Shown here piece after piece: positions 1-64,000 of a DNA stretch of 64,000 nt. The position numbers were made by a program, and so were the translations under genes. This DNA comes from Odontesthes bonariensis. Its lineage: Eukaryota > Chordata > Actinopteri > Atheriniformes > Atherinopsidae. Location: positions 37,129,711 through 37,193,710 of the forward strand of contig NC_134507.1 in assembly GCF_027942865.1 (NCBI RefSeq), in the 5' to 3' direction. Positions within the stretch are counted from its first letter, which is position 1. Every line of letters begins with the position of its first letter. The notes beneath the pieces are model-generated. The model was not told the origin of the DNA. It did not search any database and saw nothing but the letters and a program-made list of their open reading frames with translations.

Positions 1-769
1 TTGGTGCAGTATCAATTTTTGAGTGAGAAGCAGAGTGGGAGAGACACCTCAGCTGAGATGTAGTCTACCTAAAACGTAAACTGCCGTTGTGTCAAAGCTG
101 TATAGGCAAGGCAAGACGAGGCAATTTTATTTGTAGAGCACAATTCGTACACAAGGTAATTCAAAGTGCTTTACAGCTACATAAAATGACAAGAAGGCAA
201 TAAAATCATTAACAAAAAAACAACATAAAAAATCATTAATTAATTAATTTAAAAGTGAAGAGTGCAGATAAAATACTTTCAGGTGTCTTATGGACAACTA
301 AATAGAACTGTTTTCAGCCTGGATTTAAACATTGTCAGAGTTGAGGCCTATCTCACATCTTCTGGAAGATTTTAGGAGCATAAAACTGAAACGTGGCCTC
401 ACCTTGTTTAGTCCTGACTCTGGGCCCCAGCAGGAGACCCCTCCCTGAGGTCTTCAGAGCCCGAGTCGGTTCATATGGCTCTAACATGTCAGAGATGTAC
501 TTTGACGCTTGACCATGAAGACTTGTACACAAACAGAGCTGTTTTAAAGTCTATTCTCTGAGCGACAGGAAGCCAGTGCAGAGACCTGAGCACTGGACTA
601 ATATGGTCGTATTTCCTGGTTCTAGTCAGGACTCGAGCAGCAGCATTCTGGATGTACTGCAGCTGTCTTACAGCTCGTTTAGAGAGCCCAGTGAGCAGGC
701 CGTTACAGTAGTCTAACCTACTGGAGACAAACGCATGGATTAGTCTTTCTCAGTCTGGTTTAGACACTG

Positions 770-1672
770 TTTGTCAGACTGAAGAATTGTGTGTCTAACC
801 AGGTGATCAGCAGCACAGGAGCACCACAGGGGACTGTACTCTCACCATTCCTTTTCACTCTGTACACTTCAGACTTCCAGTACAAGTCAGACTCCTGTCA
901 TCTACAGAAATATTCAGATGACTCTGCAGTTGTCGGGTGTATCAGAGATGGACAAGAAGCTGAGTACAGAGAGCTGGTGGACCGCTTTGTGGCATGGTGT
1001 GGGAACAATCATCTCATCTTGAATGTTAACAAAACAAAGGAGATGATTGTAGATTTCAGGAGAAACAGGGTCAGATCAAACCCTGTTTCCATCATGGGAG
1101 AAGAAGTGGAGGTGGTTGAGGAATATAAATACCTTGGTGTTCATGTGGACAACAGACTGGACTGGAGACACAACAGTGAAGCCATCTACAAGAAAGGACA
1201 GAGCAGACTGTACTTCTTGAGGAAGCTAAGGTCCTTTAAGGTTTGCAACAAGATGTTGCAGATATTCTACAAGTCTGTTGTTGAGAGCGTCATTTCCTCT
1301 TGCGTCATCTGTTGGGGCAGCAGCATCAGAACCAGGGACCTAAAAAGACTCAACAACCTGATAAGGAAGGCTGGTTCTGTTCTGGGGACGACTGTGGAAC
1401 CTCTGGAGACAATAATGCAAAGAAGGATTTTGCATAAAATCAAGAGAATTATGGACAACCCTGAACATCCTCTCCATGAGACTGTTATCGGAAAACAGAG
1501 TCTCTTCAGTCAAAGGCTTCTTCAGTTTGGATGCAAAACGGACCGCTACAGGAAATCTTTCCTGCCCACAGCCATCAGCATCTATAATAACTCCTTGATT
1601 TAATTGAGCTACATCAACATTTAATTTCCCTCTGGGATAAATAAAGTATTTTTGAATTTGAATTGAATTTGA
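770..1672 (+). mobile_element. Rex1-like LINE, 5'-truncated insert
   Basis: The insert begins abruptly inside RT coding sequence and ends in a 3' tail reading ATTTCCCTCTGGGATAAAT followed by degenerate GAATTTGAATT repeats, the typical end of fish Rex1-type elements. Comparison with the uninterrupted host LINE at 63007-63075 places both junctions at about 769 and 1673. No clear target duplication is visible. Confidence 0.8.
785..1603 (+). pseudogene. Rex1-like reverse transcriptase, C-terminal fragment
   Basis: An open frame of about 270 codons covers the C-terminal half of an RT: GAPQGTVLSPFLFTLYTSDF is RT block 4, YSDDSAVV the catalytic block, and TKEMIVDFRR plus YLGVHVDNRLDW the conserved thumb-side region. 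The N-terminal endonuclease and fingers are missing, as expected for 5' truncation during reverse transcription. No true start codon belongs to this fragment. A second, shorter fragment of the same family lies at 30650-30860. Confidence 0.8.
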
Positions 1673-1991
1673 ATTCCTTTGATTCTGGCAATGTTTTTTA
1701 GATGGTAAAAAGCTGCTGATGTTACTGATTTAATGTGGCTGTTAAAATTCAGGACTGAGTCCAATATTACTCTGAGATTTCTAACTTGATAATTAGGTTT
1801 TAGAGAGAGAGTCTCAAGGTGACTGATAACACTTTCTCTTTGTTTCTGTGGGCCACAGACAATGATTTCAGTTTTGTCTGAGTTTAACTGGAGAAAATAG
1901 TTTTGCATCCACACACTGATCTGTTTGATGCAGCGACAGAACGTATCTACAGGCCCGTGTTCTCCTGCCGTCAGTGACACGTAGATCTGAG

Positions 1992-4900
1992 CAGAGGTCG
2001 CGTTAACTGACAATTGTCCGTCATTGACAGATTTTTTTCAGCTATGACGGAAAAATTTGAAGGCCTTCCGTCATTTTGACGGATTTGACCATTACCATTA
2101 CCAATAATAAAAAAATAACAATAAAACACACAATTGAAATCATAGGCAAGTTATGACATTTTTCTTACTCTACATAAGTTTAATTGCCGTCACCAACTTT
2201 CAATCTGAGCCGCAGCTTTGGTGTTCAGTGGGCCGATACATTGTAGCCAGCTGCGCGAGGGTGTTCTGATAGCCGCCCGTCTGTAACTTTGACAGATGAT
2301 GAATCATAAAAGTAGCCTACCGGTAACCTCACGCCCGACCTGGTGGTGGCGAGCGCGTGCATATTAATTAGCAATTTATTAGCGATTGATTAGCTGTCAT
2401 CTCTTTCATCGCACGTGCATTCGTTGTCTATCTGGCTCGAGCATACGGTCAGCATTACGAGTTACGATCAGCACAGCAGCATTACCATTCAATGGAGCAA
2501 GATGTCAAGGCAGCTCAGTGTAAAGGGATTTTTTAAAAAGCCCATCTCCAGTGGTCTTGTTGAGAGAGGAGAGGAGAGGAGAGGAGAGAAGAGAGGGAGC
2601 GATGCGATGCGATGGAGGAGGAAGAAAGGCAGGCTGTTCTGCCAGCGGCACCAGCAGCGAGTACTACGGGGAAAGCAACGGGCGGGAAGGAGGTCAGGCG
2701 AGAGTACAGGGTTCAGTGGGAGACGGAGTTCAGTTGGCTTAGGGCAGAAGGGGGCAAAATGTTCTGTGACATCTGCAGGAGGGCTAAAGTAAGAAATGGG
2801 TTTGTTAAGGGCTGCACGACTATGCAGAAATCGGCCCTAAATGACCACAAAAACAGCTACAGCCACATAGAAGCCTGCGCAGTGACAAGACAGAGTGTGC
2901 AGATGGAAAAGCACGTTGAGAAATCGCAGGTTGCCTGTAACGAGGCACTAAAAATACAACTTAAGGTTGTGTTACACATGGCAAATACAAACACACCTGG
3001 CCATCAATACCCCAAACTGATACACCTTTTACAGTCTGCTGGTTGTGCCAACTTGTACAGTGCACACACATACACTCACCATGACACAGTCAATCAGATG
3101 GAGGAAGCGATTGCAGCGACTGTAACCACCGCCATCGATGACAGCATCGCAAACAGCAGATATGTCGGGGTGATAATGGATGAAACCACTAATATAACTG
3201 TTGAGAAAATGCTGATCACATACCTAACAATTCAACAGAACGGGGAGCCTGAAACTGTGTTAATTGGCAACTATGTAATTCCCTCTGGTACCGCCGAATG
3301 CATCACAAGTAAAATAAAAGATGTGCTATCGGGTCGTGGTGTAGCGATGTCTCGGGTCGTTGGGTTGGGAAGTGATGGAGCGAATGTGATGGTGGGATGA
3401 ATAGGCCGGAGTCGCACAACAGTTGCGCCAGAATGACTGTCCCTACCTCATAAACATTCACTGTGGTGCGCACAGGACGGCACTGGCAGCCCGAGACACA
3501 TCAAAGGCTGTGCGTGAAATAGATGCATATGTCACCACCATTAATAACATCTACACATTCTACAAGAATTCCCCGATTCGAACACACAGACTAAAGGAAC
3601 TGCAAAATGAAATGGATGAACACGACTTGCTGAATCTCAAGCAGCCATCTGCTATGCGCTGGCTGTCCGTGGAGAGGGCAGTTAAGGGCGTACGGGCAAA
3701 CTGGGTTGCTCTGGTGCTGGAGCTGGAAGAGGAGGAAGCCGCGAGAGGCTGTCCGGTAGCTAAGGGCCTGAGGAAGCAGCTCCAGAAGTACACGTTCCCT
3801 GCCCTGACACACCTCCTGACTGACGTGTTAGCTATGGTGAACCGCATGAACCTCACTTTCCATAAAGATGAGGTTAACATCTCCTCCATCCAGCCAGTGG
3901 TGAACATGACACTCGCTAGCCTAGATGACCTGATGAATGAGCCAGGTGAGGCGGAGAAGAAATTCAAAGAGTCATCACAAGACGGCAGATTCTGTGGAAT
4001 CACATTCACACAGCCAGACGCGCAGGCCTTCTCCAATTTGCGCACCCAGTATCTAGCGGAGATCACAAAATCGATCAAAAAAAGATTCCCTGCAGAGCAT
4101 CTGGGAATCATCACAGACCTCGACACTGTACTGAACGCTTTGCGCTATCCGACTGCTGACAGCGCGTTGAAAACGCATGGACTGGATGCATTGGAACGCG
4201 TCTGTGACCACTACGGGACACCGCGGGATGCAGCTGCACCTCTCGTACAGAAAGACCGCATGCTCCAGGATACTGGCAGGGTCAGGAAATCCCATGTTCA
4301 GAGGCTCTTGCCGGCTTCTTATCGTTTCATTGGGAGACATGTTTCCCGACTTCAGAGCTTTGGCTGAGGTGGCGCTGGTCATTCCAGTCTCCAGCGTCGC
4401 AGCTGAGCGTGGGTTCAGCTTTCAGAATAAAATTAAAACCTCAATGAGAAGTCGTCTGTCGGAGGCAAGGACGCAAAATTTAATGACAATCGCCTCGGCA
4501 GCAGTCTCAATTGATGCGTTCGATTACACACAAGCGAGCTCCCTATTCAAATCAATGCGGGCCAGAAGGAAGGTTTGAGCTACAACAGGTCAATTGCAGA
4601 TTACCACTGCAACCATTCTAAGTGGACTGTTCATATTTCACTTCAATTGTTCTAAGTGGACTGTTCGTATTTTCACTACAATTTTCTTCGTTCGACTACG
4701 TTATAAAATAACATGTTCATATGCCCAACAGCCGCAATGTTTTTAGCAGCGAAAAAAACGAGTTCACAAGTGACCGAACGTCAATCTCTGAAGAAATGCA
4801 TAAATAAAAAAAATATTAGATAATACACGCTTGTTCTGTAAATTATTTTTTAAATGAAAATAAGTCAATAAAACATGAGTTATTAAATATAAGCATTAGG

Positions 4901-5048
4901 ATATAGCCTGTATATTAGCCTACCATTTAAAAGCCTGTATATTACCATTTAAAATAAAATGACGGATGATAATAATGGACAATGACGGAATTTTTACGAC
5001 CCTGTCCGTCAAAATGAAGGACAGTGACAAAGTCTAGCGCAACCACTG
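1992..5048 (+). mobile_element. hAT DNA transposon with 8-bp target duplication
   Basis: The ends read CAGAGGTCGCGTTA on the left and, inverted, CAGTGGTTGCGCTA on the right. The 8-bp direct repeat GATCTGAG flanks it at 1984-1991 and 5049-5056, and the empty site is present in the intact LINE copy near 63365. TGACGGA-type motifs recur in the subterminal 100 bp at both ends, likely transposase sites. The element interrupts an L2-type LINE, so it is younger than that copy. Confidence 0.92.
2612..4578 (+). pseudogene. hAT transposase, disabled by frame breaks
   Basis: Three successive open segments (2612-3400, 3423-4367 and about 4300-4578) together read as one hAT-type transposase. An N-terminal Cys-containing finger (FCDICRRA, about residue 52) is followed by the RNase-H-like core with VGVIMDETTN and VVGLGSDGAN, then INIHCGAHRTAL, and at the C-terminus the hAT dimerisation signature VSSVAAERGFSFQNKIKT. 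A stop near 3398 and a frame change between about 4200 and 4330 break the frame, so this copy should be non-functional. The ATG at 2612 is the most likely original start. Confidence 0.85.
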
Positions 5049-5236
5049 GATCTGAGTGTCATCTGCATAGTTGTGGTAGGACACATTATAGTTGCGTATT
5101 AGCTGGCCTAATGGAAGCATGTACAGATTGAACAATACGAGTCCCAGGATTGACCCCTGGGGCACCCCAAAGGTCATAGCTATTTGGTCTGAGACACAGT
5201 TACCAATTTCAACAAAATATTTCCTGTCCTCCAGAT

Positions 5237-6513
5237 AGACAGTATAATGTATCAACAAAACCTTTGGTTCAGTTAAAGCCGAGAGTCTCCTGTCACATAT
5301 AAACTTTGAATGAGGCCTGTGTTATGGTTTATGGCTGAGTTATAAGGCCTCTAAAAAAGACCATTTTGGCGCTCGTTGAGCTTGCTGCTAGACTAGTAGT
5401 GAACCGAAATTCATGACGGAAACGGAAGAATAATAGTCCAGCACAGGAGTAATATGTGTGTCTAATGCCTTCGGCATTGAAACCCATAATAAAAGATTGG
5501 TTTTATATAGCGCTTAATATTCAACGCCGCTTCCAGTGAATGAAACGACAGCAAATTCCTAACGACGTAATTTCTTTTCAAATAATTGCACAAAGTATTT
5601 TACATGACACAACTGTCAGCCGTGAGCCTGTTTTCCATTTGGTCCATACGGTTTGTCGTTCTCAGCGTGCGCCAAGTTACAAATTTCGACTGGTGCACGA
5701 CGCCGCGCCACCTTTTCAAGCTGCGCGCCAGGCGGAAATGAGCGACCTGTTGAAGCTCTGACGGTTGAACCTCTGCAGGATCTCTTTCTTCTTCAGGGTC
5801 TGACTGGTTCAAACTGATACAGATGCTCTGTTTTTTTAAAACACTTGCTGTTTGCTCAGCTGTTGTCATGTTGAAGAAGCCATTGAACAACCCCAGGCAG
5901 GAAGGGGGGTTGGGGCAGGATGAGCACATCCTCCGTCTCCTTCTTCTGAACAGAGAACTAATGAATCTGAAATATCAGTTAATAATTGTCAAAATAAGAA
6001 TTTGTTTAATGTATAACTTTTTTCAGGCTAAAGTTAATTTGACACGAGATTGTTGTGTTGTTACGGTTCAGAAAGAGGACTTTTATGATTCTAAGGACTA
6101 ACTTTGTTTATTTTCTGCTTCTTTGACCTTTGATCCCCAAAAACGACCCCTATGAAACATCTTTCTCAGATACTCTAGTTTCACCAGTAGATCTTAACAC
6201 CAGTGTTATATGGAAAACTGTGTGTCCATCAGGGGAACACTAACAGCTCAATAAAGGGAGTGGATAGATCATTTGATAATGAGGTCCCAACTGGACATGT
6301 TCCCTCCACAACCTGACCTCCACTGAGTGGAATGTAATGGATTTATGTACTTTATCCTTAAAATAAGGAGAGTGTGCTTTTTCACTTTTATCTTATCTGT
6401 CCCAAAGGGTCTTGAACTTAAAGGTCCTCTCCCAGACTGTCTTTGTCAAACATACTGTTTTGGCTGATGAATATGAAACAATGATGGGGGCTAATGAATA
6501 TCTGATGCTACAG
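5237..6513. other. No recognised gene or repeat
   Basis: The stretch between the truncated LINE and the zinc-finger locus shows short open frames on both strands, including a 109-codon minus frame at 5600-5929, but no domain or repeat that I recognise. It may contain 5' untranslated or promoter sequence of the zinc-finger gene. Confidence 0.4.
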
Positions 6514-6547
6514 GTGCTCGGTGGGATTAACAGAAGACAAAGGAGGA

Positions 6548-6613
6548 ATGTTGGCAGACATTTTGTTTTCTCAACTCAACCACTACGGATGGAAAATGGC
6601 TTCTTCAGAAGAG
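6548..6613 (+). CDS. Possible first coding exon of the zinc-finger gene
   Basis: An in-frame segment with ATGs at 6548 and 6596 ends at a good donor (GAG|GTGAGA at 6614) in phase 0, which fits the phase-0 acceptor at 7107. From the second ATG it would encode MASSEE; from the first, LADILFSQLNHYGWK precedes it. The upstream acceptor (ACAG at 6513) is weak, so the segment could be a first exon or an internal one. This is a splice-compatibility argument only. Confidence 0.35.
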
Positions 6614-7107
6614 GTGAGACGGTTTCATTACGATATAGTTCCCAAAAATATATTCTGGTCGATTACATATCGGTCACCTGTGTTAGTGCTACGGACCTAT
6701 GAAGAGGGAGAATGTTTAGGTTTCGGAGTTGAGGATGAACCCATGATGCTCTGATATCCCTGTTTCTGATCGGATGATCTTCAGTTATCAATATTTAACA
6801 GGTTGTTTACCTGCCTCAGTGTTGTATGTTCCATCAGAGTCCTCCTGATGGCAGATCTGAATAGAGATCTGTGCAGTATCCCACTGTGTAACTACAAATT
6901 CATTCAGTATTCAGTTTGACTCTGTTACAGGATCAGTTGATAATCTATATAAAGATATTACCAGTTTCAGTCATTTTGTGTCATAGTTCTGTTATTACAG
7001 AGGTGCTTATTTCTAATAGCAGTGAGAAGGAGTTGGCTCATGGGATTGAGATGCTAAATACATATATAAACTTTGTTCTTCATGGTCTCTTTTTTTTGTC
7101 TCTTTAG

Positions 7108-10100
7108 GAGTTTAAAAGCCCAAGCACAGTGGAACCTAATTCCCTTCAGGATAATGATGAAGATCTGTCAACCACATTAAACGGAGAGAAACCACACAGC
7201 TGTGACGAGTGTGGGAAGTCTTTTAATCAGAAAAATGAATTAATAAGACATCAACATATACATAGTCAAGTCAAACCGTTCGGTTGTGACCAGTGTGGGA
7301 AAGGTTTTTCTCATAAAAGAACCTTAGTAACGCATCGACGTATCCACAGTGGAGTTAAACCGTTCAGTTGTGACCAGTGTGGGAAGGCTTTTACTCATAA
7401 ACCTCATTTAATAATGCATCAACGTATCCACAGTGGAGTTAAACCTTTCAGTTGTGGACAGTGTGGAAAGGCTTTTAGTCGGAAAAGTTCCTTAATAAAA
7501 CATCAACGTATCCACAGTGAAGTTAAACCTTTCAGTTGTGGACAGTGTGGGAAGGCTTTTAGTCGGAAAAGTGCCTTAATATCACATCAACGTATCCACA
7601 GTGGAGTTAAACCTTTCAGTTGTGGACAGTGTGGGAAGGCTTTTACTAAGAAAAGTGCCTTAATAACACATCAACGTATCCACAGTGGAGTTAAACCTTT
7701 CAGTTGTGGCCAGTGTGGGAAGGCTTTTAATCAGAGAAGTCATTTAATGACACATCAACGTATCCACAGTGGAGTTAAACCTTTCAGTTGTGGACAGTGT
7801 GGGAATGCTTTTAGTCGGAAAAGTTTCTTAATAAGACATCAACATATCCACAGTGGAGTTAAACCTTTCAGTTGTGGACAGTGTGGGAAGGCTTTTACTC
7901 ATAAAAGTACCTTAATAACACATCAACGTATCCACAGTGGAGTTAAACCTTTCAGTTGTGGACAGTGTGGGAAGGCTTTTACTCATAAAAGTACCTTAAC
8001 AAAACATCAACGTATCCACAGTGGAGTTAAACCTTTCAGTTGTGGACAGTGTGGGAAGGCTTTTAGTTGGAAAAGTTCCTTAATAATACATCAACATATC
8101 CACAGTGGAGTTAAACCTTTCATTTGTGGACAGTGTGGGAAGGCTTTTACTCATAAAAGTGCCTTAATATCACATCAACGTATCCACAGTGGAGTTAAAC
8201 CTTTCAGTTGTGGACAGTGTGGGAAGGCGTTTACTGATAAAAGTATTTTAATGAAACATCAACGTATCCACAGTGGAGTTAAACCATTCAGTTGTGGACA
8301 GTGTGGGAAGGCTTTTACTGATAAAAGTTCCTTAATGACACATCAACGTATCCACAGTGGAGTTAAACCATTCAGTTGTGGACAGTGTGGGAAGGCTTTT
8401 ACTGATAAAAGTTCCTTAATGACACATCAACGTATCCACAGTGGAGTTAAACCTTTCAGTTGTGGCCAGTGTGGGAAGTCCTTTCGTTACTTCCCTACTT
8501 TAAAAACACATCAGCTTGTCTGCAATGGAGCACAAGCATGCAGTGATTCCCAGTGTGATGAAAATTTAACGACTCCACGTGGCTTTCAGAGTCACCAACA
8601 AAGCCACGGCAGAAAGAGACGATCCAAGAAGAATCACTGTGAGGTATGTACATCAAACACTTATTTTCCCATCTCCTGATGAGTTTAGGATTTAACTGAG
8701 CAGGTAGGCAAGAGGCTCCCATTGGAGAAGGACAGCGATGTTGGAGTTTTTTAGTCCTAACATATCCAGTGAGTTGTTTCTCCTTAAACAGCTATGTCAG
8801 AAGTGTTCAATGTCATTTTAATGTTTGGTGAAATCAAAACCAAAGGGAATCAACAGTATAAGTAAGGTCATGTTTAATTGTGAAAGGAAGAGCATTATCA
8901 GATACTGGGCGGAGAGAATTCAACATGTTGGGACCAAACACCTGTGTTGTCTAAATAAAACCACTAATTCATTTGTTAGGGAGCATAAATAGCCAATCCA
9001 AACCATCCATCCATTTTCATCCACTTATCCGAGGTCGGGTCACAGAACAAACGGGTCCAGGAGTTAACCCCAGCTCTTGTATATTCTGGACCACATCCCA
9101 CATCCCACCTCTCTCTGTCTTTTTATTTAACTAACCCTCAGTTCCTGTAACCATTTTAGCTCCTTCTCCTCAGCTGGGTCTGTTCTGGGTTCCATAGGAA
9201 CACATCTGACGGAGGTGTTTGGTGGTTGGTAGCTCCGCCCCTTGTCATGTTGTCACGGCTGAAATGTTTCCTCATATGACACGGACACAACCGGCGCGTG
9301 TTTAATAAGTTAAACTGACACGTGGTCTCCTTTGTCTGCGGCACTCTACTCTCCTTCCTTCGTGAAACCAAGAACAGACGGTTCTTCACAGACGGTTGCG
9401 TCGCATCAGTCCCTATCAGGGTCCCGACTCATGTGCGAATGCAAAATGAAACAGTTCCCCTGGGGAAGGGCAGTTTTTAGAACGAAATTCGAGGTGGACT
9501 GTTCTTAGAACTGCTCTGTCCGAGTGCGGCTATAGTCTTGACTCTGAATGGCCCACTGCCTTCTGTGCCCTCCCCTTTCTCCTGGGCCTCACTTATATGG
9601 AAGGTTGTTAAACTTTGTGATCGCTGGACTTCTTGTACTGGAGCGCCTCCTTTTTTCTGCTGATATTGAACTCTTCTTTGAAGGACCAGCTCCCACCTGA
9701 CTGCTGAGGGGGAGCATCAGCTTGCTTTTGTTGCCGTATAAGGCCATACTCGTACCACTCTTTAGTTAATCCACAGTGCAAAGTCATACCAGCAGTGGGC
9801 ACAATTTCCTGAATAGGATGTCATGTTGCTATATCCAGGCTTTAAATTTTCCTGGAAGGCCAGAACTTTTGACTGCTTCTGGTTATCCCTCCAGGTCTTC
9901 ATTGACATGGCCTCTGCTTGACTACCCACTGAAGGACCACCTTTCCCCTCCTCCCAATCATCCACTTATAGTTTAGAACACCTCTTATACATCTGGTATA
10001 GCAGTCCATAGGGTCCTGGCATTGAACTTGTTCTAACAGTCTTGGCCACTGATTGGATTTGCTTTCAGTTAACTCCTTTGATATTAAAGTCTGTGGTTGG

Positions 10101-12698
10101 TGCAGGTGGACTGATCAGGACTTTGTATTCTCTGAGGTCTTTCTCCCTAGTTTCGTTTCTGTAGGTGGTGTTGAGATCGTTGTCCATCCCCTATTCTGGT
10201 GAGGCGATGTGCCCCCATGTCACTGACATAGCACTTGTTTGGTAAATCCAAAAGCAGCCCGATTTGTTTTTATTTTTTCCATTGTCCGGTTCTTATGACA
10301 GCCTGCTCGTTGGAGGGTCAGGAGTTTATTCCTCAGGATGCCTTGTAGTTCGGATTTCTCATCTTCAGTATTTGTTTTTGAATTCTGTCTTTTGATCCCT
10401 CCTCTACCAAACCAAACCTTTTTGTGGCAATGCTGACAGTCGTGATTGCCGTTCCCTGGAATTTTCTGTCTGCCATGTCCTTCTTGGTAGCTTCCAGAAT
10501 ACCATCCAGATCATCAAATTTGTGCCCTTCCTTCCCTTTGCCTCCTGGAAGCCCCTTTAACCATGGCTGGTGTTTTAAAGCACCTTTTGCTTGAGTTTTC
10601 AGGGCTTGGGGGTTCTTGCTTTTCTAGCGAGATTCCCGGCACGGCTCCTCATGTCACCTTTCCCTGCAATTTAATCTCAGCCTGGTGGATTTCAGGCTTT
10701 GGGAGTGTTTGGAGATCTTGCCACGTACATTAAGTTGTTTTGATGTAATTTGTGTGATCGCATGGGTTGTTGCCTGCTTATCTGTCTTTCGGGGTGCTCA
10801 ATTTCATCTCCTCTTGGCCTCTCTATGGGTTATGTTTCTTTGGGAGTTTTTAATGAAGGTTTGCATCCTCCCACACAAAAGCTGCAGGTTGAGTTGCTGC
10901 CCCTTCCGACCCGGATGCATCTGTCAGCTTTCCCTCCAGTTGATCCTGGTTTATTCTTGGTCATCCACCATCCTAATGCCGGAATTCCCTGGCCAAGAAA
11001 GGTTATCATGGTTGTAACGTGCATCTCTTGATACTCTTGTATACATCATCAGTGATGGTACCTTGGGTCATACAGGGTTTTGGGTCTTTCAAGTTAAACC
11101 CCATCCTCCAGGACCACCTGTTTCGATGTTTTTGCAAAAAGCACAACGTCCAGTCTAAGACTTTTCTCTGATGTCTTTACTAAATCTGAGCTGCTTCCCC
11201 AGGTCCACCCGCATCTGCTTGAGTATTCTGCGAGGAGCTGGGATGTTCTCCTGTTCTAATAAATGTTATCTGGTGGGATGATGGTTTGAAGAGTTTCCTG
11301 TTGTTGATGGCACTACAAATGGACTCAGTGACCACATCCAGCAACTGGACAGACACAAATCAAGATAATATGTGGTTCTGATGCCTATGCTGACCTCTAA
11401 TGAGCAGCACAGCTCCTAGGTTTAGAACTGACTGACGTCTAAAATCAAGAATCTGTTCTGTATGTTTGCCCCATTCCCGCCCACAAACAAATGGCCCAGG
11501 TGTTGAAGGCAGTTGCAGAAGCAGTCACCTCAGCTACTCTCTCTAGCAGACACCGCCCCAGGAAGAATCCCATCCCCTTTCTTAGGGCTGGAGAGAAGCC
11601 CCCATCCTGCCCGCAAACAAATGCATGCTGGCTGTCCACAGCCTCAGATTGGCAGCTGAAAGTGGACCTTGGAAAACAGATAAAGGTCCCTGAACACATC
11701 ACCCAGACAAGACGAGACAGACAGACTTGCTTATTCACTCAGACGCCACCAAGCGGGTGATCGTGTCGGAGCTAACTGTGACCCCAGGAAGATCACTGAT
11801 GATGCATCCCAGCGCATCCTAGAGATGTATCTAAATTCCTGGACGTCTTTGGACCGTGCTGCATTCTTATCTCGATCTCGACTAAAACACCTCTACAAGC
11901 GGTCTCTGTTTGCTTGTTTGGTTCGGTTTAGGATTTTGATGCCAAATTATTGGCACTAACAGAGCAGAAGCACCACAGTTTGTTTTCATTTAGCTAAATC
12001 AGTAAAGTAAACATAGCCCAAACTGCAGAAATCAGGACATTTTCTCAGAAAAATTGTGGAAAGTATTTGTTCTTTGTGCTAAGAAGGAATTTGACTTCAT
12101 CAGGCATCAAACTGTGATCTGTTTTCTAACTGAATGCTCCCAACTTCTAGTTTTAACCTCCAGATATTAGACTGAAATAAAACTCTTAGCTTTCAGTTTC
12201 CTACAACATTGGCAGATTTCTATCTTCTTCTTTGGTGGTATTGGTTAAGTTCAGAGCCGATGTGTTCATTGTAAAAAGCAGCAGGAAACCCTGACCTTCC
12301 CTGTCTTTGTGTCTTTGTTGTTTCAGAAGCAGAGCGGCTCAGATGGAGCCAGTTCTGAGCCCTGTGGGCACCGTCCCAGTGGTGAACAGGACTGCTGTCA
12401 GCAGGGTGGCTCATCATTCACCACTGCAGCGGACCTCAGAAGACAGCAAACAATCCAGCGCAGACAGAAATCATTCAGCTGTGGACACTGTGAGAAAAGC
12501 TTCCCATCAGCAGGTCAGCGCATGCTTCATGAGCGTGTTCACACTGAGGAGCAGCTCGGCCGCGACACCAGTAGGTCCGCTGCTCAGAAGCCCTCCCACC
12601 CTGAATATGAACTGTTCCACTGTTACCCGTGTGCTGCAGTGTTCGTCTCAGCATCTGCTCTGTCTAAACATCAGCAGGATCACCAAGAGCAGGAATAA
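7108..12698 (+). CDS. Kruppel-type C2H2 zinc-finger protein, last two exons
   Basis: Exon 7108-8643 follows a pyrimidine-rich acceptor (TCTCTTTAG) and ends at GAG|GTATGT. Exon 12327-12698 follows TTGTTTCAG. Both junctions are phase 0. The first exon encodes about 16 tandem fingers of the form CGQCGKAF-x7-HQRIH, preceded by a short acidic stretch; the last standard finger is C2HC (ending HQLVC) and a degenerate C-x4-C finger follows. The second exon adds two divergent fingers (CGHCEKSF and CYPCAAVF). Linkers are HSGVKPF instead of the usual TGEKPY/F. Base-contacting positions (-1, 2, 3, 6) vary between fingers (for example R/S/S/K, Q/S/H/T, H/S/T/T, D/S/S/T) while the framework is nearly uniform. 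The product should be a nuclear DNA-binding protein. The 5' coding start is uncertain, and no KRAB-like domain is seen. Confidence 0.85.
7267..8448 (+). repeat. 84-bp tandem zinc-finger coding repeat
   Basis: The finger exon is a minisatellite-like array with an 84-bp unit (one finger plus linker). The units at 8281-8364 and 8365-8448 are identical, showing a very recent duplication or gene conversion. Confidence 0.9.
8644..12326. other. Zinc-finger gene intron with degenerate antisense coding-like sequence
   Basis: The intron carries a common fish interspersed motif near 9005-9050 (CATCCATTTTCATCCACTTA). Between about 9600 and 11330 the minus strand shows broken runs that read like protein, for example KFDDLDGILEATKKDMA (about 10470-10530) and RVDLGKQLRFSKDIREKS (about 11160-11210), separated by stops and frame changes. 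I cannot name the source; an old mobile element or processed gene is likely. Confidence 0.4.
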
Positions 12699-14550
12699 TT
12701 CCCAACATGAAAAGGCTGCAACGCACTCGCTGCGTCTGAACGGACAGAGAGAGCCTCTTCTGGTCCAAACTTCAAACTTTAAAAGCCACAGTTCAGAACT
12801 CATTTCCTCTGAAAGTTGTAATGTGTAACAATAACAAGAATCTGTGAGAGACTGTTTCTATTTGTATCTGGAAGCTTTGCTGGATGAACAGAAATGGTTT
12901 TATTACTGTAGGAAGAAGCATTTCTGACTTCTTCCCAGCAGAACGCTCGTATTACACAATGTATACAGATGCAGTTTGGAGTTCCAGTGAGATGACTGCT
13001 ATCTCCAGCTCTGACCACTAGGTGGCAGTAGTTCAATGTTACCTGAAGGTTTCTCAGCTCACATGGTCACATTTGAAGTGCTGTCTTTGATGGTCTTTGT
13101 ATTTTTTGGTCTGATGAGGTCCCCGTAAGGCTTGGGGTGCTTTAGTGAGACTGTGATGGTGGAGCAGGTAAAAATCGACTGCATGGATAAGAGCAGAGGT
13201 CCACAGATGTGATGGAGCAGAAACCTAAAGAGGTTGACAGGATTTAACATGAAATAAGTTCACCAGGATAGTGGCAAAGAGTTTGTTTTCTGCTTTTATT
13301 TCTTATTCATTTTGTCATAGTATACTAATTAAATAGTTTTTGCTTTAAATACCCACCGCTGTGCATCATGGGCGTGTGTGATGGCTGGAAAAAATCTTTT
13401 TGTCTTCAAAGTCTAAACAGTCTCACCATGACATTTAGAAACAATATTAATGATAAAATCTACTGTAAATACATCCATACAATGATAGAAGTTTTTTTCT
13501 GGATGACACCATTTTTGTCCTTTTTATTTGTATTTATCTTTATTTAGTCTGACTATTTGATGATTTTTAAGTTGATGCATTTTAATATTTTGTTGTCAGA
13601 TCATCTTCATTTTAATACATTTCTGTTTATTTCCCTTTGATTTATTTTAATTTCATTCCTTTTTCTGGTCATGATTTTTATTTCTTTGTTCTATCCCAGC
13701 ATCAGGTTTGTCAGATAGGGTGGTGAGGTAGGACGCGGATGCAGACTTTTCAAAAAGAAAACTTGATTTATTTTAATTTCATTCCTTTTTGTCGTCATGA
13801 TTTTTATTTCTTTGTTCTATCCCTGCATCAGGTTGTCTTTTATTTTCAGAAATTTTAGTCCATTATATTACATTTTATTCTTTTCTTTTCAATTTTCTTT
13901 TTATTTCATAAACTTTGAATAACTGTCTTTTTATATTCATAAATATTTAAAATTTTACATTATTTCATGTCATTCTTTCCTCCTCTTCGCCATATCTTTT
14001 TCAATGAGGACCCGCGTGACTTTTGACCCTCGTAAGGCACCGTCTTGCAGCAAAGATGGTGTATTTGTAGAAGGATGTCTTTATATTGACTGTTCCGCCT
14101 GGTTCAGACAAGCTTCCGTTCCTCGGATCGTGAAAATAACTCAGAGTGAGACCTCTTCATCACCTCCTTCAGAAACGCCTGATTCATGAAAACAACATCA
14201 TCGAGCTGCAGACACAGAGTCTTTAACGGATATTTAACGACATTGATCACCACGCAGCTCTTGGTCATTGAGTTGTATCACATCAAGGTAACTATCAAAC
14301 AGTTTGAACACCGACAGCAACCGATATCAACATTTAGCAGCTGGCAGTGACCTGGAAACCTGTCATTTAGCACGTTAGCCAGCTGGGGGCGCTGACACCG
14401 AGGCGTGGTGAACTCTCAGAGGAATCTGAAGGGATCGATGGTTAAACAGCAGAAGATTTAGAATCCGTTATTCCTAAATAATGATGTTTTATTTGTTGTT
14501 CCGTCACAATCCAGAAAACAGCAGGCATGAAGCAGGTTTTTAATTTTCAG
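12699..14550. other. 3' flank of the zinc-finger gene; AT-rich DNA
   Basis: No gene is recognised. The 3' untranslated region presumably starts here, but no convincing polyadenylation signal stands out. From about 13480 to 13990 the sequence is T-rich and contains a 70-bp direct repeat. Confidence 0.5.
13637..13832 (+). repeat. 70-bp direct repeat flanking a 56-bp insert
   Basis: 13637-13706 and 13763-13832 are nearly identical (starting TTGATTTATTTTAATTTC and ending GCATCAGG). The spacer contains a widespread fish motif, GACTTTTCAAAAAGAAAAC. This looks like a duplication attached to an old insertion. Confidence 0.75.
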
Positions 14551-14752
14551 GACCCGAAGATGAAGAACTTCCTGGAGACCAGGCTGCACGTTCCGGTGCA
14601 GCAGGTGGTGGACAGGTAATCAGCTCCAGGCGTCACATTTCCACAGCAACCTGCAGGCGGTGTGCTAAGTATGTTTGTGTGCCGCAGGATCGGGGAGGAG
14701 TTCAGTCTGAAGCACATCAAGCTGATCCTTAACGGGAGGACTCTGTGTGCAG
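14551..14752 (+). pseudogene. NUB1-like ubiquitin-like domain, two orphan exons
   Basis: Two 65-bp exons, 14551-14615 and 14688-14752, each have clean splice sites (TTTTCAG acceptor, CAG|GTAATC donor; GCCGCAG acceptor, CAG|GTCAGC donor). They join in phase 2 to read KNFLETRLHVPVQQVVDR then IGEEFSLKHIKLILNGRTL. This resembles the ubiquitin-like segment of NUB1 (the NEDD8 ultimate buster, which steers NEDD8 conjugates to the proteasome), where a KNLLETRLH-type motif is known. No other NUB1 exon is visible on either side before repeats take over. It could be a pseudogene fragment or two exons of a gene with very long introns. Confidence 0.5.
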
Positions 14753-15215
14753 GTCAGCGCAGATCAAAGTGTTTTCTTCACCTTAAAGGTGGCGAATTCT
14801 GAGCTCTGAGTGGGACCTTCCAGGCAGACTTTGGTCCAAACACCTTGGTTTAAACTCAGCGGCTCTCTGTCTCAGCCTGTTTTCACTCCTCTTTGTTAAC
14901 AGTCTGTTTTCAGTGAGGTCAGCAGCTGCTCCTCACCAACAGCTGAACATCTGCTGAGTGATTTATTGCAGTAAACACCAACATAATGAAGCTGTTCCTG
15001 CAGTCAGACCAGTCAGACCTTTACAAGAGCGTTTTACTGATATTTAGACTGATGTAACCCTGGTAACAAGGTAATTAGTTGAATTATCTAAAAGAAATAC
15101 AATATATTCATTTTTTGCAAAGAAGAGATGGAAATTAAGGGGGAATGAAAAGTCTGTTTATTAACACAGACTTATAACATGGTTAAGTAAGTTAAGTTGT
15201 GATCTTGTGTAAGAA

Positions 15216-15241
15216 ATATGTATGTATGTATGTATGTATGT
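15216..15241. repeat. (TATG)n microsatellite
   Basis: About six units of the tetranucleotide lie inside the candidate LTR, left of the MITE. Confidence 0.9.
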
Positions 15242-15331
15242 GAGCTTTGTGTGTACCCATTGAGTGGACTGAACGTACAATCTTGTGGATCATTCCTAGT
15301 AGCTGGGTGAGAAATGCACAGTACACCCTAA

Positions 15332-15983
15332 AGCCCTATTCGGACGGGACTAGTTCAATGGGGGGACGTATGGTAATGTTGGTTAACCAGACGACGCCAG
15401 GGAGAAGAAATGACCAATTTGGACGGGACAAGAAATCCCTGTACTATTCATCTAACATGGGAGGAGTTTTCTTGAATATAAAGCATTCTGCTCCAAAATT
15501 ATTGTATACAAACGCAGAAGACTTTTTTGTTTGTTTACCTGAATGATAAGTATTACCAAAACGTATTGTACAGTATAACGGAACAGACGATTTATTCATT
15601 TTTGACCTTAATGTAAAGTACTGTTCACCAAAAGTTTTGCTCAGGATACTTATTTTACCTGAATGTAAAGTATAGTTTAAAAAAAAGGATTGCACAACGA
15701 AACTTAAGTGTCATTTTCTATTTTACACCTAATTGTTTCTCTCTTTAAAAGGATGTGATGACATATTCCGTACTTATTACCGAAGGTCGCATTCGCACGG
15801 GATTAGTATTACCTATGGTAGACACTCCGGACCGTTTCACAGGAGGTAGAATTCTCGGCAAAGTTTACCGACATACTCCGTTATCTTTACTGACATGGCG
15901 CGTTCGGACGGGACTAGATTTCCCGGTTATTATTACTTTACCCCAGGTCCCCCCATTAAACTAGTCCCGTCCGAATAGGGCTT
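15332..15983. mobile_element. MITE with about 40-bp inverted termini, TAA target site
   Basis: The ends are inverted copies starting AGCCCTATTCGGACGGGAC, matching for about 40 bp with one or two differences, and flanked by TAA on both sides. The 3-bp TWA-type target suggests PIF/Harbinger. The motif TTCGGACGGGACTAG or close variants recurs inside at about 15417, 15788 and 15903, so the subterminal regions carry repeated probable transposase sites. No transposase is encoded. Confidence 0.8.
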
Positions 15984-16964
15984 TAAACTCCATTCTCTGT
16001 TAACTCGGTTTTAATTGGTTCAAAGTTTGGTCATCGAGTATCACCTGTACTAATTGGTTGGACATGAGAGAAGGAGGAAGAGAAGAGAGAGAAGGAGACG
16101 GAGAAGAAAAGAGAATCGGTTGAGTCAGCAACGAGAGGTTGAAGACAACTGAAATAACCAAGTAAAGTGAGCTGTGAAGCTAAGTCAGTCGCACCATTCA
16201 GCGCATGAAGGTGAGCCGGAGTTTGCGGACGTCAGTGAAGGACAGAAGGTGCTTCAACGAGACGGTTAGCAACCGTAACTGCCTGGCCATCTGTTACATG
16301 TGGGTGAGGACGACGCCGAAAGACCTTCTGCACAGCTGTGTTCCTGTTAGCCAATGAGGAATAACCAGCCGGGAAGTATTCAGTTGCAGCGCAGTGAATT
16401 GTTTCGGTTTGGAGCAACCGGGATTTGTTGCAAAGCACTGCGGAGAAAGATCAGGCCTGCAACGCTTTCAGCCACGTGGTAACTCTGAGTGAGTGAGTGA
16501 GTGAATGCGTGTGTGAGTGGGGCCCATGAATAACGTACTGATGTTGATATACTGTACATGGTAAAAGTTCATATAGTAAGTGTATATAAGGTTTCTTTTC
16601 TTTATTAATTTACCACAGAAAGAAGTGTTTTATTGGTGTTGACACTTAAAGTGGTTAAGATAAAAAGGGATTTTGTTCTTACTGGGAAGGGTTAACTTTT
16701 TGTTTATTAAAACTGAGTATTCTTATTATTTTCAAAGCAGTTGTCTGGAGTCATTTATTTTGAATATAGTTTGGTTGTAAAGGTAAATATTATTATATCT
16801 ACCTGTTACCAGAAGAACCCAAACCACCCCATCGGTCTTTATAAGTTGGGCAGACAGGTTATAGAGTGGTGGGGTGCTACACTGAGTTTTACCACCGGGC
16901 TGAACCATTAGTAACCTGTCACACGGGGAATTAATGACAGTATATGTGATACAGAGGTGAGAGC

Positions 16965-18738
16965 CCACCAGCCCCGCCAGGCCCCCGCCACCCATGGGCC
17001 GTGCGCTGGAACCGAGCCCGAGCACCACCAGAGGCCCTGCTCAATACCTGAGAGGGCCAGGCGCCCCAGATACCACTCAGTGATACCACCCCCCAAGACC
17101 TTGTGTGTGTGTGTGTGTGTGTCACATGAGTAATGATGTCTCAGGTGTAATTAAAACAAGGGCGGGGGGCTGCAGAGTGCAGCAAAGGGGACACCCGCCC
17201 TCCCCCGGAGAGGGCAGCCACATAATGGATGCAATAGGCACCCCTGTTTCCTGGGACCCGCCACAGAGCAGGAGGGCCCGATGTTCACCAGATCCGGGGC
17301 CCGCAGTGTACCCGAAGGCATCCACCCGCCCCACCCCAGACGGCCCCTACAAATAAAGAAAAGAGCAAAACAAAGCAAAAAACAAACAAACAACAAAACA
17401 AACAAACCACGCAGTCACTCCAGTCATAGCAGCCCGGGCCTGAGTCCCACCATCACTCAGTTCCACCCAAGCCGCCCCCAACAGGGGAGAAGCACCGCCG
17501 CACGCCACCCCACCCTAACAAATAAAAACCTGCAGACACATCAGAGATCCCAGAGCAACCAGTCCGACACCAGGACCCGCACCGACCCACCTTCACGGTG
17601 GCGTGCCCAGGGCAAGCCAGACCCCTCGGGCACAGGCAGGGCACCCCCCGGGGCGCAAGGCAGCGCCCAGACACCAGGACCAAGGCCCAGCGCTACAACC
17701 CATGCCAGAGCCAGCGGCCACCCCTCATGCCCCCCAAGAGACCACACCCCACACCGCAAGACAGCTCCACCCACAAGCCCCCCAAACTGCCAACCAGGCC
17801 AGACACACAGTCCCCCCCCAGCAATGATCAACCCGCCCCTCACGATCTGAGAGACCACTCGAAGGAAGAGCTCCATTCACAAGAAATTACATAACTGCTT
17901 TGAAGACATTTTAAATGTTTTAACCCTCATTTAGTCTTTTAAGATGTCATACCTGTTGTTTTTAACCATACTCATGACACTCACTCTCTCAACTATTAAT
18001 GTGAGAAGTGTAAAGTCGAAAGTTAGAGCCCAGAGTGTTTTATCCTTTCTTAGTTCTTTTAAGTCAGATGTTCTTTTAATACAGGAATGCGGCCTACCGT
18101 TTTTAAAGCACTACAGACAGTGGGAGGAGATGTGGCCACAGACATCATTGTGGAGTGGATCCAACCAAAACAAAAATGATGGAGTGGCCATTTTAATCAA
18201 AAACCCTCAGGTTCTGGTGAAGGGCAGCACTGTGGTGAGACGGACGGGCACTTTTAGCACATTTGACTTTTATGGGACAAGATTTTAACCTCTTAAATAT
18301 TTATGGCTTTAACGAAACAAATGACCGGTATGACCTTTTAGAAGACCTGCAGTCCCACATGCTAGGTAGGGCACCACTAGTTTTAGGGGGTGATTTTAAC
18401 TGTATTTTAAGCAGGAGTGACAGAAAAAGAGCAGGGGAATTTTTTAAAGTTGACAAAACATCGGTTTTATTACAGGGCATATGCAAGGATTTTAAACTTC
18501 AGGACTGTTTTAAAACCATGCATCCCAGAGAGGAGGGCTTCACCTGGTTCAGTGGTGATGGCACCAAAGCCTCTCGTATAGATTACCTTTTTACACGGGA
18601 CTGCCCACCAACCGATGCTAGATTGACCCCCGTTTTCTTTTCTGATCACCTGATGCTTTCCTGCACCCTATCACTCTCTTCGGGTGTGACTTCCGGAAGT
18701 GGTCTGTGGAAACTAAACTGCTCCCTTTTAAAAGAAGG
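16965..18738 (+). mobile_element. L1/Tx1-like LINE, 5' part
   Basis: A GC-rich, C- and P-codon-rich leader (16965-17900, with a short (TG)n tract at 17102-17122) precedes an apurinic-like endonuclease. The element is cut at about 18738, where a different LINE begins in the opposite orientation. GC-rich proline-coding leaders of this kind are common in fish L1/Tx1-type elements. Confidence 0.65.
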
Positions 18739-18760
18739 CAAGGCATCTTTATTTATATAG
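17944..18760 (+). pseudogene. L1/Tx1-like endonuclease domain, frame-shifted
   Basis: The first frame (17944-18288) reads LSTINVRSVKSKVRAQSVL and ends near the GVAILIKN block; the second frame (18263-18760) carries on with NLLNIYGFN, LGGDFNCILSRSDRK (the GDFN catalytic motif), then TKASRIDYLF and FSDHLMLSC (the terminal SDH motif). These are the ordered APE-type endonuclease motifs of L1-clade ORF2 proteins. A frame change at about 18270-18285 and loss of the whole RT make it defective. Confidence 0.8.
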
Positions 18761-18919
18761 CGCATTTCATACCACAGGCAACTCAATGTGCTTTACATAA
18801 AGACAAGGCATTTAAAAGAACAGCATAAAGCAGCAATTTAAAGAGAAAAAAAAATAGAATAAAAATTTAAAACACAGTTAAAAGCAATCAAAGAAGAGGG
18901 GAAAAAGAAAAATATAAAC

Positions 18920-19680
18920 TCAACCATAAGCACACTGAAAGAGAAATGTTTTTAACCTGGATTTAAAAGTGCTTACAGTTGTGGCTGATTTCAGTTCTGC
19001 TGGTAGTTTGTTCCAGTTGTGTGCAGCATAACAGCTAAAAGCTGCTTCACCGTGTCCAGTTTGAACTCTGGGCTCCACTATCTGACCTGAGTCAGCAGAT
19101 CTCAGAGCTCTACTGGGTTTATACTCTACTAGCATGTCATTCATGTATTCTGGACCTAAACCATTCCATGATTTGTAGACGAGTAGCAGAACTTTAAAAT
19201 CTATTCTGTATCTGACCGGGAGCCAATGTAAAGACTTGAGAACTGGAGTGATCTGATCTCTTAGTTCTGGTTAAAACTCGGGCTGCAGCGTTCTGAATGA
19301 GCTGCAGCTGTTGGAGACTCTTTTGGGGAGTCCAGTCAGAAGACCGTTACAGTAGTCAAGTCTGCTGGAGATGAAAGCATGAATCAGCTTCTCCTGATCT
19401 GTTTGGGACATGAAACCCTTCATTCTGGATATGTTCTTAAGTTGATAAAAGGCTGATTTGGTGACTGATTTGATATGATATTTGAAGGTCAGGTCTGAGT
19501 CTATCAGCATGCCGAGGTTCCGGACTTGGTCTTTAGTTTCTAGAGACAGTGACTCAAGATGTTTACTGACAGCAAACCTCTTCTCTTTGTTGCCAAACAC
19601 AATGACCTCAGTTTTTTCTTGATTTAACTGAAGGAAATTTTGGTTCATCCACTTTTTGACTTGCTCTAAGCAGTCGCACA
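18920..19680 (-). pseudogene. L2-type LINE, RT C-terminal part
   Basis: Reading from 19680 down, the frame gives CLEQVKKWMNQNFLQLN, TEVIVFGNKEKRF, VRNLGMLIDSDLTFKYHIK and YCNGLLTGLPK, then after a frame change GEAAFSCYAAHNWNKLP and LFQCAYG at the C-terminus. These are the thumb and connection blocks of L2-type RTs. Confidence 0.8.
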
Positions 19681-19779
19681 GTGGCCCTCATTTATCAAGC
19701 CGTCGTAGAAAGCATCGTAGATATGAGCGGAGAACTCGTCGTACGCAGAGGCTCAAGTGAGATTCACAGAACATGCGAC

Positions 19780-20621
19780 ATGGATAGACGAAAGGCGGCA
19801 AAGAAACGCAACTACAACGAGGCCGAACTTGACACTCTCACAGCCAAGGTGGAGAAACACCGCCTGGTGCTGTTTGGAAGTATGAAAGCTGGCATAAAGA
19901 GCACCCAAAAAATGCGCACTTGGAAGGAGATCGCCGCGGCTGTCAACAGCGTTGGCGATGTAAATCGCAGACCGGACGAGGTATGTATTTTCCCCTACTG
20001 TGATGGTCATAAATGAAATCTAAAATTGAACGATGTTTTTACTTTTTCTCCAATAAGATCAGGAAGAAGTGGTCCGATATGAAATTGGCCACAAAAAAGA
20101 AGGTCGCAGCTCTCCGACGCAGCATGTCACAAACAGGGAGAGGGGGGGCGATCCAGGTTTGGATTTGAGTGCCTTGGAGGAGAGGGTGGCTGGCCTGATC
20201 GGAGCTACGTCCTCATCGGGCGTGCCAGGGAAACTTGACACCGATGCGCCCATGCTAGAGCCCGAGAATGGTAAGAATGACTGCACACCCAAGACGTTTA
20301 AATAAAACAGTTGCTTTAATATTCAACACAAATGAGGTTCCTAATCAAACTAATATTTTTCATTCACAGATGAATCCGAAGTGGCATCCGGGCAACCTGA
20401 CCCGCGCGACGAATACGCGGCCCCGTCAACATCCGAAGCCTCTGCCTGCCTCTGCCCCCCGGTCTGCAGCGTCACACCGGCCAGCCGTGTTAACCACAGA
20501 GGTCCTAGAAAGACAAACAGAGATCGTGAAGTGGATGATGGCTTTAACACACACCATGCAATCTATCGACAGTACATTGAAAGACATAAATGAAACACTG
20601 AAGTCACAGAATAAATGCTGA
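19780..20621 (+). pseudogene. Harbinger Myb/SANT-like DNA-binding protein
   Basis: The start ATG at 19780 opens KKRNYNEAELDTLTAKVEKH, followed by MRTWKEIAAAVNSVG, a Myb/SANT-like trihelix as found in Harbinger accessory proteins that help load the transposase. The exon ends at GACGAG|GTATGT (19981). A second exon at about 20058-20270 reads IRKKWSDMKLATKKKV and contains a 7-G run, after which the sensible frame switches (DLSALEERVAGL). A third exon starts near 20371 and ends with RQTEIVKWMMALTHTM and a stop at 20621. At least two frame changes make it non-functional. Confidence 0.75.
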
Positions 20622-20677
20622 AAGAAATCGTTGTTCTCCTTTCTTTTTTCCTTGAATAACAGAATGCTTACCAAAAG

Positions 20678-20985
20678 TCAGAATCGCTGAATAAGTTCCT
20701 CTCTCCTCCTGAGCGCTCTTGGCTGTGCAGGCTGGTGGAAGGGATCTCTGGGTACGGGGTCCTCTGGATGTACATCTCCATTTTTTTGGGCAATGTTATG
20801 GAGAACCCCGCATGCAATAATAATATTGCATACCTTTTCGGGCATATAGGGTTCCCCCCGCAGCCGAGAGACAGATCCAGCTTTAGGAGCCCTATACACC
20901 TCTCCACAGTGGCACGCGAATGCGCAGTGGTAAAGCGTCTCTCCTGTGCGGTGTGAGGGTGCGCGGTTGAATAATGAGCCATCAC
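20678..20985 (-). pseudogene. Harbinger transposase, C-terminal remnant
   Basis: The minus strand reads RRFTTAHSRATVERCIGLLK and then, in a second frame, PEKVCNIIIACGVLHNIAQK. These are the last conserved blocks of HARBI1-type DDE transposases (the final catalytic Glu lies in the TVER motif). The upstream two thirds of the transposase are missing. Confidence 0.75.
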
Positions 20986-21351
20986 TCTTCCAATTACGGA
21001 GGTGTACTTGTTTAATTTTTTAGTTTATTTAATTTGCGTTTATGTTTATATTTATGTTGAAGTCAAATAAAACATGGGCCTTCTTTGAAGTGATAAGTCT
21101 GTAATTTTAACCTAGGGATTTGTTGCGACTCATGAGGCACGCACTAGTGACGCTGCTGTTTAGGTATGCTATTGCAGTCACTGCAAGTCAAAATGGAAAA
21201 GTGCGTACACGGCCTCAGACCTGTCGTGGCGATTTCATCTTTCCTGCGCTCACGATGGATTTGATAAATGCCAACCTTTGCGCAGAAAAGAACGTAAGCA
21301 CGACCTACGCACGTTTTTCGTCTTACGCAAGTTGGATAAATGAGGGCCAGT

Positions 21352-22006
21352 GACTCTAGGTTTCCAACCTGTTCAGCAGTATACTGTGATCCACAGTGTC
21401 AAATTCAGCACTGAGATCCAACAATACCAGAACTGACACCTTGCCTGAGTCAGTGTTCAACCTTATGTCATTTAACACTTTAATAAGAGCCGTTTCTGTA
21501 CTGTGGTGAGGTCGGAAACCTGACTGAAATTTGTCAAGGAGTCCACTGGAGTTTAAGAAGTTACTGAGTTGATTAAAAACCACTTTCTCAACAATCTTGG
21601 CTATAAAAGGAAGATTTGAGATGGGTCTGTAGTTGGTTGAAATGGAAGCATCCAATGTTGTCTTTTTTAGGAGTGGCTTGATGGCAGCTACTTTTAAGGG
21701 TTTAGGAAACGTGCCTGATTGAAGTGAGCAGTTTATTATTTGCTGCAAATCTGTTTGGACAGAGCTTACAATAGTTTTAAAGAAGTCAGATGGCATTGTG
21801 TCAAGACAGGATGTTGATGGTTTAAGATGCTGGACTGTTTCTTCTATGTTTTTTTGGTCAACTGTATTGAATTCTGACATCATAGTTGATTGATTCCTAG
21901 GTGGTTTTAAGGATTGCATCATTTTATTATTTTGCTGATTTATGTTGATATTTAGACTTATAGATTTGATTTTTTCATTGAAAAAAACAAGCAAAAAACA
22001 TTGCAT
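21352..22006 (-). pseudogene. L2-type LINE, RT N-terminal part
   Basis: The frame reads TNYRPISNLPFIAKIVEKVV, FQSGFRPHHSTETALIKVLN and VLVLLDLSAEFDTVDHSIL, the first RT blocks including the catalytic Asp region. It stops at the Harbinger insertion. About 100 codons that should follow, with the GVPQGS and YADD blocks, are absent from both sides of the insert. Confidence 0.85.
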
Positions 22007-22814
22007 TTTTCTGTGGAACAGACAGGCGGACAGAGTACACAGTTTCCTTACTTGAGTAAAATTACAGATACCCCTTGATAAATTTTACTCAAGTACAAGT
22101 AAAAGTACTACAGTCAGATGTTTGAAGATGCATCATGTTGCTTTATTTAACATTTCTCACTTGCAAGGCAATAGCACAATGGCAACACTGGCAAACCTCT
22201 GCTAGAGTTTTAATGGATTTTTGCATCCACATTTGAACCAGATTGTTAAACACATACTATACTCAAGAACATAAAAACAAATGCTCAGCTTACATAAATA
22301 TGTAATTTCAGAAAATTATCAGAAAATTCAGCTAACAATTGTATGTATGTGTTTTTTCATCAAGCAAATCAATGAACCTAAACCAGAAAAGAAGGCAATG
22401 TAGCAGTGTTCTGAGTTGACACACCTCTGAACCTGACCGTGTTATACACGCAGCATAGCAACCCACTCGTGTTGTTTTCTGTCAGTGAGTTCAGATTGGC
22501 AGGCAGCTAGCCACCATAACACCGTAACTCCAGCGCAGTAAACAAAACTCGAACCCTATCTTAACATTGGTGCATGGTAAAACAAAGGCAGAGTGCAGTA
22601 ACCATGGCCGTAACTCCGCTGTAACTTAATTCCAGCGTTCTAAAGTGCAGCGGAACAAAGCTAAAATACCGTAACTGATGTTACGGGCTTCTGTCTTGCA
22701 GCAGGTGTTACACGATTAGCTTGTCTCGGCTTATGCTCACTATTGTCAGGCCAAAGTTAGCCATCTGAATGGCTAGCTACAGGTGGCAAATTGGCGGGTG
22801 CATGTGGCTTTGAC

Positions 22815-23883
22815 TAGGGCTGTCGCGGTGAGGGAATTCCCACCGCGGTGACTCATAGCCGCTCAACAGCGCGGTATGCGGTGATATCGCATTTTTTTTC
22901 ATTAGGCTACTTTCCACGACATGCAATGTTAGATGAAAATCGAGCGCATAATCCGGCTTTTTTCCCAGCGATTCTGACATTTCACTTTGCTTTGCCTGTC
23001 ATTTACTCGCTCACAGACCAACATAGCGGAGATCAAGCAGCGCATACCCCAGTTCTGCAACATTGTTGCCAGTGCCACATGGCAAATATCAACATTGTTG
23101 CAGACCTGGACACGTTTCGTTTAGTAATGACGGAGAAAAACGAAGCAGATCAGGGCAGCAGTTGAGCTCACGTGTCCGGGATACAGTTTTTTTTAAACAG
23201 ACTGCCGCCGACCAACCAACCCCGGCACATTTTTTAAACTTTTTTTTTTTTTTTTTTTTTTAATAGTTTCACCTACACAGTTTTGTTGAAATGATCAGGT
23301 ATTTCCCAACAGCAAATGTGCACACCAAGCTGTGGTTCTGTGGAAGCTAGTTTATTGTTGATATTAGACGGTCGCATTTACAACGTTAAACATGGATAAT
23401 AAGGGAAGATTCAAAGCCATAAAGTGTCCGGACTAGGCAGAGGAGTAAAGCCGAGATAAAGGTAGGCCACTGCATTTTATTTTAACTTCTATTGCTACGA
23501 CACTGAGTAGGCATATTCTTGTAATATCAGCTGCCGAGGGAGAATGAGACCACAACGAGTAGCATGCAGACGTGTGTGCGTGTGCGGTGCCTATATGCAA
23601 AGATGACGACAGAAACGCGGCACCTAGCTGTGTTAATGTGTTTCTCCTGCCTTGAGGGGAATATACAATGTATCATTATTACTGTGCTGGCTTTAAAAAG
23701 TATCAGTTCTGTCAGTCGCTTTGTATCTACTGTGCAGTCTTAAAAACTCGTTCAGTTTCTCGAGTTGTTCTGCGCGTGCAAGCTTGCGTGCGGTGGGCGG
23801 TGGTGGCGGTGGCCTGGACACGCACCGCGGAGGTCCTCTCAGCACCGCGGTGATTGCATTTTGCGGTTATCGCGACAGCCCTA
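22815..23883. mobile_element. Non-autonomous hAT nested in another hAT
   Basis: Termini TAGGGCTGTCGCGGTGA and, inverted, TAGGGCTGTCGCGATAA lie within the perfect 8-bp duplication GCTTTGAC (22807-22814, 23884-23891). ACCGCGG motifs recur near both ends. A T-homopolymer of about 24 bases lies at 23239-23262. No transposase motif is recognised. Confidence 0.92.
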
Positions 23884-23995
23884 GCTTTGACTACTCAAAC
23901 GTAACCGAGAATGTAAAACGCTGCATTATCGTAGATAGCCAATCATTTAGTGCAGTTTTCTGTAGCTGGAATCTAGCTTAGAAATGTAAGGAAGT

Positions 23996-24223
23996 TTATT
24001 TCAATGTATGTACCTTGACATGCTTCCGCAAGTTGGAGGATGAATTTTTGTAGGCGGTGATGAAGTTCTCTTTTGGTAAACAGAGCAAACACTTGAAGCG
24101 AAAACTATCATTAACTTGTTCAGAAAATTGAAATAGTCTGGCGAGGTGGGGCCACGAGTTGGCACATTCCTGGGATGGACCTGCTGCGTCTTCTTCCATT
24201 GTTTTGTCCAGGGTTTCTCTCAT
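23996..24223 (-). pseudogene. hAT transposase N-terminal BED-finger exon
   Basis: The frame reads SWPHLARLFQFSEQVNDSF and FKCLLCLPKENFITAYKNSS, then NLRKHVKVH: a BED-type zinc finger with C-x2-C and H-x3-H ligands. BED fingers bind transposon ends. A donor-like site follows (CTCAAG|GTACAT); the catalytic exons were lost. Confidence 0.8.
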
Positions 24224-24740
24224 CTAATCTGACCATGGAGTTGACTTTGGCGGAAAGCTGAAGGTGATTGCTGATAGGCTGTCCCAATCAGTGGTGCCTG
24301 CACCATCCAATCACGTTTGAGAGAGAAACGACAAATTGAGTTTTTTTTTTTTCTGTTTTGTTTTTTTACTCACGGTTAAGGATAAAAATGTAGCGGAGTA
24401 AAGAGTACAATATTTGCCTCTCAAATGTACTTGAGTAAAGTCATGAGTACTCCCCAAAAATGATACTCGAGTACATTAGTACAGATCCCTCAAAATTGTA
24501 CTTAAGTACTGTACTCAAGTAAATGTACTCCGTTACTGTCCGGCTCTGGGAACAGAGTTCTGAAACTATCTGTTTTGGGGGGGTTGTCAGCTTATTAACC
24601 ATAGCAAACAGAGCACGAGTGTTGTTGATGTTCTTATTAATCATTTCAGATAAGTGTTGCTGTCTAGCCCGGAGTAACCCGTGGTTAAAATTACAAAGAC
24701 TTTGTTTGTAGAGGTCATGGTGAATTTGAAGTTTAGTTTT

Positions 24741-25871
24741 TCACCATTTACGCTCTGCTTTCCTGAATTCTGTTTTCAAGGCCTTTACCATCATAGTGTT
24801 CCTCCATGGTGTTCGCTTTCTGCTCAAGATCATCTTATTTTTAACAGATGCAACAGTATCCATGACATTTGAGATTTTCAAGTTAAAGTTATCTAAGAGT
24901 TCATCAACTGTCTCTGCACTCGCAGTTGATGACATAGCTATAACTTCCATAAACTTAGCACTGGTATTCTCATTTATGTACCTTTTTCTAACAGACACAC
25001 GGGTTAACTGACTGTTTGGAGTTAACTGTAAGTCAGAGAACACACAAATGATCAGAGAGCGCCAAGTCCTTGATATCAACAGAAGAAATGTCAACACCTT
25101 TAGAGATAACCAGATCCAGTGTGTGGCCTCGAGTATGTGTGGGCCCATTCACATGTTGAAGGAGGCCAAAAGTGTCAAGTAGAGAGCAGAGTTCTTTGGC
25201 ATTAGTGTCCATGTTATTGTCCATGTGAATGTTAAAATCCCCTGTTATCATAAAAAAGTTATAGTCAGTGCAGATAACAGCAGTTCAGCAAACTCATCAA
25301 AGAAAGTTCCTGGGTATCTTGGTGGTCTATAAATGATTAGGAAGATAACTTTTGGATCCCCCTTTACTAAAAAGCAGAGATATTCAAAAGAGCTAAAATC
25401 ACCAAGTAAAATTTCTTTGCACTGAAAGACTGATTTAAAAATGGTGGCAACTCCCCCGCCCTTCTTACCACTTCGACACTTATTGATAAAACTGAAATTT
25501 GTTGGTGCGGCCTCATTGAGAGTGGTATCACAGCTACATTCAGTCAGCCATGTTTCACTAAGAAATAAAAAGTCTAGATTATAGGTCATGATCATGTCAT
25601 TTACTAAGAGGGATTTGTTGGCTAGTGATCTGATATTGAGTAGGGCTAATCTCGTGGAGACAACAGGTGATACTGGTGTGTTTCGGGGTTGACACACTAT
25701 ATTTAATAGATTGGTAGATTTAACTGAACCTTTTTTATTTCTCACCACTTTGACCACTTTTCTGTTACCTGTCATCACAGGGATTGAAAAGGCTGTCTGA
25801 ACTCCATAGGGCCCTGACTTTATCTGGGGAAGAGCATTCTTGATATCAGTATTACAGCCTGGACCCGGCAC
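24741..25871 (-). pseudogene. L2-type LINE endonuclease domain
   Basis: The order of motifs is LALLNIRSLANKSLLVND, FLFLSETWL (catalytic Glu), GGGVATIFK, IIYRPPRYP, MITGDFNIHMD (GDFN), THTRGHTLDLVI and LALSDHLCV (SDH), all characteristic of the LINE APE endonuclease. A frame change at about 25250 separates the first and second frames, and another at about 25035 the third. Confidence 0.85.
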
Positions 25872-25879
25872 ATATCAGT

Positions 25880-26118
25880 CAGACTCACAGATATGATGAT
25901 TCAGAGGAGGTGGGGGGGCTTGGTCTCCGCCTGTTGGACTGCCGGGGCTGGTGAAGACTCCACTTGTTGGGCTGTTGGGGCTGGTGAAGACTCCTCATCT
26001 TTGGGTGAGGCTGATGACATTGCAGGTTCTTTCTGGATCCGCTGTCCTCCATGGTCATGCATGCATATAGAGGGTGGGACTGCTTTCTTTCTTCGCAGAT
26101 TTTGATTCACTTGGATCC
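25880..26118 (-). pseudogene. L2-type LINE ORF1 C-terminal, serine/proline-rich
   Basis: A frame at 26110-25901 encodes the Ala/Ser/Pro/Glu-rich SSASPKDEESSPAPTAQQVE with an internal repeat (VESSPAPAVQQAE). It lies between the ORF1 body and the endonuclease. The link to ORF1 is inferred from position. Confidence 0.4.
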
Positions 26119-26119
26119 G

Positions 26120-27240
26120 TCCCCCTCACTTTTATGGAGAAAAACATCTCTGCTTTCTTTCTTCGCATTTTGCAATGTGCGAAATAGCGCCTCCCCGGAC
26201 GCGTATGGGCTATGTGGCGAGAAACGGTATTACACTCCTGTATTCAATTGCATCCAGCCAGAACTGGCTTCCCCTTCGATCCGAACCCTCATATTTATAA
26301 AAAAAAACCTCTGCTTTCTTTCTTTGCTTAAGGCAAACCTCATGGGGAAATCAAAAGATAAATTAACATTAGGTTTATTGCATGTCAGTGCATGCTTTGC
26401 AACAACTCACATAAAACCAAACAAAGACAGATATTAATATTCGGTTGTTGAGCTGGGCAGGCTACGTCGTCATCTCGAGCCTGGTTGCCATAGTTACCCA
26501 GAACGCGTATGACAGGCATCAGTGGGACAGCTCCTAGTTCAGGACCCCATAACCTACCAACACGGCATGCATGATGAGGCCAGCTAAACCGAAAGAGCAG
26601 AAAACTATTGCATCCTTTTTTCAAAAAGCATCAACTGTAAGTAAACTGTGCCATACGTTACCCTGAGCTGCAGTGGGAAGATTTGAAAATTCAGTTAGCC
26701 ATGTTCAAGAACAGTACAGTTTCGAAACCACTGCAGATGCTGCACAGATCTTAAAAGCAATGCCCGTTGAAGTTCGTGCCCTTTTTGAGCAAGTTGAGGC
26801 ACTTGTCAGATTGTTAATGGTAGTGCCCGCATCGTCTGCTGAGGCAGAACAAAGTTTCAGTGGCTTGCGGAGGCTTAAAACGTGGTTGCGGTCCACCATG
26901 ACCCAAAAAAGGCTGAATGGAATGGCAGTGTGCCACATCCATCAAGAAAGGCTGGACAATCTGAACAGGAAAGACATTGCCCAACAATATATTCAGGGCA
27001 AGGATCAGAGGAGAGAGGTTTTTGGATCCTTCACTTAATCTGTTTGCATTTGAGGCCATTTATTGAAAACTCATGTCGAGTAATTATTTACAAATTTATT
27101 TGTGTATATATGTAGGCTATGCTGTTTGTGTTTGTAAGGAACAGTAAGAAGTGAGTTTTAATTACATTTTGTGTTTTTTTTTCACTCTGCTCTTTTGGTT
27201 TTCTTAAAGAATCAGTGTGCTTAAAGTCAGTTAATGTTTA
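26120..27240 (+). mobile_element. hAT remnant (ZMYM1-like transposase family)
   Basis: This insert separates two parts of LINE ORF1. Its outer ends are not resolved. The motif CTGCTTTCTTTCTTYGC occurs at 26082, 26152 and 26312, showing local duplications on the left side. Only the first and last transposase exons remain. Confidence 0.6.
26571..27038 (+). pseudogene. hAT transposase remnant, first and last exons
   Basis: The ATG at 26571 opens MMRPAKPKEQKTIASFFQKA, ending at a donor ACT|GTAAGT (26637). The KEQKTIASFF start is typical of ZMYM1-like hAT transposases. After CTGCAG at about 26674 the frame reads VRALFEQVEALVRLLMVVPA then SSAEAEQSFSGLRRLKTWLR, the C-terminal hAT dimerisation domain, and ends at 27038. 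The central catalytic exons are deleted. Confidence 0.75.
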
Positions 27241-27990
27241 AATAAAACAGTTTTTGCACATCTTTGAGCCATCTGTTTAGCATCATCAGTCTGCTGAATC
27301 TCTCATCTCCTTTCCAAACTGTTGGTAGAGGTCCACTGAAAAACACCTCTGTACTTGTGCATCGAACTTAGTTTACCAGGTCCATAAAGTCTTGTTTTAA
27401 TACCTCCGATTGTTGCTTCACAACATCAAGGGCTCCTGTGTGTATGATGAGAGATTTCAGTGTCGGATGCTCAGCAACAATGTCCAGGATCTTCTTTGAG
27501 ATATCAGACACCATGTCGTTACTAAAACAGAGTATTTTGGTGTTTTTCTTGCTGGCAATTTACTCCTGGTTTTGGTGGTGGTCTCAGTCCATCGTTGCTT
27601 ATTCTTTGGTATCGGGGTAGAGACATTCCTGTGTGATAGTGCAGGCCACTCGGAGTCATTGTGGGTCTCCAGGTGTTGGGTTCTGCCTGATAACCGTCTT
27701 CCCACATCTGAGGGAGGCGATTTGTAGTGTTTTGGCTTAGCACCAAAGGAGTTCCAGGGAGGACTGGTTGAATATTTTCCATTTACACCAGGCTCCTGCC
27801 GTGTCTGGGTGGTGCCGGTTAGCTTCCTGTTAGCCTGCTCCCTTTCAGTGTTTTGGGATACTGGCAGAGTAGTTTCATTCCCATATTGTCCATTTATCTC
27901 CACATTCACTTCAAGCCGATTCATTTTTGTTTCCAGTATTGCTATCTTCTGGAGTAGCTTGTGGTAATCGTCAGTGGAAAAGGGAGGCAT
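27240..27990 (-). pseudogene. L2-type LINE ORF1 with esterase-like (SGNH) remnant
   Basis: The ATG at 27990 opens a frame with LLQKIAILETKMNRLEVNV, a likely short coiled coil, then a Ser/Thr/Gln-rich linker. Beyond a frame change near 27550 the minus strand reads KILDIVAEHPTLKSLIIHTG (about 27490-27430) and FFSGPLPTV, then RFSRLMMLNRWLKD (about 27340-27260). These match the SGNH/esterase domain known in ORF1 proteins of CR1/L2 LINEs. The domain's last part is cut by the hAT insert. Confidence 0.7.
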
Positions 27991-28250
27991 CTTGCTGCTA
28001 ATTAGCTTCAGTTAGCTGAGCTCCTCCAAAAGCAGGAAGCTGCAACGGAATTTCCACACGACAGTTTCCAGATGACTTTCTGATAAAAATGGTTAAAAAA
28101 GTCTTGGTTCACTTAAAAGAAAAATAATAAAATTATATCCAAGACTTGTGGAAAGAAGTAAAATGATTTAAAAGCAAATAAAGCAACAAGCAGCAGGAGG
28201 AAGCAGAGACACGTCTGCACTCTTCAGAAGCAGGACAAGTTCCAAAAAGG
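27991..28250 (-). other. LINE 5' leader
   Basis: The sequence upstream of ORF1 lacks long frames and, on the minus strand, starts near GAGTGCAGACGTGTCTCTGC. I take it as the 5' untranslated region of the minus-strand LINE. Confidence 0.5.
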
Positions 28251-30164
28251 GAAACAGGGACTGTTTCTGCATTTGACATAGACTATATCATGCTGACGTT
28301 GATCTGGGGCTGCAGTTTTTCATTTAGCTTCAGACTTGTTGGATTGAAATGTTGATGAGTTTCTGTGGCAGATAGGCTCCAGTCCCCCTGAAACCAGGTA
28401 AAGCAAATGGAAGGATGGAGAGTTTGCTCCATTGAATGTAAAGTTATCCTGAAGATAACGGGCAGGATTTGAACCAGCTGTTGGACCACTGGCAAGTTAT
28501 GGTCTCTGTGAAACTCACCAAGCCACCTTCACACTTGAAGATGTTTCTGGAGTGTTTTTCAATTTGTATTTTTAGTGTTTGGAGCTGAAACTTCACTGAG
28601 TCATAAGTTTTGATCCCAGAACCTCTGAGGTTGAAAACATTCACCAAACAGTCTGAGCTATTCTTCCAGACACTCAGATGTGCTGTCCTGCAGCTCTTCT
28701 CTCTGGACTTTGACCTATAAAATACAGAAACACATCACCTTACATTCATGATTTCTGACCTTTTCCTGTTATTGAACTCAGTTAGGAACCTTTCTGTGCA
28801 GAAAAACTGTTCCACTGAACCCTTTGCTCTGATTTCTGCACAGGCAGCAGTTCCATAATGAATCAGTCGGGGTGTTGAAAGGAATGTTTACATGACATCC
28901 AACACAGAACCGTCTCCATTCACCTCAACAGTGAATATCATCTTCCCCTGTCCACACCAGCTCTGTGAAGAATGTTAGCTGCAGTTCTTCATTCACCATC
29001 CCGTCTTCTGTGTCACTCAGAACAGCAAATGAAGAAGTAAAGGAAGTAAATCAGATCTTCTATGTGTCCAATGAGTGTGATCCTGACCATATCCAAACCA
29101 GTCAAACTTCTGCTTAGTTCAGGTTCAGTTGAAGGTTTAGTCAGTGGTGTTATTTATTTAGTCATTTACAAATCCTCTGAAAAGCAGATCATAAAGCAAC
29201 TGAAGTTTGGTGGATTAAAGCCTGCTCTTTAAAGCACAGAGCAACGCCACCTCCCATAGCCAACCCTGTCACTGGCTCTAAAGGAGAGGAGCCTGTTAGC
29301 GGAGGGCCCTGCTCAGAGTCCTGCTTTAGTGAACTACAGCAACCAAGTAAACCTGCAAGACTTCTGTTGGGATCAGACTGATCTATGAGGGCTTCAAGAT
29401 TCAATAAAGAGAAACATGCAGCTGAACCTAAATAAAACTTGAACAGAGAACTTACAGGAGAGGTTTTTAATGCTTTTATGCATCAATCTTTACTTCATTG
29501 GCTCCCTCCATGGGATTCAAATTTGGAACATTTTTCTAATAAAAGAAAAAAATGTCAAGGCTCAGAAAGCACCTTTATCATTGTTTTACTGTGTAATATG
29601 TAGGATCCATAAACTCATTTATCACCAGCTCTATCAGCATGGAGAGAATCCCCTTTTCTCCCAAAAGATCCCAGGTGCTGCTCCTGAGGTGTTTCTGTAA
29701 GTTTATCACACCAGCTGGTGAAATGATATGAGTCCCTCTACAGTTGTTGTAGATATCAGCTGAGATTCAAACTAAAAGACACATTTTGTGTCTGAAACTG
29801 TGAGAGACTGTTCAAGTGGGACTGAAAGCAGATTCAGAGGGTTGTGATGTATGTTTTTCCACCCAAATGATCTGATAACTGTCAGAGATGCAGCAGTGCT
29901 ATGAAATCCACTTTAGAAGCTGCAGTTATTGGACACAATGAGAGCTGACCATCTCTGTGGCTCAGAGGAAAACTGAGCAACAATGTATTTTAGATAACTT
30001 ATATATTATTTATATATTTATATATATATTTATATAACTTACAAATGAGGATATAACGATGCAGCTAACAATAAGCATCAGCCAGGCTCTGTCAGAGGTG
30101 ACAGTGTAGAAACAGAGTGCAGGCATAGAGGGAAGTACAGGTTAAATGGGAGATTACATTTCTA
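28251..30164. other. No recognised gene
   Basis: Only short frames are seen. An AT-rich microsatellite (TATTTATATA units) lies at about 29997-30042. Confidence 0.5.
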
Positions 30165-30237
30165 CACCTGAACAGGGACTTGAACCCTGGACCCTCAGAT
30201 TAAAAGTCTGATGCTCTACCAGCTGAGCTATCCAGGC
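30165..30237 (-). tRNA. tRNA-Lys (TTT)
   Basis: The minus strand folds as a 73-nt tRNA: acceptor GCCTGGA/TTCAGGT (two G-U pairs), D arm GCTCAGCTGGTAGAGC, anticodon arm TCAGACTTTTAATCTGA with anticodon TTT, and T arm CAGGGTTCAAGTCCCTG. The body matches the vertebrate tRNA-Lys(TTT) gene closely. No T-run terminator follows within about 40 bases, so activity is uncertain. Confidence 0.9.
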
Positions 30238-30649
30238 CCTATGAAAGCTTGTCTGAGTGACAGCTGACATCTGAAACACTTCCTGAGTCCAAAGCTGTGA
30301 CGCTGTTTTCTGAACAAATGCCTGGTTGATGTGAACTTGTGTTGCAGCCACTGAGCATAAAGAAGAAGGCCTTCATGGAGGGAAACAGGGAGTTAAGGAG
30401 GAGTGTGAAGAAAAAAGGAAGAGAGCAAGTCGGTGGGAAACTATCTGCAGCAGAACAGTGTGAGGGCTGTGTGGTCAGGAATGGAAAAGCTCACAGGCTT
30501 TGGGATAATGTGGGATCAGACAGATGGAAGAGTTCAGACAAACTCAGCATGCTGCTGCCTCCTGCTACAGACCTCACATCCTCCATGTACCTACAGCTTC
30601 CCTGTCACACCTCAGCACATCTACATGAAACTATCACATCTATAGGAAA

Positions 30650-30860
30650 ATAAACTATGGCCTCATCTGGAATACAAACAAAAGAGATGATTGTGGATTT
30701 TAGGAGGAGCAGCAGTCAGCTGAACACCGTCTCCATCCTCGGTGAAGAGGTGGTTGAGGATTACAGATACCTGAGGGTTCACCTGGACAGCAGACTGGAC
30801 TGGAAATGCAACACTGAGGCTGTCTACAAGATGGGACATTCAGTAAACTATTCCTATAAC
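30650..30860 (+). pseudogene. Rex1-like RT fragment
   Basis: The frame reads TKEMIVDFRRSSSQLNTVSI then VEDYRYLRVHLDSRLDWKC, matching the Rex1-like copy at about 1030-1200 and cut at both ends. Confidence 0.75.
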
Positions 30861-30879
30861 TGTATATATGCTAACTGAG

Positions 30880-32222
30880 CTGGCATGGGTTGGTGCACTA
30901 AACACATGTTACAGAGTTTAATATTTCTGCATCTTTTAGTAAAAACAGGAAAGAATGAGTGTATATTTCCAGCCAAATTCCCCATAAAGCTGCTCTCATC
31001 CACATATTTTTCTGTTTCTTCTGTCAGACGGCTAAACTGAAAATCAGCCCATTAAGACTACGGGTCAACTCGTGGTCACTTAAAGCATGTCCAGACTGTC
31101 GCTCTGCTCTAATAAAATCCTGATTTTGTAACCGCAGCCTCATGTGAGAAAATCCCCCTTCAGGTGACTTAAAGACAACATGTTGGCAGCGATTTCAGCT
31201 GCACTTACATGCAGCGTGATGTCCCACAGAGAAAGTTAGAGGCAGCAGAATGTCAGGAAGGTTTTCTGCACAGTCTATCCCGTGCATGTACGCTGGGACA
31301 ACATGGTGGTCCAGTTAAATGGACGAGTACACCTGGAACTGAAGCTGGACTTACCTGTGCATGCAAGCGTTCTGAATGTCCATGATCAAGATAAAAATAT
31401 GTAACATACAGAACAAAAAGCATCCATCTCCAGCTGAAAACATGAAACCTGCATCCTACAAATAAAATGTTCCACTGGGGTGACCCACCCAAGTTGGTTA
31501 TTAGGAGGAAATTTCATAAATATCCTCAAAAGCAGTTTTTCTCAGTGTGCAGACTTCAGCTTTTTGTTTTAAGTTTTGAAAAAGAAAATAGACTCAAATG
31601 TAACCTCTCTTCTATGCATATTCAGAACTTATTTAAATCTCTTCCAGAAAAACTCTTGTTTTGATCGTTTTCTTTAAAATAAAGATTTTTAAAAAGCTAA
31701 TTGACCATGTGCTCTGTTTTACATATAACACCAGTTATAGAGGTAAACATGCAAAGTTAACATATTGACAGGTTTCAAATATATGTTTCAGTGGCGGCCG
31801 TGCTTTGGCTCACTGGGCCTTCAGTGCGGGTTTACCGTTCAGAGTCGCTATTTAAATCCGTCCTGAGTGCCCACATGGATCTGGATCTCACTAACCGTGC
31901 TGTATGCCAATAAACACAGAGAGACAGCTGCTAGAAGACTTTGTTCTGCAGGTTTCCTTCTGATTTATTTATTTTTAAACACATATTCAGCAGCAGGATG
32001 TTTATTCATCAATTAGCCTACTAATAATGAACTATGAGAGGCATTTCACGTGTTGAGAGCGACTTCCATTGTTATTGTTATTATTATCACGTATATCAGC
32101 AGTTCAGAATATTTGATCATTTATATTTATAATTTAATATTTATACATGTAAATAAAATACATAATACTCACAAGAGTTCCTGATTATTATCTATTTATT
32201 GACATAACACTGAGATGCTCCA
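30880..32222. other. No recognised gene; left flank of the duplicated block
   Basis: The 23-bp motif starting TAAGACTACGGGTCAACTCG at about 31046 is shared with 60211, just left of gene A'. The rest has no counterpart there and no recognised feature. Confidence 0.5.
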
Positions 32223-32428
32223 CATGTTAGTCCATTGTTGCCAGTTAACTGCAGCCTTGCACCTTTCAGCAGCAGCTGTTACCGCTGAGCAATCAGTTCC
32301 CTCTGCACTGAGGATGATATGAAAGCAGCTCCTGCAGCTTCAGGTTAGTGTCACAGGGCTCTGAACTTTGTGTTAGTGCAGTTTGGCAGGAGCAGGTCCC
32401 AGGCAAGCTTTAATTATATTGCAGCAGA

Positions 32429-33162
32429 ATGAGGTGAGTAACTTCTAGTCTATCCCAGTGCTTCTAAGTGGTGGCACTGAACCTCTGCTGCCTTAAATGT
32501 CTGAGGCAAGCAGAACCTCATTTGGTCGCAGCATTACACTATGAATATGCAGTTAAGCTCAACAGGACTGGGCATGTTAAGGGGAGGTGGTGGTTGGACC
32601 CCACTGGTCTCTAAATGTACTCAGAACTTCATATGAGATGTCCCTGTTTCTGCAGGGTTTTGTGGATTTCTTGTGTGCTGATTGGAAGCATCGCCTGCAT
32701 TCCTGCACAAAGCGGTAAGCTGATCCCAATCAAAGCTCAGCAACTAAAAGCAGTTTAAATTGACTCGGGGTGTAAATGGAAAGCTGATCTTAATTCTCTG
32801 TTTCCTCACCCATGTATTCAGTTTATGGACAAGATCTATCTAAGCCAACATATCAGAAACAAACTGGAGCCAGTGGTTCTGGAGCTCAGCAGCAAGGTGC
32901 TCAGGGAGGTCAGTCTGGAGCTCCTGGCAGCAATTACCAGTCTGAAGATGGGAGCTGGAGCCTTTCATCTGACACCAGCGGCGAGGACGAGCCAGTCTTC
33001 ACTCCTGTGACCGACAAGGATCAAGTCTACGCTTACAAATCTCGGTCCCGGTACAACAAGAAGCGTGTGCTGTTCAGCCAGTTCCGCTACACCCCAACAG
33101 AATCTGAGCCAGACCACGGCAAAACCTCTCAGCACACGGTTCAAGTTCAGAGCGGCTTCTGA
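32429..33162 (+). CDS. Secreted cysteine-free Q/G/S-rich protein, gene A
   Basis: Coding exons are 32429-32433 (ATGAG|GTGAGT), 32656-32714 (CTGCAG|GG ... AGCG|GTAAGC) and 32822-33162 (TATTCAG|TT ...), joined in phases 2 and 1 to give 134 residues. The start MRVLWISCVLIGSIAC is a clear signal peptide. The mature part, from about VYGQDLSKPT, is Gln/Gly/Ser-rich (SGAQQQGAQGGQSGAPG), then acidic (SSDTSGEDEP), then basic and Tyr-rich (VYAYKSRSRYNKKRVLF), and has no cysteine. A 73-bp 3'UTR intron (33174-33246) precedes AATAAA at 33286. The protein should be exported and intrinsically disordered. I do not recognise the family; genes B, C and A' share its architecture. Function unknown. Confidence 0.85.
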
Positions 33163-33285
33163 GGATCTTTCTGGTGAGGCTCATTTTACTCTGCATGTGT
33201 GCTCTCTGTAGCTGCTGGTAGGTGACTGACTTTCTTTGTCTTGCAGATCTGCATATTCTAGAGGCATCACTGCTGCTACCGCTTG

Positions 33286-33291
33286 AATAAA
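33286..33291 (+). terminator. Polyadenylation signal of gene A
   Basis: AATAAA lies about 40 bp into the final untranslated exon; the same position in the duplicate is 61301-61306. Confidence 0.85.
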
Positions 33292-33432
33292 TGGCTTTAA
33301 CTTGAATACCTTGTTGCACCATCAAATGGCTCCTAGCTGTCTCTGGGTCATCCAGTTGTGGGTTGGAGGGGATAGTTGAGGGCCTGACAGGTTGACATGA
33401 CTTAATCCTATAAATAAGGTGTTGGCATTAAC

Positions 33433-33735
33433 TTAAGGACAGTTTCTGCTCAAAGGTGAGCTTGTGAAGGTCTTGACGGCTTCAGCTTGGAATGTATTCC
33501 CAACTAAAAATGGCTGAAAAGCCAACTGCAGCTCTCTGACAGCAGTGGGTAAAGGTGTGGCCTTGAGCTCTATCAGAAGATTCCACTGCTGCATATTGTG
33601 CTGGGGGGGGAAACCTTTCCACTCTGTAGCAGTCCTCACCCTACAGCTCTGGGTAAGGGCAGACCCATCAGATGCTGGGGCCATGTGAGACCTGGACAGT
33701 AGTTTCTGCAAGTCCATGACCGAGGATGGCTTCAT
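33433..33735 (-). other. 100-codon antisense ORF kept in both duplicate blocks
   Basis: An ATG-initiated minus frame (starting MKPSSVMDLQKLLSR) has an equally long counterpart at 61448-61750 with a handful of substitutions. No domain is recognised. The duplication is young, so retention of the frame is weak evidence of coding. Confidence 0.25.
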
Positions 33736-33978
33736 AACATCTTCTGTGGTTGCAAAGGTCTTGTACTCTGAATAATTGTAATGAAGCTTGTGCTACACAA
33801 ATCAAAAGATGTGGCAGCAACTTTTAGTGAAGTGGCTTGGCAACAAAATTTAAAGGCTCAATGTTGTCACTTACTCACTACCTGGAAGTAAGTTTGATCA
33901 GGTGGTGGGGCAAACATCTATTTTGTTCTACATTTGGATGCAAGAAGGCGAGCCAGGTGTTGGAATATATTCAGTAAA

Positions 33979-34314
33979 AGGTGGGGTATGAGATCTTGGA
34001 AAAACGGTTCCTGCAAGCTATATTTTTGAAAATACACAACCTTGCCTCTCCCTTCAGCCCACGCCTTCAAAACACATGAACGTGAGGGGGGCTGACGGTT
34101 GATTGGCATGTCAGAATCCAATAGAAGTAACTCTCATCATTACTCCTATTGGTCGGACATTTCCTCTTGCTACACCCTCTACAATGGACTAAAATATATA
34201 TATATATATTTTTTTTTCCCAAACATTCTATTTTAGTGGGTGCAATGGGGTCGTGAGGTGGTTTTCAGACAATATGATTAAAAAATGCTCCAGAAAACAT
34301 CTCATACCCCACCT
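33979..34314. mobile_element. MITE with AAGGTGGGGTATGAGAT termini
   Basis: Inverted ends AAGGTGGGGTATGAGAT enclose about 336 bp with no coding capacity. Its right half, inverted, is homologous to the MITE at 39261-39803 (CTGGAGCATTTTTT and CCCATTGCA motifs), so the two belong to one family in opposite orientation. The expected TTAA target is preserved on the right side only. Confidence 0.75.
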
Positions 34315-34318
34315 TAAG

Positions 34319-35221
34319 TCGTGAGCTGTACAACCACACAGTGGACTGTGCACAAAAGCGTCACTATCCTGTCTGGAACATGAACAAACATGTCTGATTA
34401 ATACTGGGCATAATGCAACATCAAATGTTCCATCTATATGTGAGAATCAGATGTCTTACCTGGTCGTCCCTACAGCAAGGACACTGCCTGTGGGGACCAC
34501 TTGCACATAGTCGACATATAATTAAAAGAAAAACTTCTGTGGACTTGTTTCCACACTTTAAGTCACTCACATTGTTAACCTGCAGGTTGCAGTTTAAATA
34601 TGAACATGATAAAGTCTGGTCTTTGTTGGATTTTATGAAAGTAATTCTGAGGACAGATGATGTGAACTACTGTAACAAATGTTAGTGTTCAGAATTAAAA
34701 CAACCTGGGAATTTAAATATTCTCATTTTCATAAATAAATATGAAGTTCAGGTGTGACAGTCAACATTTTACAGTAAAAAAGACTTTCTCAGAAACTTAG
34801 ACCCATATTAAAAAAGAGCATTATTCAAATAGACGCATTTTCCCTTTAAATGAGTTAAAAATGTAGCTTTAACTTCAGTGTATTTTCAGTACAGTTCCAC
34901 CTCACTGATGGCTGCTAAAGCCTCCACAGTACAAAGAACAGAAAACAGTCGCCTACAGACTATAAAGTGCTCAAATGTCACATTTCCCATGTTGGAAGTT
35001 TGCTGTGTCACAGGGAGTCTGTGGGAGTCTGTGGTTGTTCTCACAAGGCAACAAGTTTTCAGGAGGAATGATGGAAATCCACAGAAATCGTCAAGACAAA
35101 TTTGAGAAACACTTCCAGATATGAACAAAATGATGGCACAAGGTGCTTTAAACATTTAACCTCCTTTATGTCCTGTTTAATCAAGTTCATCTGAAATAAA
35201 TCTAAGATCTCCTCCATATCT
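34319..35221. other. No recognised gene
   Basis: Short frames only; no repeat family recognised. Confidence 0.5.
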
Positions 35222-36465
35222 TTCTGCTCTTGGCTCTCGGTGGAAGAGGTCGCATTTTCTCTCTGCTCCTCCCTCCCTTTTTTTGCCCTGCTTAGCCTGT
35301 CTGTGTCTGTGTCTTCTGAGCATCTTTTTACATATCAGACGAAGCCAAGTAAGATGGATTTGGTCAGCTGGGGTCTTAATGCTATTGATCAAATTTTTTC
35401 AACCGCGAAGATGGCAAAAGGACAAGTGTCTTGCCCCGACGGGACTTTCTTCGCTGGATACACGGAGGATGCATGGGGGAAGTGGCGCACCGTGTGTTTA
35501 GCGATGCTGGCTGTCGAGGACGCGGAAGACGTCTACATATTTGGATTTATGATACTCGGGTTCCTGCTGTTTGGAGTTGGACGATACGTGGCATTTTGTG
35601 AAATTAAGAGATCGTGGAAAGCGTTTGATGGGGTCACAAGAGCAATCAACGCTCAGACTGAGATGCTATGTGAGCAGAGTCGGAAGCTGGATGTGATCCC
35701 TGCGCAGGTTCGCAGGCTGGCTGAGATTCCTGGACTCAGAAGAGAAGTGGATTGACCTGGGAGAATGGTTGATTGATCGCTTGGACCGGGCGGAAAGGGT
35801 CCACATCCCACAATTCGGCTGAATTTGGGACTTCGCCATGAGATACCAGCAATGGACAAAAAGACAGAGAGCGCAATCAGTTGTCTGTCTGACCTAAATT
35901 AATTTTTATTCCAATCCGGCGCCCCACACTGGCCTTATGGCCAGCTGCAAAATCATTCTCCACGTTTGTTATGATAACATGATGCTCTTTCCCATGTGCT
36001 CCCCCTCCCCTCCTGACACTCCTGTGAGATTTGTTGTGGAACTGGCTGACATATTCCAACTTGTCAAGGACAATTGCCTGATCCAACTTTCTGTGCAGAC
36101 TTACTGAACAAACACACACGCATACACATACATGCTCATTTATAACACATGCAACTCCTCACCTCTTCACTGTCCCATTGCTTAAGGTGTTGTTATGTGT
36201 ATGTGATGCTTTTTCTGTGCTGAGGTTTTTTTGAGATCTCAGACCGTATCCTGATAAGGGTACAGTGTGAAGTATGATTTTTTTCCCTCCCCTCACCCAA
36301 TGTTGTTCCCCTTCCTTCTTATCTGGCGGCGCCTGCAAAGCAGGCCGCGTTGCCTGGTCACACTCTCTCTCCCCTGTCTGTTTCTGTGTTGTCTGCCCGT
36401 CTTGACCGAAACTGGAATTTCCCCTCGGGGATTAATAAAGTATAATTGATTGATTGATTGATATC
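35222..36465 (+). mobile_element. Retroposon-like element with Rex1-like 3' tail and a membrane ORF
   Basis: The 3' end reads GGAATTTCCCCTCGGGGATT then AATAAAGTATAATTGATTGATTG, closely resembling the tail of the Rex1-like copy at 1621-1660 and ending in a short tandem repeat (ATTG)n. No reverse transcriptase is present; instead a 133-codon ORF sits near the 5' end. The left boundary is a guess. It may be a non-autonomous element mobilised by a LINE through the shared tail. Confidence 0.55.
35354..35755 (+). CDS. 133-aa single-span membrane protein of unknown function
   Basis: The ATG at 35354 gives a single uninterrupted exon. The N-terminal part (MDLVSWGLNAIDQIFSTAKM) is amphipathic. A clear transmembrane segment, VYIFGFMILGFLLFGVGRYV, lies at about residues 61-80, followed by a basic, charged tail with EQSRKLDVIPAQVRRLAEIP. 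Two cysteines flank the span. Intact length and typical codon use suggest protein-coding, but the surrounding LINE-like tail suggests it belongs to a repeated element rather than a single-copy gene. I do not know this protein. Confidence 0.5.
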   Translation: MDLVSWGLNAIDQIFSTAKMAKGQVSCPDGTFFAGYTEDAWGKWRTVCLAMLAVEDAEDVYIFGFMILGFLLFGVGRYVAFCEIKRSWKAFDGVTRAINAQTEMLCEQSRKLDVIPAQVRRLAEIPGLRREVD

Positions 36466-36469
36466 ACTG

Positions 36470-37159
36470 AATAAAAGAGCAGCTCTGCATCATGTTGTCT
36501 CACGTTTCTACATCTCAGCTCAGATATTAATCTGAGCTTTAAACATCTCAGAGGGCGCAAAAGGCAGTTAGCGTGACTTTAGTAAGAATCCACCCTCTGC
36601 TATGTTCCAAACACATCCATGCTTCTAGATCCTCTGGATGAGAGAGCTGCAGAGCTCCTTATTCCTGCCAAGGAGTCAACATTATTTTAGAGTTATTTCC
36701 AGAACTCAGCAGGTTAACTTACTAAGACTCCAGTCTTATGTCACGCTGAGCTCACTTTTTTCCCCTTGAAACCCAACTAGCAGCTCCCACTAGTGAAGTG
36801 GACAAGTGATGTGTTGGACCCCGATTTCATGACTGTGACGTGTTTGTGACGTATTAGAATCGAGGTTATAACCTGGAGTCCTTCAGACCAAATCTCTGTC
36901 ACTCCCCTCACACTCCCCAGCCAGAGATTAGGGGCCCACAGTGATCTGCAGGACTTTGGTCCAGATGTTTAACACCGTATCTGACCAAGCGTGATTCACC
37001 TTCTTTAAAACATCCCATGTTCATTCCTCACATGTTGCAACAAACCTTTTTAAATGGGATGTCAGAAGTGTTCATTTTCAGAGCTGAATTGAATGCAGCA
37101 CGATCTGACTGGGTCCCAGGTGAGGTTTATGAGTGTAATTAGAGCAAGTAGAGCACCAA
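36470..37159. other. Upstream region of gene B
   Basis: No coding feature recognised. It should contain the distal promoter of gene B. Confidence 0.4.
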
Positions 37160-37165
37160 TATAAA
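37160..37165 (+). promoter_or_regulatory. TATA box of gene B
   Basis: TATAAA within CCAATATAAAGTC lies 123 bp upstream of the start codon, giving a predicted transcription start near 37190. Confidence 0.65.
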
Positions 37166-37282
37166 GTCAGCTGCAGCCTCAGATGAGTTACAGCACAAAT
37201 CTTCTCTCAACAGCAGTCACTAGATTGCTGTTTTTGACCAGTTTTATCGGAATTGTGTTGCTTCTGTTTTGTCTTGTTCAAC

Positions 37283-38237
37283 ATGTTGTTTAAGGTTTTC
37301 TTCAGGTGAGTCTTCATGTTTAATGGTTTAGGTTTTTGTTCTCCTATATACTAAAGTTTCTTTCTTTTCTTTTGAAATCCAAACAGGATTTCCTGGCTTT
37401 GTGTCCTGCTCTTCAGCATTGGAACATGTTATCCCCCCCAGAAAAGCAAGTATATCAACATTTAGGTGCAGTTTATATAAAGGCAGCCAACATGGGAAGT
37501 TGTTTAGTCTGGACATGCTCAACCCATGATGTTGGTAGGAATGAGAGAGAAGAGGGTCTGCAACTATATTAATCATGCAGCACCAAATCTTCCAATATAT
37601 TAGACTTCAGGTTTAATGACCCACTTGAACTGCAGATACTCCTTTAGCTTTGTTACTTGTTACTAAACATATTGGCAGTGTTACAGAGGCTACTGAGAGC
37701 ATGACTAACCATGCTGTCATACTTTGCCTTAACTAATTTCTGGGCTCAGGTCAAAACAGTGGATCCTCTGGCTCTGGTAGTAGCATGTCTGGGTCTGGCT
37801 ACGGCAGCAGCGGCTCCTCTGGGTCTGGCTACGGCAGCGGCACCTCTGGGTCTGGCTACGGCAGCGGCACCTCTGGGTCTGGCTACGGCAGCGGCTCCTC
37901 TGGGTCTGGCTACGGCAGCAGCGGCTCCTCTGGCTACGGCAGCGGCTCCTCTGGGTCTAATGCTGGCTTTACTGCGCAGGACGCAGACTTTGCCCGTTTC
38001 CTTGCTGCCCTAATGAACTTGAAGATCGACCGTTCTTTCCCACAGTCTGCCTGGACCTCCGACCAGGTCCCTAAGGACACATCTGAGATGCGCGCTGTAT
38101 ACCCTTCATCCCACGTCGTCCAGTCCAGCAATGGCTACCAACGAGCCCGCGACTCCAGTTCGTACGCCAAATACTCCCAGGATGCCTTTGACCACTTTGA
38201 TGCCAAGACTGGGTCTAAAGGGCAGAAGTTGTACTAA
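37283..38237 (+). CDS. Secreted cysteine-free G/S/Y-rich protein, gene B
   Basis: Exons are 37283-37305 (TTCAG|GTGAGT), 37387-37449 (AACAG|G ... AGCAA|GTATAT) and 37760-38237 (AAACAG|T ...), joined in phase 2 twice, giving 187 residues. The signal peptide contains RISWLCVLLFSIGTC, alignable with gene A's RVLWISCVLIGSIAC. The mature part starts with tandem GSGYGSGTS-like 9-residue units (37785-37968) and then a unique domain (FTAQDADFARFLAALMNLKI and AFDHFDAKTGSKGQKLY), with no cysteine. A 3'UTR intron (38239-38307) and AATAAA at 38363 follow. An alternative acceptor at 37749 would not keep the phase. The product should be an extracellular, flexible protein; function unknown. Confidence 0.8.
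37785..37968 (+). repeat. 27-bp coding repeat in gene B
   Basis: Units of the type TCTGGGTCTGGCTACGGCAG, with a variable GSGYGSG/TS-coding remainder, repeat about six times with length variation. Polymorphic copy number would be expected. Confidence 0.85.
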
Positions 38238-38362
38238 GGTAAAGCTGGACTAGTGTCTGAAGTATTGAGACTCCTGTATCAATACTGACCCCTTCTGTTT
38301 TCTGCAGGTGACTCTCATGGACACTTCCATGGAGATTCCAACATGTGGCTGAGCTCTGGCAA

Positions 38363-38368
38363 AATAAA
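38363..38368 (+). terminator. Polyadenylation signal of gene B
   Basis: AATAAA lies in a final untranslated exon beginning at 38308. Confidence 0.8.
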
Positions 38369-38384
38369 CTTGACCAATAATACG

Positions 38385-39106
38385 TGGTCTGTGTATTGAA
38401 TACTTGATCTCAAGGTTTGTTTTCACTTCATAGAAGATTTGAGTCTTTACCACACCCACTGAGGCTGACTCTGCTTTTGAAGGGCAAACTGAATACTTCT
38501 GCTTTAAATCCTACCACGACATGTTTCCTTCTCCTCATGGTTGAATTGCATTACACAAACCCAGACCAAAATAACTTGATGAAGCTCAATACAGTGGCCC
38601 TGCTTGCCCTTGCACAATGAAGGTGCCTCAGTTAAATCTGCACTCGCTGGCCTTTTCCAAGCTTTAATTGCATGTGACTCATTAGCTTATGCTACGTAGC
38701 TTTGCCCCTCCTCTGCTTGGTGTCTTCTGTGTGCCTCAACAGAGCCATACATCCCTCTTAACCAACTTTGTCTCGACTTACCTTCTGTGTGTGAGGCCAC
38801 TGCTTCATAGAGACTCGGTCCTTAACGTGGCATTGCACATCTTCCCATGTTGGTTTTCATCCTACACAAGACTTGAATATCTCCTGCTTTTGTTTTCCTG
38901 ATTCTACCACATGTGGAAGATGCATTTTCGAATTCCATCGAGCGCAAAGCTACATGATCAATTTCCAAAAGGCTAGAAAAGGTCTCCAAACAGTTCTAGC
39001 AGAGTCCCAGTGAATGGAAGTGTGGAAATTATTAGACCTTTTGCTGAGTGGACTGGAGAGCTGTCCAGGGTGTACCCTGACTCTCTTTCAATTGGCAGCA
39101 GGGATA
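38385..39106. other. No recognised gene
   Basis: The right end, about 39055-39106 (CTGTCCAGGGTGTACCCTGA), is a widespread fish interspersed repeat that continues at 40253 after an hAT insertion. Confidence 0.55.
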
Positions 39107-39114
39107 GGCTAAAG

Positions 39115-40244
39115 CAGAGCTACTCATTATGCGGCTCCTCAACCTTTAATTGGCGGCTCGCACTCGCATAGTAGCTTATAACAATATGGTAACAATAACA
39201 AATTTTTCCAAATAACTTACGGCGAATACTGCACAGTACTAAGAATTAATTAAGGCTTAAAGGTTGGGTAGGGGTTCTTTTTCTGGAGCATTTTTTACAT
39301 ATTGCTTGAAATACTCTTCACACCCCCATTGCAACCAATTAATTAAAAGTTTTGACAAAAATGGAAAGTTTTAGTGGCCTCTAGAACGAACAATCCAGGA
39401 AAAACACTATCCAATCATACTGAACGGACTGTTAACGATGATTGGATTCTGATGCGTCTATCAAACCGCAATCTGCTCCTCCCTCCCCCTCCTTCCCCCT
39501 GTGCGCGTACCCTTCTTCGTGAACGAATTACGCGTCCAGAAGCTTGGCAGGAAGCTAAACAAGAGCCAGCTTGGCTAGCACCTAGCATTATTAAACGTAT
39601 AGTTAGCATATACTAAAGTATATATAAAGTTAGCAAAAGTTAGCCAAACCAATCGATGCTTGCTGTTAGAACAGCGCTCGTGCACCTTCGTGCTCGTGCG
39701 CGTTCATGTACTCTAAAGGCGTGACTTCGGGGGGAAGTCTGAAGAAAGGGGTTGGGACTTTTGACCTGTGTATTTTCAAAATCCAGGATCTCCTACCCTA
39801 CCTTTAATGGTGTTTCCTAAAGGGGGCTCTGTTAAACCTGGCAACGCAGCCCGCTTAAACCACCGTCACACTTGACCGCAGTGCACGCTAGCTCCTTTAG
39901 CCAGCGCGAGATGCAGGCACAATGGGTCGGTTTTTAAATTAAAAAAAGGACAAAAACCATGCTCATCTTGAATGTCTCACTATGATTACAACAAACTACA
40001 AATACAACATGAAGAAAGTCAAGGACATGCATGCCGGCCTCCAGTATTGAGTATTAAGTATTCCAGTATTAAGGTAAATGTGGTCTTAATTGAAAATGTA
40101 TTGGCTGCGTTTCTTTTTTTGTGGGAGGTTTTATATGTAGCAATGCATATTTGCAAAAGGGGACTTAGTATGTTGTCATAAAAGTGGCTCTTCCCTTGAT
40201 TTTGCTCTGCCAATGTGGCTCTTGTGAAAAAAATACTATCACTG
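39115..40244. mobile_element. hAT element, non-autonomous
   Basis: It starts CAGAGCTACTCATTATGCGG and ends TACTATCACTG, flanked by GGCTAAAG (39107-39114) and GGCTAAAA (40245-40252), an 8-bp duplication with one change. It inserted into a common fish repeat and itself contains a TTAA-type MITE. Confidence 0.85.
39261..39803. mobile_element. TTAA-target MITE nested in the hAT
   Basis: Termini AGGTTGGGTAGG and inverted AGGTAGGGTAGG lie between TTAA copies at 39257-39260 and 39804-39807. A TTAA target points to the Kolobok or piggyBac type. It is homologous to 33979-34314. Confidence 0.85.
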
Positions 40245-40299
40245 GGCTAAAAGCTTCCACTACCCTAAACTGGATACACTGAGTAAAGTAAATGGATGG

Positions 40300-40690
40300 T
40301 AAGATAGTTCTACAGTGAGGAACCTTGGAGTTATTTTTGACCAGAATTAATCATTCAATGCACATATAAAACAGGTTTCTAGGACTGCCTTCTTTCACCT
40401 TCATAATATTGTTAAAATCAGGAACGTCCTGTCTCAGTGATGCAGTAAAACTGCTCCATGCATCTGTTACTTCAGGATTTGACTACTGTAATTCTTTATT
40501 ATTGCACTTTCACACATATTCTCTGAAAAGCCTCCAGGTGATCCAAAATGCTGCAGCCAGAGTTCAGATGAGATCTAACAGGAGAGATCATTTTTCTCCA
40601 GTTTTAGCTTGATTGGCTCCCTGTTAAATTCAGAATAAAATTTAAGATTCTTCTCACATAAAGCTCTGAAGTCTTCAGACCGCCAAATCA
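40300..40690 (+). pseudogene. L2-type RT C-terminal fragment
   Basis: Broken frames read DAVKLLHASVTSGFDYCNSL and SLQVIQNAAARVQMRSNRRD, blocks conserved in L2-type RTs. The C-terminal remainder has stops. Degenerate 3' tail-like sequence follows to about 40860. Confidence 0.75.
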
Positions 40691-41345
40691 TGCTCTAAAA
40701 GCACAGGCGGGAAAAACAAAAAGTTATTTTTCCATATATGTCCAATTTAAGATTTTCTCTGAGCATCTCAGGGATTTGCAGGGCTTGTGACTTTATAGAG
40801 CATTTTTCAAGCAAAATGTAACTCAATGTTTGATATAGCAATTAAAAAGGACAAACATGGAATGAAACAAAATACAAGGATTGTAAAATGACCACACTAA
40901 TAAAAGCATTTGCAGAAAACAGTAAAATATTAACTCAGCAATAAAAACAAACCGTGTACAAGACATGAAAAGAGCACATTAAAACAAGGCCAATGGGCCA
41001 ATCGAGGAATCTATGGAAGCTTAAAATTCAAAAGATAGTTTTTATATTTTCATAGACAAACCAGTCTTCAAATCAACTTTATTTTTCTTAAATGGCATCA
41101 GCAACACATCCTCTCGCTTAGAGTTTCTCCAACATCTTTCCTGGACCACTTATGAGCAAAAACTGCTGGATAGAAATTTGAAAGCTGGATGAGGAGCTGG
41201 GTACTGGGAGAGCACCATTAGTTCTACCAATACTTTGCTCAGTGAGTTAGAGCAGAATAGCAAATGAAAGATTTCAAATTTACTCAGTAAACCATGTACA
41301 CTTCCAACTGTACAAGTACTGGATAAAGCTTACCCAGGATACCAA

Positions 41346-43317
41346 CAGAGGTGTCAAGTAACGAAGTATAAATACTTCGTTACTGTACTTAAGTACACTT
41401 TTTAGGTATCTGTACTTTACTCCACTACTTATTTTTCTGCCTACTTCTTACTTCTACTCATTACATTTTCACACAAGTATCTGTACTTTCTATTCCTTAC
41501 ATTTTCAAAACAAACAGCCTCGTTACTTTTTTTTTTAACTCTTGGCTTCAGTTTAATGTTGATGTATTTCAACCTGGAGAGACTCAGACGGAGAGATAGG
41601 AGACAATTGCAAGGTTTATTGTCAATATTTCTTTGGCGCTTGGGCCCCGGCGGAGGACATGCAAGCTGAACCGCTGTGAGCTTGCAAGTCTGGCATAGGG
41701 AGATAGATGCTGAATATCTTCCCCCTTGGGACCCGAACCTGGTGGCGGAGTCATAAAAGGAAGGAGATCTCGAGACTTGAGACAGCGGGTGGAGATGGGG
41801 AGGTGGTGGGATGCAGCTTGCCGATGAACCGGTAAAGCCCCATGCAGGAGCGCCTTAGGCCTATTTCAGACCAGGGCGGCAAAGCGTGGCGGAACGGAAG
41901 CGATTTTCACCGGCGGAGGTGAAAATACATGGAAACAGATCTGTCCTTGCACACCGACGCGGCGGTAGTCGGGCGGTAGCGGCGCGGAGACGCCTCCGTC
42001 CCGCGCTGCTTTTGGAAAATAGAACTCGAGCGGAATTTGGACGGCAGCGGCCGGCGGCAGCCGGCGGTGTGCCGTTGAAATGAATGGGAAATGCAGACAG
42101 GGCTGGAGCAGAACTACCGCGGCCGCGGACTGTCCGGTGTGAAAAGCCAAGTTGAACACACCGCCTGATAACCGGCGTAAGACTGCCGTGGTTTCGCTGC
42201 CGCCACGCCACGCTCTGGTCTGAAATCGGCCTTATATGTGGATCTGAATGGTTGATGAGCGATTGCCAACACCTGGTGAGTCTGCCATGTTGAATTTGCG
42301 GCTAGCCTTCATTTCACGTCATGTGCGCCATCCAATACAGATCAGTGGCGCCATTCACACCTAGTGAGAACGAGTGTAATTGGATGAATCATATAACGCA
42401 AACACTCATCGGTTAGGCTATTCGTCAAATTAAATCGCCATTCGTCAGAAGCGAGCAGGTGTTCTACAACTAACTGCAAACGCGAAGCTGCCACGCAAAA
42501 TGTCCGATTCAGAAAAAGATGCCGAAATGTCTGAAAGGTCGGACACAGGCGAGAGCGTATCGGGAGATGCAGACGGAGACCAAAGAGACCTTCCTCATCC
42601 TTGGCCCTATCTTAAAGATTTTTTCAAAATAGTCGGGTGCAAAAATGACTCTTGGAAAATGTAATATAAACTCTGCACACCCAAGACCCACGTAATTTTG
42701 GCGTTCAAGAACTCTCCCTCCAATTTGAAAAAAACATGTAGAGGTAAATTGTAAGCTTATTCTTTGTTACCACCGAACTGTGAACTGATAATTGATATAT
42801 TTTGCTGCAGCTTGGCTAGCATAGGAACATGCCAAGACATGCCCGGTTAGCAGCTAACAATTGTCAAAGGCGTTAGCCTTGCCTCTCTGATGTTTTCGGA
42901 ATAACAACTGGCATAGTTATATATTTTTTCAGGCAGTAAGACTTTTTTTTGTTTTTTTGATGGGACTGAATTCCAATAAAGTTTGAGAAAGAACATGCTC
43001 CTTGAGTGACTTTGTCTTTGACAGTAATGGTTTTATGATTGTTGTCTTGGGCCACATGTAGAACTAATCAGTTTTCAAATTAAGCTTGCAATTCATATAG
43101 TGGCATATACCTTTTTGTGTGTGGGTTTAAAAAAATATATATATTTAAAGGTTACTTTATACTTTTATACTTTAAGTAGGTTTTGGAGCACATACTTTTT
43201 CACTTTTACTTGAGTAAAAAGGTCAAGTTGATACTTCAACTTTTACCAAAGTGTTTTTAAACTGCAGTATCTATACTTCTACTTAAGTAACAAATATGTG
43301 TACTTTTGACACCACTG
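41346..43317. mobile_element. hAT element, non-autonomous
   Basis: Ends CAGAGGTGTCAAGTAACG and inverted CAGTGGTGTCAAAAGTAC lie between perfect GATACCAA copies (41338-41345, 43318-43325). Subterminal ACTTAAGTA and TACTTTACTC motifs recur at both ends. No transposase is left; a GC-rich MITE sits inside. Confidence 0.93.
41858..42231. mobile_element. GC-rich Harbinger-like MITE nested in the hAT
   Basis: Inverted ends GGCCTATTTCAGACCAG / GGCCGATTTCAGACCAG are flanked by TTA (41855-41857, 42232-42234). Much of the element is self-complementary and rich in CGG, so it should form a strong hairpin. Confidence 0.85.
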
Positions 43318-43448
43318 GATACCAATTAGGAAATCTGACTTCCCATCTAGAAGTTGTAAATTCAGAGGATGCAACATCAATAGGCATGTTCTGGCACAAC
43401 TGCAGAACCTGCCATTACAGAGTGGAAAGGCAACAAGTTGCCTATTAA

Positions 43449-43890
43449 AGCTATGGTTGGTAATCCTGTTCAGAAACACATTTTGTAATACTGGGTGAAA
43501 TGGTCCGTCAATCCTGAGAGAAATCTATACAAGATGTATTTAGAAAAAGGGACGAAAATAATCAGACCTCTGTGGCAGCTGCAGGACTGAGAAAAAGCTG
43601 ACCAATCCGAGATCAGCACCCCGCTGATTGGGGCGCTACAAAAAACCAATCAGATGCCTCTGCGCTTTCTGCCTACGCCCCCCTCTGTCGGCTCCCTCAT
43701 CCGCGCGAGTGGGACATGTCGGCAGAGTCCCAGCGTCAGATGCGCGTTCAAGTTTGTGGGGGCGTGGCTTTGGATGAAGCACTGACGGAATGGGGAGGGG
43801 GGGTGGAGCTTAGAGGAGGGGCCACTTTCGAATCTTGCGAGCTCTCTTGCTAGCTCTCTTGCTAGCTCACTAGGATTACCTACCATAGCT
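43449..43890. mobile_element. TTAA-target MITE
   Basis: Inverted ends AGCTATGGTTGGTAATCCT / AGCTATGGTAGGTAATCCT lie between TTAA at 43445-43448 and 43891-43894. GCTAGCTCTCTT is tandemly repeated near the right end. No coding capacity. Confidence 0.88.
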
Positions 43891-43919
43891 TTAAAGCACA
43901 ATAGTAGAGTGGTACAGGG

Positions 43920-44554
43920 TAGGGTTGTCAAAGAATATTCTAAATTCAAATAGGTTTTAAAAACAGACAAAGTTGAAAATTAATATTCAAATGTGGAAAA
44001 ACATCTGTGCAGCCGCTGTCTGCCTTGAGTCGGCACACTGCATGACGGGGTCAGGGACAGGTCACAGGAGTCACACTGTCTGGCACAGCGTCACTGCTGA
44101 AAGTTGACTTATGTAAAGATGGCAGAAAGTTCAGGGCCCAACTCGACTGCAGGCGCAAAGAAAGTGATTTTAACCCCCAAAAATGTGAAAAGTTCTTTCT
44201 GGAAATACTTCTGAATTTGGTCTGTTGACAGAAATTGTGGAGCCTCGAGACAAAGTTGTATGGAAGCTACGGTTAGCTTATCATTCGACCACCAGCATGA
44301 GGATATTGAAAATGTGCACCCAAATGAACATGGTATAATATTAAACTCAAATACATTGTCAAATATGTTTAAACTACCTATACAAGTAGTCATGTCTTGT
44401 AGTTTGTCAGGCTATTGACACAATGCTGTTGTCGCCTGGCTGATTGAAAGCCCCCAGATGCGTATATGCGTCAGAAATGATGCGCAAATACAGATGTTTT
44501 ATGTTTTTTTTTTTTAGAGGGAATATTTGAACATAAGCAATTTTGACAGTCCTA
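43920..44554 (+). mobile_element. hAT element with BED-finger remnant
   Basis: It starts TAGGGTTGTCAAAGAATA and, inverted, TAGGACTGTCAAAATTGC. The left flank is GTACAGGG (43912-43919); the right flank GTACAGTG overlaps the start of the next element, so the duplication is uncertain. Confidence 0.65.
44119..44330 (+). pseudogene. ZBED-like hAT transposase N-terminus
   Basis: The ATG at 44119 opens MAESSGPNSTAGAKKVILTP then NVKSSFWKYF, the start of a BED domain as in ZBED1-like hAT transposases, followed by a stop and further degenerate coding sequence. The catalytic part is absent. Confidence 0.6.
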
Positions 44555-44557
44555 GTA

Positions 44558-45228
44558 CAGTGGAAACCGCTTATAGTCGTCACGGATATAGTAATCAACC
44601 GCTTACATAGATCAAAAGGCTTGGGACAGAATCATTAATGCAAATGCTGTTTAAATAATTCGTTTATAGTAATCAAGAAATCCGCTTATGTTCATTTTTG
44701 GCCATTTTATGAATGTAAACATGTGCAAAAATCATTTTAAAACTACGTGTAGCTATTTTATTTTTTACTCCCTTGATTCCTTTCTGGACGTCTGCTGCTG
44801 CCTCGCTAGCTAACGTAACGAGTTGACACCGGGCGCACGAATCATGGCTGGAAAAAGGAAGTCATTTTCTCTGAATGAAAAACGTAGTCTCAAGGCGTAT
44901 GACAAATTACCAAAAACGAGCCAACGAGATGCTGCAGCAAAGCCTCAGGTGCTTTTCCCGGGCGCCGTCGTTAGCATTCATGACGGTCTCTCGTTGCTTA
45001 ATTAGACTACACAAGGTAGCCTGAGGAATGCCAAGCGTCGCCGCAGCATCTCGGCTTGCTGCCCAGTGTCAACTCGTTACGTTAGCTAACGAGGCAGAAG
45101 CAGACGTCCAGAAAGGAATCAAGGGAGTAAAAAATAAAATAGGAAAAACAACAAATTCGGTTTTAGTCAACTGCTTATTGTGTTCAAATTGGCTCTGGAC
45201 CAACGTGATCACTAAGCAGTTTCCACTA
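44558..45228. mobile_element. Tigger/pogo-like element with fold-back structure
   Basis: The left end is CAGTGGAAACCGCTTATAGT; the right end, inverted, is TAGTGGAAACTGCTTAGTGA; both lie next to TA. In addition about 75 bp at 44758-44830 (GACGTCTGCTGCTGCCTCGC core) recurs inverted at about 45070-45140, so the element can fold back on itself. Confidence 0.8.
44844..44960 (+). pseudogene. Tigger-like transposase N-terminus
   Basis: MAGKRKSFSLNEKRSLKAYD then KLPKTSQRDAAAK is the start of a CENP-B/pogo-type helix-turn-helix DNA-binding domain. The frame ends at 45003 and no DDE domain is present. Confidence 0.75.
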
Positions 45229-45234
45229 TATGGA

Positions 45235-45784
45235 TACCCAGAGACAAAAATAGAAATCATGTTCATTATCCACTGGCTTGCGATTACTTTAGCATTCCAT
45301 CTGCAGGGAATGGGGGAAAAACCCAGACAAGGTCATATGACAAGACTGCTGAAGACATAGCACTGGCTTAACTGCAGAAGAATATAGGAGTATCCAGCCA
45401 ACTATTTCAAGCACAATGTTTGGCAAGCCTTCAGGTTGGCTACCGTGCACTCAGCAAATCTTTGCCCGGAGTTACGTGGTGGATCAAAGTTGTACCAATT
45501 TGAAGCATGCACTGCATAGAAGGGGTTGTGTCTAGCTGCCATGTACAGGTGTAGAGAAATGGCTGTAAAGGATGCTGTAGCTGATCGCTATAGTCAATTG
45601 AGCAAAGGGTGCAACTATTTAACACCTTCATAGCAATTCCTCTCAAGATGCAGCGCTTTGAGAAGCCATGTTTGAAACCAAAAGCAGAACGTCCCAGTCA
45701 AATATGACAGGGGATGCCTGCCATTTGCCTTGAACCCAGATGGTGTACACAGGACATCGTTTCCCTTAGTCAATCATCCTGAAG
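45235..45784. other. No recognised gene
   Basis: Short frames only between the Tigger-like element and the 3' end of gene C. Confidence 0.5.
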
Positions 45785-45803
45785 CGAGATCATTTCATAA
45801 GAT

Positions 45804-45809
45804 TTTATT
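45804..45809 (-). terminator. Polyadenylation signal of gene C
   Basis: AATAAA on the minus strand lies in a final untranslated exon that starts at 45854, after a 3'UTR intron at 45922-45855. Confidence 0.8.
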
Positions 45810-45944
45810 CAAAGACTAAAAAGAATCTTATGCCGTTGGATTGAGCTTTCCAATCTGAAACAGAACCAGATTAGTTAGAGCATTGAGATTAAGACATCAT
45901 TTGCAGGTACCACTCAACATACCCTCTGCACATCATGTTCAGCT

Positions 45945-47476
45945 CTAGCGGGCACTTGGGAAGAACTTTTTCTGCTGCCCAGAACCATGGCTGTCAGTAA
46001 TATGCTCCTTCAAGTAGTGGACATCCTGAAAGTAGTCTTTGCCCTTCTCATGCTGCTGGCTGAAGGTGCTGTAGGTTCCAGAGGGGTACAAGCCGTACAA
46101 AAGCCTGTAGTCAAAGTTAGGAGATCCACCCACACCAAAGCGTGGCACCAGTACGGTTGCGGATCCCAGTCCAGACCCTTGGCGATTATCCGGGTAGCCG
46201 AATTCCTCCCTCTGCTGCTGGTAGTTCCCGAGTTCAGCTTCCTTCGTGACACTGGAGGTCTCCCCTGACTGGAGGACAGGGCCAGGTGGTGACAGAGGGG
46301 CTGCAGGGAGAACGTCAGTGAGGCTGAGGGCTTGGGCTGACGCATCCCCAAAGACTGAGGGAGCAATAGCCCACTGGGTTTCTGTGTGGAGACATTTCAC
46401 AATTAGTCCTTTTCACAGCAGAAGCTCTGATAGCACAGAGTCTTGACATCGAAACACGGCAGGTTTCTGCTTCATAATAGAGCTCGGCAAGATTGAAAAC
46501 ACCTTTAGGCTTCCAAACATATTTTTGGCCATCTATACTCCAAGCAGAAGATTTACCTTGTGGTCCAGGTTGGGCAGCTCCAGGTTGCAGAGCGCCAGCG
46601 TCAGATCCTACGTCAACAGGCACATAAGTGACAGTAGAGTATCCTGTTGCAGGCAGGCCAGAGCTCAAGCTGCTCAATGCTGAACCCGTCTGAACAGCCT
46701 GTGGGACACCAGAAGCTTGCACAGCCATTTGCACGGGCACAACGGAGCCAGAGCTGCTGAATCTTGGGTCTGCCTGAAGAGCACCTTGGACAAGGCCAGG
46801 AGCTTGGACAAGGCCGGGAGCTTGGACAAAACCGGGAGCTTGGACAAAACCGGGAGTTTGGACAAAACCGGGAGCTTGGACAAAACCGGGAGCTTGGACA
46901 AAACCGGGAGCTTGGACAAAACCGGGAGCTTGGACAAAACCGGGAGCTTGGACAAAACCGGGAGCTTGGACAAGGCCGGGAGCTTGGACAAAACCGGGAG
47001 CTTGGACAACCAGTTGCGTTGGCACAAGTGAGCCATAGCTGCTGAGTCTTGGGTCTGCCTGAAGAACAGGTTGACTTACACCAGAGACCAGCACAGGTGT
47101 CGCCATATAAGTGTTACTGGAAGCAGTGTTGGGCACGGTCACCGGGCGGCCAGCGGCTGCTCCCTGGTAAGAGCCAAAATTACCTGCAGCTCTTGTGCCG
47201 CTGCTGCTCTGGCCTGCTGATTTTGAACCTGGGTGTATGAGAACAAGTTTAGCAGAAGCTGATTCAAACAAGCATGTAATGTTTTACCACAACAGATGAT
47301 AGCACACCTTTAGTGGGAAAACCCCATGTAGCAGCAGTCAACAAGGCAAAGAGGGAAACCCTGAAATTATGTACAACAAAGAGTAAGAATGCAGTATTAA
47401 CTAATGTTTCCAATCAATCAAAAACTGTAAAAGGCAGCTTGTGCTTATACCTCAGGAAGAACCCAGCAGCTGTCAT
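45945..47476 (-). CDS. Secreted cysteine-free VQAPGF-repeat protein, gene C
   Basis: Four coding exons on the minus strand, 47476-47451 (CTGAG|GTATAA), 47360-47308 (TTTCAG|GG ... AAAG|GTGTGC), 47228-46503 (CCCAG|GT ... AAAG|GTGTTT) and 46381-45945 (CACAG|AA ...), join in phases 2, 1, 1 to encode 413 residues. The signal peptide is MTAAGFFLRVSLFALLTAA. The mature chain has about twelve FVQAPG hexapeptides, flanked by two related segments (QADPRLSSYGSLVP and QADPRFSSSGSVVP), then WSIDGQKYVWKPK, and a C-terminal domain with FDYRLLYGLYPSGTYSTF and GKDYFQDVHYLKEH. With the third intron spliced it lacks cysteine; reading through that intron would add two. Probably an extracellular repetitive structural protein; family unknown. 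Confidence 0.8.
46789..47010 (-). repeat. 18-bp coding minisatellite in gene C
   Basis: About twelve units of an 18-bp repeat (plus-strand form AAACCGGGAGCTTGGACA) encode FVQAPG. Units are nearly identical, with only GGCC/AACC-type and single-base variants, so the array is young or homogenised. Confidence 0.92.
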
Positions 47477-47516
47477 GGTGAAAACAAGCTATGAGAGGAA
47501 ACAGCAAGGGTGAAGG

Positions 47517-47522
47517 TTTATA
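47517..47522 (-). promoter_or_regulatory. TATA box of gene C
   Basis: TATAAA on the minus strand lies 41 bp before the ATG, with an ATTGG (CCAAT) box about 30 bp further upstream. The 5' untranslated region would be very short, about 10-15 bases. Confidence 0.6.
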
Positions 47523-47559
47523 AATAATGCCACAGACCAGCCCAGACCAATCAAAGTTT

Positions 47560-48190
47560 AACGAGCTAACAACAGACAGCTGCTTGTGAGGGACTATCAG
47601 GACAGGTGGACGCTGGAGGCTCATCTGGTTGATCTGGTATCAGCCTCATTGTCTCCTCTCACCTCCACCCTCCTGTCTGTGCTAAAGGCACTTAGTCACT
47701 GCCAAATATTTTACTGTCGTAAAATAGCTCTACCCAAATTGTCGTAATTCTCAGATTTTCTATTTCAGTTAAACGTAGAAGCTGGAAATAACATCCTAGA
47801 TGTTGAGTTTTCACACCGACCCACTGACACATTTAACAAGTTAACTGAGGCCTGTAGGGTCTGAGATGTTGCTCTTATTGGTCCTTTAAAGGAGACATGT
47901 TTTGCCCTTTTTGGTACAATTTCCCGAGGTCTTACTGAAATGTATGAGACAGGTCAGGAGCTCCTGGTCTTATTGGCCAAGTTTTTCCCCCAAAAGTGTA
48001 TTTTATTTCCTAAACATGATGTTTTTCTAACTTTAACCCAGTACTTTTAATGTTTTACACCTTTCGACCAAGTAGTTTTGGAAAAAAAGGTGAAAAACGA
48101 ATGAAGGAAACAACGGTCTCACAGCAGTTCAAAGACTGGTGTCAAACACAAGTCCCGTGTTTAGGAGATGGTTGACTATCCTCTGCATCC
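47560..48190. other. No recognised gene
   Basis: The region should contain the distal promoter of gene C. AAAGGAGACATGTTTTGCCC at about 47887 resembles the start of a repeat seen again near 54862. Confidence 0.4.
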
Positions 48191-48615
48191 TTTTTAATCT
48201 CCTGACTTGGTCAGTATTACTTGTTGATAATCCAGCGGTGCAGGATGATGTTTCCTGTTAGTTTTGGCAGAACTGGTGCTCAGCTGCTGGCACAGAGGAA
48301 TAACTGGCCCAGCAAAGAGCCTCCAACAAATAACCAACCGGATGATCCAGAACTTCCTGCAGCTAAACAAAGATAAAACAGAGGTCACTGTCAGCTGTTA
48401 AAAATCTGAGCTCAGCTTCAGGCTGTGATGTTAAAAAGCACAAAGCAAGCAGGAATCTGGCTGTTATTATGGACTCAGAGCTGAACTTCAGCAGCCAGAT
48501 CAGGTCAGTTAGGAAGTCAGCCGACTATCACCTGGAGAATATTTCCAGGATTAAAGAACTTCCTTCCCTGGTTACCTGTCAGATTTTATTACTGATTCTA
48601 AAAGCTTTGAATAGT
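48190..48615 (+). pseudogene. L2-type RT C-terminal fragment
   Basis: Broken frames read RIQNFLQLNKDKTEV, then ASRNLAVIMDSELNFSSQI and YHLENISRIKELPSLV, matching the RT region after the active site in L2-type LINEs. Confidence 0.75.
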
Positions 48616-48884
48616 TGGACGGTTGCCTCTGTCTATGATCTGTGAACTCCTTACTCCCCTGATTGCTGCTCACACGGCCCACTGTTTAATATAACTGAGC
48701 TGTTCATTAGATGGAAATGAATCCCTGCATACTCCTAAAAATCACTTTATTTTGAGGCTTTTTCTTCAAATTAAAACCCAACTTTCATAATTACTCGGGA
48801 CTCTTTGTAAAATGCAAATAAAACCAGAAAGATATGATCTTAGAACTATTAAAAAGTTATATCTAATTAGAAATAGTGCCAGGT

Positions 48885-48927
48885 CAATTCAATTCAATTC
48901 AATTCAATTCAATTCAATTCAATTCAT
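48885..48927. repeat. (ATTCA)n microsatellite at a LINE tail
   Basis: About eight pentanucleotide units abut TTTTTATTTATATAGCGCCA, the usual minus-strand 3' end of a fish non-LTR element. Confidence 0.9.
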
Positions 48928-49230
48928 TTTTATTTATATAGCGCCAAATACAACAAATGTCATCTCAAGGCACTTAGATAGTAAGTCCAATTCAAGCCAA
49001 TTGGAATTCAATTAATTGTAATCATAATTATTCATGGGGTTCTATGGCAGTTCTGTGCCATCTGTTGGTTTCCTTAGCGAGGAAATAGTTTTTCAATTGC
49101 TCTGTATGAATGAATTGGATTCATTCTGAATTGAATTCATTGGATTATAATTACAATGAATTAAACTCCAATTGGCCTGAATTGGACTTTATTACTGAAG
49201 TGCCCTGAGATGACATTTGTTGTAATTGTA
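48928..49230. repeat. Inverted pair of LINE-tail sequences
   Basis: The tail at 48928-49015 (AATGTCATCTCAAGGCACTT) recurs in opposite orientation at about 49160-49230 (AGTGCCCTGAGATGACATTT), giving a head-to-head palindrome-like arrangement. Confidence 0.7.
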
Positions 49231-49672
49231 ATAGTTTATTTTGGCAACATTTTAAACAAACTGACATTATTCTGCCTTGGGAAACACTGCTGGTGGAAAA
49301 CATGATACTGGCTGCTGAAAAACTGGCAGAAGTGGACCTTCCAACGTGACAGTGACAGGAAGTAATCAGCTGAAGTCGTCCAGAGATTAACAGAGAACAC
49401 AAATCAACATTCTGGAATCCGGACTTCAGTTCCATCCAGAATCTGTGGTTGGAACCACAGACCAGAAGAGACAGAACAGAAGCCTTCACAAAGTTGTGAT
49501 GTCATCACTGTGGTGACATCACAATTGATTTCTCTCTGATCTTGTTTGACATCACAAAGTTTATACAGGCCAGACATTTTCACTGCTTTTTCACAGTTGG
49601 TCAGGAGTTTATCTGAAGAAACACGTCCAGTGTTCAACCAAGAAATCATCTCCTCCACTTCAGTGGTGTGAC
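49231..49672. other. No recognised gene
   Basis: An 84-codon minus frame (49404-49658) lacks recognised motifs. A near-palindrome GTGATGTCATCACTG / GTGGTGACATCAC lies at about 49495-49523. Confidence 0.4.
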
Positions 49673-49852
49673 ATGGCAGACGACGATTTGCCCGAGGGTT
49701 TCTACACGTGTCCCATTACTTTTGGCAGTAAGGAAAGTTATGAGGAACCCACCAGCTGTTGGAAAAAGAACAATCCCAGGTCTGTGCTGCAGCTGGGACT
49801 CCTCACTCAGAGGATGTCCAGCTCCTGCAGGATCATCTCCAGGCCTCCGTAG
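49673..49852 (+). CDS. Unrecognised 59-codon ORF or exon
   Basis: The ATG at 49673 opens MADDDLPEGFYTCPITFGSK, a plausible protein start, ending at a stop at 49852. A different frame over 49759-49947 also looks coding (HSEDVQLLQDHLQASVVPRV), so a frame-shifted or spliced gene is possible. No family recognised. Confidence 0.25.
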   Translation: MADDDLPEGFYTCPITFGSKESYEEPTSCWKKNNPRSVLQLGLLTQRMSSSCRIISRPP

Positions 49853-50299
49853 TTCCTCGCGTCAAGTGGAAGTTTCCAGTTTCACAAACCGAGGGGATTC
49901 CCTCTAACGCCTCTGCTGCCGACCGAGATTATGGATCAGAGAAATGACAGAACACTTACCCACAGAAGAATGACTAGATCAGCTATTTATAGCATGGGAT
50001 GGATATTCTGAGGACAAAGCTGCTGAAGAAACATTTCTTTCTGACAGGAGAAACAGACAGAAGAGTGGCAGCAGAGAGCGGCTGCTCCATGACTGAGGAC
50101 AATCAGACATACTGGGACATGTGGGAAAGGATCACAGTGTTCATGCTGTACATATCTGAGAACATCCACAGGAAGACACTTTATCATTTACATGTTGATT
50201 CTGCCTTTCAAAGTCAGATTCTTACTAGAATCCATGTTATACACTGTATGCTGACACGTAGAAATAATCCCATTCTGCTTGTAAGCAGCTCTTAATAGA

Positions 50300-51127
50300 A
50301 ACCAGCATGACTCCACTGTTATTACTGTATTATGTTGATGCATGAAAACAGCTGAATGATTGTGCTGTAAACACTGAGAACAAGCTGCAGATGTGGCTGT
50401 TGTGTTACTTTTGCTTCACAGTCAGTGGAGACAACATACAAAACAGCTTCAAAGATACTTCCAGGTGAGGCGTGAAGAAAGCAGCTGTGAGCACCGTAAC
50501 ATACAATCAGGGGCGGACTGGGGCAAAACAGTGGCCCGGGAATTTACTACCTGACTGGCCCACTCAGGGGCCGGGGCAGCAGAGGATGGTGGCGAATACT
50601 GGAGGCGGATGATGGAAGGTGGAACAAATATGTTGATTGTGGGAGACAAAAAAATATGCATGTAAACATTAATGAAGAGATAATGACACATAATTTCACC
50701 TGAGGCCTTGATTAGAATTAATATATAATAGTTTTCATAGTTACTTAGAATAGTCTGCAATAGTTGCTTAAAGGGGAACTGCGGTATTTTCAACATTAAG
50801 CCTCTTTTCTGAGTCGTATGCAATGTTTTAGAACCCCCCTCACCGCTTTTTTGATGTTTACTGCTGTCTCCGGTATTTGCCTAATTTTGATTCATCTCAA
50901 CCTGCTTCAGAATGGCAAGCATGGTGCATGTCCAAAAAGGTCCGTAAAAGCACCATAAACGTCCGTTTTCAAAATCATCAACTCACCGGAGTGGTTACTG
51001 GTGTGCACTGGTAATCCATATCAAATTTCGTGGCGAAAAGTTTCTTCTGTCGTGTTTTATTTGGCAGCTCGTTCATGCTCGCACTATTTTCTTAGCCACC
51101 TCACAGCCGTGGATAAACTTCCGCTCA
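50300..51127. other. Fragments of hAT and MITE sequence
   Basis: CAGGGGCGGACTGGGGC at about 50508 is a typical hAT terminus, and TTAAAGGGGAACTGCGGTAT at about 50769 a typical fish MITE end. Neither has a clear partner end here. Confidence 0.4.
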
Positions 51128-51490
51128 ACTATTCTTGAGGTACAGAATCACAGAAACCACTTCCTGAGGTGGATCCAATTCCTGTTCTTTATTCTTTCAT
51201 CAGTTTTATGAACCATGTGGTGCTGTGGCTTAGTTGGTCAAAGTGCCTGTCTAGTAAACAGGAGATCCTGGGTTCAAATCCCAGCAGTGCCTTAAGATGT
51301 TATTATTTACGTCAACATGGTGCCATAACTGTTTACAGCAGTGCTTCAGGAGTGCTGGACTTCCAAAACAGTCTGTACTTGGAGGCACTTCATCTCATGG
51401 CTTTAAATATTCTTGAGGTACAGAAGATTGAACTGGGACTTAATCCAATGTTTTCACATATAGAGATAATTTGAATAACATCAAGCCCTG
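51128..51490 (+). repeat. tRNA-Thr repeat unit 1
   Basis: The unit runs from TTCTTGAGGTACAGAATCAC through the tRNA to AATAACATCAAGCCCTG. Matching units occur at 55481-55880, at 56350-56617 (continuing at 58688 after a Harbinger) and to about 59050. Confidence 0.9.
51219..51292 (+). tRNA. tRNA-Thr (AGT)
   Basis: The 74-nt gene has the full cloverleaf: acceptor GGTGCTG/CAGTGCC, D arm GGCTTAGTTGGTCAAAGTGCC, anticodon arm CTGTCTAGTAAACAG with AGT, and T arm CTGGGTTCAAATCCCAG. It closely matches vertebrate tRNA-Thr(AGT). It is the best preserved AGT copy of the array. Confidence 0.92.
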
Positions 51491-51689
51491 AGGGGTGTTC
51501 CTAGAAAGTAGCTAAAGAAAGCCAGGCTATACCTGGTAAGTGTCGCTTGAACTAGCACCATCTCCCAATTAAGCTTCAAGTCGTTCCTCGAAGACATTTT
51601 AGCTGCATCTCGGTGAGGCTAATCCAAGCGAGGCTTACATAGCCTAGCTTAGTGCGAGTGCACGAGGAACGTAAGAAGCCCTGACGAGT

Positions 51690-52390
51690 GGATGGTGGAA
51701 AAACGGAGATCTGTGTGAAAAGGAGAGCGAGACAAGTGCTGTTATTTTTTCGGCAGCTGAACAAATAATGCTGATGGAGCTGTATGAGGATTTTAAAAGT
51801 GTCATCACCAGAAATGGTAATACAGCTGCGATCAATAAAGCGAAGAAACGGCATGGCAAACAACTGCAGACAGACTAAACGCGTAAGTTCTGAAAGTTTC
51901 ATACCATTGACATTTATTTTACTGTCCTCATGTATTTATACTCTCCTCTTTGTGTTATAATGTGTTTACATAAAGCATGCTGAATTGTCTCTGTATGAGA
52001 TGTACAGCACAAATATACTGGCCCTGCTCACTTTATTAATAACCCAATAATCGACACGCATCATCATACTTTGTGACCATATTATCGTGAGTGTGAGACC
52101 CACATATTAATTTTTCACTGTTACATCTCAACAGGAGCAATCTTAGCAGCCAAAAGCGTACCTGGCAGCAGGTGAAGGTAAAGTACAGAAACATATTTCA
52201 GAGTGGTAAGTAGCCTTTGAAGAAATGTGTTTGTCCAATAAAGAGAGCGCCAAACTAGATACAAGAAACTGAAAATAAAAAAGATCAAGCTAGAGCTCAT
52301 GAAACTGGAGATGGATGTTAGTATAAATTCAGATAAAGGAGAATTCCGTGTTGTGAACTGTATTTAATTCTGTTTTCTCTCCACAGCTTG
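51690..52390 (+). pseudogene. Harbinger Myb/SANT-like protein
   Basis: Exon-like segments read SAAEQIMLMELYEDFKSVIT (about 51750-51810) and QKRTWQQVKVKYRNIFQS (about 52155-52205, ending at a GTAAGT donor), then KLKIKKIKLELMKLEMDV (about 52265-52320). These are the typical pieces of Harbinger-associated Myb-like proteins. Stops within the first segment make it non-functional. Confidence 0.7.
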
Positions 52391-52838
52391 AGAAACATGT
52401 AATAATAATTAAACAATTCAACACAACTTGAACTCAAACTTGTCATTATTGTACGGTTCATGCAATGTGTTAGAAATGTGTTTATACATTTATATTCACA
52501 GTGGGGTGCCATGACTTAAACGTGTGGAAAGTTATAAATCATCTCTGTCCATTTAGCCTTCTTACACTTGCTCTGACTTAAACTGCTACTGTGTCAATGC
52601 TAAATTATGAAAAGAAGTTCTAACTCAAAGGTCACAACAATAAGGATCAAAGGAAATATGTGTCCCTGTATAGGTCCCTCACTGTGTCAGGAGAAACTGA
52701 GTCCTTTCAGGCACTGGAACTCAACGAAGAAAAGATTTGAGCCTGAAAAGTTGTCCACAAGACAAAATGTATAAAATATGAAGTATACTATTAATTTAAG
52801 ATGGCTCTGTCAGAAGTCAGCCATGGTGCCTGAGAAGT

Positions 52839-53115
52839 TTAAGCAATGAACCAGTATTTAATTTGGCCAAAGGTCATTTCTATCCGTGCCCTTGTTTTAG
52901 CATGTGCATGTGCATGTGCATGTGCATGTGCATGTGCATGTGCATGTGCATGTGCATGTGCATGTGCATGTGCATGTGCATGTGCATGCCCTTGTTCCTG
53001 GATCAGGATATGGCGTGAGGAGGTACGGCCAGCATGCATAGCCTCTGTCCCCAAGCAGGACACCATTGAACTCTCCTGCAGAATAAGAGAAATGTTGGAT
53101 GGATATACATGTGTT
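52839..53115 (-). pseudogene. Harbinger transposase fragment with (CATGTG)n
   Basis: The minus strand reads GVLLGDRGYACWPYLLTPYP (the second catalytic Asp block) and, after a long His-Ala run from the microsatellite, TRARIEMTFGQIKYWF (the catalytic Glu block). The two are neighbours in normal transposases, so the microsatellite expanded between two catalytic blocks. Confidence 0.75.
52901..52988. repeat. (CATGTG)n hexanucleotide microsatellite
   Basis: About 14.5 perfect units interrupt the Harbinger transposase and produce artificial His-Ala or Ala-Cys frames on the two strands. Confidence 0.95.
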
Positions 53116-53635
53116 AAGACTTTAGGTAATTTGATGCAATATGTGCCTTATATGGCTATCTATAATAAAGTATGACGAGCACTTTAAATTCCTTAAGATG
53201 ACCTCTACACCTGACCTCTCATTACATTACCAAAATTCTGTCTATGCTACACCTTACTTCAAAAGTACACTCCTTCAGGTAAGTAAAATTCTTGCGCCTT
53301 GTGCAAACCTCTGTGCCAGTGAGGATGCTCGGAAGATCCTAGAATCATGAACTGATCCCAGCCATTTAGCCTCAGTGTTGGAAATGAAATGACCTCCATC
53401 ACAGATCATCTGTATGCACGGAGGATAGGAGTCAATGATGAGGTTTCACAGGGCATAAATGTAACATTGCTCAGCATTACTCAAAGGGGTTGATGTGGTG
53501 TTTTTCAAAATGAGAAATCCAGTTCAGAGTCTATGGACAATTATCCCCAAGTGTACCTGTACATTTAGGATATGGAAAAATGTTCGGTTTACATAGTCAG
53601 CCTCCACGGGTCCAGCAGGGGCCTGGACAATGTGA

Positions 53636-53821
53636 CAATGTTTAAATCCAGACTGAAAACAGTTCTATTTAGATGTGCATATGACACCTGAAAGTATTTT
53701 ATCTGCACTCTTCACTTTTAAATTAATTAATTAATGATTTTTCTGTTTTTTGGAATGATTTTATTGCCTTCTTGTGATTTTATGTAGCTGTAAAGCACTT
53801 TGAATTGCCTTGTGTACGAAT
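53636..53821 (+). mobile_element. L2-type LINE 3' end fragment
   Basis: From ATGTTTAAATCCAGACTGAA to the tail AATTGCCTTGTGTACGAATT it matches the inverted end of the LINE at 62372-62600. It is a strongly 5'-truncated copy. Confidence 0.85.
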
Positions 53822-54077
53822 TACATGGCACCCCATTAAACTCATTGGCACGTGGCCTCTGGAGCAGCTTCTTTGAATGAGTCTCTGTGAAGCTGCAGTG
53901 AGTGATGGTCATTGGTCGTGTTGTCCAGGTGGAGGCGCTGCAGGAGCAAGAAACAGCTGTGCTTTGTAAGGGAAAGAGAAGCCAGAGAAGCAGCGAGGAA
54001 GCTGCTAAAAGGTGTCAAAGCGTGTCGTTGTAGCGCGCGTGCAGTGTGTTGTGTGTGTGGAAGAGCAGAAAGAGTGT

Positions 54078-54377
54078 AAAAAGACTGAGTACCGCTGTAT
54101 TACTCAGGCTGCACTACAGCATCTATTCACAGGTGCGGTCCCACTACTGAGCGGCACGGGGGCTTTGCCCTGCTCCGTTTCCCACCTGGGCCGTTGCCCC
54201 CCTCCTTAGACAACCTGGTGTTCCCGGGCTACCCCAGGCGCACCATATCCATACCCAACTTAGTGCGGACACCCGATGGACATAGTCCTCTGCAGCTCAG
54301 AACTCCTGAGTTCAAGCGATCCAGCAGCCTCAGCCTCCCGGTAGCTTGGATTACAGGCACGCGCCCCCGCTCCCGGC
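54078..54377 (-). ncRNA. 7SL (signal recognition particle) RNA
   Basis: The minus strand starts GCCGGGAGCGGGGGCGCGTG, continues with CTGTAATCCAAGCTACCGGG and GGAGGCTGAGGC (the Alu domain), TCGGGTGTCCGCACTAAGTT, then the S-domain helix 8 region with GGAAACGGAGCAGG and CCCCGTGCCGCTCAGTAGTG, and ends in a TTTTT terminator at 54082-54078. This follows vertebrate 7SL RNA over its whole length of about 300 nt. The RNA is the scaffold of the SRP that targets secretory proteins to the ER. RNA polymerase III transcription is expected. It could be a recent retro-copy, but length and terminator suggest a complete gene. Confidence 0.93.
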
Positions 54378-54399
54378 GACAGGTGCTCTCATTCAAGCA

Positions 54400-54890
54400 G
54401 GTTTTGGGCTTTTTGATCCTGACGTCATCAGCGAGCTAATTTGCTGTCGAAGAACGAAATAAAGCATCTTTTAAACGTTAAAGGCTGATCAGTGATGAAA
54501 CATTTTGACAAAATATGACTGACTGATCAAGTTTGACGTTTGATATCGATGAAACATTTTTCTTTGGTGCTCCGTAAAACCTCAATTTCTGATCAACTTC
54601 AGAGGAGTCTCTCATTTCTGCTTCTTTAACACTGACAGATCAGCTCACCAAACATTAAAAAGGAATGCCTCTAAATGTCCTCTATCAGGTGTCTCCTTTT
54701 TCTACAGTTTTATTTCAGATGTAGACACATTAGCCTGTTCTCAGTCATGTAGAAAAGCAGTTCTCTTCTTATGGGAATCATCTTTATCACATTGAAACAC
54801 GCTGTTTAAATACACAGATAGAAGCATTTTCAGTGCCAAATAGTCAAAGTTTGCTTTGTTAAAGGAGACATATTTTACCTCTTTAAACAA
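54400..54890. other. 7SL upstream flank; no recognised gene
   Basis: This is the 5' flank of the minus-strand 7SL gene. The first 60 bp (CTGACGTCATCAGCGAGC, with a TGACGTCA CRE/ATF site at about 54420) may be its upstream promoter element, as 7SL genes are known to use an ATF site. Confidence 0.45.
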
Positions 54891-55109
54891 GTTAGAATTG
54901 GTCTATGGGCTATACAAAACATGTTCATGAAGTTCTTTGCACAAAATCACTCTCACATAAAGAGATTTCACCAGCTCTATTCTTGCCAGTTTCAGTCTCT
55001 CCCAAATTGAGCCGTTTAAAGGGCTCTGTCACTTTTATGCAAATAAGCTGTGAATTAAGGGTTCATTTGTTTTCAGTGCAGAGCTTCTGCAGTCTCCAGC
55101 CTGACTCAC

Positions 55110-55394
55110 CTGTGGTGCGTTTCTGGAGACCCAGGTGTCCAGCAGCAGCTCCAGTCTCTGCCGGTGATACCTCCCGGTGGTTTTCACAGCCACGAACAGG
55201 TCAGCCTGTGTGAGCCGCTCACCGCTCTCCTCTCCCGGGCCAGCCGCCTGAAATAAGTTGAGCCGGCAGCTCCTTCTGGTGTCCGCCAGTGAGCAGAGCA
55301 TCCCGGCCACCAGCCGACAGGTGACCGCGGCGACAGCAGCGCGAGGTCCCGCTGAGCTGAAGGCGAGCCTCTGTCCCCCGGCAGGCTTCCACAT
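55110..55394 (-). pseudogene. Orphan first exon of a Fringe-like glycosyltransferase
   Basis: From an ATG at 55394 the minus strand encodes 95 codons ending at CCACAG|GTGAGT (phase 0). The end reads LFVAVKTTGRYHRQRLELLL then DTWVSRNAPQ, the signature exon 1 end of Fringe proteins (Notch-modifying beta-1,3-GlcNAc-transferases of the Golgi), where FIAVKTT...RLDLLLDTW is conserved. The N-terminal part is Ala/Arg-rich with only a weak hydrophobic stretch, so a signal anchor is doubtful. No other Fringe exon lies downstream in the window. The fragment is spliced into a tRNA-Thr repeat and bordered by an inverted 26-bp copy of its own sequence. Confidence 0.65.
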
Positions 55395-55480
55395 GTTCAC
55401 TGCGTGGATGGGTTCACCACTTCGCTCATGGACAGAAAAGAAGTGTTTTCTCAACAGCGGGACCTCGCGCTGCTGTCGCC
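55329..55480. repeat. 26-bp perfect inverted repeat at the Fringe/tRNA-unit junction
   Basis: 55329-55354 (GGCGACAGCAGCGCGAGG...) recurs inverted at 55455-55480. The second arm is followed directly by TTAAGATGTT of the tRNA-Thr unit. Confidence 0.95.
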
Positions 55481-55880
55481 TTAAGATGTTATTATTTACA
55501 TCAACATGGTGCCATAACTGTTTACAGCAGAGCTTCAGGAGTGCTGGACTTCCAAAACAGTCTGTACTTGGAGGCACTTCATCTCATGGCTTTAGTTATT
55601 CTTGAGGTACAGAAGATTAAACTGAGACTTAATCCAATGTTTTCACATATAGAGATAATTTGAATAACATCATGCCCTGTTTTATGCAGAGATCACATGA
55701 ATTTCGGAAATAAATCACAAAAACCACTTCCTGAGGTGGATCCAGTTCCTGCTCTTTATTCCTTCATCAGTGTTATGAACCATGTGGCGCTGTGGCTTAG
55801 TTGGTCAAAGTGCCTGGTGAGTAAACAGGAGATCGTGGGTTCAAATCCCAGCATTGCCTGTGGTCCTTCAGAGCTAACTA
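55481..55880 (+). repeat. tRNA-Thr repeat unit 2, chimeric left side
   Basis: It begins with the sequence that follows the tRNA in unit 1, lacks that tRNA, and runs on into a second tRNA at 55786. Confidence 0.85.
55786..55859 (+). tRNA. tRNA-Thr (AGT), degraded copy
   Basis: The anticodon is still AGT, but the anticodon stem has a GG/AC mismatch (CCTGGTGAGTAAACAGG) and the acceptor a C-T mismatch (GGCGCTG/CATTGCC). It is probably a pseudo-tRNA. Confidence 0.75.
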
Positions 55881-56349
55881 TGACTTAGCACATAAAACAG
55901 CTTATTATCAGGGTTCTACTAAATGCTTCTCACTGGTCCACTTAATAAAAGTGCATATAAATAGCCCACAGCTTTTAAAGTGTCATTTATGCCTATTTTA
56001 TGCTTTCGGAGTGTAATTTTACTCCGTTAACATAACAAGTCAATTGGTTAGGGTACAGTACGGTGGAGGTTCTCCTCCTGTCACACTACATAACATCAAA
56101 ATGAACATACAAACAGTGAAATAGTCAGAGTTAGCGTAAAAGCTGAGGGCAGGACGTCATTTCCTCAAAATATGAAGTGTAAAATAATACACAAAAGCAT
56201 TAAAAAACCTTGTAAAAACAGGGTCAATGACTTGGCGTGTAATGAGTACACCGCTTCATGAGATCTGGCTGTAACTGGTGAAAGTGCCTTCCTCATGAAC
56301 ACCAGGGTCTGAGTTTAAAACCCAACAATATCTGCAAGATACGATGAAG
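55881..56349. other. Spacer with a tRNA-like relic
   Basis: 56262-56333 (GATCTGGCTGTAACTGGTGA...) aligns loosely with tRNA-Thr but has lost the stems; I treat it as a relic of another unit. Confidence 0.4.
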
Positions 56350-56478
56350 TTTTGAACCAATTGGAGGCACTTCTACTCATGGCTTTAACTATTCTTGAGG
56401 TACAGAATCACAAAAACCACTTCCTGAGGTGGATCCAGTTCATGCTCTTTATTCTTTCATCAGTTTTTGGAACCATGT

Positions 56479-56552
56479 GGTGCTGTGGCTTAGTTGGTCA
56501 AAGTGCCTGTCTTGTAAACAGGAGATCCTGGGTTCAAATCCCAGCAGTGCCT
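56479..56552 (+). tRNA. tRNA-Thr (TGT), by anticodon change
   Basis: This 74-nt gene is identical to the AGT copy at 51219-51292 except for one base: anticodon position 34 is T, giving TGT (CTGTCTTGTAAACAG). All stems are intact. It would decode ACA and still be a threonine tRNA. Confidence 0.9.
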
Positions 56553-57161
56553 TAAGGTGTTACTATTTACATCAACATGGTGCCATAACTGTTTACAGCA
56601 GTGCTTCAGGAGTGCTGGGGCCTCATGTACAAAGGGTGCGTACGCACCTTTTCACGTCAACGATCAGATGTATCAAGAACGAAAAGACCGTGGAAATGTG
56701 CGGTGCCTCACGGCAGCTTCAGGGCTGGCGTACGCACGTTTCTGCAGCTGCTGATTCTTTGGCGACACCTAAGGTGATGTTGGGAAACTGTTATAATAAA
56801 TAAATGTGAAAACAATTTGTCCTCAGACAGTGATGTGCACATTTGAGATGGATGAACAATTAATACTGATCAACAATTAACACACCCATGTGTCTCCATT
56901 TACACGAGTGGATATGAAAGCAGCGCAAAGTGGTGCAATGCATACCATTAAAAACAATGGCTTCTTTAAAAGTATTAGAAGACTTTGCAAATGGTGCAAT
57001 TCAAAGAGAGCGTGTGTTCACTACAACAGAGAGGATTAGCTGGCATATAATGGTGACACATTAGCTGTTTTGAGGGAAATCCTCCTCGAACTTTGCGCAG
57101 AGCTGCGGCCGGCGTTGGAGCGCAACACAGCGAGGAGCCATGCGCTGCCTGTGCTCACAGG

Positions 57162-57300
57162 TGATGTGCACACTGGGGTTCCAACCGGAGCATTCCAGGG
57201 GTGATGTGCACACTGGGGTTCCAACCGGAGCATTCCAGGGGTGATGTGCACACTGGGGTTCCAACCGGAGCATTCCAGAGGTGATGTGCACACTGGGGTT
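57162..57300. repeat. 40-bp minisatellite in the Harbinger
   Basis: About 3.5 units of GTGATGTGCACACTGGGGTT plus CCAACCGGAGCATTCCAGGG repeat nearly perfectly just before the transposase helix-turn-helix. Confidence 0.93.
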
Positions 57301-57720
57301 CCTATAGCAACCGGGGCATTCCAGAGGGAGCTGGCCAACCGATTGGGACTGTGCCAGTCTACTCTGAGCCGAGCCATGCCAGCCGTGTGGGACAGAATTA
57401 TCCGCATCTCAGCCACGTATATCAAGTTCCCAACAGGCCAACATTAAAGCTCAATTTGAAGCGAGAGCCGGTTTTGTAATCGGAGCTATCGACTGCGCAC
57501 ACATTGCTATAAAAGCGCCATCACATGATGAATTTGTATGTTAACAGGAAACATTTTCATTCGATCGATGTACAGATCATATGTGATGCGTAAATGCAAT
57601 TAACCAAAAGTGTGGCGAGGTGGCCTGGTTCAACGCACGATTCATACATTCTGAGTAACAGCATCGTTGGGAACAGACTTACAGGGCGGCACTGTGCGTG
57701 ATGGCTGGCTTCTTGGTGAG
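57300..57720 (+). pseudogene. Harbinger transposase, N-terminal half
   Basis: Frames read FQRELANRLGLCQSTLSRAM (helix-turn-helix), ATYIKFPTGQ, then FVIGAIDCAHIAIKAPSHDE (first catalytic Asp), NRKHFHSIDVQIICDA and VARWPGSTHDSYILSNS. Frame changes separate them and the last catalytic block is missing. Confidence 0.85.
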
Positions 57721-58191
57721 TAACTTCATTCCTGTTTTGTCCTAATATTATTCCTTGTGACGCGCATTGAGTATGTGCGCCCCCAGTTTCTATCCCGTCT
57801 TCACAGCATCAGTCGGTGGTTAAAGTTAGTTTGTTGCTGTTTTTTGCTGGTTAAACTCCAGTTTAAGATCTTTCTAACAAGCCCCTGATCGTCTCTGTGG
57901 GCAAATGTTAATAACCCTGTGCGTAAAGTGTGAAAGGTCTTAATCAGCCTCACCTTTTCCCCGGCGCACTTCTGCACGTTACTGTATGAACACGTTGTTG
58001 TGAGTTACACAAAAACATCGGTATTTAGCTTGGGGGTAATCAGAGTCACCCACATGAGCTCCCACCACCCCATGAGAGAGCAGTGTCACCCATAGTTGCC
58101 CCGACTCTCTGTTCAAACAGTCGGTCACCCCCCTACCCGACTGTTTTGGCCACACTGCGGCGGTGGGCAGCCAGTCTGCTTCACATCCACC

Positions 58192-58410
58192 TTAATTTTG
58201 GACCACTTCTTCTTCACCTCTGCTTGTGAGGCTTCTCAGACCCCCCAGCATTGACAGCCTCGCACAGGCTCTCCCACCCACTCCTCTTAGTTTGATGCTT
58301 ATGCCGGAGGACACCGTGTCAAAGAACAAATTTTTTTGGGCCTCCACTTCAGAAAGTAGCACCGACATATCGCTTTCAGTGTAATTTTTCTTTTTTCCCG
58401 TCTTACTCAT
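58192..58410 (-). pseudogene. Harbinger Myb/SANT-like protein, N-terminus
   Basis: MSKTGKKKNYTESDMSVLLS then EVEAQKNLFFDTVSSGIS matches the start of the homologous protein at 19780; afterwards the frame degenerates. Confidence 0.75.
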
Positions 58411-58687
58411 GCTTTTTTTCTTTATTTTCTGATCGTGCAGAGAGGGGAATCGCAGGTGCAGGGCTCATTTAAATAGGATTTGCGTATTTAAGTAGGGGCG
58501 TGGACAGGGAGGAGTCGGCTGCTCCGATATGTGCGCTCAATTCCACGTTGATTGGGATGTACAAACGATATGTGCTTGGATACATGCGTGCGCACAGATT
58601 CGTACATCCGACGTTGGAGGGCATTTGGGTTTGAGCGTACGCCAAGTTTCAGTAGGAAATCCACGCAAGTCTTTGTACATGAGGCCC

Positions 58688-59050
58688 CTGGACTTCCAAA
58701 ACAGTCTGTACTTGGGGGCACTTCATCTAATGGCTTTAGTTATTCTTGAAGTACAGAAGATTGAACTGGGACTTAATCGAATGTTTTCACATTTGCAGAT
58801 TATTTGAATAATATCATGCCCTGTTTTATGCAGAGATCACATGAATTTCGGAAATAAATCACAAAAACCACTTCCTGAGGTGGATGCAGTTCCTGCTCTT
58901 TATTCCTTCATCAGTTTTATGAACCATGTGGTGCTGTGGCTTAGTTGGAAAAAGTGCCTGTCTAGTAAATAGAAGATCCTGGGTTCAAATCCCTGCAGTG
59001 CCTCAAGTCCATCATAGTGTGCTATGACTTAGTATAAGAAACTGGTTGTT
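58688..59050 (+). repeat. tRNA-Thr repeat unit 3 (right part) and unit 4
   Basis: After the Harbinger the unit resumes at CTGGACTTCCAAAACAGTCT and leads into another tRNA at 58930. Confidence 0.85.
58930..59003 (+). tRNA. tRNA-Thr (AGT), pseudogene-like
   Basis: The anticodon AGT is kept, but the D loop (TTGGAAAAAG), anticodon stem (CCTGT against ATAGA) and T stem (CCTGGG against CCCTG) carry mismatches. It is probably inactive. Confidence 0.75.
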
Positions 59051-59363
59051 AGCAGGGTTCTACTCAATGCTTTGCATTGTTGCTCTTCATCAAATGATGG
59101 ACCTTTCAATGAGCATCATGGTTATTGTGAGTCTGTTCTTTGGTCAGACTTGATGAAAACGTTTTTAGAAATCACAGTTAGTTTTGAGAGAGTCTCTGGA
59201 CCTTGTTTATGAAATAAAAAAGATGGAAGCAACACTGACATTGAGTGAGCTGAACTGAAAGTTGTAGGATGTTTCTATTCGATGATCGAACGTACCTTCC
59301 GAGGGTATCGTTTTGCTATCTGTGGCCTGCGGCGCTCGTGTGACGCCTAAAGTTGCAAACCCT

Positions 59364-59435
59364 GGCTCGTTGGTCTAGGGGTATGATTCTCGCTTTGGGT
59401 GCGAGAGGTCCTGGGTTCAAATCCCGGACGAGCCC
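59364..59435 (+). tRNA. tRNA-Pro (TGG)
   Basis: A 72-nt cloverleaf: acceptor GGCTCGT/ACGAGCC, D arm TTGGTCTAGGGGTATGATT, anticodon arm CTCGCTTTGGGTGCGAG with TGG, and T arm CTGGGTTCAAATCCCGG with one U-G pair. It is nearly identical to vertebrate tRNA-Pro(TGG). It is not part of the threonine repeat unit. Confidence 0.95.
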
Positions 59436-59493
59436 TTCCCTGGTTTATTGGCCTTGTATCCCCGCTTTGCTTTGAAATCTATGCATGACCTAA

Positions 59494-60210
59494 GGCCCCG
59501 TTTACACGATAGGAAAATGCAGATTTTTTCCTGCGGTTTTGCCTCTCATTTACACCAAAACCCCGTTTTTATCACAGAAAACGATTATTTCTAAAACCTC
59601 CGGCCAAAGTGGAGATTTCTGATAACGCCGGTTATGTGTTGCCGTCTTCAACTGGGAGAAACGGCGTTTTAGGTTCTTAAACGTCACATTATGCGCCAGA
59701 AAATGCTTAACGTCATGCGAGCGCCTTATGTTTACAGTTTGTTTGGCTACTGATCAGGATTATCATGGATGATGTTAAAGTTCTACTAATTGTGCAAACG
59801 ATTCTGGCCTTATTATATTTGCCACTCCTAACCTGCTCGCACATTTCAAAATAGAGGAGCACCACTCTTCCGTGGCCGCTCCTGCGCCCAGTATGCACTG
59901 ACTGTCTATATTTTCCTCTTATTGCCTCCAGTTTTGTTGTGATACTTGCTCGCGTTATCTCCTCCTTCACATGAGGAAAGTCCTTGATTCTGAGGATTTT
60001 GATTGGCTTGCATGGCTTTATTCCTTTCCCTACACTGCCACCAATAGGTTTGGCATAGTTATTATGGCGCTTGACGGCGTATTTATGCGGGTTGATGTAA
60101 ATGACAAGTTTTTTGAAAACGATGTTGTGTGCACGATGTTATTTTGGAAAACGGAGGGGGGGGGGGGGATATTCGTTTCTCTAAATACCCGGCTATGTGT
60201 AAATGTGGCC
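59494..60210. mobile_element. Harbinger-type short element, TAA target
   Basis: Ends GGCCCCGTTTACAC and inverted GGCCACATTTACAC are flanked by TAA (59491-59493, 60211-60213). One internal ORF remains. Confidence 0.75.
59713..59970 (-). pseudogene. Myb/MADF-like protein of the short Harbinger
   Basis: The frame reads ITTKLEAIRGKYRQSVHTGR then SGHGRVVLLYFEMCEQV, typical for the DNA-binding accessory protein of Harbinger-type elements. It lacks the start region. Confidence 0.5.
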
Positions 60211-60444
60211 TAAGACTACGTGTCAACTCGTGGACAACTATGTTAGTCCATTGTTGCCAGTTAACTGCAGCCTCGCACCTTTCAGCAGCAGCTGTTACCG
60301 CTGAGCAATCAGTTCCCTCTGCACTGAGGATCATATGAAAGCAGCTCCTGCAGGTTCAGGTTAGTGTCACAGGACTCTGAACTTTGTGTTAGTGCAGTTT
60401 GTCAGGAGCAGGTCCCAGGCAAGCTTTAATTATATTGCACCAGA

Positions 60445-61177
60445 ATGAGGTGAGTAACTTCTAGTCTATCCCAGTGCTTCTAAGTGGTGGCACTGAACCT
60501 CTGCTGCCTTAAATGTCTGAGGCAAGCAGAACCTCATTTGGTCGCAGCATTACACTATGAATATGCAGTTAAGCTCAACAGGACTGGGCATGTTAAGGGG
60601 AGGTGGTGGTTGGACCCCACTGGTCTCTAAATGTACTCAGAACTTCATATGAGATGTCCCTGTTTCTGCAGGGTTTTGTGGATTTCTTGTGTGCTGATTG
60701 GAAGCATCGCCTGCATTCCTGCACAAAGCGGTAAGCTGATCCCAATCAAAGCTCAGCAACTAAAAGCAGTTTAAATTGACTCAGGTGTATATGGAAGGCT
60801 GATCTTAATTCTCTGTTTCCTCACCCATGTATTCAGTTTATGGACAAGATCTATCTAAGCCAACGTATCAGAAACAAACTGGAACCAGTGGTTCTGGAGC
60901 ACAGCAGCATGGTGCTCAGGGAGGTCAGTCTGGAGCTCCTGGCAGCAATTACCAGTTTGAAGATGGGAGCTGGAGCCTTTCATCTGACACCAGCGGCGAG
61001 GACGAGCCAGTCTTCACTCCTGTGGCCGACGAGGATCAGGTCTACGCTTACAAATCTCGGTCCCGCTACAACAAGAAGCGTGTGCTGTTCACCCAGTTCC
61101 GCTACACCCCAACAGAATCTGAGCCAGACCACGGCAAAACATCTCAGCACAAGGTTCAAGTTCAGAGCGGCTTCTGA
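60445..61177 (+). CDS. Secreted cysteine-free Q/G/S-rich protein, gene A'
   Basis: Exons 60445-60449, 60672-60730 and 60837-61177 use the same splice sites as gene A and give 134 residues. The signal-peptide exons are identical to gene A. In the last coding exon I count about twelve substitutions, seven of them amino-acid changing (A to T, Q to H, S to F, T to A, K to E, S to T, T to K). No stop or frame change exists, the 3'UTR intron is kept and AATAAA is at 61301, so both copies look functional. The upstream region is duplicated too, so shared regulation is expected. Confidence 0.85.
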
Positions 61178-61300
61178 GGATCTTTCTGGTGAGGCTCATT
61201 TTACTCTGCATGTGTGCTCTCTGTAGCTGCTGGTAGGTGACTGACTTTCTTTGTCTTGCAGATCTGCATATTCTAGAGGCATCGCTGCTGCTACCGCTTG

Positions 61301-61306
61301 AATAAA
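61301..61306 (+). terminator. Polyadenylation signal of gene A'
   Basis: AATAAA is in the same position as in gene A. Confidence 0.85.
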
Positions 61307-61934
61307 TGGCTTTAACTTGAATACCTTGTTGCACCATCAAATGGCTCCTAGCTGTCTCTGGGTCATCCAGTTGTGGGTTGGAGGGGATAGTTGAGGGCCT
61401 GACAGGTTGAGATGACTTAATCCTATAAATAAGGTGTTGGCATTAACTTAAGGACAGTATCTGCTCAAAGGTGAGCTTGTGAAGGTCTTGACGGCTTCAG
61501 CTTGGAATGTATTCCCAACTAAAAATGGCTGAAAAGCCAACTGCAGCTCTCTGACAGCAGTGGGTAAAGGTATGGCCTTGAGCTCTATCAGAAGATTCCA
61601 CTGCTGCATATTGTGCTGGGGGGGGAAACCTTTCCACTCTGTAGCAGTCCTCACCCTACAGCTCTGGGTAAGGGCAGACCCATCAGATGCTGGGGCCATG
61701 TGAAACCTGGACAGTATTTTCTGCAAGTCCATGACCGAGGATGGCTTCATAACATCTTCTGTGGTTGCAAAGGTCTTCTTTGAATACTTGTAATGAAGCT
61801 TGTGCTACACAAATCAAAAGATGTGGCAGCTACTTTTAGTGAAGTGGCTTGTAAACAAAATTTATAGGCTCAATGTTGTCACTTACTCACTACCTGGAAG
61901 TAAGTTGGCTCAGGTGGTGGGGGCAAACATCTAG

Positions 61935-62371
61935 TGGAGGACCCTGTTCATGACATCTTAAACACAAAGCTGAGTATTTTTATTAAATGTATACATTACC
62001 ATTGAGGTTGGGTCATGGAAACTGAAAGGAGCCTCTCAGCCTCAATTGCAGAGGTGTGGCCAGAAGGTCATCATTGCCTATCAGGACAGTAGCATCGGAC
62101 CTGCTTGTAGGGAAAAATTCAAGAAGAAAAGGCCTTTTGTGTTGGGTTGTTCAGGAGGTTGACCTGAAGCAGGTACCAGGTGGCCAAAAGGGCTGCATCA
62201 TCAGTAGCTCCTCAAGATAAAATTCAGGGATGGGAAGAATTTCTCATCTGTTCCCATTTCTTTGGTTGCATCTATAAAATAACAGTTCAACATGCATGAA
62301 ATAGCATTTTTGCAGAAATTCCCTGAGATGCATCTGGACCTTCTGCTGTTCAATGAAGCCTCATCAGAAGG
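61935..62371. other. No recognised gene
   Basis: Unique-looking spacer between the duplicated block and the LINE. Confidence 0.5.
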
Positions 62372-64000
62372 CAAGGCAATTTTATTTATAGAGCACAATT
62401 CATACACATGGCAATTCAAAGTGCTTTACAGCTACATAAAATCACAAGAAGGCAATAAAACCATTAAAAAGGAATAAAAAAAATTTAAAAAAATTTAAAA
62501 CCCATTAAAATAATCATTAATTAAAAAGTGAAGAGTGCAGATAAAATACTTTCAGGTGTCATATGCACAGCTAAATAGAACTGTTTTCAGCCTGGATTTA
62601 AACATTGTCAGAGTTGAGGCCTGTCTCACATCTTCTGGAAGACTGTTCCAGATTTTAGGAGCATAAAACTGAAACGCAGCCTCACCTTGTTTAGTCCTGA
62701 CTCTGGGCACCAGCAGGAGACCCCTCCCTGAGGTTCTCAGAGCCCGAGTTGGTTCATATGGCTCTAACATGTCAGGGATGTACTTTGGCGCTTGACCATG
62801 AAGAGACTTGTACACAAGCAGAGCTGTTTTAAAGTCTATTCTCTGAGCGACAGGAAGCCAGTGCAGAGACCTGAGCACTGGACTAATATGGTCGTATTTC
62901 CTAGTTCTAGTCAGGACTCGAGCAGCAGCGTTCTGGATGTACTGCAGCTGTCTTACAGCCCGTTTAGAGAGCCCAGTGAGCAGGCCGTTACAGCAGTCTA
63001 ACCTGCTGGAGACAAACGCATGGATCAGTCTCTCTAAGTCTGGTTTAGATACTATTCCTTTGATTCTGGCAATGTTTTTTAGATGGTAAAAAGCTGCTGA
63101 TGTTACAGATTTAATGTGGCTGTTAAAGTTCAGGTCTGAGTCCAGTATTACCCCGAGATTTCTAACTTGATAGTTAGGTTTTAGAGAGAGAGTCTCAAGG
63201 TGACTGATAACACTTTCTCTTTGTTTCTGTGGGCCACAGACAATGATTTCAGTTTTGTCTGAGTTTAGCTGGAGGAAATTGTTTTGCATCCACACACTGA
63301 TCTGTTCGATGCAGCGACACAGTGTATCTACAGGCCCGTGTTCTCCTGCCGTCAGTGACACGTAGATCTGAGTGTCATCTGCATAATTGTGGTAGGACAC
63401 ATTATAGCTGCGTATTAGCTGGCCTAGTGGAAGCATGTACAGATTGAACAATACGGGTCCCAGGATTGACCCCTGGGGAACCCCACAGGTCATAGCCATT
63501 TGGTCTGAGACACAGTTACCAATTTCAACAAAATATTTCCTGTCCTCCAGATAGGACTTGAACCAGTTTAAAGCACGACCAGAGATTCCCACCCAGTCTT
63601 CTAACCTCTGTAATAAGATCGCATGGTCAACTGTGTCAAAGGCAGCACTCAGGTCCAGCAGAACTAAGACTGTGACTTTACTTGCATCTGTGTTCAGGCG
63701 GATGTCATTTGTCACCTTGATCAGAGCTGTCTCAGTGCTGTGGTGGGGCCTAAAGCCTGATTGGAAAGTATCAAAAGCATTGTTAGACAGGAGAAAGTCA
63801 CTAAGCTGTTGGTATACAACTTTTTCTAGGACTTTGCCTAAGAATGGCAGGTTTGATATGGGCCGGTAGTTGTTCAGTACTGTGGCATCAAGATTGCTCT
63901 TCTTTAGAAGAGGCTAAATGACAGCAGTTTTTAAGACCTTTGGAAATGTTCCAGTCTGGAGTGAGATGTTGACTAGATGAGCGAGTTGTGGTAACAAACT
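62372..64000 (-). mobile_element. L2-type LINE, 3' half, running off the right edge
   Basis: The minus-strand element ends at about 62372 (AAGGCAATTTTATTTATAGA) and continues beyond the window. It is the reference copy for the fragments at 105-5240 and 53636-53821. Confidence 0.88.
62552..64000 (-). pseudogene. L2-type LINE reverse transcriptase
   Basis: Reading from the edge: NISLQTGTFPKVLKTAVI, a stop codon (about 63915), PLLKKSNLDATVLNNYRPIS, FQSGFRPHHSTETALIKV, LLDLSAAFDTVDHAILL, GVPQGSILGPVLFNLYMLPL, HNYADDTQIYVSL (catalytic YADD), QNNFLQLNSDKTEIIVCG, VRNLGVILDSDLNFNSHIK, NAAARVLTRTRKYDHISPVL and the C-terminus LFSCAYDT. From 63715 on, 387 codons are open with all catalytic residues present. 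One stop in the N-terminal part, replacing a usually conserved Lys codon, disables it. Confidence 0.85.

What the first reader, a model, noticed from the sequence alone, without database searches (positions are those of the whole stretch)
32429..61177. A clustered family of secreted, cysteine-free repeat proteins (genes A, B, C, A')
Four genes within 29 kb encode small exported proteins whose mature parts lack cysteine and are dominated by low-complexity repeats: Q/G/S-rich (A, A'), GSGYGSG (B) and FVQAPG (C). They differ completely in repeat type yet share signal-peptide similarity and gene structure. I do not recognise any as a described family. Rapidly evolving disordered secreted proteins of this kind often build extracellular coats, adhesives or mineralised matrices. 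That role is inference.
Basis: partly seen in the sequence, partly recalled or inferred. Interest (0 to 1): 0.88.

Follow-up and report, generated by a model that had tools for sequence, protein, structure and literature searches.

The report
Giant arrays of secreted repeat-protein genes
Three kinds of gene for small, low-complexity proteins sit together in this fish genome, and the same gene trio recurs along two stretches of about 8.7 and 11 million bases, with at least 400 main-exon copies counted; the proteins are predicted to be secreted and would likely form an outer coat, most likely that of the egg or its sticky attachment threads.

Summary
The four genes are real, but they are a fragment of something far larger. 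A, A', B and C share one gene plan: a split leader (intron phases 2 then 1), a main part without cysteine, and an intron just after the stop codon. A is Pfam DUF1373 (uncharacterised); C and B are two further fish families without a Pfam match. All 39 named fish hits of A are atherinomorph genera; C is found there plus one distant perciform; B was found in Menidia and one unnamed contig. The window lies inside giant arrays on contigs C2 (32.0-40.7 Mb) and C16 (24.2-35.5 Mb) holding at least 132 A, 138 B and 136 C main-exon copies. On C2 the complete unit is a 22-kb palindrome A> B> C< B< A<. The searched exon part is full and open in 128 of 136 C and 128 of 138 B copies, and C is under purifying selection, so the amplification looks like dosage rather than debris. 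The long FVQAPG run belongs to this copy and one sister; seven other C copies have 1-4 units. The plan resembles mammalian seminal-clot (REST) genes. Best inference: bulk secreted, cross-linkable matrix proteins, most likely of the egg coat or its filaments. No expression evidence was available.

The parts
32429..33162 (+). Gene A coding exons 32429-32433 | 32656-32714 | 32822-33162 (DUF1373, 134 aa); 3'UTR intron 33174-33246, last exon from 33247 with AATAAA at 33286-33291
   Evidence: 34 of 34 complete copies keep GT-AG at both coding introns
37283..38237 (+). Gene B coding exons 37283-37305 | 37387-37445 | 37750-38237 (189 aa); intron 2 is GC-AG; 3'UTR intron 38239-38307, AATAAA at 38363-38368
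37767..37958 (+). GSGYGSG-coding tandem repeat of B (period 27/54); its length varies between copies
45945..47476 (-). Gene C coding exons 47476-47451 | 47360-47308 | 47228-46557 | 46381-45945 (395 aa); 3'UTR intron 45922-45855, AATAAA at 45809-45804
46785..47009 (-). 18-bp tandem repeat coding FVQAPG, 12 units; of nine copies read, only this one and the copy at C2:38.38 Mb have it long
60445..61177 (+). Gene A' coding exons 60445-60449 | 60672-60730 | 60837-61177 (DUF1373, 134 aa); 3'UTR intron 61189-61261
32224..33920 (+). Duplicated block around A, 97.6% identical to 60240-61933
60240..61933 (+). Duplicated block around A'

Best explanation
A, B and C are three families of cysteine-free low-complexity proteins, predicted to be secreted and disordered, that likely descend from one ancestral gene with a conserved split-leader plan, are co-amplified to at least 400 main-exon copies in two giant arrays, and would likely be poured out in bulk and cross-linked into an extracellular coat, most likely the egg envelope or its attachment filaments. 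Shown: gene plan, homologues, array structure, copy numbers (lower bounds), open frames in the exon parts searched, purifying selection on C. Inferred: secretion, disorder, common ancestry of C with A and B, dosage as the reason for amplification. Untested: tissue (ovary or follicle), cross-linking (by transglutaminase through Q and K, or through tyrosine, since there is no cysteine), and the egg-coat role. The leader exons and the intron after the stop stay as a chassis while the main exon is free to change its repeat. Units then spread as 22-kb palindromes (C2) or as C-B-A half units (C16), so output would scale with copy number.
For: Same gene plan in A, A', B and C. hhalign reports only leader alignments between the families: A-B P=1.1e-5 (probability 82%), B-C P=3.5e-4 (37%), with permutation control. 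Arrays: A exon 3 at 76 places on C2 and 56 on C16; C exon 4 at 51 and 85; B tail at 67 and 71. Openness: C exon 4 at least 143 of 145 residues matched and no stop in 128 of 136 array rows (rows); B tail 128 of 138; A 32 of 34 complete blocks full length, open and correctly spliced, the other two with a 36-bp gap, one of which reads through to the usual end. Selection on C exon 4: dN/dS 0.38 (bootstrap 0.22-0.67, 15 copies on C2) and 0.15 (0.08-0.31, 12 copies on C16). Unit architecture in 7 fetched units (outer A copies partly). Cysteine-free from residue 28 on in 35 of 41 A, 45 of 50 C and 2 of 2 B homologues. Spread: 39 of 39 named fish hits of A are atherinomorph genera (six of nine genera looked up; Ataeniobius, Xenotaenia and Ilyodon recalled). 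[quoted passage not shown]
Against: No transcript, proteome or tissue evidence was found. Goodeids carry A and C, and poeciliids carry C, although many of these bear live young without filamentous eggs (recalled). C has one distant hit outside Ovalentaria (Zoarces, E=6e-10). In Oryzias and Nothobranchius the A and C rows name contigs of different length, so the cluster may not be ancestral. A-C leader similarity is weak (hhalign P=0.019, probability 2.5%) and not significant under permutation. 5' flanks, first introns and 3'UTR exons show no convincing similarity: best p=0.023 of nine tests. B dN/dS interval includes 1 (0.08-1.05); A is 0.36 and 0.48 within arrays but 1.31 between them, and its exon 3 is not clearly more conserved than its introns. 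No N-glycosylation sequon and no S-x-E enrichment.
Confidence: 0.45

Rival explanations
1. Same secreted matrix proteins, but for another surface: skin or gill mucus, a nest or spawning-fluid gel, or seminal fluid as in mammalian REST genes.
For: The plan resembles REST genes: leader exon, main exon ending just after the stop, 3' non-translated exon, fast-changing products some of which lack cysteine (PMC7556508, passages). Presence in goodeids and poeciliids.
Against: The near restriction to egg-filament fishes is unexplained by a general mucus role; no expression data either way.
Confidence: 0.3
2. Passenger amplification: the 22-kb unit spreads as a selfish or recombination-prone segmental duplication and the genes are along for the ride.
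For: Palindromic units, star-like recent copies; A and B selection estimates are weak.
Against: The searched exon part is complete and open in 128 of 136 C and 128 of 138 B array rows, though 42 C candidates were not scored; dN/dS of C is well below 1; two contigs are affected. A Menidia A protein cluster holds 64 member sequences.
Confidence: 0.15
3. Dosage amplification of a cold- or stress-protection secreted protein, as antifreeze genes amplify in fish (recalled).
For: Large tandem arrays of small secreted proteins are known for fish antifreezes (recalled).
Against: No Pfam antifreeze match; the families occur in warm-water killifish and rainbowfish genera (habitat recalled).
Confidence: 0.04
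4. SCPP-type mineralised-matrix genes.
For: Clustered, apparently secreted, low-complexity proteins.
Against: Intron phases are 2 and 1, not all 0 as in SCPP genes (definition recalled); S-x-E not enriched.
Confidence: 0.03

Closest known systems
Pfam PF07117 (DUF1373)
   Same: A matches model positions 1-144 of 145 at 116.9 bits, cut-off 28.9
   Different: Pfam calls it a protein of unknown function; B and C do not match it; the name occurs in 0 papers of the library searched
REST / semenogelin seminal-clot genes of mammals
   Same: Leader exon, a main exon that ends just after the stop, a separate 3' non-translated exon, repeat-rich fast-changing products, some without cysteine (PMC7556508, passages)
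   Different: Here the leader is split over two exons (phases 2 and 1), sequence homology was not tested, and copy number is in the hundreds
Insect chorion gene clusters (silkmoth; recalled, no call)
   Same: Large multigene clusters of small structural egg-coat proteins
   Different: Another lineage and other proteins; the egg role here is inferred only
Fish ZP/choriogenin egg-envelope proteins
   Same: Proposed place of action
   Different: No ZP domain in A, B or C

Membership tests
DUF1373 (PF07117), gene A | Score above the curated cut-off | tested here: met
   116.9 bits, cut-off 28.9
DUF1373, genes B and C | Score above the curated cut-off | tested here: not met
   No PF07117 match at E<=1
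REST (semenogelin) genes | Leader exon / main coding exon ending just after the stop / 3' non-translated exon | tested here: inconclusive
   Main exon and 3' exon fit (plan in PMC7556508), but the leader is split in two exons and C has one extra intron
REST (semenogelin) genes | Sequence homology in leader and 3' exons to mammalian REST/PI3 | not tested
   No comparison run
REST (semenogelin) genes | Seminal-vesicle expression and transglutaminase cross-linking | not testable with these tools
   No expression or assay data
SCPP (mineralised matrix) | All coding introns phase 0 (recalled) | tested here: not met
   Phases 2 and 1 in A, A', B, C
SCPP (mineralised matrix) | Fam20C-type S-x-E motifs enriched (recalled) | tested here: not met
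   0-1 per protein, p 0.58-1.0
ZP-domain egg-envelope proteins | ZP domain | tested here: not met
   No match at E<=1

The most novel reading that the evidence does not exclude
An unrecognised vertebrate 'egg silk': three sister families of cysteine-free repeat proteins, built on one interchangeable leader chassis, mass-amplified as palindromic gene kits over about 20 Mb on two contigs to spin the adhesive chorionic filaments that mark the atherinomorph egg.
Probability: 0.3. Interest if true: 0.9.

Novelty: new variant of a known kind. Interest (0 to 1): 0.78.

Why it matters
In the searches run here on egg filaments I saw no listing that names a gene for fish egg filaments, though I read passages of only five papers in all. 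These three families give concrete candidates, testable at once in medaka, Fundulus or Menidia. A multi-gene palindromic kit repeated in hundreds of mostly open copies on two contigs would also be an extreme vertebrate case of dosage by gene amplification, and a possible parallel to mammalian seminal-clot genes: fixed leader, free main exon.

Tried and rejected
SCPP genes: rejected on intron phase and motif content. ZP proteins: no domain. Pfam Cytadhesin_P30 for C (32.3 bits, cut-off 40) and CFAP143 for B (12.7 bits, cut-off 27): below cut-off, taken as low-complexity matches. Shared promoter or UTR motifs between A, B and C: nothing beyond p=0.023 in nine tests. McDonald-Kreitman-like count for A between arrays: 3 fixed replacement, 0 silent against 31 and 14 polymorphic, p=0.55, no conclusion. 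Papers by name: DUF1373, six LOC numbers and the automatic product names each gave 0 papers. On egg filaments, searches gave 0 papers and 1 unrelated paper; some searches gave listings. I saw passages of PMC10140178, PMC9330664, PMC3644299, PMC9348626 and PMC7556508 and no paper in full. A medaka early-oogenesis gene screen (Kanamori 2000, seen only in reference lists) may be where medaka DUF1373 sequences came from; that is a guess and the paper is not held.
Full report
WHAT IS THERE. The window (G000:C2:37129711-37193710, a 945-Mb genome in 187 contigs) carries gene A, gene B and, on the other strand, gene C, plus A', a second copy of A. Exon joins were made by hand and checked by translation and splice signals. 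Every gene has a tiny first coding exon ending in AG before a G (phase 2), a second exon that finishes the leader (phase 1), the main exon, and an intron that starts 1 to 22 bases after the stop codon. C has one extra phase-1 intron. B's second intron uses a GC donor (GCAAGT) in 12 of 12 copies looked at, which explains why a GT-only reading puts B out of phase. A and A' lie in blocks 32224-33920 and 60240-61933 that are 97.6% identical.

FAMILIES. A is DUF1373. The protein search returned 46 rows: 39 named fish rows, all from Menidia, Oryzias, Fundulus, Kryptolebias, Nothobranchius, Ataeniobius, Crenichthys, Xenotaenia and Ilyodon; 6 unnamed; and 1 labelled Acinetobacter baumannii on a 381-base contig, evidently fish DNA. 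C returned 53 rows: 49 from atherinomorph genera (several of these lineages recalled), two without a name, one without an organism at E=0.12, and one remote Zoarces; only the 7996 candidates sharing most words were scored. B (residues 94-187 only) returned 3 rows: two Menidia and one unnamed. The search finds only relatives sharing exact 5-residue words, so absence elsewhere is not proof. Lineages were looked up for Menidia, Zoarces, Kryptolebias, Oryzias, Nothobranchius, Crenichthys, Fundulus and Melanotaenia. In Menidia, rows of A, B and C name a contig of the same length (30,213,143, presumably one contig), and rows of B and C another (24,035,035); in Oryzias and Nothobranchius rows of A and C name contigs of different length.

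RELATION OF A, B AND C. hhalign reports one alignment per pair, each in the leader: A-B P=1.1e-5, B-C P=3.5e-4, A-C P=0.019. With leader columns permuted, A-B (score 30.1) is reached in 0 of 200, B-C (18.3) in 0 of 100 and 2 of 100 (the second keeping hydrophobic and other columns apart), and A-C (10.2) in 6 of 100 and 11 of 100 (25, 3 and 44 leaders of A, B and C). The common plan, including the intron after the stop, is the better argument for C. Flanks and UTR exons gave no clear similarity.

THE ARRAYS. Searches of the whole genome with DUF1373, C exon 4 and the B tail each listed 150 rows (of 261, 192 and 152 candidates), so counts are lower bounds, nearly complete for B. A: 136 exon-3 places after I dropped 14 leader-only, overlapping or short rows; 76 on C2 (32.03-40.70 Mb), 56 on C16 (24.64-35.49 Mb), 3 on C12, 1 on C29. 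C: 51 on C2 and 85 on C16 in the arrays, 14 rows elsewhere. B: 67 on C2 and 71 on C16, 12 rows elsewhere. Sum in the arrays: 406 rows, broken ones included. Four fetched C2 units read A> B> C< B< A< over about 22 kb (two outer A copies lie just outside the stretches and are taken) and align at about 97% identity; three C16 units carry C> B< A<, one of them with an A> on the left. Genome-wide, 64 of 85 C copies on C16 have B within 15 kb on the downstream side only, and 22 of 51 on C2 have B on both sides. The window's own unit lacks the second B and has A' in direct orientation; the rows near C2:38.38 Mb and, mirrored, 39.16 Mb show the same arrangement. A tree of 28 array copies of C exon 4 plus one C18 paralogue is star-like, with copies grouped by contig (0 of 500 shuffles as low) but few supported forks.

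ARE THE COPIES KEPT OPEN? C exon 4: 128 of 136 array rows match at least 143 of 145 residues without a stop, 8 are partial or carry a stop (rows); 42 candidates were not scored. B tail: 128 of 138, with 6 stop-bearing and 4 partial. A: 34 complete blocks, all with canonical splice sites; 32 full length and open, two with a 36-bp gap that the script did not translate, of which one reads through to the usual end and the other was not read. The A copies were the eight best-ranked rows, those in the fetched units, and others that I chose from listed rows, so they lean towards intact copies. C dN/dS: 0.38 (0.22-0.67) within C2 and 0.15 (0.08-0.31) within C16, 0.22 between, 27 copies, 60 bootstrap rounds. 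B 0.25 (0.08-1.05) within C2 and 0.79 between. A 0.36 and 0.48 within arrays but 1.31 between them; the MK-like count is not significant. In A, exon 3 is not clearly more conserved than its introns, a result against strong constraint on A.

WHAT VARIES. The B repeat region and the C repeat differ in length between copies; the FVQAPG run has 12 units here and in the copy at C2:38.38 Mb and 1-4 in seven others. The better conserved parts are the leaders and the C-terminal parts.

HOW IT LIKELY WORKS. A hydrophobic leader plus a cysteine-free, Q/S/G/Y-rich, predicted disordered product (AlphaFold mean pLDDT 47.2 and 52.5 on medaka members) suggests a secreted matrix protein that cannot form disulphides and would need other cross-links. 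Cysteine is absent from residue 28 on in 35 of 41 A, 45 of 50 C and 2 of 2 B homologues; eight fragmentary or contaminant rows and the weak C row were left out. Hundreds of mostly open copies suggest need for bulk output. The spread matches fishes whose eggs bear adhesive filaments (PMC3644299, passage; PMC9348626, passages, for atherinids). The egg role is therefore the leading inference, not a result. The nearest design known to me is the mammalian REST locus (PMC7556508, passages); no membership is claimed.

LIMITS. No RNA or proteome data could be reached. Three paper searches by name returned 0 papers, which covers open-licence papers only. No other fish genome could be searched, so the Menidia comparison rests on protein rows.

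Noticed in passing
7108-8676: Open frame with 16 C2H2 zinc-finger stretches (84-bp repeats), as in fish ZNF arrays.
   Followed up: partly
35354-35752: Open frame of 133 aa from ATG between A and B with no Pfam match at E<=0.01; possibly part of a mobile element.
   Followed up: partly
51219-59435: Four tRNA-Thr predictions and one tRNA-Pro between C and A', perhaps tRNA-derived repeats.
   Followed up: no
764-1603: Reverse-transcriptase fragment of a LINE-like element.
   Followed up: partly
52900-52988: Perfect hexamer repeat GCATGT, about 15 units.
   Followed up: no
G000:C2:15691814 and 15697358: An isolated B plus C pair at 79% and 85% identity, C with a stop: perhaps a relic of an older unit outside the array.
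   Followed up: no
G000:C18:20.45 Mb and 9.83-10.50 Mb; C13:16.41-16.43 Mb: Divergent low-copy C paralogues (60-72%) on C18 and B-like paralogues (46%) on C13, possible ancestral loci.
   Followed up: partly
protein P0029: A DUF1373 record labelled Acinetobacter baumannii on a 381-base contig is almost certainly medaka-type fish DNA contamination.
   Followed up: no
proteins P0002, P0102, P0101: Menidia clusters at 90% identity hold 64, 10 and 8 member sequences, hinting at amplification there too.
   Followed up: no
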